64,000 nt of DNA, from contig NC_045127.1 of assembly GCF_007655135.1 (NCBI RefSeq), forward strand, positions 39,753,538-39,817,537, written 5' to 3'. The position numbers and the translations under genes were made by a program. The notes under the pieces were generated by a model. The model was not told the DNA's origin. It saw only the letters and a program-made list of their open reading frames with translations, and did no database searches. Positions 1 to 64,000 of this stretch are shown here, one piece after another. Within the stretch, counting starts at the first letter, position 1, and each line of letters opens with the position of its first letter. The stretch is from Punica granatum (lineage: Eukaryota > Streptophyta > Magnoliopsida > Myrtales > Lythraceae).

Positions 1-915
1 ATACCTTCTATAACTGGTCTGGACTTAAGTTCAATTCGTAAAAATCTGAGATTTTCACAGGAGGCCTTAGTGAGGAAGGTATCTTTGAACTGGTGAATTG
101 TTCCGACTGTAAGAGAGGTGCACTCCCAGTGCGATACCTGGGGCTCCCTTTTGTCTCCGGAAAGCTTTCTTCGAAGAACTGTGAGGCTCTTACTGAGAGA
201 ATTGTCAAGCGAATAAGGAGCTGGTCTACGAAATACTTGTCTTATGCAAGTCGGGTGCAATTAATCAGATCTGTTCTCTTCAGTATGGCAAGCTATTAGT
301 GTTCCTATTTCATCCTTCCCAAGAAAGTCATCAAGCTGATGCAACATAAGTGCAGATCATTCCTCTGGAAAGGCCTTGAGCAGCATACTGGTGGGGGCAA
401 TGTCAGTTAGGAAACTATTTGCCTCCCAAAAACTGAAGGAGGTCTCGGCATCAAAGATTTAACTTATGGAATAAGGTATGTGTGTTAAAGAACTTGTGGT
501 CTCTTCTAGTGCGTTCAAGGTCTCTCTGGGTGGCTTGGGCTGCTCAATATCTAATAAAAGGTCGAAGTATTTGGTCTCTAAGACTACCTGGAGATTGTTC
601 ATGGAACTGGAGGAAACTCATGCAGCTAAGGACTCTGTTATCTCCTACATCCAATACAGAGTCGGCCTAGGAACGAGTGTGTCCTTTTGGTACGACTCTT
701 GGCTACCAATTGGACCATTGATTAATTACTGCACTAAGGGACTACAGTGTTTCCCATCGCTCAAGGAACATGCAACAATTAGTATGGTTCTAGACGAAGG
801 TAGTTGGCATTGGCCCAGAAGCTCGGACCCACAAGCTGCTGTTATTCGTGAATTAGCTGCAACAATCCAACCCTCCAGTCAGGATAGAGTTACATGGACA
901 CCTCACAAATCTTAG
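1..915 (+). pseudogene. LINE ORF2 fragment: end of reverse transcriptase and connector
   Basis: The frame at 93-299 contains LPVRYLGLPFVSGKLSSKNC and then RIRSWSTKYLSYASRVQLI. These are the usual motifs after the RT catalytic core of plant LINEs (YLG.P and W....LS.AGR..LI). The reading continues in other frames: 482-670 (NLWSLLVRSRSLWVAW) and about 600-915 (VGLGTSVSFWYDSWLPIGPL, the G.G....W.D.W.....L motif). At least two frameshifts and several stops break it. In an active element this protein copies LINE RNA into the chromosome; here it is a relic. The catalytic core with the F/YADD box lies upstream of the window. Confidence 0.85.
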
Positions 916-960
916 ACATTCTCTATTGCTAGTGCCTGGAAGTGCTTACGACCTAGGAGT

Positions 961-1479
961 TCCAAGATGGAATGGAGGAATGCGGTATGGTTTGAGGGGC
1001 AATTCCCCCGCTCTTCGTTTATCAGTTGGCTCTGTGTTCATAATCGTTTGAATACAAAGGACCGGCTACTCAAATGGCGAATCCGGCTTGCCGTTGCTGA
1101 ATGCGAATTTTGTAGTGCTGAGTTGGAAACTCGAGATCACCTATTTTTTGAATGCCTAATTACTTAAGGAATTTGGCAAAGTCTTCTAGCCCGAGTTGGT
1201 TTGAACAGACCTAATGTTAACTGGAATTTAGAGCTTTGCTGGATTTCCTCTCTTCGTGGAAGGAAACTGGACGTTACTTGTCTCAAACTTCTATGGACTC
1301 ATTACATATATTGCATATGGAGGGAGAGAAACGCCAGGATTTATAACAAGCAAGTCTCGCCTATAACAGATATAATTCGAAAGATTTGCTCGGATGTGCA
1401 GGCCAAGTTGTCTGTTCTACCATGCTTCTCTTGCAAAATTGTACATGCTGTCCTGGTAGGACGTTTGTTTCACCTTTGA
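961..1479 (+). pseudogene. LINE ORF2 C-terminus with zf-RVT domain
   Basis: The frame at 967-1167 reads FISWLCVHNRLNTKDRLLKW and then CEFCSAELETRDHLFFEC. The second is the C-x2-C-x8-H-x4-C zinc-binding signature that ends plant LINE reverse transcriptases (zf-RVT family). After a stop near 1166 the frame at 1201-1479 continues with LLWTHYIYCIWRERNARIYN, the conserved W..W.ERN.R tail. The remaining bases to 1602 are a 3' UTR. The cysteines and the histidine are intact although the gene as a whole is broken. Confidence 0.85.
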
Positions 1480-1737
1480 TTTTGCCATAGCTGATTTGGG
1501 GTACATTTTGGGACTGTTCGATTAGTTTGTTCTGTACAGGGGTAAAATGGTGCGGTTCTGATGTAAATTCATTTTGTTATCAATGAAGTTCACCATTTAT
1601 CCAAAAAAAAAAATATTACGATATTTCCATAACATTTTGAATAATCTACATGAAAAAAAATCACGAATCCACTTTTTCACAAGTTTACCATATTATATAT
1701 AAAATCACAAACTCTAACCTTTAGATCAAATTTACCA

Positions 1738-2106
1738 TATTGTTAATTTAGGGTCTTTTTTATGACATGGTACCATTGTGACGTTATGCCACGCCTTGTG
1801 GAGAGAGTAAATTTGACAAGGGTAGAGATCTAACCTAAAAATAGGAATTTGTTGTAAGTATGCATCTTTGAGGCATGCTTTGTTGAGGTCAGGGAAGTCA
1901 ACACACATTCTCCACTTTTTATTACTCTTCTTGACCATCACTGCATTAGCAACCCAACTCTAGAATCTGACGTTGCGAATGAAGTCAGCAGCCTTGTGCT
2001 TCGCGACTTCTGCTTTCACCGCGTCAAGCCTCTCACCAGACAAAGGCCTAACCTTTTGAACTATAGGCTTGACCCCCTCTTTCATGCTCAGGCAATGTGT
2101 GATATT
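1738..2106 (-). pseudogene. Gypsy reverse transcriptase, N-terminal fragment
   Basis: The minus-strand frame holds VQKVRPLSGERLDAVKAEV, then after a stop near 1965 it holds VANAVMVKKSNKKWRMCVDF and DLNKACLKDAYLQQIPI. These are the first blocks of a Ty3/gypsy reverse transcriptase. Family similarity ends at about 1740, before the catalytic YXDD block, so the enzyme is cut off. The RT would convert element RNA to DNA in cytoplasmic particles. It lies downstream of the protease, as in gypsy pol. Confidence 0.85.
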
Positions 2107-2379
2107 CTAGGGTCAAGACCTGGCATATCTTATGTCTCCTAGCGAAGACATCCAAGTTCTTCTTCAAGAAGTCCACTATCTTCTCCTTTACTTCAGGGGG
2201 AGCATGGATTTGACTTTCAACTTTTTACCCTATGCGTTGACCTCCACCTCCTCTAGCTCCTCGGCTGGAGTAGGGCGGCTAGCACCCTCATGGGGATCAG
2301 AATCCACATCCAAAGTTTGCTTTGCTTCTGGTTTACCCTTCAATGAATTCACATAATAATTTCGCGTCGCAACCTGATC

Positions 2380-2871
2380 CTAACAAATTTCCCCAACTCC
2401 ATTGCTTATAAAGAAATTAAGCTTAAGGTGGAAAGAGGAGGGAACATCCCTTATAGCATTCAAAGTGGGCCTTCCAATAATTGCATTATAAGCAGGAGGC
2501 AGGTTCACTGTGGGAAAACTAACCACTCTATCAACCCTCCACGGCTCTTTGGCAAAAGCAACTAGCAAGGCTATCATCTCTATGGGCTCAACAATACTAC
2601 TGCTAAAGCTAACAAGAGGGGCGTTCACTTACCTCAACTTATACTGGGGGAGATTCATTTGGGCGAAGGCCTTGTAAAAGGTTATGTCCGCGGAGCTCCT
2701 AATGTCAATCAATATATGCTTCACCCTGTAAGAGCCAATTCTAGCCAAGATCACCAGCGCATCATCATGGAGGTACTTGACGTGCTCAGCATCGCGTTGA
2801 GTGAAGCTGAAGACCATGTCATCCTTCCCCGTGCTCTCGACACACTTCATGGTTGTATCATCCACAGTCAT
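2380..2871 (-). pseudogene. Gypsy aspartic protease, active site lost
   Basis: The frame at 2629-2871 contains HDDALVILARIGSYRVKHIL and then IDIRSSADITFYKAF. This is the retropepsin region of Tat-like elements, where D-[TS]-G-S-S-A-D is expected. Here the catalytic triplet reads D-I-R (2698-2706), so the enzyme would be inactive. After frame breaks the region continues at 2380-2628 with LPPAYNAIIGRPTLNAIRD, the conserved flap and A.YN.I.GR block after the active site. Its role would have been maturation of the Gag-Pol polyprotein. Confidence 0.85.
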
Positions 2872-3089
2872 AGCCTACCTTGCGTAGACCTTTCTAGTGC
2901 TATTGGAAGACCTTCTAGAGGCGTCACCCCTAGAAATCACGTTAATCGCCCGATCTCTTGGAGTAGCTTCTCATTGGATGCTCCTTTCCTTGTCTCGACG
3001 CTCTCCCCTTGGCTTTTCTTGAGGATCAGGATGTTATTCTCTACCCCTTCCTTCTATTCTTTAGTCGTACTCCTCACACCTCACGGGGG

Positions 3090-4420
3090 GTGACCTTATG
3101 GGTGATGACCTCCGCAGTGGGCTTTCCTCATGCTCTCCACCTTTGACGAAGTTCCTCAGGTGACCCTCCTATACCAGCTTTCCAATCCCTTGCTTCAGAT
3201 CTCTACACCTGTCAGTGTCATGCCCATAAGCTTTGTGATACGTGCAAAACTTGGATTTGTCTTTCCCCTAGCTCACCCATTTTTTGGGAGGAGGAGGTGG
3301 CATGAGCAAGCCAAGCTTCTCTATCTCATTCAACACCAAAGATCTTAGGGCATTTAAGGGCGTGAACGACTCTCACCGTTCATTCGGGCATCGTTCATTC
3401 TTCGGAGGCTCCTTCCTCTTCTCTCCTACTCGTTCCTTCACTTTCTTGTCCCCTCCAATCAACTCTTCCAAAGTCATGAACCTCTTAGCTTGTGCAGATA
3501 AGTCAAATAGGCCCACGGCTGGAGTAATGATAAACTCCCTCTTGAAGTCCACATTCTTGAGTCTTCTCTGGATTGTGAAGATGGCTTCACGTTCTCTTGG
3601 AACTCCTAGGCAACTCCAAAAAATCTGTCATACCAAGCGCTAAGGGTTTCTCCCCCTTTTTACTCCATGACAAAAAAGTAATTCACATCATTTCTAATCC
3701 TCTTACTCCTAACAAATCTCTGGACAAACATTTCCTTGAGCTGTTCAAAGTTCTTGATGGACCCAGTAAGCAGCAAGTTGGACCACTCATACGTGCCGCC
3801 AGTTAGAGTAATGGAGAAGAGCAGGCATTTGACCCTTTGATCAATAGTCTCACCCAACAAAGATGTGACATGCCTCCCGATATGGTGATGTGGGTCATAC
3901 TTGCCATCATATGCGATAATCTATGAACCTCAGTGGCAATGTTGTGTTCAATATCTCAGAGGATAAGGGCAAAGCGATGTTAGGGTTAAATAGTAGAACC
4001 CTCACTCTTTTCTTTTTCATCTTAGCGGCGCGCTCTTCGTTCATCCTATTTATTTCCTCATGAGTCATATATAAATCTTGGGGGATACAATAGCTAAGGG
4101 TTGCTCTGCATGGAACGAAACACTCTTCTCCTTCAACACTTTCTTCTGCTTCTCCAGTGACTCAGAATGCTCTGATCAAACCAAGCTTAATTCGTGATCA
4201 CGGGCGTTGTCTCGTGAAGCCTTCATCCCCTCAAACACTTGCATGGCCACCGCCGCTTCTTCACGATGACGGAGCATAGCCAGAACCCCCTCCCTAATAC
4301 CAAGAGGGAGGGAATTCAGGAACTGCTAATCAGGGTCGAACAAAGGTTGCGCATCGTTGCCTCCTCCCCCAAGGGCAGCTCGCGGTGACGTGTTGTCCAT
4401 GAGTGGGTTAGAGACACGAT
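3090..4420 (-). pseudogene. Gypsy gag, broken
   Basis: The frame at 3660-3860 has LLGETIDQRVKCLLFSITL followed by GGTYEWSNLLLTGSIKNFEQ and LKEMFVQRFV. This is the retrotransposon gag fold (A.....L.G.A..W...L....I.....L...F...F). Downstream at 3205-3246 is CTYHKAYGHDTDRC, the C-x2-H-x4-H-x4-C zinc-finger-like block typical of Tat-type gag. The upstream part (3900-4420) is readable only in short pieces. Multiple stops and shifts are present. Gag would have formed the particle in which reverse transcription occurs. Confidence 0.8.
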
Positions 4421-4548
4421 CGTCTCTACTATTCCTCAGGTTAACCTTGGAATTCACTTGACTTCATGTCTAAACCATCTTCTAGACCCTCACAACTCAA
4501 ATCAAGATCGAGAACTAGCAAAAGTTTTGAACTTTTTTTTGTCAATTT

Positions 4549-4565
4549 CCCATACACAGTGCCAA
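4549..4565 (-). promoter_or_regulatory. Primer binding site of the gypsy element
   Basis: Directly after the LTR end the minus strand reads TTGGCACTGTGTATGGG. It resembles the TGGCGCCGT.TGTGGG type of tRNA primer site common in plant gypsy elements. The exact tRNA is not assigned. Confidence 0.65.
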
Positions 4566-4990
4566 TGTTATGGCCATGTAAATTGGGTTGATACCACGTG
4601 CAATCATCGTGCTCACAAACTAGGTTGAATCCTTGACCTACATGTCAAGAACACCTACACAAAGGGGAGATCGGGGTGGTGTCCCGATTTCCCTGTCTGA
4701 CACTCCGGTCAATAAGAGCCTTACACGAGAGCTAATAGCAGTCATTTGTAAATTGATGGCATACCGTCGTATTTATAGTAAATCAAAGATATATTTGTTA
4801 TCTATCATGGAGAAATCCTCGATATATTCATAATATTCTAAAAATAGACAAATTATGAAGATAATCTTCCATATGCTTAGCCACTAGATAACCCAAGGCC
4901 ATCACTCGAACTATGTGATTCGCGTCGCTCCTAGGCCTAGCGAGCCTTCATGGCCCGATAGAGATCAAGCCCAAAAACTAGGCCCTAACA
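4566..4990 (-). repeat. 5' LTR of the gypsy element, 425 bp
   Basis: The ends form an imperfect inverted repeat: TGTTATGGCC at the left and GGCCCTAACA at the right, giving TG...CA termini. The left end abuts the primer binding site, which fixes the boundary. A TATA-like box lies inside at 4770-4778. There is no second copy in the window, so the age cannot be judged and the 5-bp duplication (right flank AAATA) cannot be confirmed. Confidence 0.7.
4770..4778 (-). promoter_or_regulatory. TATA box of the gypsy LTR
   Basis: The minus strand reads CTATAAATA, about 200 bp before the LTR end. That leaves a normal R-U5 length downstream. Confidence 0.5.
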
Positions 4991-5613
4991 AAATACATTA
5001 CAAGAGCAACTCAGTCTCCCTAGCCCACTATATCCCAAATCTCCAAGATGTTGTAAATTCTAAAAATCTGAGACGGAAATTTGCCAAGTCTACTAGCCAA
5101 AGCATCGTGTGTCGACTCGAAGAATTGATAGACCCAATCATCCTTTCTCTTCCTCTCTAAGCTTTTCCATCATTCTCCTCCTCCGCCTCTTTTCATTGAA
5201 ATATGGGGTTCTAGCCTTAACCACTTGTTCAGTGGTCTTTTTGCCCACATTAGCTCCCTCTCCTCACTCTCACTTTGTTTCATTTCTCTTCTAAACTCCG
5301 TCTCATCCTAAACTCTAGCCTCAACCTCTTGTTTAATTCCCCTTTTGCTTTCCTTTTATCATTTATATATGCAAGAGAGCTTGTGAGGGGAAAGAGAGAG
5401 GTCTCCACGGCATCCTCATGGGTGACTATTGTGTACAGGATACGTGTGGGAGGTGAGTCGGAAACGCCATTGCGGTCTGGGCTTACTAGAACGTGAATTG
5501 ACGCGGAGGGAGAGAGACGAGAGAGAACAAGAATGAGCTATTTTATAAGGAAGTGAAATGTTTTGTATCTTTTTTTAAATTAATCGGAAGGTCAAGTGTG
5601 TTGCACGTGGTTT
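4991..5613. other. Unassigned stretch, possible promoter on minus strand
   Basis: No transposon domain is recognised here. On the minus strand a TATAAAATA box (5539-5547) is followed by a CT-rich leader and then a short ATG frame near 5470 (MAFPTHLPHV), which stops after 14 codons unless spliced. This looks like a plant core promoter. No downstream exon is recognisable before the gypsy LTR at 4990. Confidence 0.25.
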
Positions 5614-6829
5614 GCATCTGTCAGCACTCGGTTTTGGCCCACTGGTTCTTGAAGGCCATCAATAGGGCTCCCAGCCATGACCCTCCTGAACTCTAGCAGC
5701 AAGTAGCCTAGCAGACCTAGGGTTACTATTCATAGTTAGGTCTATAAAGTCAATTAGACAACCTCGGAGCATAGCAATGTAAAAGGCTTTAAGGTTCCCC
5801 TATAGATCCTAGAAAGTAATAAGAGAATCCAAATGATACGTGATCTCAAGCAGGCATAAGTAGGCTCCAGCAACACTATCCATCACTCGATCACCGAGCC
5901 ATTTGAAGATATTTGATATTGGCCTCCGAGCGCATTCTGTAAATCATCTGCTTGAGCCGGAGCACTTCTGAGTAATCACAGACGGCTTCCAACAGCACTA
6001 TTCACTGTCGACTCACCAGGCAAATCGAGAATTATCCAATATGGGTTCTATAAATCTCTCATGATGCCAAACAACGGATGAGCCTCTCAGATCGACCTTC
6101 GTAAGTCATCTCCACCTTTCGAACGCACAAGGGACCTTCCAGTACGACGTCTAAACCACGTGCCTAATTGGCAACATATGGTTTCCGAAAAATAGGTCCA
6201 GCAAGTCTAGTGACCCTAAGGGCTAGGCAAGACATTTTAAATCAGACTGCATAAATAATTTAGGCTCCCCGACTAGCTCCGGAAGGGTCCTAAATGTCGC
6301 CCGGTAATCCTTCGGCATCTAATTTCAATAAATGGAGAACACAATGAGTTCCAGATACCTCAAATCATTCTGAAAACTGTCAGAAAGGTCCAATTGCAGG
6401 GCTTCTGGTCATCTTCTAATTTCCATTTGTAGTAGAGTCCGCGGAGTCAACTGTTCCGCCCCGACAACAAGGCATATCAAAACAACCGGCACAAAATGTT
6501 GATACGCAGGGAGTCAACAGAAATGGTTAACTTCGCTCAAATCACCCGAATCAATCAATAATGACTCCTGAGCCTCTGAACCGTTGGTTTATCGGGATAA
6601 GCAAAACACGTTGATATTGGGCTGAACAGAATCCTCTCTTCGCTTACTTTGACGATTCGTCGTCCACTAGAGTCGCAAAATCAAACGCGCAACCGGCTGA
6701 GACTTGAGCCTCCCCAACTCTTAAGCTCACCTGTGGGGCCCACGGCTCCAAGTATTGGCCGGCCACCCTCTCCCCTTACTTTTCTTTTGTTCCCCGATTT
6801 AAGGGTCATTACCCCATATTTTGAACACC

Positions 6830-7060
6830 AAGGACCATCGCACATCCATCCCATTTCCCCCTTGTCTTCCCCTTCCCTCCACGCAAACTCGGCATCCACC
6901 TCCATCTCCTCATCTCTTCATTTGATTTTTCTTTACTTCTTGAAAGAGATACAAAACGAAAGGTGTTGAGAGAAGACAAACTCTCTCTACAATCCACTCT
7001 CTCTCTAAGACTTCAAATTTCCAGAAACCTCTCCCTCTCTCTCTCCCCCTATCCCCAAGA
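6830..7060 (+). promoter_or_regulatory. CT-rich leader-like segment of the outer LTR
   Basis: A long run of C/T-rich sequence, including CTCTCTCTAAGACTTC and repeated CTCTCTCT, resembles a plant transcript leader. It lies about 1.2-1.4 kb after the LTR start, comparable to the leader position in the related LTRs. A clear TATA box was not seen. It supports plus-strand transcription of this copy. Confidence 0.3.
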
Positions 7061-8015
7061 ACTCGGCAGCAGCAGTAATCCCTCTCTGAAACCACCTTCA
7101 TTTACTAGAAAACCATCCCAGTTTAACGACGACCACCCCGATCTGACTCGACCTGATCTCGAAACAAACTTCATATCCCATTAGTTCTCGACCTCTTGAG
7201 TCCATTAGTAACCTTTTTTTTGTCGTTTGAAACCTCTATCAGTCCCTTTTGAGCTCTGCATAGCCGCAATCCCCCTTGTTTCCTTCCTTTTCTAGTGAGC
7301 TTCCTTCCTCCACGACTATGGCGAGTCGTGCCCACCTCTTCTGATGAGCCACATGCGGTTCACCCTCTCACCCTTGACAAGAAGGTCACGGACTTGAGAG
7401 TCTCCCACCTAGCACAACCTCACCCATGCCTCCTTTCTTCCTGGCTCTCTCTTTCTTTTCGGTTTTCTTTTCTTTTCAAGCGTAGCCATAAGGGTTAGCT
7501 CGTGGTCCAGCAGCCTAAGCGCCACCCTTAACACCCTCCAAGGACATCCTAGCTGCCGTGAGCCACTAGGCCCAGCCACAGTAGCCGCACTCTCTTTCCC
7601 TTACAGTCGGGTCCCTTCTCGGCTCACTTGAGCCACTCAAGAACTCCCAAGGCCCTTGTGGCCTTTCCTCGATGTCGAGCCACCTCATTCACGTCCCGAG
7701 GCATAGGTATAACCTCCCCAACCCTTAGAGGAGTAGGTCTTTTATAATTATTGCACTTTGTGGGGAGATAAGCCGGAGATCGGAGTTGGGGACTCCTTGA
7801 GGACCTAAGTTAGGTTAAGAGGGGTCTCGACCCAACCCAAGAGGGTTTGGTCTAGCCCCTTCCCGACCTACTTTGCTCCATAGCAGGCTTCGTGACCTCG
7901 ATCTAACTTTATTTTCACGTTTATTGCGTTTTTAGTTTACATTATTTTATGTGTTGGTACCGTTTTATCGATTCCCGCTTAATATCATGTTATGTACGTG
8001 GTTGTATATATATTG

Positions 8016-11000
8016 TGTGCGGACCCAAATTTTCTCTCGTCGGGACTCGCATGCACGCACTAGGGTGTGGTTTGGGAGTGTTCACCTTATCGAGAAACAC
8101 GCTACGAACAAGGGTGGGAAGGAGTCGCCACTTACTATTTTACAACCCGATGGTCGAGGGTCGGTAAGTTACCCAGGTCTAGGGCATGGGATACACCTAA
8201 TATGCTAAGGCAATGGTTATGCGAAACTGGAGATTCTAGATTCGAGGGTTTTATTATATGCGGGTCTATATCCCACACGCCCTTTCGGTACTATGTTTGC
8301 CTAGGGTTTGTCGTTTTATTTATTCACCGCATGAATTAAGTTGCACTCTCCTGGCCCGTTTTGACACCGTAAATTCGATGAAACGACCGCTTCGGTCCAA
8401 GAACCTGATAGACAAGTAAGCTCGCACATCGAGAAATCGGTTTGCTATCCTCGCGTTACGGTTCATCGGACCATGGTGGTCGACTCCCCATGCAAATCGA
8501 GACCACAAAATATTGAATTCACTCGTCTTCGAGAAATTAGATCGACTCGATCAGTTCGACTCTCGGACATCTTTACTGATTATGCTAAAAACGTGTTTTG
8601 ACTCTAAATTTGGAACCTAGAGTTCCATCTAACCATAATCTAATGTTTGATTAAGTCGGATGGATGGTTAGTCAGGTTTGTACGTTTTATGATAGAGATA
8701 CCGGATCTAACTACCGAATCTATGGTAGGGTGACAGAAACATTCAAATCGGATGAAAAGGGCTGTACAAATGACACTTGCACCTGAACGGGCTGCCCATC
8801 TCCAATCATGAATTGAAGTGTTTCGATCACCCTAGCACTTAGAGAGTCGGCGATTCACGAAACGACGGTTATGCCCTTGAACTGTAAAACGTGTAAAGTG
8901 CTCGTGCAAAATTGAGATCACGTGACACGGAGTGGTCTAAGGAAAACTCATATACCCCGACTTGAGCCGCCTTAAATCGGGCCTGGACTCGAGTCAAGGC
9001 ACCCGAGTACTCCTTAGATGGCTAAGCTATGCGTGTTACGCGTATCGGTATTTTTGAAATTGTGGGTTTAAAAAGGCATTTCCGACAGTTCGTGCGATTT
9101 ATTTTAAGCCGAATGATTTACTTATCTGAATGATACGTCTCATTTTTCTACATGTTAACGGTTATGGCCTTGAGCCTTGGATATTACACGTTAACGAGAT
9201 CGATTCGTGGCTCGGGGATTAGGGCGGGCCCTCGAAGGCTAAGAATGCCCAGTCAAACATAGCCAAAGTGCTCTTTGACTCTCAAGGGCCCAAGATAATC
9301 ATCGATACCAAATCCATGCAATTGCTTGAAACTAACTCGTTTAACATGCGACTATTGCCTAATTAACGATAAAGTAAAAAGTGCGATTACAAACAATTCT
9401 GAAAATCGATGTTAAACAGAAAGAGGAGACCACCTTGACCCAAGAAAGGTCAAGGACTCTCGGCCACGCTCCTCAAGGGGGCAACCATGAGTTGCCTTGA
9501 CCTGACTCGAGTCTTGAGCGATCTCCTCACCCGATTCTAATCGCTTTCCGCGTACATAAAACGTCAAATACGATAAAGACATGTATTTTACAAAATCGGC
9601 GCTGCCATGCTCTCGAAAAGCACATGCAAACATATAAACACGCATAAACACGATATTTAACGGAATCGATAAAACGACACCAACTCATGGAAGCGGGAAA
9701 TGTAAAAACTCGGGAACTAAGCAAAGTCGGGGAGAAAGAGACCGAACTCGGCTCAAGAGAGCCAAGAGACTCTCGGCCATCCTCTTAGAGAGTATGGCCG
9801 AGAAGTCATCTCGGCTTCCTTAAGTCGAGATGGCCTCCTCATCCTCAAATATGCTCATTTCTTGTCATGCGAACACGTTATACGACATCAAGCATGCATG
9901 TAGCGATAAATAATGCACGAATATGTAAATTTGCACGCAATCGATCGGGGACCGCCTTATCACCCCACAAAACACGACATAAGTTAAAAGACCTAACTCC
10001 TCTAAGTTGAGAAGCGTTACACCTAGCCTCGAGGCTCGAGGAAAGGTCGAGAAAAGTCGGAAAACCAGTTTCTAGAAGTTGGGTCTGTCCTCTGGAGCAA
10101 TAGATCCGAGTTGATGCTGTTGTCCCGACTGGCAGCTTGGCTTGTCGGGGTGGCTTCCGTGTATCGGGCCGGTTGTGTTTGACTCCCAAAAGACTAAGGG
10201 TCACGCTTATGGGTGGCTGGAGGCGTACCCGACCTGACCCGTACAACACAGAAAAAGAGAAGGTGAATCTGCAAAAATTACAGAATCCGACCCGAGAGGA
10301 AAGGAAAAAGAAATGGAGCGGCTTCGGCAGGTGGCACGGCTCTTGGGACGTGACCGCCTTGTCACGAGGAGAGTGAGAATTGTGTGTGACCCATTGAAAG
10401 GTGCTGGCACGACTCGCCTAAGTCGTGAGTAAATGGAACCCGACTAGTGCCCCAAGGGGGCAAAACTGGCCCGGTTATGGACTAGCTTGGATCGTGGTGC
10501 TAGAGGCTTCAAACGGAAAAACTAACCTTGAAGATGGACTTAGGAGGTGGAAAATAGGTAGGGTATGAAGTTTGGCTAAACTCGAGTTAGGTCGGGTGGC
10601 GGTTGTCGGAAAACGGTTAAGTTTTCTAGCAATTTTAGCCTTGCGGGTGGGTGGGACAGGGGCTGCTGATGAGGAGGGCTTTGAGAGAGTTTTAGAGTGA
10701 GAGAGAGCTTGAGAGCGAGTGGATGGTGAGAAGTGATTTAATGCTCTTGCAATCAGGCACTTATAGGATGGCTTAATGAGTTAATTAGGCAAAATTAAGT
10801 GGAGATTAGGGAGAGATGAAGGTTGGCCGGATTTTTAAGGGGGATTAGGGTGGGGTTTTAGTCACATAGAATATAGGAGAAGTTAGAGGAAGAGTATGGG
10901 GAAGATTGAGTGTGAGGAAGTTTGAGTGTAAGGGAAGTTAAATGAAAGGGTGAAGAAAAGGGGAAGCTTGGGGAATTTGAAATTTGGCCAATCAAGGAGG

Positions 11001-12021
11001 GGGGCTGCGGTCAACATGGTTGACCCGTGGGTCCCACACGTGCAAGGGGAAGTTCGAGAAAGCTTGGGTCTCGGTTGGTTACACATTCGAGCTCTAAGGA
11101 CCAAATGAACGCCGAATTAGCAATGCGCGCGCGAAGACGATTCCAATGAGCCCAATATTGCCATACTTTGAATGAATGAATGGGTGGCCTAGAGGCTCAA
11201 AAGCCGGTTTTGCTTGATTCGGAATGGGCGGTGCAAAACTCAGACATCAATATTTCGCAGAATAAGCTCCAAGCGCGAGATTCCGTCTGAAAGTGGCCCA
11301 TTTTTCCGTCTGAACGGTACTCGAGAAACCTAAATGACTAGTACAGTGCGATTAAAGTTCATTTTCCTAGTCCTTGAGGTCCCAAGGATTGGTTGGCATG
11401 TATTTCGTGCACTGATGATTCGTCAAAAGGGTTTCCGGGCATGCTTTTCAGTTGAAAGGGCCCGTTTTCCGAGTCTGGACCCACTCGGGAGATCAAAACG
11501 ATTTCCAGAAAGCAATATGAAACCTGTTCCTTGGTCCTAGTGACCATCGGGCGTGGGCAGGCCTATTTTTGGATGTCGTTAATTTGCCTGTGGAGTGGGT
11601 GTCCTAAGAGCCCCGTCATGAAAGTTGTCTACAAATGTTCGGAAGTGCTCCGGCTCAAGCAAATGATTTTTGAAATGCACGCGGAGATGACATCGGTTAC
11701 TTTGGCATCATGAGGTATTTTTAGAACCTCATATTGGATACCTTCTGATGCTTCGACGTTCAGGCGATCTGTAGTGAGTCGGCTTCTATCGACCCAGGAT
11801 TAGATGGTTGTCTGATCTCTCCGGTTGCCTTCTGTGACCTTTCTGGTGGGAGCTCTTCTGTAGCCCGTGCCCCGTGACTGCGCGTTTGCTCCCGCTGACT
11901 CATCTTTGAAGAGTGACTTGAGCTTCTGTTGGGCCTTCCTCTGTCTTGCCTGTCGGGTTCTGGCCAAGGTTGCCGTTGGTGTTCTTTGTTGGAGCCGATG
12001 GACCATAATGGGGTGTTGACA
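8016..12021 (-). repeat. Giant solo LTR (inner, 4.0 kb) nested in the outer one
   Basis: Read on the minus strand it starts at 12021 with TGTCAACACCCCATTATGG and ends at 8016 with GGGTCCGCACA, the family termini. The sequence on both sides continues the outer LTR: at 7930-8003 there is a CGTTTTATCGATTCC block and at 12022-12450 the adjoining part. Flanks TATTG (8011-8015) and TGTTA (12022-12026) agree at three of five positions, and both mismatches are transitions, so a decayed duplication is likely. No coding region is present. Frames such as 9878-10249 are chance. Confidence 0.75.
10758..10767 (-). promoter_or_regulatory. TATA-like box of the inner giant LTR
   Basis: The minus strand reads CCTATAAGTG, followed downstream by a CT-rich leader (CTCTCTCTCACTCTAAAAC). 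The same arrangement occurs in the related LTRs at 45563 and 59863. It supports minus-strand transcription of this copy. Confidence 0.45.
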
Positions 12022-15000
12022 TGTTATATGCGAAATGCAGTTAAAGAGACCACCTTGGATCCGAGTCGAGTGAAGGAGGTCTTGGCCTAACCTGTGAGGG
12101 TGGGCCGAGACCCTTCTCACCTGATTCGGGTTTGTGACGTTCTTTTCATTCCTGATTCAGCTTTGTTTCGTGTTTTCGTGCGTTCCTCATTTATCATGGC
12201 GATACCGACTTTGTGAATACTTACTTAATATCATTTAATGGATGTTGCATGCGGGAAACAAACTTAATTGGAGTCGAGGAAACCATGTGAGCCCAAGTCG
12301 GGCTTGGGAAGCTCTCGGTCACATCCCAAGGGGTGAGGCCGAGAGCCTCTTAGCCCGCCTTGGGCGTGGGCTAGTGGTGGCCTCCCCTTCCTCGATTTAA
12401 CTTGGTTTCTGATTTTTCATGAAATCTCAATTTTCGTGCCAATGCTGCTTTTAACGATTAATCACACTTTTAATGCATTAATGTTGACTAAATTGCATGG
12501 ATTTGGGTGACGACGACCGTCACATGCCCATGAGGGTCCAAGGAGCTCTTGGCCTTCATAGGTCGAGCCTCCTTGGCCCTCGGGGACCCACCCCAGTCCT
12601 AGTTTCTCGAGTCGTTTTTGAAAATTAAAATGATCGGAGATTCATTTGGACGGTCCATTAATGATCGAATCGACCATTCAAAATCTGTAAAACCAAGACC
12701 ATTAGGCAATCCACTCAAATTAATTAATCCCACACGCGTAGCAAATGAGACGAACCTCTCGGCTAATTAATTCACATGACATTTAAACAAATCGCACGAA
12801 CTGACTATTTATTTGTAGTCGAGTCGATAAGCCACGAACTGATAATCATGTCATTTTCAAAAATCACAATTTTTAACAAAATCATCGAGACACGTGATCC
12901 GCGTAACATGGACATCTAGGAAGAACTTGCCTGTCCAGACTCGAGTTTGGGCCCGATTTGAGACGGCTCGAGTTGGAACGTGGGAGTTCTTCTTGGACCA
13001 CTTCCGGACGGATTAACTAGTCTCTTAGCTCCCTCAAGGTTCACATGCCCCTAGTGTGTTCGAGGGATTAGTTTACACCAGTTATCGACCTCGACGGTCC
13101 GCATACTCTGTCTCGATTTCCTTTCACAAAACACTTTTCATGTCGCAAGGGCACGGCGATCGATTCTTGATTTACCAACAACCTTAGGGTTGAGTGATCG
13201 AAACACTCAGAGACACAGGAAGAGATGGACAACCTGCGTGGACGCAACTCTCATCTGCACAACCTTCTCTCCCTAACTAAAGCGTTTTGGTCATTCTAAT
13301 ATAAATCGAGTGCTTAGGAGTGTGGATTAGAGATGCGAGCGAGGAAATATGTGTAAGGTTATCCAATCCTTCATAGGAAATGAGCAGATACTTTGGCATC
13401 CCAAGGGTGTTTCGCTTTCTCCATCTCCTAAGTCAGTGCATTAGATCGAGTTTATTTGTCATAAAACGCAAAACCAGACTAATTAGCTATCAGATATAAT
13501 TAAACACATGGGAACAGCCGGACGAGACTCTAGGTTTAGGCTTCAAGTAAAAATCAAACTCCGATCATAACCGGTTAATCTCTCAGTGCCATTTATCAGT
13601 TAAAGTTAGAACGAATTCACATACCATCACACTCGAAGGAGAGACCCCGTGTCTTTCAAGTTGTTATAAAAAGACCGAATGCAACACTCCCTCGGGGTGG
13701 CTCACGGCCTATTCTCTAATTGCATGTGCCCAAACGAGGCTTGTCTGCTCAGGACAGAAACTTGTTTGCCAAGCTATTTGGGTTCATAACTTAATAATCA
13801 CGTAAACTTGACAAATAATTCACCATTTGTCTGTTTATTTTTATTTTTATTCAGGAACAGCCCAAACCCATAAGACACAAACAACGTGGGGTCCAATGCC
13901 CTAGCTATCGATCACGGGATCCAACATCTCTACACACCGAGTGCGCGCAACCCGAGCACGGCATGGGCTCTAATCGTGAATTACTAGTCTCAATTTGAGT
14001 AGGATCCAAGCGGAGGATGACTCAGATTGGAGCCCATAAAACAAGGTTAGACAATCACCTGAGAACTCGATCGATCCCGTGGACATCTCGAGGACCACTC
14101 AGTCCTCCTAGGACCTGCTGGTTTGGTCAGACCCAACCACCGGCTCTCATGAGCCATGCTGCATTAATTTCTATTTCAATCTTTTAAACTCACGGTGAGC
14201 ACAAGTAGAATATTGGTCGAACATGAACTGACTGTGATCCAATTGATGTATTTGTATTAAGAGTACAATGCAATAAATTTATTTGTACATTTATTCATGT
14301 AATGATCCCGATCGGCAAGCAAACGATCCGAGTGTTGAATCGATCGAGTTGCTCTACGTTCCCCAAGGATGAGTAAACTTTATGTTTCTTGGTTTTGGCC
14401 CGCATGAGGAACTAGTCATCATGGCCCGGCACACCGTGACGCGAGGACAGTGGGCCGAACCCTTGACATGAGGATCTACCCCTCTCAGGCCCTTAGTCCG
14501 AATCGGTCGTTTCTCAACGAATTTATAGTGTCAAACCAAGTAAGACGAGCGAAACCTAATCAAGCAGTAAAAAAAAAAAGAGTAAACCTTAGACAAACTA
14601 GAGTGCTGATAGGGCGTACGGGATATAGGCCCGCACTTAACAGAACCCCTGAACTCAAAACTCCCGGCTCGGCAAGACCATATGCCTTAGCAAACTAGGT
14701 GTATTCCTTACTCCCGGACCCGAGCAACTCACCAGCCCTCGACCTTCAGGTCGTAAACATGTAGTAACGACTCATTCTCACGCGCATCCGTCACGGGTCT
14801 CCCGGGAAGGTGGATACTCCCAAGCCGTGCGACATGGCATGTAGCGGGCCCCGATAAGACAGAATTCGAGTTTGCACAACATCTCCATTGGTTTTTAATA
14901 AATGTAATTTTCTCTAAAAGAGAATAAAGTATCACATGAAACTCTGTTACTTCGGACGTTTTGAAAGTGTGAAAAGTGGTCACTTGAATAGCAACGCTTG

Positions 15001-16191
15001 AATAGCGAACGAGCTTGTACACGGTATATAAGTTGTCCAAGATTAACTCATTAATGCAATCCTGGTTGGATTTAGGGTAGGCATCTCTTCTTTGTTTGGT
15101 AACCAGGCAAAATTAGATTAGGTAATCAAAACATTGTACCGCAGAGGAGCGGTTACAGATAAGACGGATAGGCATCTCTTCACTGACATTGTCATCAGCC
15201 CAATAGTTCTTGCATTTTGCTATAAAAATTACAAATAAGTTAAGGTATATCCTTTTCTCTTATATAGTCAAGATAAAGATGAGACCATGAAGCTCTAGAC
15301 CCATATGGTTATGAAAGTGTCCAAATAAGAGAGTAACAGAGACAATGATTTTTTTCCCCCCTCCAACAATTATATCAATTTTGGAACCTAATCTTGAATA
15401 CCATTTCCAAAATGTTACAAGTCTCAAGTATATAAAGGAAAGTAAAAAAGCATAGTCATAGCTGCAAATGTATGTATTAACTGAGAATAACGCAAATAAT
15501 CAGTCCAAAAATTGAGTCGCTAAAATTTAGCTATTTGTAATACAAGTCAAATCAATATGCTTTGCTTTCTTTCTACCGAAGGAAAGGAAGTCTAAGAAAT
15601 ATTTTGACAAAGTGAATATATCCTTTGGCATGTCAAAGAGGTGAAAAGGTGCTACTGCAGATTTCAAAATATAAAACTATGTAGAACTAAGATTATATGT
15701 TCGAATAAAATATTCCACGACTCACTAAGGAGGAACGCATTGTGCGGCAAATATTTAATGGAATTGACCTACAAAGCGTTAGCCATTGTCTATAGAGTGC
15801 ATGGATACAAAAGCATTCATAGTATCTACCAAAGATTAAAAAGAAAAAAACACGTAAGTAAGTAGAACAGAAAGAAAATGTCACGATCATCTATCTTCTT
15901 TTCTAATAATTTCTGCAAAATGTATGTAACTTATATCAGTCATTTAATTTTGTCAAGAAACTATTATCGAAACTGAGTATAACATTGACACTGAAATAAG
16001 AGATATATACTACAAATTAATGTTTCAAAAGGGAAAAAAAACACAATAATAGTACATCATAAATTTAGGCATTTATATATCAAATAAAAACTCTCTTTTA
16101 GTTGTATACATCAAGATTTCCTCCTCTTGCGGTATCAGGAGTTTACTTTTATTTACATACATTAATTATCTTCCTCCTCATAAGGCATAGG

Positions 16192-16211
16192 ATATATATA
16201 TATATATATAT
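16192..16211. repeat. (AT)n microsatellite
   Basis: About ten perfect AT units follow a GG. Confidence 0.9.
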
Positions 16212-16345
16212 TCAATTGAATAATAAGATATAAGATGAAAGTTTCTCGATTTATAGAAGTGAATGGATCTCACATGGGGTCTCACTTTGCTTTGAAAAAG
16301 ATGCAAACGATAAAGAAATTAAGAAAGAGAGGGTTTTAGGAAAAA

Positions 16346-16365
16346 AGAGAGAGAGAGAGAGAGAG
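16346..16365. repeat. (GA)n microsatellite
   Basis: About ten GA units follow an A-run in otherwise AT-rich DNA. Confidence 0.85.
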
Positions 16366-16589
16366 GCGATAAAAATGACATAAAACACTAAAATTAGTAA
16401 AACGTGCTCTGATTTTATTATATAGGAAAGACACTCTATACAATCCCATTGATTTGAAAATGATGCAAATGGCAAAGAAATTTAGAAAGGGAGAAGGGGA
16501 ATAAAATGACAAAAAATACTAAATTAGTAAAATGTGCTTTTCTCGGTTACAATAGCCTCTTGGCATAGTACAAGAAAAATAAAATAAAA

Positions 16590-16700
16590 TCTAAATAAAT
16601 TGGTACAGGTTATTTCATTGATGAGAATCGAACTTGAAATCTCTATGTTATCTACCAAGAGTGTTAGTCACATCGCTACACGCACTTTCTCGTAAAATGT
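16590..16700 (-). mobile_element. Possible tRNA-derived SINE head
   Basis: On the minus strand TAGCGATGTGAC resembles an RNA polymerase III A box. About 35 bp on, AGTTCGATTCT matches the B box (GGTTCGANTCC). A T/A-rich body follows (TTATTTTATTTTTC). This order and spacing are those of a tRNA-related SINE or an old tRNA pseudogene. No cloverleaf could be built by eye and no target duplication was found. Confidence 0.35.
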
Positions 16701-17567
16701 GCTTTAATTATATACATAGGTATACTTTGTGTGTGTGCATACACTTCTAATGGGAATTTTCGAGGCCTACAAGGCTTTTCATTACTCAAGAGGGCAATAT
16801 CTTGCAAAACATTAAGGGACCCACTGGAAGGCGACTAAAACACCAGAAACAAGGACATCTCGAACTAATGATCTGATAGAGGCAAGAAATATTTTTAGGC
16901 CAAGGTCCATTAATTGAATATAAAGATACCGTAGAAATGATGCGAGGACTGATATATGTAGGAATAGAAAGAGAATCACCTCGATACTAAGCCAGATGGA
17001 ACTCGGGATCTTCCTTGTAAATGGGAAGATCTAGAATGAGCAGCTAGCCTCCGGTATAAGTGCAAGTACAATCTATTTTTGGGAGAAAAAAAAATTGTAA
17101 ATTACATTGGAAAGACAACGTCACAGAAAGATTTGTGATCACCAAGGCATCCGACAATCCAATCACCATCAACTTGTTAATCATTTCTACTTCTAATAAT
17201 AATAATAAAGATTAAAGGGAAGAGGTTACTATAGTTTCATAATAGTCCCTCCAAATTGAGAAAAAAAGGGGCTGAAAAATCAGACAATCCTGGTTTATAA
17301 AAATCACGGAGCATGTAAGATAATAACATAAGGCAAATCACACTATTTGCTGAAGTGCAAGAAACGATAGGGTTGCTTCCTTATCAGCCTCTTCCTTAAG
17401 CTATGGAAATGGAAAGATCCCATATGTGTTGAGCCTCTGGATGTAACATTAGAGATTGATAATTGATGTTAAAAGTATATGCTTTCTGACAATAGCAGAA
17501 AATGGTACATGAAATAGAGTGAACTTACCTATTTGCGTAACCAAAGGATTTTCACTTGGCAATCACT

Positions 17568-18501
17568 TCACTTTGTAATTGGCAAAATAAGAGCAATAGT
17601 AGTCACTCTACCATCATTTATCAAACTTTCAGGAGTGATTCCATTTTTCACGCTTAGTACATAAACAGCGCAAGAGGCATCACTTGGTTTTGGGAGAACT
17701 CTATAGTCTCTGGGCCTCCGATTACGTCCGAAATGAAAACCTAGCTTGTAGTGTTGGCATATTCCATCATGTACAGGATCAGAAGCACGGAAGTAAGAAA
17801 ACTTAAGAAATCTCCATAGCCAACCATTCTAAAATGCAGAGTCTCAAATTCAATGGTTAGGAGAATGGACATAAGAAAATTGGAATATAGACAACTCCGA
17901 TTTATATTAGGAAAAGATATTCAAGAAATTATTTGACGATTGCACTAAATGAGCCAAAAGAAAGAGAACATGAAGGAATCCAAAAATAATAGATGATTGA
18001 AGAACTTACCCTGTTAATAAAGCCCTCCTTAATCTTTTTCTCACAATAAGGCCAAATTTGATGCTTCTACCCTTATTATTTGTATACTCCCAGCCTTATG
18101 TGCCCGCCACCACTTCGATAGATTGCTACCTTCCATTAGGTACATAATTAAAATTTGGGCAGTGATATATACACGAACAGAGTGAATAATTACATAATAT
18201 ACCGGGACTGAGCATCGGAGTCAGAATTACTAGATTGTTGAAGGACATTACGAACGTTGATCGGCAAACCTGTTGGGCAGACTAGTTGGTAGAACGGTCG
18301 GGCAGAGTTGAGAGTTCTCACAAAAGGAAGAGGAAGTGGAGGAGCGGTGGCTACTCGTGAGTGTAGAATCAGAGGCGCTTGGAGAAGAAGAGAGGCAAGA
18401 GCGTATTTTGGAATGATCGATATTTTATTTTTCCCACGAATTGATTGGACGACACTAATTGATGGGGTGGGGCTGAGCAAGTGGGAAGGTTTTAGGGCCA
18501 T
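17568..18501 (-). CDS. Candidate small spliced host gene, unknown function
   Basis: A minus-strand ATG frame begins at 18501 (MALKPSHLLSPTPSISVV) and is rich in Ser, Pro and basic residues, like an organelle-targeting leader. At 18203 it meets a possible donor (CCG then GTATAT). A possible acceptor (GCATTTTAG) precedes an exon starting at 17828. A 57-nt segment ending in a good donor (CAGG then GTAAGT) at about 18010-18068 could be a cassette exon, and 57 nt keeps phase. Spliced in phase, the tail reads MVGYGDFLSFLTSVLLIL, a hydrophobic segment, and soon stops. In another frame the last exon is open for 86 codons to a stop at 17568-17570. A weak TATATT lies upstream near 18560. The family is not recognised; this could be chance. 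Confidence 0.35.
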
Positions 18502-19111
18502 GGAAGGAATTAGGCTGGGAAATGGAGAGTTGTGAGATAAAGGAATATAAGGAGATGAATCAGGAATTTAAAAATCAAGAGGCACAATTGGTAGCTGTAG
18601 AGACAAATGACGCTGTTGGTCTCGCAGATACATCGTATCTGGCCTTTGCGTGGAATGGCACTTAAAGTAATATTTTAGGGGTATTTTAGGAATAAAAAAA
18701 TTCCGAAACAATCAATTAAGATTCATACTTTTATATGGATTATATTATATATATTATAATTATAATTATAATTATAAATTATAAATAACTAATGGTCAAA
18801 TGTAAGCTATGTCAACAATCGTGACAATTCTAGGAAAATGAAACCACATATTTTTAGACAATTTTTTTTCCCACGCGTGATAACACTTAGAAATTTAGAC
18901 ACCACTTGTTTTTCTTTTCTTTTGTGCAACTTACCTTTTAAAATATAATGTAAAAAATGTTACCTATATTAATAGTGGAATGCTCATTTTTATAGGATAT
19001 GTTAGAAGTTCTTAAAAATCTATGAAGTATAAGGTGTTGATGAGAAGGCACGAGAGGATTTAGTATTCCAATGACGTGGCAATATGAAATGATTTCAATT
19101 TTAATGAAGTG
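18502..19111. other. AT-rich DNA, no gene seen
   Basis: This includes a TTATAATTATAATTA-type low-complexity run at about 18743-18790. The part next to 18501 could be the promoter of the candidate gene. Nothing else is recognised. Confidence 0.4.
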
Positions 19112-19116
19112 GTGGT

Positions 19117-19308
19117 TAATTTAATGGAAGATTATGGCTGAAATTTCACTTGATTGTATGAGGTGTTATCGATTCAATTATATAATTGTGAGCAAGATTC
19201 TATGAAAGTAGACTATTTCAAGGAATATAAATGCATAACTATACATTTATTCAAATATAACAACCGTATGAGAAAGGCTATTATCTCGGATCATTATTTC
19301 TGCTATTA
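19117..19308 (-). repeat. Copia 3' LTR, 192 bp
   Basis: It pairs with 21159-21345 over its whole length, sharing GGAAGATTATGG and AAGGAATATAAATGCA. The ends are TAATTTA and CTATTA on the plus strand, so the LTR has TA...TA rather than TG...CA termini. Confidence 0.88.
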
Positions 19309-19317
19309 CTCCCCAGC
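19309..19317 (-). promoter_or_regulatory. Copia polypurine tract
   Basis: The minus strand reads GCTGGGGAG directly before the 3' LTR, as expected for the primer of plus-strand DNA synthesis. Confidence 0.7.
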
Positions 19318-19319
19318 AA

Positions 19320-19945
19320 GCTCAACAGGGAGGACTCCACATGGAACCAAATAACTGAAAAACAAGATGAATGTAGGCATTTGGTCAGCCCATCTGCTAG
19401 TTGATCATCGAAGCTAATAAAACAAATAAGTAACTGTCTATGAGTGAATCACTCACAAACGAAACGATAATTAATCTCAATGTGCTTTGTTTTGGCATGA
19501 AAAATTGGATTCGCAGTAAGATATATTGCAGAAACCTTGTCACATCAGAGAGTTTGAAGGGTTATGAAGTGATAATCCCAATTCTCGAAGTAATGATTGC
19601 AGCAAGATGATATTAGGTATGGCATTAGCGAGACTCTAGTATGCAAACTTAGTGTTGGACCTGGCTACTGTTCGCATTACTCCTTGGAGCTCTAGGAGAT
19701 AGGGTTTGAGCCAAGAAAATTAATAAAGCCACTGGCAAATTGTCAATCATCAAGATTCTTAGCCTAGTCAACATCAGAAAAACCATTAAATGACGAAATA
19801 GGGCCATGACGAATATGAACTCCATGAGTAATAATACCTTTGAGATACCTCAGTTTCTCTTCACAGCAAGCCAGGGTGTGGTAGAAGGGCAATGCATTAA
19901 CTGACGGACTTGATTAATGACATATGCAATGTCATGCAGTGATAA
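19320..19945 (-). pseudogene. Copia RNase H region, broken
   Basis: Minus-strand frames contain LRYLKGIITHGVHIRHG (about 19800-19860) and then FNGFSDVD, matching the copia blocks that precede and start RNase H (YLKGT...G......, L..YSDADWAG). An in-frame stop replaces the Trp after SDVD. Later blocks are readable in pieces to the PPT. The domain would degrade the RNA strand during reverse transcription. Confidence 0.75.
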
Positions 19946-20690
19946 TTACAAAAGACTACCAACCACATTGTGATAACACAAATGGATCATCAAAGGAATC
20001 GCCGTCATGAATAGAAAGCCAGCTCCTGTTGTGACCAGAGTTCTAATCGGTCTGCACTCTAACATGAAGGTACGAGCAAGAATATTGTGATATACTAGAG
20101 GATGATCGTTGAAATATGAATAGAGAAGAATTTGCCTTAGAGTTTGAAAAACCAAGATGCTGGAGAAAGTTGCTGAGGCGTTGGGACCATGCCCGAGGTG
20201 CCTGCTTGAGACCATACAAAGAGCGACAAAGAGTTTGCAAACATGATCTGAACGAGATGAATCAATAAAGCTATGGGGCTGAGTCATATAAATCTCTTCT
20301 ATGAGATGCCCGTGAAGAAAGACATTGTTCACATCGAGCTGCCATATAGGCCACTGTAAAGATACAACACTAGAGAGGACAGTATGAATCTTCACTGGCT
20401 TAATGACTACACTAAAAGTGTCGTCATAATCAATTCCTTCTCTCTGATTGAAGCCACTTGCGACTAAGCGGGCTTTGTAGCGATCAATGGTCGCAACAGC
20501 TTTCTGTTTGAAGCGATACACCCACTTGCAGCCAATAATATTTTGAGAAGAAAAGGGAAGAACACGATCCTAAATGTGATTTTGCAGGAGTGCTTGATAT
20601 TCCTCCTGCATGGTTGCTCTCCAATGTGGGTGTTTTTGAGTTTTAGCAAAGGACTACGGTTCCAGTAGATCAGCAAAAGATAGAAAAATC
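19946..20690 (-). pseudogene. Copia reverse transcriptase, frameshifted
   Basis: The frame at 19946-20521 reads VYRFKQKAVATIDRYKARLV, then GFNQREGIDYDDTFS and WQLDVNNVFLHGHLIEEIY. These are copia RT blocks (W.YK.K......YKARLVA.G..Q..G.DY..TF and DV..AFL.G.L.E..Y). A frameshift near 20240 moves the reading to the frame at 20043-20240, where [10 protein letters not shown] (20187-20216) is intact. The YVDD block is degraded. The element cannot make an active enzyme. Confidence 0.9.
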
Positions 20691-21145
20691 GATAGAATGG
20701 TATGATATTATAAACCGAGGAGGAGGAAGAGAGCCATCCTGAGACCTAGTTACCATACGATGAGTTCTCTGAAAAGCAGTCTCAGAGGTGGTAGTAAGAG
20801 CATCCTCTACACTGACTGTAGGACCTGTAGACTGATTGTGAACTTGAGGAGCTAAAGCAATTACATCAACTATCGATTTAGCAGGTGCGGGATAAGCACT
20901 AATGCAATCATGAGGTAATGGTAGAACAGATGATGGAAGAGGAATATATGTGGCGGATGCAAGATCAACTGAAGTGTCACTTAACGGGAGGTAAGAGACT
21001 TACCAGTAGCCTGCACAGGACCTGAAGTGGACTTACCAAATTCCACCAAGAAAGGCACACTTGATTTGTATGAGAAGGTCTGAGCAGAGCCGAAGAGGGT
21101 TTAGCAGAACTAGGATAGGAAAACACAAGAATTACCCAATTTTAC
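20691..21145 (-). pseudogene. Copia integrase-RT linker
   Basis: On the minus strand RTHRMVTRSQDGSLPPP lies near 20730-20770. This is the H.M.TR...GI linker typical between integrase and RT in plant copia. Upstream to the PBS only Ser/Thr/Pro-rich reading remains. Gag and the integrase core are absent, which marks the internal deletion. Confidence 0.7.
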
Positions 21146-21158
21146 TGCTCTGATACCA
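21146..21158 (-). promoter_or_regulatory. Copia primer binding site (initiator tRNA-Met type)
   Basis: The minus strand reads TGGTATCAGAGCA, the standard complement of the plant initiator tRNA-Met 3' end. It abuts the 5' LTR with no gap. Confidence 0.92.
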
Positions 21159-21345
21159 TAATTTAGTGGAAGATTATGGTTGAACCTCACTTTATTGAAT
21201 GAGGTATTATCGATTTGATTATATAATTGTGTGCAAAATTCTATGAAAGGAAACAATTACAAGGAATATAAATGCACAGATATACATTACTAAAATACAA
21301 CCATATGAGGAAGGCTATCATATCGGATCATTATATACTTTATTA
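21159..21345 (-). repeat. Copia 5' LTR, 187 bp
   Basis: It pairs with the copy at 19117-19308. The boundary at 21159 is fixed by the adjoining primer site and the boundary at 21345 by the target duplication GTGGC. Confidence 0.88.
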
Positions 21346-21869
21346 GTGGCATAAGATGTTGGCTCAAAAGTTTGTTATTATGATACATAGATAATTAAAA
21401 ACATTTCTTCTGAATCAAAATAAGAATTAATCACCTCAAAGAACGGCTACTGCACAGGACTTCAGGGACATAGAAATAGAAATGCAAATATATAAATGTG
21501 TGGTATGCTGGTGTCTTTCACTTACACGTAATCATTTCCTATTCAAAACCCTCTCGATAGTAGATCAGATCATCCATAACAATCGATATATTCAATGGGA
21601 TCACTCCATTGTTACAAGTGTATCCTTTCGACCCTCCAATTGTAGTCAACCATCACCGATTTCAATTGGGGTAAAAGGTCAGCCACTCCTATTCAAGTTG
21701 GAAAGTTTTCATTAATGTGGCTTTATTTGAAAACCGTTGCCATAACTAGATGTATGGTACGACATTTATTCTGGGTTGTTCGGGTATTCTAATTGCGGTA
21801 TTAATCTCTACTCAGATAATCCTCTAGGAACAAAAACTTTGGCATGTTGGCCTACTCCTAGCTACACAC

Positions 21870-24800
21870 TTTGGCACTCAAGCACAATCTCAGAACATGG
21901 ACTTTAAATTGCTCGGATCAGTTCTGGAATCCCCGGGATTGACTTGTAATTTTTCAAAAGTTTAGGGGTTAGTTTGGAACGATATTAAAGTGCCGAGACT
22001 AAAGTCAATAGAAAACGACTGGGCTGATTTGAAAACATACACAAAAAGTCTGGAACTTACATACACAAAAATGTCCCAGAGTTGTCCTGAAGTCAATAGA
22101 AAACAACTAGGCTGATTTGAAAACATGCTTCCCGCTCATGAACTTATTTAAAAAATCCAAGAAGTTCAAAAACAATTTTAAAACTCAGTAAAATGTCTCG
22201 GTCCGAACTTGAAGGGCCCAAAACTCGGTACTGAGTTTGGAATGTGGAGAAAACTGCCTTAGACTAAACAGAGGATCCAACAAATTCAGGGGCTAATCTG
22301 GAATGATTCAATATAAACTTGCAAAATCTGCAAATTCAGGGCTAAACTAGAAGGAGTCAATAAATTCAGTTACTAAGTTAGAAAACTGTCAAAACCTGCT
22401 GAGAGTAGATCTAAAACTGCCTAGAAAGTACAGGGACTAATTTTCAAATATTGAAAAGTTAGGTGCTGATATAGAAAGACTTAAGAGTTCAACTACTAAA
22501 TTGAGAAACATGTCAAGACCACTCAAGACCAATCTGAAACTATCTGGAAAGTTCAGGGGTTGATTTGCAAATTCAGTTTAATTCAGGGACTGCTCAGGAG
22601 AGTCCTAAAAGTTCAGTTATGGAATTGAGAATGTCAAAATATCCAAGACCAATATGAAATTGTATAGAAAGTCAAGGATCGATTTACAAATTCTGTAAAG
22701 TTCAAGAACTGAACTGAAATGTCCCAAAACGTCAGTTACTAAGTTGAAAAACTGTCAAGAAACCACCGAGGACAGCTCCGTAAACTCTGAGAAGGTCTGC
22801 AGGTCACAAAAATACCACAAGGACCGGTTTGTATCAGTGGGAAAACTTTGCAAAAACCAAGTTTAACCATGGGAAAAGTCATCGTTTTGACTTTGTTTAT
22901 CTTTTTACTATCCATTCATGAAAGATATCCACACAAAAAACATGTTTGGCCAAGCTTAGTAGCCGCTCAAAACGATCAAAACTCATTTTATTACCATTTT
23001 TAACTTTCTTCTTGTTGAGAGTTGTTATCCAACATTGAAAAAACAATGAGAAAACTATGATTTTATGTAAGATCGGGTACCATCATCCTATTAGTTCGAC
23101 CTTCTGAGTTGGAAATGAGTGTGATTGCTTATAGGTTCAGCGAAAATTTTACATGATATCAGAATAGGTTATATTTCCACAGACTCACACCACCCCAAGC
23201 CGAGAGTTCGAGAGCAGCCAAAAGTGTGTGTCGTGTTAGTCCCCTATCGTCCAAGCACGGGAGCTTGACTCGTGCTTAGCTGTTGAGAATGGATGTTTAA
23301 GGGCACATCACAGGTGATGGCAAGTGCGAAAGATCACGTGTTGCCGCGTAAAAGTGGGTGTTAAGTACAATTATTTCACATTGAAAAATTAATGAGGAAA
23401 CGATGAGTTTGTATGAAATTGAGTGCTATCAGCTTGAGTTTTTGCATGGGAGATGAGCCCGATCACTTATGGGTTCAATGAAAATTTCACACTTCCAAAT
23501 TAAGTTTTGTTTCTTCATCCTAGTAACCAACTAGATCTTTCGAACACAAATTCACACACGTCAAGCACGCATGAGGATCAAAATATAAACGATTTTGTGC
23601 CTATGGCCTAGCCCTATTAAAGGTGGATCTAAGTGCTATTGTCTAATGCACATTCAACCGAACATTTCCCACCATCTAAGCTTTAATACAAGATCATGCC
23701 AGACAAATGATCATCCAAGCAAGCACATGTATCTCCCGTGGAAGCCTAGCTACCCAACTAACATCTTATTTTCCCATTTTTCATTTTCTAACATTTCATT
23801 CAAATGATTAAGGGCGGACCCTGTTTATTGAGGGTCTTACTCACCACCCCAAGGCCCGTGAAGCTCTAAGGTTTATGCAAGTTGAGATAGCACAGAAACG
23901 AGAAGAATGGCCGGGTCTTTTGAGCTAGGTTCTCTCTCCATTCTTCGATTAATAGGGCAACCTCCATGAGTTTCCCATACCTTGGCCACCAGGGCTCTCC
24001 TCCACACCTTGGTGTATCTAACGTTAGACTTCAAGGGTGTAATGCACGACTAATATGGGGAGACAATGACAAGGCTAGGAGATGGTTCAGGGAAGGGATA
24101 AAGTGAATATCGTGGAGTTAGGTGAGTGTGTGCTCTTGGAATTTCAACGCACGAAAATCCAAGAGAGTACGGGGAATGAGAGAGTGTGTAAGAGAGATTT
24201 GAGTATGAATGAGGGTATTTATAGAGTGGGGGAGAGCTTGGGGTGATTCTGCGAAAAAAAAAGGAATTTGGGGCAAAATTTTGATTTTGGGGACAATTGG
24301 AGCGACAACTAGTGAAACGGATAAGAGCTGACGTGGTAGGGATTTTGGGGCGACCAGTAGCCATGCCATGTTTGACGACTTCCCACACTAGCTTCAAAAA
24401 AAAAGAAGAAAAAGCTTCGATCGATTTGAACCGAACTGGCTCAATTTGAACTAGTTCCAACAGGTTCCTTTGATATTGCCGCCCTAAACTTTTTCAAAAC
24501 TTCATTTTGGTGCTTTCAATGACTTTTGCACATTTTCGATAAGAAAGTCAATTCAAAAGATATTCCAAGATTGATAAACAATTATTTTTTCGAAATTACT
24601 CAAAAGATCATTTTTTAGTGCAAAAGAGTGGAAAACGCATTACCTCAAACCCGTTTGCAAAAAATTTGTTCCACTTTCTTTAATCGCTTCAAAGTTGGGT
24701 CAGTTGAGAGTAAAATGATGCCAGTTCCATAAAAAGACAACTTATAGAGCTCATAGTAAAATTATTCCTGAAACTATTCGAAAAAACGAAAAATGATAGA

Positions 24801-25371
24801 TGTGAACAATCTTCGTAAACATTTTGCCTCAAACAAAGTGTGAGGTCAAATGCCACAGCACCAAGACGGAGCTAACTTGTAGAGGAACACTTTAGAAATT
24901 GACAGGGCGTTGATTGGATATCGCATGGATCTGTGGTGTTTCTTCAGGTTTCGCTACAGTTCGGGGCATGTTATCTATAACTTTTCCTCTGCTCACTTTC
25001 ATAGAATCCATGATTTTTGGTAGCCCACTTGACAAGGAACATGAGAACGTAAACAACCTGGCAGCCGGAGTCCTATCCCTTCAATTATAGATTTTTCAAG
25101 TTGATGCTCAATTCCGACTTTGTTGCCCGGATTTTATCACCCTTAATTTTAAATTGCAATATCTCTCAAACCATATGGATCCATGAGCACCGCAAGACAC
25201 CAAACCGAAGCTTTAGTAATGAGCTTTTGAAATGAAAATTTTGGCTTTAATTTGACCCCATTTGATTACTGAGAATTTTCATGGTTACTCCTTCATGTCT
25301 ACTCCCTACAAAGTAAGGGCACGAGTTTCCTTTCAATCCTTGACCGATCTTGAACCAAAACTAGGTGCTTA
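21870..25371 (-). repeat. Probable truncated giant-LTR relative
   Basis: The right end reads CCAAAACTAGGTGCTTACA, close to the CCAAAATTGGGTGCTGACA end of the giant LTR family. Read on the minus strand this would be the LTR start. At 21960-22860 lies a run of degenerate GGACTGATTTG / AAAGTTCAGGGACT motifs similar to the 150-bp repeats in two other giant LTRs (36300-37000 and 50985-51545). A CTATAAATA box (24216-24224, minus) is followed by a CT-rich leader. The other end could not be found, so the left boundary is approximate. A direct repeat of about 130 bp (around 23045-23170 and 23385-23500) also lies here. Frames at 24050-24460 are leader sequence. Confidence 0.5.
24216..24224 (-). promoter_or_regulatory. 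TATA box of LTR-like sequence
   Basis: The minus strand reads CTATAAATACC and is followed by a CT-rich, start-like leader. It is the best-formed core promoter in the window. Confidence 0.5.
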
Positions 25372-26066
25372 CAAGTCTTATTGAGAGTAGAAGAGTGATA
25401 TAGATAGTTGAGGGATATACAATTTGTAAATTTTTGGACAATCTTGAACTTATTTTAATAATAATAATCTATATCATATTGTTTTGGTTAATAATTACAT
25501 TATCATTTTGTAACCATTTATCATTTACATATACTTCGTTAACAAGCAGAGACTGGGCATGCAGCAATGAAGTATCTTGATGCATCATTGTACATAAACT
25601 TTATAGTGATCGCTGCATGGGTCATATAATCAGTTATAAAATAGTAAAATCATATAAGTTAACATTCGCTATAGAACATTGAAAAATAAAGATAGCTAAT
25701 TTTTGTATGATATTATTGTAATGATATCTAATCCTAATGTTATATAAATAATCTAACATGCTATATACTTATTCGATAAAGTTATTTTTATCAATCTAGA
25801 ATAAAAATTATTGGCATGCATTTATAATTTAATAGATAACTTACATAGTACAATTGGTAAAAAAAAAACTCACATGAAATGCACTTGCATTTTTACTAAT
25901 GATCAAGAAGTTATGAGAAAACAGAATATCAAAACTATAAGTGGGATGTTATATTAACATTTCTATCAACTTGTTTGGCTTAGGATCGTTGGATAATGAC
26001 AATGAGTTCTACAAATTGAAGGAAGAAGCATCTACTTGACAACATGATATCAATTAAAGAAACTGT
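25372..26066. other. AT-rich DNA, nothing recognised
   Basis: The stretch is very AT-rich, with short runs such as TAATAATAAT. No coding or repeat structure was seen. Confidence 0.4.
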
Positions 26067-27727
26067 TGTTAGAAAACCGAGCACGTGCGCAGTGAAAATG
26101 TTAAATACGGTAAAAATCAATTTTTTTATCGCGTGCTCGTTTAATTAAAAACTTCAAGATCACATCTTGACATAAAAATCGCCTTCTAAACGAATAGATA
26201 ACATCACATATCGAATCCACTAGAAAAAGTTTAGACTTTTATACTAACCTTATCGATTCGAGTAGATCAAACTAACCGTCCAAGTGTCTGGTCTCTATCT
26301 CGTCCACACGAGCACGTCTCCACCAAGATTAGACTCATTTCGACCTGTACATTCCGATCTAGGTCATTGATCTCGATTGGAATCGTCATGGAATGAAAGG
26401 ATCTCTTCAAAGACATCAAGGACAACACCGAAACGCCGAACCGGAGCCAAGAAGAACTCCGATCAGCCTTGGGATTTGTGCGGCTGAACTGCTGTAATTG
26501 CCTCAGCCAAAAACTCCTCTCTTGCTCTCTAATATTGGGTCTTGATGATAGATTGCAATTTTTTTTAAGGGTTAACTGGAAGATCATATCTATATATATC
26601 TTTACCCTAGGGACTTTATCGCAATTATTAATTAATTCACATTAATTAATAGATCACAAATAAGTCCTTACATTTTAAGTTATCCAATGACTTGCCCTTG
26701 CAGTAAGAAAGAAAGATCAAACAAGTCCTTGACGCGAGTTTCAACCAATAGACAATCTATTTACAGAAACTTTCCAAATAAGGAAATTATCGTATTTCCT
26801 TAATTAGATTTATCCTTAATATTGAACTTGGCTTCAGGATGTGCTAGCACCCTTGCAACCACATTGCAAGCCTTGTTCGATAATTAATTCCTAATTACCT
26901 TCCTTAATTAGAATTAATTATTTTTCTCGGTTTAGACACACTCAATGTGTGACTAACTAGGTTCATCATCAAATGGCAATGGGATTGTAGCATCAACTTA
27001 TTTGACACTACCAGAAACTCTTTCAGTAACCGAAAGTATAATTCCCAAAATGCCCTTGGTTCCCAAAGTTCACGAATGACACTTAGCAACATATCGTGAC
27101 AATCCAAATGATGACGAATGTATAATTGAAACATTCTAATGAACCTCTGATCGTATATGACATGCACTGAATCCCTTCATGCACTGAATCCCTTCACCAC
27201 AAAATCCTGATCTAGCCAGAGCTATGGTAAATGCCAAACTCTATAACTAATCTTATGGACTTTCTAATTTCATTCTTAGATCTGTAGTACTTGAATATAA
27301 ACTCCTTTCTATTCAAGTCTATCTACCCTGGCCAAGGATTTTTCGATCCAAAACAAAACAAACTTCCATAAGACATTTTCCCTATGTACTCAGGTTAATG
27401 AATCTCGTCTTGATCGGACACTTACCTCCAAGTATAACTAACTAGAATCACTATCTGTCAAATACTCATGCTAAGCACAAATACATTAGTAGTAGCAAAT
27501 CCTAATCAACTATACATGAGATAGCGTTCCATCTCAGGTCTAAGGACTATATGTACTAATACAATTCAGATAACATTCATTGACATTAGTAAATTACCGT
27601 ATGAATATTATTTGCACGTCACATTCGACTACTTATCATATAAGCATCCACATGTCTGTCCTGATAACAGTTATCAGATGGTATGAGACTCACTACTCTA
27701 TCTTCATTAGTATCCGTATACTAATCA
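26067..27727 (-). repeat. LTR-like fragment (copia type suspected)
   Basis: The plus strand begins TGTTAGAAAACCGAG and a possible other end ...ACTAATCA lies at 27727, giving TG...CA. On the minus strand GATATATATAGATATG (about 26584-26600) is a TATA candidate followed by a leader. No matching second LTR, PBS or target duplication was found. The region sits directly after the 3' end of the pararetrovirus remnant. The frames at 26267-26587 and 26904-27167 show no family motif. Confidence 0.35.
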
Positions 27728-28400
27728 TGGTGGATATAGACAGAGGTGACGATCTATCCGGATAATCCCATTCCATAGGAATATGGGCGGGTGCCATATG
27801 ATCTGTGGGACTACACCATTCTTTTCACAGATGATCCGTTGGAATTCCTTGTATTCATCTTCATCTTTAAGGATATCTGTGAACAGAGTCTTCCAGACCT
27901 CTGAAGAATAAGTCCGTTGGAACTCTGAAGGCTCTCCTTGGGCTCGAGCTTGGGCTTGAGTGCTCCTTCTCCTTGCTGGACCAACATACCACATTTGTTA
28001 AAATAGGACAATGACATGCCTATCCCCTTGTGGCAATGGTTGCACCCTTCTTGCTTCCTCGGTGAAGAGTGATTCCCATTCCTAAAGTGGTTTGAACCAT
28101 TCTGGGAATTGGATAAAATGAGTGTCCGAACTTCTAGCTTCAATAGGGTAGTTGATCATGTCTCGTACTACAGCATGGCGCCTAAAGAACCTGAGCATTT
28201 CTTCCAATTTGAATTGGATCCCAATGGTGTAGCAATGGCATGCATACCAGTAGAACCATTTCATGTCTTCAAGATATGGCACTAGTGCGGAGTATTTGAA
28301 TGGATGGGAATTGAGGATGCATCCCGAAAGGAAGGAGAATGAGTCCTCCATAGTATCGGAATATCCTCCATTGATAATGCCAAAGGAGGTTGCGTGCCTC
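27725..28400 (-). pseudogene. Pararetrovirus frame downstream of RNase H
   Basis: The frame at 28082-28351 starts MEDSFSFLSGCILNSHPF and is rich in aromatic residues. It continues in other frames at 27725-27994 (EVWKTLFTDILKDEDEYKEF and IICEKNGVVPQIIWHPP). No known domain is recognised. Position fits the second, functionally unknown ORF that follows the polyprotein in some endogenous pararetroviruses. At least one frameshift lies near 28080. Confidence 0.55.
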
Positions 28401-28589
28401 TGTCTGAAACCATCTTTTCCGCACTAAGTCATGGACTTCAGGGGGTATATCTCCCCTTATTCTTCCAGGGCTTCTCCAATGAATGCCTGCGGCTTGGTTT
28501 TGTGCACGCAGGGTTGTGAATTGCAACCTTAAAAACATGCAGATTACAGGTAAAACCTGTAGAGTCTGCCGAGGCAATACTTGTTCCTT

Positions 28590-29020
28590 CCTTGACAAGA
28601 AGTCCGCTAGCGTGTTGTGTTTCCCCTTAATGTGTTTGACTTCAAAGTCAAATTTCGAGAACCATTCTACCCACCAAAGCAGTTGAGGGTGAGGCAATTG
28701 CTTCTGCTTGAACTGCAACATCTTGGGGAAGCTAGACATATCCATTTACACCAGAAATTTGTATCTAACCAGGTGGAACTCGAACATTTTTATCCCATTC
28801 ATGACTGCCAGGATCTCCTTGAAAGTGGAGTGATAATGTTGTTCTGACGGTTTGAACCTTTCACTCCTATAACCACAGATGTGGCGCTTGCCATTAAGTT
28901 CTTCAAGTAGGACCGCTCCCCAGTATCTGTCACTTGCATCAGTCTGGATGATCCTTTTTTTCCCGTAGAGGGAATCTGGAGTGGAGGCAAGGTCTGCATT
29001 TGAGCTTTAAGCTCATTGAT
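28590..29020 (-). pseudogene. Pararetrovirus RNase H domain
   Basis: The first catalytic Asp lies in a TDAS-type motif at about 28938-28940 with RYWGAVL after it. The end of the domain at about 28580-28690 reads FEVKHIKGKHNTLADFLSR, the terminal block with the last catalytic Asp. Readings are split by a stop near 28745. In a living virus this domain removes RNA during reverse transcription. It directly follows RT, as in the family. Confidence 0.85.
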
Positions 29021-29950
29021 CGCCTTTGTCTGAGTAGGACCCCAAGCAGGGGGCGTCTTTCTTCGGCATTTTCTCCAATGGGCGAGTGAGCTTGGCTATC
29101 TTTGGAAGGAAATCTCTGAGATAGTTGACTGTGCCAAGAAACTATTAAATCTGCTTCTTGGTGAGTGACTCCTCAGGGTATTTGAGTAGCTCCTAAGCCA
29201 CGTGTGGCTCTAGTTGGTACTGGGCATTGGCAAGTTGCATGCCAAGAAAGTTGATTTCTCTTTGGCCAATAACCATATTCTTTTCATAGAGCATGATTCC
29301 ATAATCCTGGACAATCTCTGAGAATTGTCGGAGCAGGTGGATATGGGCTTCTTCTGATGGGTTGAACAGAGGATATCATCAATGTATACAAGGGCCTGAT
29401 CCATGATAGGAGCAAAAACCTGACACATAGCCTTCTAAAATAGTGACGGAGTTGTCTTAAGCCCAAAAGGCATGACCTTCCACTAATAATGGGCATTCGG
29501 GAAACAGAACCCAGTCTTGGATCTGTCTTCTAGATGGATCCCGAGTTGCCAAAAGCCCGCCTTCAAGTCAAACTTTGAAAACACCTTAGCCTCTAAGAGA
29601 CTAGAGAAGAGGGCCTATTTGTTCGGCAATGGAAACTTATCATCCTGTAGGAAATGGTTGAGGGGCTGGTAATTAATAACCAGCCGCAGCTTTCCTCTAA
29701 CTTGCTTTGAACGCTTATTGACATAAAATGCCTCATAAGCCCATGATGAATCAGATGGCTCTATGAGATCTTGTTGGAGTAGCTTAGCACATTCAGTGGT
29801 GGCAAGTTTCTGGTGCTCAGGATTCATTCTCGAGTGACTGGCCTTGGTAGGATTAATGTCCTCATTTTTCTTGAATGGCAGTTTAACAAAGAACTGCTCA
29901 TTTTTCCACAATGGGTGAGGACACTTCTTGAGGAACTTTGAATGAGAGTC
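29020..29950 (-). pseudogene. Pararetrovirus reverse transcriptase, broken
   Basis: The frame at 29615-29911 holds the N-terminal blocks, including LLQQDLIEPSDSSWAYEAFY and RLVINYQPLNHFLQ. After frame changes the frame at 29210-29428 holds ALVYIDDIL, with the catalytic YIDD box intact at 29375-29386. The VNKR and NY.PLN.FL.DDK.P.P style motifs separate it from gypsy RT and place it in Caulimoviridae. Stops and at least two shifts make it inactive. In life the enzyme would copy the viral pregenomic RNA. Confidence 0.88.
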
Positions 29951-30193
29951 CGCACAAGAATGCTGCTTTAGCTCTTGTACCAGTTCACTTAGGGTTTACT
30001 TGACTTCATCTTCTTGCGCCATGAAGAGTCAAAGGGTCTGCACATATGGTTGAAAGTAGTCCTTAAAACGAACTCCTTCTGGCGTCATCTTGAGCTTGTT
30101 TACCTTAATTATAACATCCCAGGCAACAACAATGTCTTTCCTGGGTAGGGCTAAGCCCAATACCCTAGTAATAAGATAACATCCAGGAAAGAA

Positions 30194-30556
30194 CTAGATC
30201 TTGATGAGTCGGCTGATAAGGTGAGTGGAGAACACCTCACTGGAGGTAGCACTGAAATGCTTAATGGGTGGCTTCCAGCACTCTTTGGGTAGTACGTCCG
30301 GGTTCATGATAGTCTGGGCATCTCCAGTGTCAAGGAATGCAATAACCTTGATAGGTTTCGCGTACTTGGACGTGTAAATTGAGACTGGAACATAGGGAAT
30401 TAAATTTACCAAATTAATCTCTTCAGTATCCTCAGCTGCCATGCAACATGTGTTTGAGTCAGACCCTGGAAAACCAAAGTCCGAGTCAGTTAGAACTTCC
30501 AGGGCCGCTATAGAAGATGGCCCAACTTCATCATCTAGAGAGAAAATGGATTCCAC
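30194..30556 (-). pseudogene. Pararetrovirus aspartic protease
   Basis: The 120-codon frame contains VIAFLDTGDAQTIMNPDVLP, with the catalytic Asp-Thr-Gly intact at 30323-30331. This is the retropepsin motif of Caulimoviridae (F.DTGA....I.P..LP). The N-terminal part is acidic. The domain would cut the polyprotein. The open frame ends at 30194 before the RT begins, so a break separates the two. Confidence 0.85.
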
Positions 30557-30599
30557 ATCATCTTTCTCTAGTGAGATCCATGTGGCATTCTCTAACGGT

Positions 30600-30927
30600 T
30601 GGACAAGCTTTACTCCTTGCTTTGGGGCCCTTGGTCAGTTCTTAGCGAAGTGACTTGGTCGATTGCAAATATAGCACCTACAGGATTTGTACTTCTTTCC
30701 GAACCTCCGCTTCTTCCTCATGTACTTCCATTTCTTTCAAGAATATCTTCTGAACTTTGCTTTCGACATTTTCCACTTCTTGTAGTGCTTCTTCTTCTTG
30801 GTTAGGCAGTTGAAGGTCTTCTCCTTAGAAAAGCACTTGATGTACAACTCAAGCCACTTGCAGGCCTTCTCTATTAACTAATCTCCCTTTAGGACTTCTC
30901 TGATGGCTTCCTTTTTCATACAGGCAT
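30600..30927 (-). pseudogene. Coat-protein zinc knuckle and basic region
   Basis: A lysine/arginine-rich stretch leads into CRCYICNRPSHFAKN, a C-x2-C-x4-H-x4-C knuckle. The fourth cysteine codon is now TGA (30635-30637). In the family this knuckle sits at the C-terminus of the coat protein and binds nucleic acid. The stretch is cut at 30927 by the LTR of element A, and its upstream part lies at 61480 and above. Confidence 0.75.
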
Positions 30928-33900
30928 TGTATGGAACCGAATGTCCACTTTCGTTGGGGCCCGCATGCGCGCTTTTGGATCACGCAGCTTGGAAGTGTCC
31001 ACCTTCCTAGAGGATACGTGACGGACACGCGTAAGAATGAGTCGCCACTACCAGTTTACGACCCGAAAGTCGAGGGTCGGTGAGTTGCCCGGGTCTAGGG
31101 GTAGTGATACACCTAGTTTTGCTAAGGCATTGGTCTGTGCGGAACCGGAAAGTACGAGTTTGGGGGTTCACATTATGTGTAGGCCTATATCCCGCACACT
31201 CTTTCGGTATTCTAGCTTGCTAGGCTTGCAATTTTATTTACCGCGTGAATTAGGCTGCGCTCGGCGTACATGTTTTGACACCAGAAATTCGGTGAACTAA
31301 ACGATGTCGGTTGCGAAGCCGAGAGAGAAGTAGACCCGTGTGTCGGGGAATCGGTTCACAATCTTACATTACAGTTCATCAAACTATGATGTTTGAATTC
31401 TTGCGTGAACCGGAACCGCGAAATCTTGGGATTACTCTTGTCTGGGCAAGCATTGGACCGATACAATTGATTCGATTCTCGAACCATTCACTCACCGACT
31501 GGGATTCTAACAGAATGAATGTACAAAATAAAATCCTTACAATGCTCTCAGAAAAACAATAAATACAAATTACAAATGATCGAATCCCAGTCAGTTTACA
31601 TTCGGTTATTATTCTGAAAACTAAAATTTCAAATACGCTCTTAGTGAATAGGGCGTTGGACCCCGTAACTGATGGTTAGGGCATTGAACCATAAGTGCAA
31701 TGTGTCTTATGGGTCGAGCTCGACTCGCATGGATAAACAAGAGCAGAAAATTAACAAACAACATGCAGATTGCAGACAATGTGTTTGTTATTGCCGAGTT
31801 TATGTGGATTAACAAGTTATTAACCCAGGGGTATTTTGCAAGCAAATGCCATATGCTAAACAAGCAATCGTGCAAAACGTTTTGCATTCCGCTTTGCTTT
31901 GAAAACTTGACAAATAGAGTCAAATCTCGTGTGTGTGGATTGCTTTTACAGTTGTTATGTATTGTGACACTGAAATTCCACTGAATTAAACAAACTTGTG
32001 TTTTCATTCTAGATTTGGAACCTAGAGTTCCGCCTAATCATTATCTAGTGTTTGGTTAAGTCGAGTGAAAGGTTAATCAGCGTTTTGCATGTTTTGTGAC
32101 AGAAATAACTGTTCTAGTCACCCGAGTCTATAATAGGACGACAGAAACTCATCAGTGGATAAGAAAAGGCTTTGCAGATGAACCTGCACCTGAATAGGTA
32201 GTCTGTCCTTATCCTGATACCATAGTATTTCTGTCAAGCTAACCCTAGGGGTGTCGCTAAATTGTGAAAAGACGATTTTGCTCTTTATTTGAAAGTTGTT
32301 TTTAGAAAAGGGAAAACATTACAATGCGGGCCACCTCGGCCTGTAGCTGGTGTCGACCAATACCCTTGATCGTCCAGGGTTATGCAAGAATCCCGAAAAA
32401 GCAAAAGAACAAGTCAATCTAACCGGAAGTGATCTAAAAAGATTTTCTGTATCCTGACCTGAGTTATCTGAAATCAGGTAAAAACTCAAAGTTGAGATAC
32501 AAAAGTGCTTTCTAGACATTCTTGCTACACAGGGCATTAACGTCATTTGACAACTCATCGATGCAAGTTATCAATTAATTGCAAATTCATGCAAACTTAT
32601 TAGTGCCAAGTGGGTTTAATCGTGTGAACGTCCCGATTAACCCGTTGATGGATTTATAGTTTAAAATTAAATGTCGAATGCAGTAAGTGTATGGGTTACA
32701 GACAATCAGAGAGATCATGGATTGATTCACTAAATGAAGTCCGAGTACCCGAAAAACTTAATTTAATGAAAACAATTCATGACACGGCGACTAAGACAAG
32801 TCCAGGAAGGTCGAGGATAATCTGGTCAAAATGACCAAAATACTCTTGGAACCCAAATGGCCCCGAAAGAGTCACCAATACATGAATCCATGCATTTTTA
32901 CATTAAAACAATGTTTTAAAGTTGTTAGTATGAGGGATTTGCGACAATATTGAAATTGCAATGTACACAATTCGAGAAATGGATTTCATCGAGGTAAAGA
33001 GACCGTGCTTGACCCGAATAAGGTCGAGGAACCTTCGGCTCTTTCCTTGCTTGACCGGTCTTGACCCGAAAATGTCAAGAATACATCTCGGTTACCTCTC
33101 CAAGAGGTTAATCCGAGAGGCATCTCGACTTTTCTGGGTCGATATGGTTTCCTCGACTTCGATTTAAACATTTCCCGACATGCTAGCATGTTAAACGATA
33201 ATAAACATGCATGATATAACATGAAAACTGTATAAAGATTAAAACTTGGAAGTAAACATGCATAAAACCTCTTATAACTCCATAAACACAACAAAAATGT
33301 AAAAGTCCTAGCACCTCTAAGTTGGGAATGGTTATACCTAGTCCCAGAATGTAGGATGGGACTGTAAAAGGTCGGGTTGGACCGTTGGTGGGTCGGTCTT
33401 GGGCTGTTTTCACTTGAACAAATCCGAATGGCAACAACAGACCCGGTTGGAAGCTGTCTCGACCCGACTGGGCAGTTTTCGGGTCGGAGGTCGCCACGGT
33501 GGCTCCCAATGGTATTTTGATGCAAGGTCGGTGGCTCCCGACTCCTAAGAGACCCCCGAAGGTGGCCGTGGTGGTTGTTCGGTTCCAGAGTTATCGGGTT
33601 GACCAGTATAGCCCTGCAAAGATCATGGAAAACAGAGCACGTCCTGGAAACAGACCTGATTAGGCAGTTTTAGGGTCGGACATCACCACGATGGCTCTCG
33701 ATGAAATTTTGAGACAAGGTCAACGGCTTCCGACTCCTAACTCATCTCCAAAGGTGACTGTAGTAGTCGTTTTCCAAAAAGAGTCTCGGATCGACCCGAA
33801 CTGTAAGAAAACCATAAGAACATTCAGAAAAATCGACCCGATTGGGCAGTCGAGCTGTTTCTTCATGCTGGATTAAAACCGACGGGTTTTTCTTGGATTT

Positions 33901-34189
33901 TTCGACTCCTTGACACCTTAGGGTTGTGTGGCGAGGTGTTTGATGGGTTTTGGTAGCTCAAATCGACCCGGAAGGCCTTGAAACCTGGGTTGGAAGTTTT
34001 GACCTGAAAAGGGTAATTTTTCTGTTCGGTTATGTACTGAGATGTTCCGATGGGTTAATAGCTTCAAACTTAAAATCTAAGCTCGAAAATGGACAGAGGG
34101 GGTCGAAAACATGTGGGCTATGAAGTTTGGTGAAGTTTGGATTTAAGCCGGGATGGTAAATACCATGATTTCGACTTAAGTCTTTGAGT
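30928..34189 (-). repeat. Element A 3' LTR, distal part
   Basis: This matches 56196-59733 in order, with shared blocks such as CGAATGT..ACTTTCG near the start and GGTAAATACCATGATT near the end. It stops at 34189 where element B enters, and the match resumes at 45435. The LTR end (TGTATGGAACCGAATG) abuts pararetrovirus sequence. A roughly 195-bp tandem duplication lies at 33470-33860. The open frames here (for example 32986-33525) are chance. Confidence 0.8.
33470..33860. repeat. Two-copy tandem duplication, about 195 bp, inside LTR A
   Basis: GGGTCGGAGGTCGCCACGG near 33480 recurs as GGGTCGGACATCACCACG near 33672, with matching sequence between. The partner LTR carries the same duplication at about 59050-59400, so it predates the insertion. 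Confidence 0.7.
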
Positions 34190-36299
34190 TATGCGCACCT
34201 GAATTTCATCTCGTCGGGGCACACGTGCGCGCGCCTATGCAACACGTCTTAGGAGTGTCCACCTTCCCGGGGACGCGCGACGGACGCACGTGAGAAGGAG
34301 TCGCCACTTGCCATTTTACGATCCAAAGGTCAAGGGCCGACAAGTTACCCTGGTCTAGGGGTACAGAGTACACCTAATTGCTAAGGCATATGGTCTACGA
34401 AACTCGAGGTTTCGAATTCGGCGGTTCGGTTACATGTGAGCCTATATCTCGCACGCCCTATCGGTATTCTACCTTGTCTAGGTTTGCCATTTTAATTTAA
34501 TTACCGCTTAATTGGGTTCCGCTCATCTTACGCGTTTTGACATCGTAAATTCGAAGAAACACTCCAACCGTCCACTCTCCGACCGGGATTCTTACATGAA
34601 TAAATGTACAATATAACCCTTACATTGTTCTCTCAAATAAATAAAATACAAATTAAAACAACTGAATCCCGGTTGGTTCGCGTTCGGTTATTGTTTCACT
34701 CGTGCTCACCGTGTGGTTTGAAAAGACTGGAATTGAAATTAAAATGCACGCTCAGTGTTAAGGGATTGGACCCCGTGATCTACGATTGGATCGTTAGACC
34801 CTGTATGGACCCCGTATGGATCGTATCCTAAAGGATCGGGCTCGATCCGCATAAAAAACAAGTGCAAGAATGTAACAAGCGGGCACAAATAAACAAACAA
34901 TGGGGTTTTGTTATTGCCTAATTTTCGTGAATTAACCGATTATTAATCGGGGTATCTTGGCATGCAAATCCTACCTAAAGCAGACAAACTGGGTACAGGG
35001 TGTGAATCGATCAAGGATCGCCTCGGGAAGGTTTTTCGCATTTGACATTATTTTCCGAGGACCTGACATACGTGATGTCTGTAGTCAAGTCTTGTGTTTA
35101 TGGATTGCTTTTAGGATTTGTTCTATGCTGTGACACTACGGTTGTTACAAGTTATTACCGAACATGGATTCCGCCCGTAAATCCTAGAACCTAGTGCCTA
35201 CCCCGCTATTGCCCGTTTTTGTCTTAACCAAATACACACTTAGTCCGGTATTTGTATTTTGAGCTAATCCACTCAAACTAACTACCCGAGACTATGCTAG
35301 AATAACAAAAACTCATCGGTTGGATAGAGCGAGCTATGCAGATGAACCTGCGCCTGGACAGGTAGCCCATCCCTACCTTGATACTGTAGTGTTTCTCTTA
35401 TTCTAACTCTATGGGTGTCGTCGCTAAGCCGCAAATAGACGATTTTTCCCTTGAGGTGAAAATTATTTTCGGAAAAGAGAGACTACGCGGTGCGGGCCAC
35501 CTCGGCCTGTGACCGACGCCGACCGATCTCCTGGACCTTCCAGGGTTGTTAAGAACACTAAAAAAGCCAAAGGACCGGTCAATCTATCCGGAAGTGATCG
35601 AAGAAGAACTTCTACGCCCCGACCTGAGTTTCTTGAAATCAGGTGAGGCCTCAAGTCAAGACGTCCATGTCACATCGAGTCACATGTCTCGGGTTTTATA
35701 AAATTTGCAAGTTTTGAGAAGGGCACCAACGCATGTTTGCAACCTATTGACGCGTGTCACCAGTTTATTACCAATTCGTGCAAAATTATTAAGGCCAAGT
35801 GAGTTAATTAATCGCATGAACGTCTCAATTACCCCGTTAGTGGAATTATTGATTAAATTAATTAATGTTTTGCCAAATGCTCTAAATTTGCGGGTTTCAG
35901 ACCGTCGAGCCGATCATTGATGGACCGTCCGATGCGGATCCTAATTCCCAACCACCTTGGAATTTAAATTTAATTTTAGGCCGAGTTTGCATGATTAAAC
36001 CGATTCATGTGAGGTTTCGATTAAAACGAGAAAATAAAGCGTTTAAACACGATTCAAGAGCACATTATCACATCAAGCACGATCAAAATACTTATTTTAC
36101 ACAATCGGTGCCCCCATGATCACGATAAACACATACAAACATACACAAACATAATATTAACGGAATCGATCAAACGGCACCAACTCATGGAAGCGGGAAA
36201 ACGATGAAGATCACACATTGTCTTGTTATATACATATAATTACGGAAACAAAGATATTTAAATAGGACACATACGTTGTCGGTCGGGAATCCAGGTAGG

Positions 36300-37000
36300 A
36301 AAGGGTTGGGTATCTTTAGAAAATGTCCAGGGACTGAATTGAACAAATTTAAAAGAACAGGGACTGATATGAAAATTCGGATAAAGTTTCAGAGGACCGA
36401 TTTGAAAATTCTGGAAAATTCAGGACTGTGTAAAAATTACTGAAAATGTCCCAGGACTTGTTTGAAACGAATTTCAAAATTCGGGCTGATCTGAAAAGTG
36501 AAAAAAGCCCCAGGGACTGAACTGAAACAACGTGAAAAGTTCCCGGAACAGGTTTAGAAATTCTGAAAAATGGTAAAAATGGCTGTGACTTGACTGAAAA
36601 GAATTTTAAAATTCGGGGCAGATCTGAAAAGGAAGGAAAATAGCCCCGGGACTAAACTGAGACAACTTGAAAAGTTCCTTGGGACGATTGAAATATTCTG
36701 GAAAATTCAGGGACTGATTGGAAGATCATAAAAATGGCTAGGACTTAACTGAAAAGAATTTTAAAATTCGGGGCAGATCTGAAAAGGGCGGAAAATAACC
36801 CCGGGACTAAACTGAAACAACTTTAAAAGTTCCTTGGGATGATTGTAAAATTATGAAAAATTCAAGGACTGATTTGGAAATATTAAAATGACCAGGACTT
36901 AACTGAAACATATCTGAAAGTTAAGTGCTGATTTTTAAAAAATGAAAAGGCGTCCTCAGGACTGTAGTGAAACAAAATGAAAAGTTCGTAAAATTGAGTT
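36300..37000. repeat. Degenerate tandem repeats, about 150 bp, in LTR B
   Basis: Units begin near 36442, 36587, 36742 and 36894 with GACTT.ACTGAAA....TTTAAAATTCGGG. Each also carries AAAATTCAGGGACTG. The same repeat occurs three times in the solo LTR at 50985-51545 with about 152-bp spacing. Confidence 0.75.
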
Positions 37001-37189
37001 CGGGACAAATCCGATCATCCACGCAACCCAATAACGCTCATTTCACATCATATCCATCCAAGCAAACATTAATATTCAGAAATGGAGCCCCAAACATGCC
37101 ACTAAGTCGGGGATTTACCTAGTTCGGGAAGTTGAGGGGTGGTTTTGTAATTAAAAAAAATTCACCGGACTGGTTGGGCTGTTGGGGGC

Positions 37190-37385
37190 ACCAGATTGGG
37201 CCGGACTGGGCCGGACTGGGCTATCGGGCCGAACTGGGCGAGTCGTTGGGCAGAGTGGGCCGCTGGGATCCGAACTGGGCTGTTGGGCCAAACTGGGCCG
37301 CTGTTAGGCCTTACTGGATCGCGGCTAGTGGGCCGGACCGGATCGCGGCTGCTGGGCTAGGCTGCTGGGCATGGGCTGGGCCGCC
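37190..37385. repeat. TGGGC-rich cluster in LTR B
   Basis: About fourteen TGGGC motifs occur in under 200 bp, several of them TGGGCC. TGGGCY is the site II motif bound by TCP factors in plant promoters. The solo LTR has a weaker form at 51715-51850. Whether it acts as a control element here is unknown, since it may lie inside the transcript. Confidence 0.5.
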
Positions 37386-37932
37386 ATGCGTCTGTTCTGG
37401 CCGCTCACGGGCGGTGCCTGTGCAACCCGAAAAAACAAAAATCGATCCGGTTAGAACGAAAGACAGAAATCGAGGAGAAAGGATGCGGTTTGGGTGGCTG
37501 TGCGGTTGCACCCGACCCCGGGAGGTCACAGAGTGCAGCCGGAGGGAGCGAGGGTCGTTCGGAGAAAGAGTCGGCTGAGCTGTGGGAGTTAAGGGGGAGC
37601 CGAGAGAGGGAGGGAGATGCGAGCTGAGGGAGTTCAAAGATGCGTGAGCCGAGAAAGACAATCGAGCTGCCAGTTTCCCTCGTGTGTCAGCTGAGGGAGA
37701 GTCAGATCTGAGAGAGAGGGAGAGAGAGAGTCCGGTGAGTTGAGGGAACGCGAGGTGTGGGCGTTCGGGATTGGGGAGCTGAGGACAGAGCGGGAGCTGT
37801 CGGTTTTTTGGGAGAATGAGCGAGCTGAGGGAAAGTGTGAGTTGTCCGAAGAAAAAAAAGACTCGAGTTGTCCGCCCCGTGTGTCTGTGGACGAGACGAG
37901 GAAGAAGAACCCGAGCTGCGGTTATCTTCAAA

Positions 37933-37935
<3 letters not shown>

Positions 37936-37993
<58 letters not shown>

Positions 37994-37998
37994 AGAGA
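37936..37998. repeat. (GA)n microsatellite in LTR B
   Basis: A nearly perfect run of more than 25 GA units. On the transcribed minus strand it is a CT tract of leader type. The solo LTR has only a short GA-rich run at the matching place (52412-52445). Confidence 0.9.
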
Positions 37999-38879
37999 GT
38001 TGGCATGCACGGGAGCTGTCGTCAGGAGCCGGTCCAGTAGAGGTCGCGTATGCAGAGGTAGCGTGTGCAGAAGACGGTGCAGGGGCGGGTCACGGGCTCG
38101 GTTCCGTCCTGACAGGGAAGGAGAAAAAGAAAAGGAAAGAGAAAAAGAAAAGAAAAGAAACGGAAAGAAAAGAAGAAGAAGAAGGAGCAGGTGCGGGCGA
38201 GAAAAGGAGGAAAGAGAAAGAGAAAGGCAACGATCAGAAGTCAGACATGACTTCTGACCAGGCTCAGACCTTCTTTTCTTTTTCTTTTTTTCGAAATTCG
38301 AGTTCGACGCTCGTACAAATTGAGAATTCCTCTCTTTTTGGTCGGATGTCGGAAAAATAATTCGAGACCGCTATCGTGCTCAAAAAATTTCGTTGATCAA
38401 TATTATGCGATAAAATTGTTTTCAATCTCGAATTTTGTCCCGTATTTTGAAAATTGACGTCGATGTTTGCGAAATTCAAAAACGTCCCAAATAGTATTAT
38501 TTTTGAAAAAAAAATCATAAAATTGGTGTTAAATTAGGAAAATGTGCTATTTCCGAGAAGTCATGAGTACTCGAGTAATCAACTGAAAATACTTCCCTCG
38601 CACGGGTAACGAAATGACGATTTTACCCTTCTAGAGCCGGTGGACCAAAATTGGGTGCTGACAGCTTACACCTCTTTGATTGCGTGCTCGGATAAAGGGT
38701 GCAACCAAAGATTATGAGAAGCACCTGTTCGGTCTTGATGACCATCTGGACATTCTCCCAATAGTCGCTTGTTCTCTTGTTTGGATGTATGGGAGTAGGT
38801 CGTGTAGATGCAACGGACCTATTTATGGGAGGAAAAAGACAAAGGAGTCATGGCAAGGAAGTGATACAGTGTGAATTTG

Positions 38880-39735
38880 TAACTCAAAACAGCAAATGCA
38901 TGGATGAAACCCATAAAGCAATAAATGTGGATGCGAAGTCTAGAAAAGCCGTAAATATGGACGCGAAATCCTGAAAGCAGTAAATGTGGACGCGGAGTCC
39001 ATGGACGCGAAGTCCTGAAAGCAGTGAATATGGACGCGAAGTCCTGAAAGTAGTAAATGTGGACGCAAAGTCCAGAAACAGTAAATGTGGACGCGAAGTC
39101 CTGACGACAGTAAATGTGGACGCGGAGTCCAGAAAGCGGTAAATGTGGACGTGAAGGCCAAAAAGCAGTAAACATGGACGCAAAGTCCTAAAAGCAGTAA
39201 ACATAGACGCGAAGTCCGGAAAGCAGTAAACGTGGACGCGAAGTCCGTGGACATGAAGTCCTGAAAGCAGAAAATGTGGACGCGAAGTCCAGAAAGCAGT
39301 AAATGTGGACGCGAAGTCCTGAAGGTAGCAAATTTGGACGCGAAGTCTAGAAAGCGGTAAACATGGAAGCGAAATCCGTGGACGCGAAGTCCAAAAAGTA
39401 GTAAATGGGGACACGAAATCCGAAAAACAGTAAATGTGGACGCGAAGTCCAGAAAGCAGTAAATGTAGACGCGAAATCCGTGGACACGAAGTCCAGAAAG
39501 CAGTAAATGTAGACGCAAAGTCCGTGGATGCGAAGTCCAGAAAGCAGTAAATGTGGACGCGAAGTCCAGAAAGCAGTAAATGTGGACGCGAAGTCCAGAA
39601 AGCAGTAAATGTGGACGCGAAGTTTAGAAAGTAGTAAATGTGGACGCGAAGTCTCGAAAGCAATAAATGTGGACGCGAAGTCCGGACAGTAGTAAATGGG
39701 GACACAAAGTCCGAAAAGCAGTAAATGTGGGCATG
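38880..39735. repeat. 29-bp minisatellite array of element B
   Basis: About 28 units of consensus AAAGCAGTAAATGTGGACGC followed by GAAGTCCAG, 29 bp in all. Some units carry an extra 14-15 bp GTGGACGCGAAGTCC. The array lies just before the 3' LTR on the transcribed strand. Because 29 is not a multiple of three and the unit lacks stops, all three minus frames stay open, giving spurious frames of up to 273 codons. Confidence 0.92.
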
Positions 39736-42700
39736 AGGCGAAAATGCAGGGAATGCAGAAGCAACGACTAGTGTTAGGGAATGGCACGGGACGTCAAAGA
39801 TGGGTGCTTGGCATTGGGTCAGGGCTTTGTTGGGATGGTGCAGCGATAGGCGTGATTGGGTGCATGCTGGATGACTTGTGTCGCGTGCTTGGCGGGGATG
39901 GTTTGATCACTGTGTTCACCGGGGATACTGTTGCTTGTGAATGCTGCCATAGTGAGGCGGTGCTGAGGATTGGACTAACTCTCGGGACTAAGACGCATCT
40001 TGTCTCGGTAGAGAGTAAGGATCGCTTATGGCTTTCCCACAGAGATGGGCACCACTTTTCATTAGTCATGTGAACGGTGGTGTACGCTGAATATACGGGG
40101 CTGATGCTACCCCAAATGTGCTGATCTGCCGGAGGCCGGCGTTGCTGCCGGGACGAAGCTGCTTCGTTGGTACCTTGCCCCTAGGGTGGCGGTGTGTTTG
40201 ATCTATCGGAGGTCGGGATGGTTGTGCTTTGTTGAAGGCCTGCTTTGCCGCCGGGATGGTTGTGCTTTGCTGGAAGCCTGTTTTGCCCCTGGGGCGGTTG
40301 TGTGTTTGATCTACCGGAAGCCAGCCTCGCCACTGGGGCGGTTGCTCGTTGCTCTGCCAGATGCCGACTCTGTTGCAGGGGCGATTGTAGTTTGTTGGGG
40401 ATGCTCCGGTCTTGCAATGAAGGACTCAAACTCTTGATGAAGTGCCTACGTACCCCGAGGGATGGGAAATCAGAGTCCGCCGTAGTTCCCGTGTTTATTG
40501 TACCTGTAATCCTGACATCATTAGTAAGTCATGGGATTACTAGCGATTTGTAAGCACAGGTAAAAGGATGTGTTTGCGACACACGTTCTTCAGTTTCGGG
40601 TCGCCTGGACGACCCGTAGCGAGTTTTTGCTTTGGCGATGCGAATGAGATCCTGTTTTCGAAGGCCTCAATGCGAAGCCTCTTGGGCTCCTGTTGGCCAT
40701 GCACGGGCATATCGAGACATTCTCAATGATGCCCTAGCGGATCTGTCGGTTATTCGACGCTCCTGTCGACTTAGGGCCCTTCTCGTCAGGGTACCGTAGG
40801 GCAGCTGCGCTTGTGACTCGCATGGGAGATTTTTGTGCAAATTTGGTTAGACCTCAGTCTAGTCATTTCCAAAGTGTTATGACTTGACTCCCGGAGATGA
40901 GTGTTTAGGATTTTGGGCTTTGTGGTAGCCGATTGTAGGGTGGCTATGACTCGTTTAGAGTCATTTATGGACCGAGAGAAAAGAGAAAGTATGGGGAGCA
41001 TGTTGCCCCAAGCTAAAAGGATACAAGGTTCACGCCTGCAATGAGATGTACCCTCATTTTCTTCCGTCCTTATGTTGGTGTTAGCTGTCTTGAACTACTT
41101 GGATTGCGTGCTTGGTCGCCCGTTGTGCTTGAGGAAGAATCCGCCTTGGACAGTTGTGTCGTGCAGGAGAGCCGATCAGGGATCGTGTTGGGGTAGATAA
41201 CCTGGCCATTTCCCTTGGGGATCCCTAGTTCGCGCAGTGTACGAGTTCCTAGGGTGACTGTTTTGTTTATCTTTCGTTTTACTCCCATTTTGCTACGGTC
41301 ACCCACTTCGGGGCTGTACCTCTCAACCTAAAGGGGATGAGCTCTCCTTTTGTCATGACCGCCCACAAGGAGTTTTCGGTTGTGCCTCTCTTTTGCCCTA
41401 ACTTTTGCCTAGGCCGCCCCCAAAAAGGGGATTTTGGACCTAGCAGGCTTGATTCTTTTGTCTCTCAAGTTTGCAAGGGCGAAGGTTTCAAGGGTTCGAC
41501 CTCCGAGTGCATTGTGTTCTGTCTCTGTCAAGGAATTGCGTCTACTGCTCCCCTTTTTGTCGGGGTTTGTTGATTTCTTCTAATTGGCGGTGCCGGAATT
41601 TTAAATCTTGACGGTGTCTTGTTTTGTTCATTGGCAGGTTTTTTCTGCGTCTTTTCTCTCACTCTTCATTGGCGAGTTTTTCCCGCTTCTTTTCGCTCTG
41701 TTATTTTCTTTTCTTTTCTTTTTTCTTTCTTGTAGTTGGGGTTTGTTTTGCGCCCCGTGTCTTTGTTTAAAACTCCACGTTTGTATCATCAAGGCTGCTT
41801 TGATGTGCTTTGCCCAGTGGAGACTTGTTGCGTTTTGCTGTCCCAGCCCCATTTTGTGAGGGCCGACTTTCTTGAAAGTTTGACTCTTGTGCACTCGAGA
41901 GCCGAACTTCGCGTCATTTGCTTTGCAAGCTTTATATGTGAATTTCCCCCTATTGTCTAGAAAGAAAATAAGAGATTGTCCCGGTGCGAATGTTGGACGA
42001 GGATGCCTCGGTCTTCATTTGTTGAAGTGGCCCATAGCAAATGCTTTGTGCGATCATTGTCCCCGACCGTGTCTTGTGATTCCCCTGGCGGGTGCCTTTT
42101 GGAGAGGCATGCTTTTGAAGCCGATGGATGCATTTGGTCCCGGGGCTCGTTGTCACTTGACGACTGTTAATGAGCCTTTGCAGTGGCGGTGGCCTGATTT
42201 GCCTCTAGGCGTCACTCGATCTCAATGGAGACGCTTGCGTTGACGTTGAATTGTTTGTTCGATCGTCTCTGTTTTCGGCTTCGGAGGGGGGTACCTCTTG
42301 ATCAGACCCTTTCCCTATCGAAGTAAAAGGTGAAGGGCCCGACAGAGTTATCGGGGAGATGAGAACCCGTGCATCGTTCTTCGCCTGTGACCGGCGTGAC
42401 CTTGTGAAGGACGAAGAAAATGTTGCATTAGACCATTGTCGCGGTGGATTATGCGGTAAGAAATATAGAGTGGATCCATGAGAAAATCATTTTCGTCCAG
42501 CAAGCGACCCATAGGGTGCCACACGTGAAGGACACTCAATTCCGGGAGTCAGGTCATTGCCATGCCGGAGTGGTTAGACCGTGACTAGGGGCTGCATAGG
42601 TGTACTTCCCCTGATTGCGAGTAGGCATGCGCAGCCGTCCTAGGGAAGGCTCGAGGAGCCGAGTCCCATGAGGATAAGCGAATTGAACAAGTTGGACAGA

Positions 42701-43399
42701 ACTAATAGGGCGTCTTCTAGATTGTCCTAGTGCCCCTTGAATGGTTCGTTCAAGCCGGGAGCTTGTTTGGAAATGCAAATAAATGTAAAAGAGCATTTGA
42801 AGGAGAGTGCGTGTTGCCCCAGTGGCAGGTTGGTGGCCATAGCGGAGGGTGGGTTAGGCCCATTCTTCGATCGGCAGTGTGATCGTACTGGCAACCCCGT
42901 GGCGGGTAGGCTGGGACATGCTCTGCTCGTCGGAGCTGTTGTCTATGATCTTTCGTGGAGGGAGGGTCGGCCCTCATTGTTGAAATCCCGAGGGTTAGCC
43001 GAGAAAGTTTTGTTGTCCTAATCCTAGATGTTTGGTATTCAGGCTGCCTTCTTGTTGGGTACTTCCTGCAATAGGATAAGAAAAACAATGAAAGAGCAAG
43101 AAGAACTGTCTACAGTTTTAATGCAAGGGTGAAGCGGAGCGGACTAGCTGGTTGGCGTCGTGCAAGCACGCCGAGGGTGTGTGCATCGGTAAGGTGGAGG
43201 CATGCTCGCACGACGCGAAAGGACACACTCGGTTGTGCTAGTGGACGTGCTCGGTTGCGCGAAGAGACGTGTACTCGATCACGCAATGACGCTTGGTTAC
43301 GCGAGGTTAGTGAGAAGCTAGCTTTGCCTAGGAAGGTGGATTGGCCCTCGGGCCATGGCTCGCCTTACCGTTGAGAGGGGGTGAAGGTCGCGGTTGGTC

Positions 43400-43745
43400 T
43401 ACCTAAGCCAATCTTCCACCACACTCGGAGTTTGAGGGCGCGCAGTCTCGGAAAGCACTGGTTCTAGGTGAGGGCCCTACGGAGATATCTATCATAGAGT
43501 GCATGTGTGGTTCTCCACGAGCTCTTTTCCTAGACCTCTCCAAGGCGACGTTCACTCAAGCGAGCTCCTCATTGCGTCTCTGTAGTTTGGCGTGGGTCTG
43601 AGTGAGCTCCCTCTGAGGTTGTGGTGGGCCGACGAGTTCCTCATTTTTCTCAGCAACTTACCGGCGAAGGTGATCGGTCCTGTTGTTGGTGAGGTCGACT
43701 ATGGTGGCTGTGCCTGAAGTGGGGGATGTCCTGGCAGGTGTGCCG
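43400..43745 (-). pseudogene. Gag N-terminal scrap of element B
   Basis: The minus-strand frame reads NEELVGPPQPQRELTQTH, then KLQRRNEEL, a stop, VNVALERSRKRARGEPHMHS and MIDISVGPSPRTSAF. It is a coiled, Gln/Glu-rich stretch typical of the start of gag in Tat-like elements, about 600 bp after the primer site. Two stops are present. Similarity to element A at 55310-55640 shows that both derive from a once coding ancestor. Nothing of the gag core follows. Confidence 0.6.
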
Positions 43746-44382
43746 GTCTTGGTTTGCGGATACTCAGTGAGATCCTTGTGTGTTGACGAACTTTGTCAAG
43801 GCGCGAACAAGAGACCGATCAAGGCGTCTTTTACCAAGACAAAATGAAGACTGATTTAGAACTTGTCCATATGAATGACACCATAATTTTGTAAAACAGA
43901 TTATGCATGTGGGCAAAGAAAGTAAATGCTCACGTCATAGTACGATTACAAGGTACATTACTCTTGAAATAGAAAAGACTTAAGTGGTACTCAGGCCGAC
44001 GCGATGGACTGTTTGTTGAAGCCGGGTTAGAAGCTTGCATGGAGGCTTAGCACAATGCATGGTTTGGTGCTATAGGGGTCGTGCTACCTAAAGATGGGGG
44101 CTCCCAACTCAAGGGCGTAAATTCCTTGAAATCAGGCGGGGTCTTTCAAGGCCGTGTCAGTGGCCCAGCCGCGCGGCGTGCCCGTACTCGAAACCCCTAT
44201 CTAACCTGTGCCTCCTAATATCGGTCGGGGGACGCGACCCATAGATACCTAGAACTATGATGATATGTAATGCATGTGCTGAAAATAAATGTGCGGGAAG
44301 TAAAGGAGCAAAAATTAAATGAAAGCAGTAAATAAATAAACAGGCAAACAGACAAACGGAAACGAGCCCAAACCCTCTAAAT

Positions 44383-44404
44383 GTCCCCAGTAGAGTCGTC
44401 AAGC
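44383..44404 (-). promoter_or_regulatory. Primer binding site of element B
   Basis: Directly after the 5' LTR the minus strand reads GCTTGACGACTCTACTGGGG. From memory, Tat/Ogre elements have a TTGGCGACTC.ACTGGGGA-type site for a tRNA primer; this is a close but mutated match. Element A has the matching site at 56174-56195. Confidence 0.65.
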
Positions 44405-45434
44405 TGTGCGCACCCGAATTTCATCTCATCGGGGCACGCGTGCGCGCGCCTATTCAACGCGGCTTGGGAGTGTCCACCTTCCCGGGGACGCGTGACAGAC
44501 GCACGTGAAAAGGAGTTGCCACTTGCCATTTTACAACCCAAATGTCGAGGGCCGGCAAGTTACCCGGGTCTAGGGGTACGAAGTACACCTAATTGCTATG
44601 GCATATGATCTACGAAACCCGATGTTCCGAATTCGGGGGTTCTATTACATGCGAACCTATATCTCGCACGCCCTATCGGTACTCTAGCTTGTCTAGATTT
44701 GCCATTTTAATTTAATTACTGCTTAATTGAGTTCCGCTCATGTTACGTTTTTTGACACCGTAAATTCGAAAAAACACTCCAACCGTCAACTCTTCGACCA
44801 GGATTCTTATATGAATAAATGTACAACATAACCCTTACATTGTTCTCTCAAATAAATAGAATACAAATTACAACAACTGAATCTCAGTCGATTCACCTTC
44901 GGTTATTATTCCACTCGTGCTCACCGTGTAGTTTGAAAAGACTATAATTGAAATTAAGATGCGCGCTCAGTGTTAGGGGATTGGACCCCGTATCCTAAAG
45001 GATCGGGCTCGATCCGCATAACAAACAAGCCTGCTTTGCCCCTGCTCTGACCTTTTTTTTTTCGAAATTCGAGTTTGATGCACGTACAAATTGAGAATTC
45101 CTCTCTTTTTGATCGAATGTCGGAAAAATAATTCGAGACCGCTATCGTGCTCAAAAAAATTCGTTGATCAATATTATGCGGTAAAATTATTTTCAATCTC
45201 GAATTTTGTCCCGGATTTTGAAAATTGACGTCGATGTAAGCAAAATTAAAAAACGACCCAAATAGTATTATTTTTGAAAAAAAAATCATAAAATTGGTGT
45301 TAAATTAGGAAAATGTGCTATTTCCGAGAAGTCGTGAGTACTCGAGTAATCAACTGGAAATACTTCCCTCGCAGGGGTGACGAAATGACGATTTTATCCC
45401 TCTAGAGCCGATTGACCAAAATTGGGTGCTGACA
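44405..45434 (-). repeat. Element B 5' LTR, internally deleted (1.03 kb)
   Basis: The left 620 bp match 34190-34860. The right 390 bp match 38265-38663. About 3.4 kb between them is missing. At the junction a short stretch GCCTGCTTTGCCCCT (45029-45043) fits neither side but nearly equals 40276-40290 in the internal region. The deletion happened after insertion, because the two LTRs must have been alike when the element integrated. Confidence 0.8.
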
Positions 45435-46729
45435 GGTGTTCTTGCTTGGTTTTGCTTGCTGAAGAGCTGTTGTTTGCTTGAGGAGTTTAAGAGGATTTGA
45501 AGAGTGAGAAATGCTAGAGAGATAGCATGTGGTGAGTTGTGATTAGCTTAATGACAATATTGTAATATATAGGCAAAGATTAATGACAATTAAGTGAAAC
45601 AAAGTGCAATTAAGCCCTTGATTAGGGGGCATCCGAATCTTTAAAGAGGATGGGGATGATAACTTCTTCAAATGCATTAATGAAGAATATCCAAATGCAT
45701 TAATGAAGGTGGAGTGTAGAATGGGATTGTGGGCTTGATATCTTGGAGAAGGATAATGCAAGTTGGCTTCTTGATTTGATGAAGAAGATGACAAATGAGG
45801 GGCAGGAATGTCAATTTGCAGCTGCCCTAGGGCAAACTGTGGGCCCCGCGGGCTATGAGGAAAGTTCGGGACAAAGTTCGAGTCTCGATTGATCGCGTGT
45901 TCGAGGTTCTTGGCTCAAACGAACGTCGAATTGTCAATGTGCACGCGAAAACGGTTCGAATGAGCCCAAAATCATCCATTTTGCCCAAAAGAATGTTCGT
46001 GTAGTTTTTAGGCTCGGAAGTCGGTTTTGCTAGTTTGAGGCGATCGGAGCAAAGTTAGCCATTTCTGAATGCGCATCTCGTGTCTGCATTCCAAATGGGA
46101 CATTTTGTCATGCATTGTTAATTAGACTTAATAATTGACCCTTAAGTCGGTATTGCAAATGTAAAGCCGGAGACGTCCTAGAAGTCCGAAGTCGGATTTC
46201 TCAGAATGCTTTCTAAGTTGCTTGGATGATTCGGAGATCACTGTGATCTCTGTTTGTTGAGAACGGACTTCGAAGGATTGAAAAACTACATCTGAAACCC
46301 TGAAAGTACTGTTCTGAGGATAGATGAATTGTGGGATTCCGTATGAGGATTTCACATCGAGCCTTGGGATAAGTAGCACTGGGTAGGCTAATCATCCGGC
46401 GTCAAGTATCCGTAAAAAGGACCTCCGGTTATGAATTTCCGTTAAAAATGGTCTTTTCTGCTATTCGAAGGTCATTTGGGAAACTAAAAGGATATTGCAG
46501 TTTGATTTGCCCAATTGCGTCTGTCCGCTGCAATTTTTAGGGCAATGCATTGCTAACTTTGTTTGCCGATGTTTTGTCAGAGCAGTCTCCGGATATGCTT
46601 TTCCTTTGAGGGATATGTTTATTTTGCCGCTCGGGAGTCATTCAAGGTGTCTGCGTGACTTCTGAGGAGCAATATGAAGCAATGCTCATACTCTGTATAA
46701 TTGTTGGATGTGACTGCATCTAACATCGG
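45435..46729 (-). repeat. Element A 3' LTR, proximal part
   Basis: It continues LTR A after the element B insertion and matches 59734-61029 closely (GTTCTTG.TTGGTTTTGCTTG to GGATGTGACTGCATCT). It stops 449 bp short of the LTR start seen at 61479. The missing part and the polypurine tract were probably removed by one deletion. Confidence 0.8.
45563..45573 (-). promoter_or_regulatory. TATA box in the LTR A 3' copy
   Basis: The minus strand reads CCTATATATTAC, followed by a leader with CATGCTATCTCTCTAGC. It is conserved in the partner LTR at 59863-59873. Confidence 0.5.
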
Positions 46730-46859
46730 AAAGGTGCGTGGATGTGAGAAAGAGTGTATGCGAAACAGAAAATTGTGTGCTTAAAGGAAAAGGGTGCATG
46801 CGTCAGGGGAATGTGCGTGCATATAGGGGAAGGGACTTGCTATGAAGAAAAGTGCTCGT

Positions 46860-47190
46860 TAAATGAAAGTGCTGTGCTTAATGAAATTGCTAAGTTTAAT
46901 TGAACTGCGGTGCTTAATGAAAATGCTAAGCTTAGTTGAAAATGTAGTGCTTGATTGAAAATGCTTTGCTTAATTGAAAATGTGATGCTTAATGAAAATG
47001 CTTTGCTTAATTGAAATGCGGTGTTAATGAAAATGCTTTGCTTAATTGAAATGCGATGCTTAATGAAAATGCGGTGTTTAATGAAAGTGTGGAGCTTAAT
47101 GAAAAGTGTGGTGCATTGTTTAATTAAAAGTGCTATGCTTAATCAAAAATGCGGTGTTTAATGGAAAATGCATTGCTTAAAGAAAGTGCG
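46860..47190. repeat. Degenerate GCTTAATGAAAATGC repeats, first block
   Basis: Units of roughly 18-25 bp built on GCTTAATGAAAATGCTTTGC alternate with GCTTAATTGAAATGCGGTG. A second block of the same unit lies at 47540-47670, on the other side of the GC-rich array. Confidence 0.8.
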
Positions 47191-47545
47191 TTCGCAAGAG
47201 GCACGGGCGCCTGCCCAGCGGGTTGCAATATGCACGGGCGCATTGCCTTGTGGATTACGGGCTGCACGGGCGCTTGCCCGGCGGGTTTTGCAATATGCAC
47301 AGGCGTATACCTAATGGACTAGCAAGGATCGCGGGCGCTTGCCCAACGAATTCGCAATGTGCACAGGCGTTTACCCCATGAACTTGCAGGATGCACGAGC
47401 GCTTGCCCGGCGGATTTGCAATATGCACGGGCGCATACCTAATGTACTTGCAGAGAGCACAGGCGCTTGCCCGACGGATTTGCAAGAAGCACAGGCGCTT
47501 ACCCCATAGACTTGCAGGATGCACGGGCGCTTGCTCGGCGGATTG
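47190..47545. repeat. 32-bp GC-rich minisatellite array
   Basis: About eleven units carry GCACGGGCGCTTGCCCGGCG followed by GATTTGCAATAT, with alternating variants (CACAGGCGCTTACCCCATAG). It is inserted between two blocks of the GCTTAATG repeat. The minus frame at 47255-47548 is a repeat artefact. Confidence 0.88.
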
Positions 47546-47864
47546 CATTGCTTAATGAAAAAGTGCTTTGTTTAATGAAAAGTGTATTGCTTAATGAAAA
47601 TGTGTTTGCTTAATGAAAAGGTGCATTGCTTAATGAAAATGAGCTTGCTTAATAAAAATGTGCATGCAGAAAGTAAATGCAAATGCTAGGGGATTGCACG
47701 AGGTGTGGAAGGAATCATTGTGCTTCATCCATCCATGAGCCCGTCTGTGTTGCAAACAATGCTGTGACAAAATGCTTCATTGCTTATCATCTGATTATGA
47801 TGCAATTGAGTGCATTGAGTGCTATCCTGCATATTTCTCCTCGGATTGAGGCTGCAGTGATGTG

Positions 47865-48005
47865 GGTGTGAAACCTAAATAAAGTGAAGCGAATGTGAAA
47901 CCCGAATGTAGTGAAGCGGATGTGAAACCCGAATGCAGTGGAGTGGGTATGAAACCCTGGCTGAAGTGATGTGGATGTGAAACCCTAGCTGCAGTGATGT
48001 GGGTG
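47865..48005. repeat. Short GTGAAACCC repeat run
   Basis: Five units of about 28 bp contain GTGAAACCCGAATGCAGTG or variants such as GTGAAACCCTAGCTGCAGTG. Confidence 0.8.
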
Positions 48006-48856
48006 AATGCTGCCCCGAGAATTCTGATTCGTCAGAGACCAACGTTGTTGCTGGAGCAGTTGCACTTTGTCGAATGCCAGGTTTGCTGTTGGGCAATTGT
48101 GCTTTCGCTGGTAATGCTCCGGCCGTGCAATGAGGGATTTTGCTTTGCGGGATGACGTATGCTGAAGGACTCGAGATCTGGGGTGGAGCGCCTACGTATC
48201 CCGAGTGGTAGGGAATCAGAGTCTGCCGTAATTCTTGCTGTTTATAGTACCTGTGATCATGACGTTACTAGTAAATCATGTGAGAAATACTAACAAGTGA
48301 TAGGTACAGGTGAGCACCAAAAGAGCGTCGTTCTGATACACAAATCCTCAGTTTCGGGTAGCCTGAGCACCCCGTGAATAATTTTGTTTTGACAATGCAG
48401 ATGGGTCCCGTTCTCGGAGGCCTAGATGCGAGGCCTCCAGGGCTCCCGTTAGCTATGCATGGGCATATCGAGACTTCCCCGACGATGCCCTAGGAGTTCT
48501 ATCGTTTGTTTGACACGCCCGTTGGCTTTGGACCCTTATCATTCGGATGCCGTAGGGCGACTGCATTTGCAACCCGCATGGAAATTTCTGTTCATATTTG
48601 ATCAGACTCGGTCTGACCATTTCCAAAGCATTATGACTTGACCCCGGAAAGGACTGTCTGGGATTTTAGCTTTGTGGTAGCCGATTGACGGGTGGCTGTG
48701 ACCCGTCTTGGAGTTGTGCAATGACAAAGAGAAAAGAGAAAGCTTGGGGAGCGCGCTGCCACAGGCTAAAATGATACACAGGTTCACGCCTGCAGCGAGA
48801 TGTACCCCTCATTTCCATCCTGCTATTATGTGGGCTGTATTGAACTGCTTGGACGG

Positions 48857-51800
48857 TGTGCGCACCCGAATTTCATCTCGTCGGGGCACGCGTGCGTGCG
48901 CCTAATGCAACGCGGCTTGGGAGTGTCCACCTTCCCGGGGACGTACGACGGACGCACGTGAGAAGAAGTCGTCACTTGCCATTTTACGACCCGAAGGTCA
49001 AGGGCCGGCAAGTTACCCGGGTCTAGGGGTACGGGGTACACCTAATTACTAAGGCATATGGTCTGCGAAACCCAAGGTTCCGAATTCGGGGGTTCTGTTA
49101 CATGCGAGCCTATATCTCGCATGCCCTATCGGTACTCTAGCTTGTCTAGGCTTGCCATTTTAATTTAATTACTGCTTAATTAAGTTCCGCTCATCTTACG
49201 CGTTTTGACACCGTAAATTCGAAGAAACACTTCAACCGTCCACTCTCCGACCGAGATTCATACATGAATAAATGTACAACATAAATCATTACATTGTCCT
49301 CTTGAATAAAAATGCAAATTACAACAACTGAATCCCGGTCGGTTCGCGTTCGGTTATTATTCCACTCATGCTCACCGTGTGGTTTGAAAAGACTGGAATT
49401 GAAATTAAGACGCGCGCTCAGTGTTAGGGGGATTGGACCCCGTGATCTACGATTGAGCATTGGACCCCCTATGAATCGTGTCCTAAAAGATCGGGCTTGA
49501 TCCGCATAACAAACAAGTGCAAGAATGTAACAAGCGAGCACAAATAAACAAACAATGGGGTTTTGTTATTGCCGAATTTACGTGAATTAACCGATTATTA
49601 ACCGGGGTATCTTGGCATTCAAATCCTACCCTAAAGCAGACAAAGTGGGTGCAAGATTTGAATCGATCAGGGATCGCCTCGGGAAGGTATTTCGCATTTG
49701 GCATTATTTTCCGAGGACCTGACGTACGTGACGTCTGTTGTAAAGTCTTGTGTTTGTGGGTGGCTTTTAGGATTGTTCTATGTTGTGACACTACGGTTGT
49801 TACAGATTATTACCAAACATGTATTCCGCCCGTGAATCCAAGAACCTAGTGCCTATCCTGCTATTGCCCCTTTTGTCTTAACCAAGTACATAATTAGTTC
49901 GGTATTTGTATTTTGAGCCAATCCACCCGAACTAACTACCCGAGACTATGCTAGAATAATAAAAACTCATCGGTCGGATAGAGCGGGCTATGCAAATAAA
50001 GCTGCGCCTAGACAGGTAGCTCATCCCTACCCTGATACCGTAGTGTTTCTATTATTCTAACCCTAGGGTATCGCTAAGTTGCAAATAGACGATTTTACCC
50101 TTGAGGTGAAAATTATTTTCGGAAAAGAGAGACTACGCGGTGCGGGCCACCTCGACCTGTGACCGGCGCTAACTGATCCCCTGGACCTTCCGAGGTAGTC
50201 AAGAACCCTGAAAAGCCAAAAGATCGGTTAATCTATCCGGAAGTGATCTAAGAAGAACTTCCATGTCCCGACCTGAGTTTCCTGAAATCAGCTGAGGCAT
50301 CGAGTCAAGACGCGCAACTCCTCCCTAGACATCCATGTCACATCGAACCACGTGTCTCTGGTTTTATAAAATTTGCAAGTTTTTGAGAAGGGCACGAACA
50401 CATGTTTGCAACCTATCGACGCGTGTTACCGGTTTATTATGAATTCGTGCAAAATTATTAGGGCCAAGTGAGTTAATTAATCGCATGAACGTCCCAATTA
50501 CCCGTTAGTGGAATAATTGATTAAATTAATTAATATTTTGCCAAATGCTCTAAATATGCGGGTTTCAGACCGTCGAGCCGATCATTGATGGACCGTCCGA
50601 TGCGAATCCAAATTCCCGACCACCTTGGGATTTAAAAAATAATTTTAGGTCGAGTTTGCATGATTAAACCGATTCATGTGAGGTTTCGATTAAAACGAGA
50701 AAATAAAGCGTTTAAACACGGATTAATGACACATTATCACTTCAAGCACGACAACCATACAAATTTACACAGTCGGTGCCGCCATGATCATGATAAACAC
50801 ATACGAACGTATACAAACATAATATTAACGGAATCGATAAAACGGCACCGACTCATGGGAACGGCAAATCATGCAAAGAGCACGTATTATCATGTTGCAT
50901 ACATATAATTATAGAAGCAAAATATTTAGACGGGGCACACATGTTGTCGGTCGGGGATCCAAGTAGGAAAGGATTGGGTATCTTTAGAAAATATCCAAGG
51001 ACTGATTTGAACAATTTTAAAAGAACATGGACTAATTTGAAAATTCGGATAAAGTTTCAGGGGACTGATTTGAAAATTATAGAAAATTGGGGACTATGTA
51101 AGAGTTACTGAAAATATACCAGGACTTGTTTGAAACGAATTTAAAAATTTGGGCTGATCTGAAAAGTGAAAAATGCTCCAAGGACCAAACTGAAACAACT
51201 TTAAAAGTTTTCGAAACTGATTTAAAGATCCTGAAAAATTCAGGGACTGATTGGAACGTGCTGAAAATGGCCGGGACTCGACTGAAACGAATTTTAAAAT
51301 TCTGGCAGATCTGAAAAGGGTAAAAATGGCCCTGGGACTAAACTGAAACAACTTGAAAAGTTCCTTGGGACGCTTCAAAAATTTTGGAAAATTCAAGGAC
51401 TGGATGGGAAATGGTAAAAATGACTGGGACTTGACTGAAAAGAATTTTAAAATTTGGGGAAAATCTGAAAAAATAAAAATGCGTCATCTGGACTGAAATG
51501 AGACAAACGGAAAGTTCATAAAATCAAGTTCGGGACAAATCGATCACCCACGCAACCCAATAAAGCTCATTTCACATCATATTCATCCAAGAAAACATAA
51601 ACATTCAGAAATGGAGCCCTAAACATGCCACTAAGTCGAGGATTTACCTAATTCGGGAAGTTGAGGGGTGATTCTGTAAATAAGAAAAAAATTAAAAATT
51701 AAAAATCCCCGCCGAACGTATTGGACCGGGCCGTGACAGGTGGACTGGGCCGACGCGAGTTGGCTGTTGGACTGGGCCGAGCTAGGCCGACGCTAACGGG

Positions 51801-53085
51801 CTGCCGCTGTTGGACTGGGCCGCAAGCTAGGCAGCTGGGCGGCGCGCCTATTCAACCCGAGAAACAAAGAAATCAACCCGGTTAGAACGAGAGGGAGAAA
51901 CCTAGGAGAAAGGACGCGGTTCGGGGGCGGTGGCGATTGATCGTGGCGATTCCCGACTCCGGGGGGTTTCCGGCGGTCTGCTGGGGAGGCTCTCGTGATT
52001 GGGGGTTCGGGTCCGCCCGCGTGGAGGAGAAGCCGAGGCGAGGAATCAGGTCCGGGATTCGGTCTCCTAGCTGGGGGTACCGCAGGAGCTGGGGGTGAGA
52101 AAAATCATGCGGGAGAGAGAGCGTGGGGGGGAGGGCGAGCCGTGGGAGGAGTTACGAGTTCGGCTGGGGAATTGGGCCGTGTCTGTGTGTACGAGCCGAG
52201 AGACCGTGAGCTGTGGGGTTTTCCGGGAGTTCGAGCTTCCGGTTCTTCTCTTCTTTTTTTTTTGAACGAGCTCCGGGTGAGAGAATTCGAGCTGAGGTTT
52301 TTTTCGAGATAATCTGTGAGCTGTGGGAGAGTGCGGTCCCGAGAGAGTGTGAGCTCTGTGTCTTTAGACGAGCTTCGGAAGAAGAACCCGAGCTGCGATT
52401 TTTTTCAAAACCGAGAAAGAGAGAGAGGGGGGGAGGGAGGGGGAGGGAGTTGCGTGTCGGAAACCGTTGGCGTGTGCAGAGAAGTCGCGTGCGTAGAGGA
52501 GTTGGCGTGTGCAGAGGAGGTGGCAGGCTCGGGTCTGGATCGCAGCAGGCTCGGCGGTGAGGGCGGCCAGGGAGTAGGAGAAGAGAAAAGAAAGAAAGAA
52601 AAAAGAAAAGATAAAGAAAGAAAAGGGGAGGAAGAAGAACAGGAACGTGGGGGAAAGGGTGAACGGTCAAAAGTCGTCAGACTTCTGACCGTTTGACCCC
52701 TCTCCCACCCCCCCCCCCTCCTCCTTTTTTTTTTTTCGAATTTGACGCGCATACAAAATGAAAATTCTGTCTTCTTGATCGAACGTCGGAAAAATAATTC
52801 GAGACCACCATCGTGCTCAGAAAAATTCGTTGATCGATATTATGCGATAAAATTATTTTCAATCTCGAATTTTGTCCCGAATTTTGAAAATTGACGTCAA
52901 TGTACGCGAAATTCGAAAACGTCCCAAATAGTATTATTTTTTGAAAAATCATAAAATTGGTGTTAAATTAGGAAAATTTGCTATTTCCAAAAAGTCGCGA
53001 ATACTCGAGTAAATATTTCCCTTACGGGTGGCAAAATGACGATTTTGCCCCTCTGGAGCAGGTAGACCAAAATTGGGTGTTGACA
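48857..53085 (-). repeat. Giant solo LTR (B family, 4.23 kb) nested in element A
   Basis: The termini are TGTGCGCACCCGAATTTC at 48857 and AAAATTGGGTGTTGACA at 53085. Flanks GACGG (48852-48856) and GACGA (53086-53090) are a 5-bp duplication with one mismatch. The host sequence on both sides joins to match 41085-41160 of element B. It is collinear with the 34190-38663 LTR, including three 150-bp repeats and the GA-rich leader region. It is a solo LTR left by recombination. The frames at 52152-52752 are low-complexity artefacts. Confidence 0.88.
50985..51545. repeat. 150-bp tandem repeats in the solo LTR
   Basis: Three units near 51118, 51270 and 51422 start with GGGACTYGACTGAAACGAA or a close variant. 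It is one copy fewer than in the element B 3' LTR. Confidence 0.7.
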
Positions 53086-54299
53086 GACGACGTGCTCAAT
53101 TACCCATTGTGTTTGAAGAAGATTCCGCCTTGGACGGTTGAGTTGTGTAGGAGAACCGATCGAGGATCATGTTGGAGTAGAGAACCTAGCCATTTTCCCT
53201 AGGGATCCCTAGTCCACGCAATGTGTGAAGGACTAGGGGGTAATTTTATTTATCTCTTATTTTGCTCTCCTTTTACTACAGTCACCCACCTCGGTACCAA
53301 ATTGCCCCATGTGGAATAAGGAACCGAGGTTACCTCGGTGTGAATGTTGAACGGGGATGCCCCGGTTTTCATTTGTTGAAGTGGCCCGTGGCAGGCGCCT
53401 TGTGCAATCATTGTCCTCAATTATATCTTGCTATTTCCGCAGTACATGCCTTTTGGATGGTGCACGCTGCTGAAGCCGATGAATGTTCAAGGAAAACGGT
53501 TGCGTTGATGCTGGGCGATTTGCTCAATTGTCTGTGTCTTCAACTTCGTAGGGGGGTACCTCATTGTCAAACACCTCCCTCGTTGAAGTATGAGGAAAGG
53601 GTCCGAGACAAGTTCTTGGGAGGCGCGGACCCGTGCATCACCCTTCACCTGTGACTGACGTGTCCCTATGAAGAATGACAAAGAAGATGGTACATTAGGC
53701 GATTATGCGGTGGAACATGTGGAAAGAAATATGGGGTGGACCCATGGGAAAATCCCTTTTTGCCCAGCCCGCGACCTATGGAGTGTTGCGTGTGGATGAC
53801 ATTTGTTTCCGGGAATCTGATCATCACAACTCTAGAGTGGTTAGACTGTGACTGGGATCACATAAGCATGTTTTCCCTGGTTGCGAGTAAGCATGCGCAG
53901 TCGTCCTAAGGAAGGCTCGAAAAGCCAGGTCCCCTGAGGACAAGCGAGTCGAACAGGTCCGACAGAACTACTAGGCCGTCGCTAGGACTGTCCTAATGTC
54001 CTTTTTGAAGGGCTTGTTCTAGTTGGGAGCCCATTTGGGAATGCATTCGAATAAAAGCAAAATAAAGTTTAAGGAAAAGCGCGCGTGTTGTCCCAGTGTT
54101 TAGCCGGTGACGATGGCGAGGGCGAGTGGAAGCCATTCTTTGGTTGGAGGCATAATCATGCAGGTATCTCCTGCGATCAAGGGTTAGGTCATGCTCTGTT
54201 TGTGGAGCTGTCACTTTCGACATTTGCAATGGAAGGATTAGATTCATCCCTCGAAGTATCGTTTGGATGAATTTGAATCCAAGTCGATTTTGGACTTAA

Positions 54300-54645
54300 G
54301 ATGAGCCTGAAAGTAGTAAATGCAGAGTGTAAAAATCTAGAAGCAGTAAATGCTAGGTCGGGGCCCGAAAGCAATAAATGCATGGCCTAGGCCCGATGCG
54401 GGGCCGAAGCCTCATGCAGGGCTGAAGCCTAAAAGCAATAAATGCAGGGCCAAAACTCGATGCGGGGCCGAAGCCCAATGCAGTAAATGCGAGGCCGAAG
54501 CCCAAAAGCAGTAAATGCGGGGCCGAAGCCCAAAAGTAGTAAATACAGGGCCGAAGCCCGATGCGAGGCTGAATCCCGAAAGCAGTAAATGCGGGGCCGA
54601 AACCCGATGCAGTAAATGCAGGCCCAAAAGCAAAGGTCAATGCTG
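54300..54645. repeat. 28-bp minisatellite array of element A
   Basis: Units contain GGGGCCGAAGCCC followed by AAAAGCAGTAAATGC. The half AAAGCAGTAAATG is shared with the 29-bp array of element B; the other half differs. About eleven irregular units occur. The array sits at a different place in the internal region from the element B array. Confidence 0.85.
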
Positions 54646-55309
54646 GGGAATAGCGCAAGGCGCTGCAAAGCAGTGACTCTGATTTGCTTGCTATCTTTGT
54701 AGAGGGAGGGTGGGAACTCAGTGTTGAAATCCCAAGGAGCTGGATGAGAGACGTTTGTTGTCTCAATTGTGGTTGTTCAGTACTCAGGCTGCCTTCTTAT
54801 TGGGGATTTCTTGCAATGGGAGAAAAAAGCAATGAAGGAGCATGAACTGTCTGGAATTTCAATGCAAGAGTATAGGGAAACGAAATGGCCTGGTAGGCGT
54901 CGTGCAAATACGTCGAGGGACATGCATAGGGTGGCGTCGAGTGCATGTGCATAAGCGAGGTGGAGACGTGCTTGCACGACGCAGAATGATGCGCTCAGTT
55001 GAGTTGGTGGACGTGCGTGCTCAATCACGTGGTGACATGCTTGGTTGTAGTGAGGGGTGGGTGGCTGGGATGAACGGCCTCTGGTCACGGCACATCTCGC
55101 CATGGAGAGGTGAAGACTGCAGGTGGTCTACCCGCAAAGGTGGGCACAACTCGCCTGTTGTGCGAAAGTGTTAACTGTTATGGAAAACAGTAAATGAATA
55201 GGATGCATACGATGCGTGCGTTTTCAAAAACTAATGTTGTCATTTACATTGACTCGAAAGGTTCAAAGTACAATGTAAATTTTGTAAAACAAAGTCCTAA
55301 GTTGATTTT

Positions 55310-55640
55310 CCACCTCACTCGGAGTTTGAGCGAGCGCAGCTTCAGAAAATGCCGGTTCTAGGTGAGGGCCTTGCAGAGACATCTATCCTAGAGTGCTTGT
55401 GTTGGCTTCCATGAGCCCTCTTTCTAGACCTCTCCGAGGCGACATTCACTCAATCGAGCTCCTGATCGCTCTCAGTAGCTTGGTGCAGGTCTGAGTAAGC
55501 TCCCTCTGAGGTTGTGGTTGGCCGACGATTTCCTCATTTTGTGGCAGGTCCGTGAGGTCCTCGTAAGCTGACGAACTCTGTCGAGGCGTGGGCAGAAGGC
55601 CGAGCATGGCGTCCCTTACCAAGACGACAAGAAGATCCAC
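55310..55640 (-). pseudogene. Gag N-terminal scrap of element A
   Basis: The minus frame at 55446-55640 contains RDAMLGLLPTPRQSSSAYED and then PQPQRELTQTCTKLL, which matches the element B scrap. It then runs through stops. It lies about 600 bp after the primer site, where gag should start. The rest of gag and all of pol are missing. Confidence 0.6.
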
Positions 55641-56173
55641 CTAAGACTCGTCAAAGTGAATGACATCCTAGTTTTTGAAAATTGCATGATGCATGCGTGC
55701 GAAGAAAGTAAATGCCCACGACTTAATAAAAATTACAAGGTACATGTACACTGCTCTTGAAATGGAAAAAACTCAAGTGGCTCACAGGCCGACTCAATGG
55801 ACTGTTGTCGGAGTTGGGTAGAAAGCTTGCATGGAGGCATAGCACGATGTATGGTTTGGTGCTATAGGGACCGTGCTACTTAGGGATGGGGGCCCCGACT
55901 CACGGTAGTCAATTCCTCGAAATCGAGCGGGATTCTTTTCAAGGCCTAAGCGACAGTCGAACTACGTGTCGTACCCCTACTTCGAACCCCTGTCTAACTT
56001 GGGTTGCCTAAAACCGGTCGTGGGACGTGACCCATAGGTACCTAGTGCTAGCGTGATATACAAGGCGAGTTCTTAAATAAAAGTGCGTAAAGTAGATAAG
56101 AGGGAAAATTGCAGAAAGCGGTAAATGAACATGCAAGCAAGCAAACAAAATCGAGCCCGAACCCACTAAGTAT

Positions 56174-56195
56174 GACCCTAGTGGAGTCCAAAAGC
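56174..56195 (-). promoter_or_regulatory. Primer binding site of element A
   Basis: The minus strand reads GCTTTTGGACTCCACTAGGG directly after the 5' LTR. It matches the element B site and the Tat/Ogre-type consensus apart from a two-base loss and one change. It marks 56196-61479 as the 5' LTR. Confidence 0.6.
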
Positions 56196-59100
56196 TGTAC
56201 GGACCCGAATGTGGACTTTCGTCGGGGCCCGCATGCGCGCTTTTGCATCATGCGGCTTGGGAGTGTCCACCTTCCCTGGAGATGCAGGATGGACAAGCGT
56301 GAGAAGGAGTCGCCGCTACCTGTTTACAACCCGAAGGTCGAGGGCTAGTGAGTTGCCCGGGTCTAGGAGTAGTGATACACCTAGTTTTGCTAAGGCATTG
56401 ATTTGTGCGGAACCAGAAAGTCCGAGTTCGGGGGTTCACATTATGTGTGGGCCTATATCCTACACGCCCTTTCAGTACTCTAGTTTGCTAGGCTTGCAAT
56501 TTCATTTACCGTGTGAATTAGGCTGCGCTCGGCGTACACGTTTTGATACCGGAAATGCGGTGAACTAAACGATGTCGGTTGAGAAGCCGAGAGAGAAGTA
56601 GACCGTGTATTAGGGAATCGGTTCACAATCTTGCGTTACAGTTTATCAAACTATGATGTTTGAATTCCTGCGTGAACCGGAACCGCGAAATCTTGGGATT
56701 ACTCTTGTCTGGGCAAGCATTGGACCAATTCGATTGATTCGACTCTCAGACCGTTCACTCACCGATTAGGATTCTTACAAAATGAATGTACAAAATAAAA
56801 TCCTTACAATGCTCTCAGAAAAACAATAAATACAAATTACAAATGATTGAATCCCAGTCAATTTGCATTCGATTATTATTCTGTTTCGACTCACCGTGAG
56901 TTTAGGAAAAAACCGAAAACTAAAATTCAAATACGCTCTCAGTGAATAGGGCGTTGGACCCCGTGACTGATGGTTAGGGCGTTGAACCCTAAGTGCAATG
57001 CGTCCTATCGGTCGGGCTTGACTCGCATGGACAAACAAGAGCAGAAAATTAACAAACAGCATGCAAATTGCAGACAATGTGTTTGTTATTGTCGAGTTTA
57101 CGTGGACTAATAAGTTATTAACCCAAGGGTTTTTTGCAAGTAAATGCCATATGCTAAACAAGCAATCGTGCAAAATGTTTTGCATTCGGCTTTGCATTGA
57201 GAACTTGACAAATAGAGTCAAATCTCGTGTGTGAATTGCTTTTACAGTTGTTCTGTATTGTGACATTGAAATTCCACTGAATTAGCCAAACTCGTGTTTT
57301 GACTCTAGATTTGGAACCTAGAGTTCCACCTAACCATTATCTAGTGTTTGGTTAGATCGAGTGAAAGGTTAATCAGCGTTTTGCATGTTTTGTGACAGTG
57401 ATAACCGTTCTAGTTACCCAAGTCTACGATAAGATGACAGAAACTCATCAGTAGATAAGAAAAGGCTTTGCAGATGAACCTATCCCTGAACAAGTAGCTT
57501 GTCCTTATCCAAATACCATAGTGTTTCTGTCAAGCTAAACTTAGGGGTGTCGCTAAATTATGAAAAGTCGATTTTGCCCTTTATTTGAAAGATGTTTTTA
57601 GAAAAGGGAAAACATCGCAGTGCGGGCCACCTCGGCCTGTAGCCGGTGTCGACCAATTCCCTTGATAGTCCAAGGTTATGCAAGAACGCCGAAAAAGCCA
57701 AAGAATAGGTCAATCTAACCGGAAGTGATCTAAAAAGATCTTCTGTATCCTGACCTGAGTTACCTGAAATCAGGTAAAAGCTCAAGTTGAGACACAAAAG
57801 TCCTTTCTAACATTCGTGCTACATCGGACTGCGCGTTTTGGGTTTTGAAATAAACAAGTTTTGAAAAGGGCATTAACGTCATTTGACAACTCATCGACGT
57901 GAGTTATCAATTTATTACCAATTCATGCAAACTTATCAGTGCCAAGTGGGTTTAATCGTGTGAACGTCCCGATTAATCCGTTGGTGGATTTATAGGTTAA
58001 AATTAAATGCCAAATGCAGTAAATGTGCGGTTTATAGACAATTAGACAAATCATGGATTGATCCACTAAATGAAGTCCGAGTACCCAAAAAGCTTAATTT
58101 AATGAAAACAATTCATGACTAGGCGACTAAGACGAGTCCAAGAAGGTAGAGGATAATTTGGTCAGAATGACCAAAATACCGTCGGAACCCAAATGGCCTC
58201 GAAAGAGTCACTGATACATGAATCCATGCATTTTTACTTTAAAAACAATGTTTTAAAGTTGTTAGCATGCGGGATTTGCGACGATATTGAAATTGCAATG
58301 TATACAAAATCCGAGAAATGTATTTCATCGAGGTAAAGAGATCGTTCTTGACCTGAATAAGGTCGAGGAACCTTCGGCTCTTTCCTCTTGGGAATAGCCG
58401 TGGGTTTCCTTGACCCGTTTCGGATTTCAGGCGTTCTCTTTAACCCAATTTTGACTATTTCTCGTATGCTCAAACGTTAAATACATGTATTTAACAAAGC
58501 CAGTATTGCCAAGAGTTTGGAAAACGCATTCAAGCATATAAACATGCACAAACACGTTATTTATGGAATAGATAAAATAATACCGGCTCCATGGATGCGG
58601 GAAAGCATAAAAATTCAGGAAACAACTCAAATTGGGGCTAGGACACCGGTCTTGACCCGAAAAGGTCAAGAGTACATCTCGATTATCTCTCCAAGAGGCT
58701 AATCCGAGAGGTATCTCGGTTTTTCCGAGTCGATATGGTTTTCTCGACTTCGATTTAAACATTTTTCAACATGCTAGCACATAAAACGATGATAAACATG
58801 CATGATATAACATGAAAATTGCATAAAGATTAAAACTTAGAAGTAAAACATGCATAAAACCCCTTATAACTCCATAAACACAACAAAATATAAAAGTCTA
58901 GCACCTCTAAGTCAGGAATGATTATACCTAGTCCCGGGATGTGGGATGAGACTGTAAAAAGTCGGGTTGGACCGTTGGTGGGTCGGTTTTGGGCTATTTT
59001 GGCTTGAACAGACCCGAGCGACAATAACAGACCCCGGTTGGAAGCTATCTCGACCTGACTGGGCAGTTTTCGAGTCGGAGGCCACCACGGTGGTTCCCGA

Positions 59101-61479
59101 TGGTATTTTGATGCAAGGTCTGTGGCTCCCGACTTCTAAGAGACCCCCGAAGGTGGCTGTGGTGGTTGTTTGGTTCCAGAGTTATAGGGTTGACACGTAT
59201 AGCCTTGCAAAGATCATGGAAAACAGAGCACGTCTTAGAAACAGACCAGACTAGACAGTTTTCGGGTCGGACGTCACCATGGTGGCTCCCGATGGAATTT
59301 TGAGGGAAGGTCAACGGCTTCCGACTCCTAACTCACCTCCGGAGGTAACTGTGGTGGTCGTTTTGCGAAAAGAGTCTCGGATCGACCCGACTGGGCAATC
59401 GGGCTGTTTCTTCGTGCTGGGTTAAAACCAATGGATTTTTCTTGGATTTCTCAACTCCTTGACACCCTAGGGTTGTGTAGAGATGTGTTTGATGGGTTCT
59501 GGTAGCTCAAACCGACCCGAAAGGCCTTGAAACCCGAGTTGGAAGTTTTGACCCGAAAAGGGCAATTTTTCTGTTCGGTTCTATACTGAGCTGTTCCGAT
59601 GGGTTAGAGACTTCAAACATAAAATCTAAGCTCGAAAATGGATAGAGGGGGTCGAAAACATGTGGGATATGAAGTTTGGTGAAATTTGGATTTAAGCCGG
59701 GATGGTAAATACCATGATTCCGACTTAAGTCTTTGGTGTTCTTGTTTGGTTTTGCTTGTTGAAGAGCTGTGGTTTGCTTGAGGAGTTTGAGAGAATTTGA
59801 AGAGTGAGAAATGCTAGAGAGATAACATGTGGTGAGCTGTGAATAGCTTAATGACAATAATGCAATATATAGGCAAAGATTAATGACAATTAAGTGGAAC
59901 AAAGTGCAATTAAGCCCTTGATTAGGGGGATCCGAATTTTTAATGAGGATGGGGATGAAGACTTGTTCAAATGCATTAATGAAGAATATCCAAATGCATT
60001 GATGAAGGTGGAGTGTAGAATGAGATTGTGGGCTTGATATTTTAGATAAGGATAATGCAAGTTGGCTTCTTGATTTGATGAAGAAGATGACAAAGGAGGG
60101 GCAACAATGTCAATTTGCAGCTGCCCTAGGGCAAACTGTGGGCCCTTCGGGTTATGAGGGAAGTTCGGGACAAAGTTCGGGTCTCGATTGATCGCGTGTT
60201 CGAGGTTCGTGGCTCAAATGAACGTCGAATTGTTAATGTGCGCGTGAAAACGGTTCAAATGAGCCCAAAATCATTAATTTTGCCCAAAAGAATGTTCGTG
60301 TAGTTTTTGGGCTCGGAAGCCGGTTTTGCTCGTTTCAGGCGATCAGAGCAAAGTTAGCCATTTCTGAATGTGCATCTCGTGTCTGCATTTCGAATGGGTC
60401 ATTTTGACGTGCATTGTCAATCAGACTGAATAATTGACCCTTAAGTCGGTATTGCAAATGTGAAGCAAGAGACGTCCTAGAAGTCCAAAGTCAGATTTCT
60501 CAGAATGCTTTCTGAGTTGCTTGGATGATCCAGAGATCGCTGCGATCTCTGTTTGTTGATAATGGACTTCGAATGATTGAAAAACTACATCTGAAACTCT
60601 AAAAGCATTGTTCTTAAGGTCTAGATGGATTGTGGGATTCTGTATGAGAATTTCACATCGAGCCTTGGGATAAGTAGCACTGGGTAGGCTAATCATCCGT
60701 TGTCAAGTTTCCGTAAAAAGGACATTCGGTTATGAATTTCCGTTAAAAATGGTCTTTTCTGCTCTTTAGAGGTCATTCGGAAACTAAAAGGGATATTGCA
60801 GTCTGATTTGCCCAATTGAGTCTGTCCATTGCAGTTTTGGGGCAATGCATGGCTAACTTCATTTGTTGATGTTCTGTCAGAGCAGTCTCCGGATATGCTT
60901 TTCCGTTGAGGGGTATGCTTGTTCTACCGCTCGGGAGTCATTCGAGGTGTCTACGTGACTTCCGATGAGCAATCTGAAGCAATGCTCATGCTTTGTATAA
61001 TTGTTGGATGTGACTGCATCTGACATCGGGCATTAACTTTTCTCTTGTGAACCGGCGTTTTAGGACTCCCATTGAAAAGTTATCTAAATTCAAAAAATTA
61101 CTATGTATAGAGCAGATGATCTGCGAAATGTCTTTGAAAACACTTTTAATCTGTTTGGCACCGCAAGGGTTTTTTGGAGTCCAATACTTACTATCTTCTG
61201 ATGGTCAAGCGAACCAGCAGAAATAGCACTGTCGGCGATGTATTCTGAAAACACCGATTTGGATGTTGTCTGTGCTCCCTGTTTGCTCTGCATGTTGCTG
61301 GATGATTCTGTATGTTCTTCTTTCATGTGCTTGAATCATCTGCCTATCTCTGTTGACTTAAGAATGAATAGCAATTTGCTGCTCTGTCGAGCCTTCTTCC
61401 ATATCAATGCTCAAGTCATAGTTTGGATTGCTGTTGATAGGCATTTCCTGAACTTGTGAGCCAAAATGGGGTGCTAACA
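56196..61479 (-). repeat. Element A 5' LTR, 5.28 kb
   Basis: The right end (LTR start on the minus strand) is TGTTAGCACCCCATTTTGG at 61479. The left end is TGTACGGACCCGAATG at 56196. It is complete and provides the uninterrupted reference for both nested insertion sites. It contains the 195-bp duplication (59050-59400) and a TATA box at 59863-59873. The first 449 bp (61031-61479) have no counterpart in the 3' LTR. All open frames inside are short and motif-free. Confidence 0.85.
59863..59873 (-). promoter_or_regulatory. TATA box in the LTR A 5' copy
   Basis: The minus strand reads CCTATATATTG with a leader containing ACATGTTATCTCTCTAGC downstream. It is about 1.6 kb from the LTR start. Confidence 0.5.
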
Positions 61480-62980
61480 GACACCTTCAAGGGCTACATG
61501 AATCTCATGCTGGATTTCTCCAACAGTGCAGTCAATGACTCATTTGCCTCTTGCCTGAAGTAACATTTCCGCTGCTCCTGCTAAAGATGCAGGAATAGAG
61601 GAGAGCAAAACTTGCTTCAAAGAAATATCTGCCCCGAGCTCATAGAATACCGGACCATGTGCTTGAAGTGCAAATCCAAATGCTTTCTCTCGTAGGAACA
61701 ACACTTCTTCTCAAAGAACTCTTTTCTTTTGTGCTCTTTGAGATCTTCAGGATGTCCTATAAAATGCACGTGCATAATATGGATAACTTCTGCAGGGCTT
61801 CTTATGAGGAACTGGAGCTAGTCCTGCTCGGTTAATCCTGTCCACCAGTTTCTTAATGTCCCAGAAAACTAGGATACAAACTCAGAAAATGAGTTTGTGG
61901 TTGTTCTGGATGGTGAGTGCTCGGGTGGTTAGGTAAGCCAAAAACTCCTGGAGCCTATCTGGCCACCTGGAGGGATATCGTTTACGGTGAAGACGATATT
62001 CCCTCTTGAAGGTGCTATTGCAACCACTGGAGGCGGTGGATCTGCCATTTCTGACCTGGCTTCATCTAACTCCATCTCCCCTTCCCATCATCTTTACTGG
62101 GGGATAGGAGTCTTCGGTCTCCCACGAGTCTTTTGATTCTTCAGGAGAGGCTTCTGATTCTTGCTTCTCTTCTTCCTCTGATACTGAGTTAGATGCTTCA
62201 TCCTGTACCAGCATCTGATTATCTTCGCACTGCTCCTTAATAAAGGAGCTCAGAGGATTCTCTTTAGGGAAAACCATGAAGGCTTCTTGTGCTTCTTCTT
62301 CTTCACTATCTTCGTTCTTCTTTTCCTTTTCTTCTTTTGGAGGCTTGGAGACCGATGGAACTAGTCCTGGAGGGGTTTCATATACCTCCTTTTTCTTCCT
62401 GCTCTTCTTTTGGCAGTCTCTGTAGCCTGTCTCGCCTTTTCCCTTAGTTCCACAAGGATAGCCTTTCTAGGTTGTTGTTCTTTCTGCGAAGGAGAGAACA
62501 ATGAAAGCCTTATAGACCTGTTTCTTTCTCCGAGTGGTTTCTCCAAAAAGTTGAAGAGGATTGTGATCGGGGAAGTTAGTGGTGATGGTGCTTGAGTCCC
62601 AGAGAGAATCGCAATATGATTTTTGAGCTTGCGAATCTCTTCCTTTTTTCGATCCAGATCAATATGGAAATATGAGATAGGAAGGGTATCCTGGATCTCC
62701 TTAAGATGCTTTTGGAGGGTACGAAGGAGTGACTGGGTCTATTGATGGTGCCTATCAACTTTGCTGTCAAGCTAGCTGACTTTTGAAGTTAATACGTCCA
62801 CCTTAGTTCCAATAGAGGGAGAATACACGGTTTTGGGATACCGCGTTTTCAGACTGCAAGTTAAGAACGGCTTATCCTCTGGTAACGGACTTAGGGTTTC
62901 CTCTTTCATCCCGATCTGTCGGATTTGGAACTTTAAAGGCATGGGTATGCCTTCCATCACCATCTATAAACTGTCCCAAC
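61480..62980 (-). pseudogene. Pararetrovirus coat-protein region, broken
   Basis: Short minus frames show an acidic segment (62062-62277, with SVSEEEEKQESEASPEE) and Lys/Arg-rich pieces (62361-62546), a charge pattern typical of pararetrovirus coat precursors. No single open frame covers it. It would form the virion shell and join the zinc knuckle now at 30640. Assignment rests mainly on position between movement protein and knuckle. Confidence 0.5.
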
Positions 62981-63429
62981 TAAGGGAACTGTTTATCATA
63001 ACTAAGCAAGGTTGGACGGAACATACAGGCGGGAGCTGCTTGTGGAATGGCAGTTATTTCACCTTTCTGCTCCATATTGTGGACAAGCCTTTCAGAAATA
63101 GAGGTTGGCACCATATCTTTGAGATAGTCCCGAATTTCTTCGAGATTTTCCCACTTTTGCTTCCTGACCCACTTGAGAATGGGTTTGTAGCAAGGTAGCA
63201 CCTTCTTTTTCTTCAGAACGGTCGATAAACCTTCGTCTACACCCGGATCTGGCTTGGGATCTGCTTTCTTCTGGGTCTCCTTAGAACAAGGAAGTTCCTT
63301 TCGTTTCTTCCTGTAGCAGACATTACAGTCGCCACAGTCGCAAACATCCCAGTAATAGTGTTTTCCTCCTGGCTCGCAAAAGAAATATACTAGCATCCCA
63401 TTACTCATAAATGAGTGAATAGGAGGCAT
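62980..63429 (-). pseudogene. Pararetrovirus polyprotein segment with Cys cluster
   Basis: The 149-codon frame includes FMSNGMLVYFFCEPGGKHYY and then VCDCGDCNVCYRKKRK. The cysteines at 63316-63342 are spaced C-x1-C-x2-C-x2-C, followed by a basic run. The C-terminal part is mixed-charge (LKWVRKQKWENLEEIRDYL). The cluster could bind metal but does not match the CCHC knuckle. It lies between movement and coat domains. Function is unknown. Confidence 0.6.
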
Positions 63430-63662
63430 CTGCTTCTACACCTTCGGGTTGTCACATACTCCTTCTTCTGTAGGCTGCATCATCATCATCGTCTAGAACA
63501 TAAGAGGAGCGGATGGCTCTGGGTTCTCAACGTGACGGTGGTCGAAGGAGATTACGACCTTTCCATCTGGTCTTTTTCCAAACTTGGGCTCAGAGGACTG
63601 GATCGGCTGAGCGTTCTAGTGGAGACGCTCATAGTTGGTGACCCATGTCTCTGGGAGTAGCT

Positions 63663-64000
63663 TCACAAGGTTGGCTCTGGAAATCTATTTGGGAACATGG
63701 ACGCAAGTAGGTTCATAGAGTCCACAGAGATGACAAGGGCCTCTTCGGACCCTGAGAGCGAAAGATCCAGAGCATAGTTCTGGACTCGATAGGCCATCTG
63801 GTAATGAAGAGTGGCCACCACAAAGTCTTGGACCTGAGGGGCTCCAGTGATCTGAAGCTGGACCTTGAGAGTTGTCAAAAGCCGAGGATCTGAGAGAGCC
63901 ATGTTGAAGTTAGGAAAAAGGGTGACAAAGACTGTCCCCACGTTAAAGGTAGTATCTATCGTCCCTATGCAGGCATACTGGTACTCCAGAAATATGGTGT
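63663..64000 (-). pseudogene. Pararetrovirus movement protein, C-terminal part (partial)
   Basis: The reading FVTLFPNFNMALSDPRLLT, then QLQITGAPQVQDFVVATLHY and QMAYRVQNYALDL, matches the end of the 30K-superfamily movement protein in Caulimoviridae (with the LSD.NL, G.......ATLHY..AYR.QNHA.D style blocks). The frame is open upstream to the window edge. In life it enlarges plasmodesmata for cell-to-cell spread. The frame ends at 63663, before the cysteine-rich segment, so a break follows it. Confidence 0.8.

What the first reader, a model, noticed from the sequence alone, without database searches (positions are those of the whole stretch)
30923..61484. One pararetrovirus copy split by a 30.5 kb giant retrotransposon
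The sequence at 27725-30927 carries zinc knuckle to RNase H and the sequence at 61480-64000 carries movement and coat regions, both minus strand and in family order. Between them lies one bounded element whose termini abut viral sequence on both sides. The flanks GGCAT and GACAC look like a decayed 5-bp duplication. The reading frame on the two sides appears compatible across the site. This gives a relative date: the virus integrated before element A.
Basis: partly seen in the sequence, partly recalled or inferred. Interest (0 to 1): 0.75.

Follow-up and report, generated by a model that had tools for sequence, protein, structure and literature searches.

The report
Viral fossil split by nested retrotransposons
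A decayed copy of a plant virus in a plant chromosome, very probably pomegranate, was cut in two by a jumping element into which further jumping elements later landed: an ordinary but cleanly readable layering that gives the order of events.

Summary
The sequences left of 30927 and right of 61480 are consecutive parts of one endogenous caulimovirid copy. Two independent flank searches of the window's own genome show this: of 36 other copies whose right-flank match reaches the site, 27 have the left-flank match exactly adjacent (offset 0), 2 are off by one base, and 7 had no adjacent partner among the scored hits. The uninterrupted site reads GGCAT in 8 of 9 copies inspected. So 30923-30927 GGCAT and 61480-61484 GACAC are a decayed 5-bp target-site duplication. 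The hit lies about 250 nt upstream of the zinc knuckle, inferred to be the coat-protein region; codon phase agrees on both sides.

One correction: the 30.55 kb insert is not one giant retrotransposon but a nest of three: A (about 15.1 kb, one LTR of 5.28 kb), B (11.2 kb) inside A's left LTR, and C (a 4.2 kb solo LTR) inside A's internal region. No retroelement protein domain was found. Divergences agree with virus before A, but A and B are not separable by date. The assembly matches published statistics of pomegranate 'Tunisia'. Known kind; no new mechanism.

The parts
27757..30927 (-). Left part of the endogenous caulimovirid copy (degenerate zinc knuckle, protease, RT, RNase H, downstream region)
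   Evidence: Aligns at 85-89% to sister pieces L026-L028 (3 of 3 fetched), all ending at 27757-27761; Pfam pieces; PDB chain 8r0s_A 'Enzymatic polyprotein' matched by the RNase H piece (E=4.1e-13) and the RT piece (E=8.9e-7)
30635..30676 (-). Degenerate CCHC zinc knuckle (last Cys lost to a stop)
61480..64000 (-). Right part of the same viral copy (movement-protein region and inferred coat-protein region); continues outside the window at least to the equivalent of 64509
   Evidence: Aligns to nine sisters L010-L018; PF01107 in 63666-63998; shared with L039 up to L025 position 509
30923..30927 (.). Left copy of the 5-bp target-site duplication of A, GGCAT (undecayed)
   Evidence: Uninterrupted site GGCAT in 8 of 9 sister loci, AGCAT in the ninth
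61480..61484 (.). Right copy of the duplication, GACAC (two transitions from GGCAT)
30928..61479 (-). Element A with its guests (30,552 bp; 15,068 bp without B, C and their duplications)
56196..61479 (-). A 5' LTR (element on the minus strand), 5,284 bp
   Evidence: Terminal 450 bp recur genome-wide: 40 matches scored, the window's own included, 36 of them running to the last base
30928..34189 (-). A 3' LTR, outer part, up to the B insertion
   Evidence: 87% identical to 56196-58386 and 86% to 58645-59735
45435..46729 (-). A 3' LTR, inner part; similarity to the other LTR stops at 46729, so about 450 bp and the polypurine-tract side are missing
   Evidence: 91% identical to 59735-61029; no LTR end found after 46729
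34190..45434 (-). Element B, nested in A's 3' LTR, 11,245 bp; 3' LTR 34190-38663, 5' LTR 44405-45434 (about 3.5 kb deleted inside)
   Evidence: LTR pairs 89% and 94% identical; empty site TCTTTGGTGTTCTTG in A's other LTR at 59730-59744; duplication GGTGT at 45435-45439, worn to GAGT at 34186-34189
46730..48856 (-). A internal region, part 1 (with tandem repeats)
   Evidence: Its last 0.8 kb aligns to another A-family copy right up to the C-equivalent site; tandem arrays
48857..53085 (-). C, solo LTR of the B family, 4,229 bp, duplication GACGG (48852-48856) / GACGA (53086-53090)
   Evidence: 87% identical to B's LTR over 2.6 kb; empty site in another A-family copy: flanks adjacent at 6838/6839 with pentamer GGCGG
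53086..56195 (-). A internal region, part 2, ending at a primer-binding-like GCTTTTGGACTCCACTAGGG next to the 5' LTR

Best explanation
A caulimovirid DNA integrated into the host genome, leaving a partial provirus of at least about 6.2 kb on the minus strand. Later an LTR retrotransposon (A), of a high-copy family with LTRs of about 5.3 kb and no detected protein genes, was inserted by retroelement integrase into the inferred coat-protein region, duplicating the 5 bp GGCAT. Still later a related element (B) entered A's 3' LTR, and another B-family element entered A's internal region and was reduced to a solo LTR (C). Shown here: consecutive viral segments, three target-site duplications each with an empty site elsewhere, and the nesting order virus, then A, then B and C. 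Inferred: insertion by integrase supplied in trans, reduction of C by recombination between its LTRs, and the deletion at A's inner LTR end.
For: Adjacency at offset 0 in 27 of 36 other copies. Empty site GGCAT in 8 of 9 sister loci, AGCAT in the ninth. Same codon phase on both sides. In separate trees of the two halves the window's nearest rows by path include L010-L013 in both, with end branches 0.081 and 0.079. LTR anatomy and nested duplications; empty site for B in A's own other LTR and for C in another A-family copy. K2P: window virus against its four nearest sisters 0.129-0.150, A LTRs 0.102 [0.091-0.113], B LTRs 0.092 [0.071-0.110].
Against: No orthologous empty site was available: the empty sites are paralogous copies in the same genome. 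7 of 36 copies gave no adjacent partner among the scored hits, and 6 of 35 left matches near the site (the window included) no adjacent right match. The A and B divergences overlap, so their order rests on nesting, not on dates; the interval for the nearest sister (0.112-0.146) just touches that of the A LTRs. The window-to-sister divergence includes viral evolution before integration and is only an upper bound for the integration age. The tree of the right half is unresolved. B's left duplication is worn to 4 bp. A's left LTR lacks its inner end.
Confidence: 0.95

Rival explanations
1. Two unrelated viral fragments happen to flank one retrotransposon.
For: Endogenous viral copies are numerous here (55 and 79 first-look candidates, 40 scored in each) and often partial.
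Against: Exact adjacency in 27 of 36 other copies, matching duplication, same strand, same phase, same nearest sisters on both sides.
Confidence: 0.01
2. Assembly artefact: two loci joined through a high-copy retrotransposon.
For: A's family is very abundant (5421 and 1689 first-look candidates, 40 scored in each).
Against: No N in the window; a wrong join through a repeat would not be expected to give a matching 5-bp duplication at the same viral base; the matching published assembly is PacBio with contig N50 4.49 Mb (PMC7061868, passages).
Confidence: 0.03
3. One single 30.5 kb giant retrotransposon.
For: The outermost ends are one TG...CA pair with one duplication.
Against: Two internal LTR-bounded units, each with its own duplication and a demonstrated empty site; another A-family copy has about 5.3 kb between its LTRs.
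Confidence: 0.02

Closest known systems
Endogenous caulimovirids (florendovirus-type layout; PMC4241990, passages seen; petuvirus layout recalled)
   Same: Order movement protein, coat protein with zinc finger, protease, RT, RNase H; decayed; tens of copies in one genome
   Different: Genus not determined: no reference sequences were at hand; florendovirus ORF2 not tested
LARD-type non-autonomous LTR elements; PLE/LARD derivatives are given as 17.86% of the pomegranate 'Tunisia' genome (PMC7061868, passages seen)
   Same: Long LTRs (5.3 and 4.5 kb), internal region of about 5 kb without detected protein domains, high copy
   Different: Internal region longer than the classical LARD as I recall it; whether the paper's LARDs are this family was not tested
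Tat/OTA Ty3-gypsy lineage (PMC6317226 and PMC11963269, passages seen)
   Same: 5-bp duplications, tandem repeats on the 3' side of the internal region, TGG-containing primer-site-like stretch just after the 5' LTR
   Different: No gag-pol found, so the RT-based membership cannot be tested; the primer tRNA was not identified
Nested plant LTR retrotransposons (PMC6911290, start of abstract in a search listing)
   Same: Element-in-element nesting is common
   Different: Here the outermost target is a viral insertion

Membership tests
Endogenous Caulimoviridae | RT and RNase H of caulimovirid type | tested here: met
   RT_RNaseH E=1.4e-15; RT matches to PF00078 below cut-off; PDB 8r0s_A 'Enzymatic polyprotein' by RNase H and RT pieces; some RT-piece hits are plant proteins named 'putative reverse transcriptase domain, viral movement protein'
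Endogenous Caulimoviridae | 30K-type movement protein upstream of coat protein and pol | tested here: met
   PF01107 24.1 bits against cut-off 23 at 63666-63998; order shown by continuity in sister copies. A PDB search with the same piece found nothing
Endogenous Caulimoviridae | CCHC zinc knuckle in the coat-protein region | tested here: met
   Degenerate in the window; CCHC 251-254 nt past the site and in frame in 4 of 9 sister loci (L011-L014), in L017 with an inner stop and off frame, not found in 4 (L010, L015, L016, L018); in L016 and L018 the virus-like stretch or the locus ends before the motif would be complete
Florendovirus | Genus-specific ORF2 and RT placement | not tested
   No reference sequences; the structure model of the RT piece was too poor to search (mean pLDDT 60.2)
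LTR retrotransposon | Direct LTRs with TG...CA ends and a 5-bp target-site duplication | tested here: met
   A and B have LTR pairs, C is a solo LTR; B's 3' LTR now ends in TA for TG and its left duplication is worn
LARD | LTRs over 4 kb (definition recalled) | tested here: met
   5,284 bp (A, 56196-61479) and 4,474 bp (B, 34190-38663) by coordinates
LARD | No gag or pol coding domains | tested here: met
   No Pfam retroelement domain and no match above its cut-off in 28 of 28 minus-strand internal frames of 70 codons or more, 7 of 8 minus-strand LTR frames of 110 codons or more (frames listed), and 4 frames of another A-family copy; longest stop-free frame in that copy 198 codons. Plus-strand frames and shorter pieces were not scanned
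Tat/OTA lineage | RT phylogeny with aRH domain | not testable with these tools
   No RT found in these elements

The most novel reading that the evidence does not exclude
The window copy and its nearest sisters L010-L013 form a star-like set with similar end branches (0.06-0.09 in the trees), which would fit one burst of endogenisation of a single caulimovirid lineage followed by neutral decay. The nested elements would give an internal minimum age for that burst (A's LTR divergence), a datable viral fossil in pomegranate.
Probability: 0.45. Interest if true: 0.4.

Novelty: new member of a known kind. Interest (0 to 1): 0.28.

Why it matters
It gives a base-exact example in which a plant viral integration is bracketed in time by nested retrotransposons with their own LTR clocks, so the virus has a minimum age independent of viral rates. 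It also warns that a 30 kb 'giant element' read by eye can be a nest. It does not change what is known about how either kind of element works.

Tried and rejected
Viral contig collection: four scans with RT, RNase H-region, movement-protein and coat-region pieces matched 4, 13, 3 and 5 stretches, none confirmed as a relative. Rfam at gathering threshold: 0 matches; tRNA: 0. The structure model of the RT piece had mean pLDDT 60.2 and pTM 0.46 and was not searched further. The solved-structure search with the movement-protein piece gave nothing. Considered and rejected: that 61030-61479 is foreign to A's LTR because the left LTR lacks it; it recurs genome-wide as the LTR end. Considered: mosaic origin of the two halves, because 12 of the 26 copies compared are 74-77% identical on the right but 82-86% on the left (values); the closest sisters are alike on both sides, and the rank correlation over 26 of the 29 adjacent pairs is 0.64 (I left out three pairs with partial matches). 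Faster coat-region evolution in the deeper copies is the simpler reading; it was not tested. Paper searches: endogenous pararetroviruses (25 of 68 papers listed), Punica with endogenous viruses (15 of 210 listed), nesting of pararetroviruses (14 of 14 listed), plant LTR elements (15 of 4,684 listed), pomegranate genome (8 of 75 listed), LARD (8 of 71 listed). None of the listed titles or abstract starts reports this locus; 'Punica' had 0 occurrences in the main text of three surveys and 'caulimo' 0 in the pomegranate genome paper. I do not claim that it is unpublished.

Full report
WHERE. The window is C1:39753538-39817537 of a 320,430,517-base assembly in 474 contigs. C1 is 55,558,335 bases and C3 39,957,110. 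The published pomegranate 'Tunisia' assembly has 320.31 Mb, 473 scaffolds, longest scaffold 55.56 Mb and scaffold N50 39.96 Mb (PMC7061868, passages). The host is therefore almost certainly Punica granatum; this is an inference from those numbers and from Punica proteins among the named RT-piece hits (best 89% identity over 56% of the query; the best-scoring hit of all is unnamed).

THE VIRUS. On the minus strand the right flank carries a movement-protein piece and pieces that by position are coat protein (no Pfam match); the left flank carries a degenerate zinc knuckle, a below-cut-off A3-protease match, RT pieces with below-cut-off PF00078 matches, and RNase H above cut-off. RT and RNase H pieces match PDB chain 8r0s_A, 'Enzymatic polyprotein'. 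Stops interrupt both halves. The genus was not determined. The order of domains is that described for florendoviruses (PMC4241990, passages) and, as I recall, for petuviruses.

ONE COPY, SPLIT. I searched the genome with 800 bases left of the site and, separately, 800 bases right of it. The right query gave 42 matches and the left 43, with 40 candidates scored in each. Of the right matches, 37 reach within 12 nt of the site, one being the window itself. For the other 36, the left match lies at offset exactly 0 in 27, at -1 in 2 (diverged copies), far away in 3, and has no partner on the same contig and strand in 4. One of those four (L016) is continuous by direct alignment. Six of the 35 left matches near the site, the window included, had no adjacent right match. 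For the window the offset is 30,557, that is the 30,552-base insert plus 5. The uninterrupted site in nine sister loci reads GGCAT in eight and AGCAT in one. Hence GGCAT (30923-30927) is the original pentamer and GACAC (61480-61484) its copy with two transitions.

FRAME. Read separately, the right flank has a codon ending at 61480 and the left flank a codon ending at 30923, in the same phase over the duplication. In sisters, frames over the site are 270 (L011), 252 (L016), 244 (L012), 210 (L014), 127 (L010), 117 (L015), 97 (L018), 62 (L017) and 33 (L013) codons; the CCHC motif lies 251-254 nt downstream in the same frame in four of nine, once more off frame with an inner stop, and was not found in four, two of which end too early to show it. 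The insertion thus broke what is inferred to be the coat-protein region.

THE INSERT IS A NEST. Self-comparison pairs 30928-34186 plus 45435-46729 with 56196-61029: these are A's two LTRs, the left one opened by 34190-45434 (B). In A's right LTR the same place reads TCTTTGGTGTTCTTG without interruption, and B is flanked by GGTGT on the right and a worn GAGT on the left. B has LTRs 34190-38663 and 44405-45434, the latter with about 3.5 kb deleted. C, 48857-53085, is a solo LTR of the B family with GACGG/GACGA; in another A-family copy (C1 near 39.07-39.09 Mb, itself with partial duplications in one LTR) A's internal sequences on the two sides of C lie directly adjacent, at 6838 and 6839, with GGCGG at the site. 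A alone is 15,068 bp. Its left LTR lacks the inner 450 bp; that these belong to the LTR is shown by their recurrence in 40 scored matches, the window's own included, 36 of which run to the last base. All three elements are on the minus strand by the place of the primer-site-like stretch next to the right-hand LTRs of A and B and by C's orientation. Pfam found no retroelement domain, and nothing above its cut-off, in 28 of 28 minus-strand internal frames of at least 70 codons, 7 of 8 minus-strand LTR frames of at least 110 codons, and 4 frames of the other A-family copy. Matches below cut-off in tandem-repeat translations were YdgV (E 7e-5, 1.6e-4, 0.077) and zf-RING-like (E 2.1e-4), with no stretch passing on its own; the remaining ones have E of 0.0055 or more.

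RELATIVE DATES. K2P: window virus to four nearest sisters L010-L013 0.129, 0.142, 0.148 and 0.150; A LTRs 0.102 [0.091-0.113]; B LTRs 0.092 [0.071-0.110]. With CG and CHG sites left out: 0.090-0.115, 0.064 and 0.056. The order agrees with the nesting, but A and B are not separable, and the interval of the nearest sister (0.112-0.146) just touches that of A. The viral value includes evolution before integration. With a recalled rate of 7e-9 to 1.3e-8 per site per year A would be about 4-7 million years old; this is rough. Trees of each half apart, on 8 rows (window plus seven of the nine sister loci; L016 and L018 dropped because partial), agree as far as they resolve: on the left the window sits in a supported set with L010-L013 and L017; on the right no fork holding the window is supported, but the nearest rows by path are again L010-L013; the window's end branch is 0.081 (left) and 0.079 (right).

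LIMITS OF THE COPY. Similarity to three sisters ends at 27757-27761 on the left, where the sisters share about 700-820 bases more with each other, so the window copy stops there. On the right the window's flank is shared with sisters up to L025 positions 149, 368 and 509; the last, equivalent to 64509, is a minimum, because the sisters themselves end at different points. The copy is a partial provirus of at least about 6.2 kb.

VERDICT. Such layering is ordinary in plant genomes; its value is as a clean relative clock.

Noticed in passing
8015-8787 (+) and 14164-14878 (-): Fragments in opposite orientation related (about 69-78%) to the LTR ends of the A and B families, so further members of these families lie in the left part of the window.
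   Followed up: no
38884-39762, 46859-47665, 54414-54628: Tandem arrays (periods about 29, 18-64 and 28 bp) in the internal regions of B and A; Retand-type elements are reported to carry short tandem arrays there.
   Followed up: partly
window viral flanks against genome copies: 12 of 26 compared viral copies are 74-77% identical on the coat-region side but 82-86% on the protease/RT side, while the nearest sisters are alike on both: possibly faster coat-region evolution before integration, or mosaics.
   Followed up: partly
L039 positions 511-1440: Inverted and direct repeats of about 290-370 bp beyond the end of the viral similarity in one sister copy.
   Followed up: no
44991-45053 in B's right LTR: About 3.5 kb present in B's other LTR (34776-38282) is missing here, a large internal LTR deletion.
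   Followed up: no
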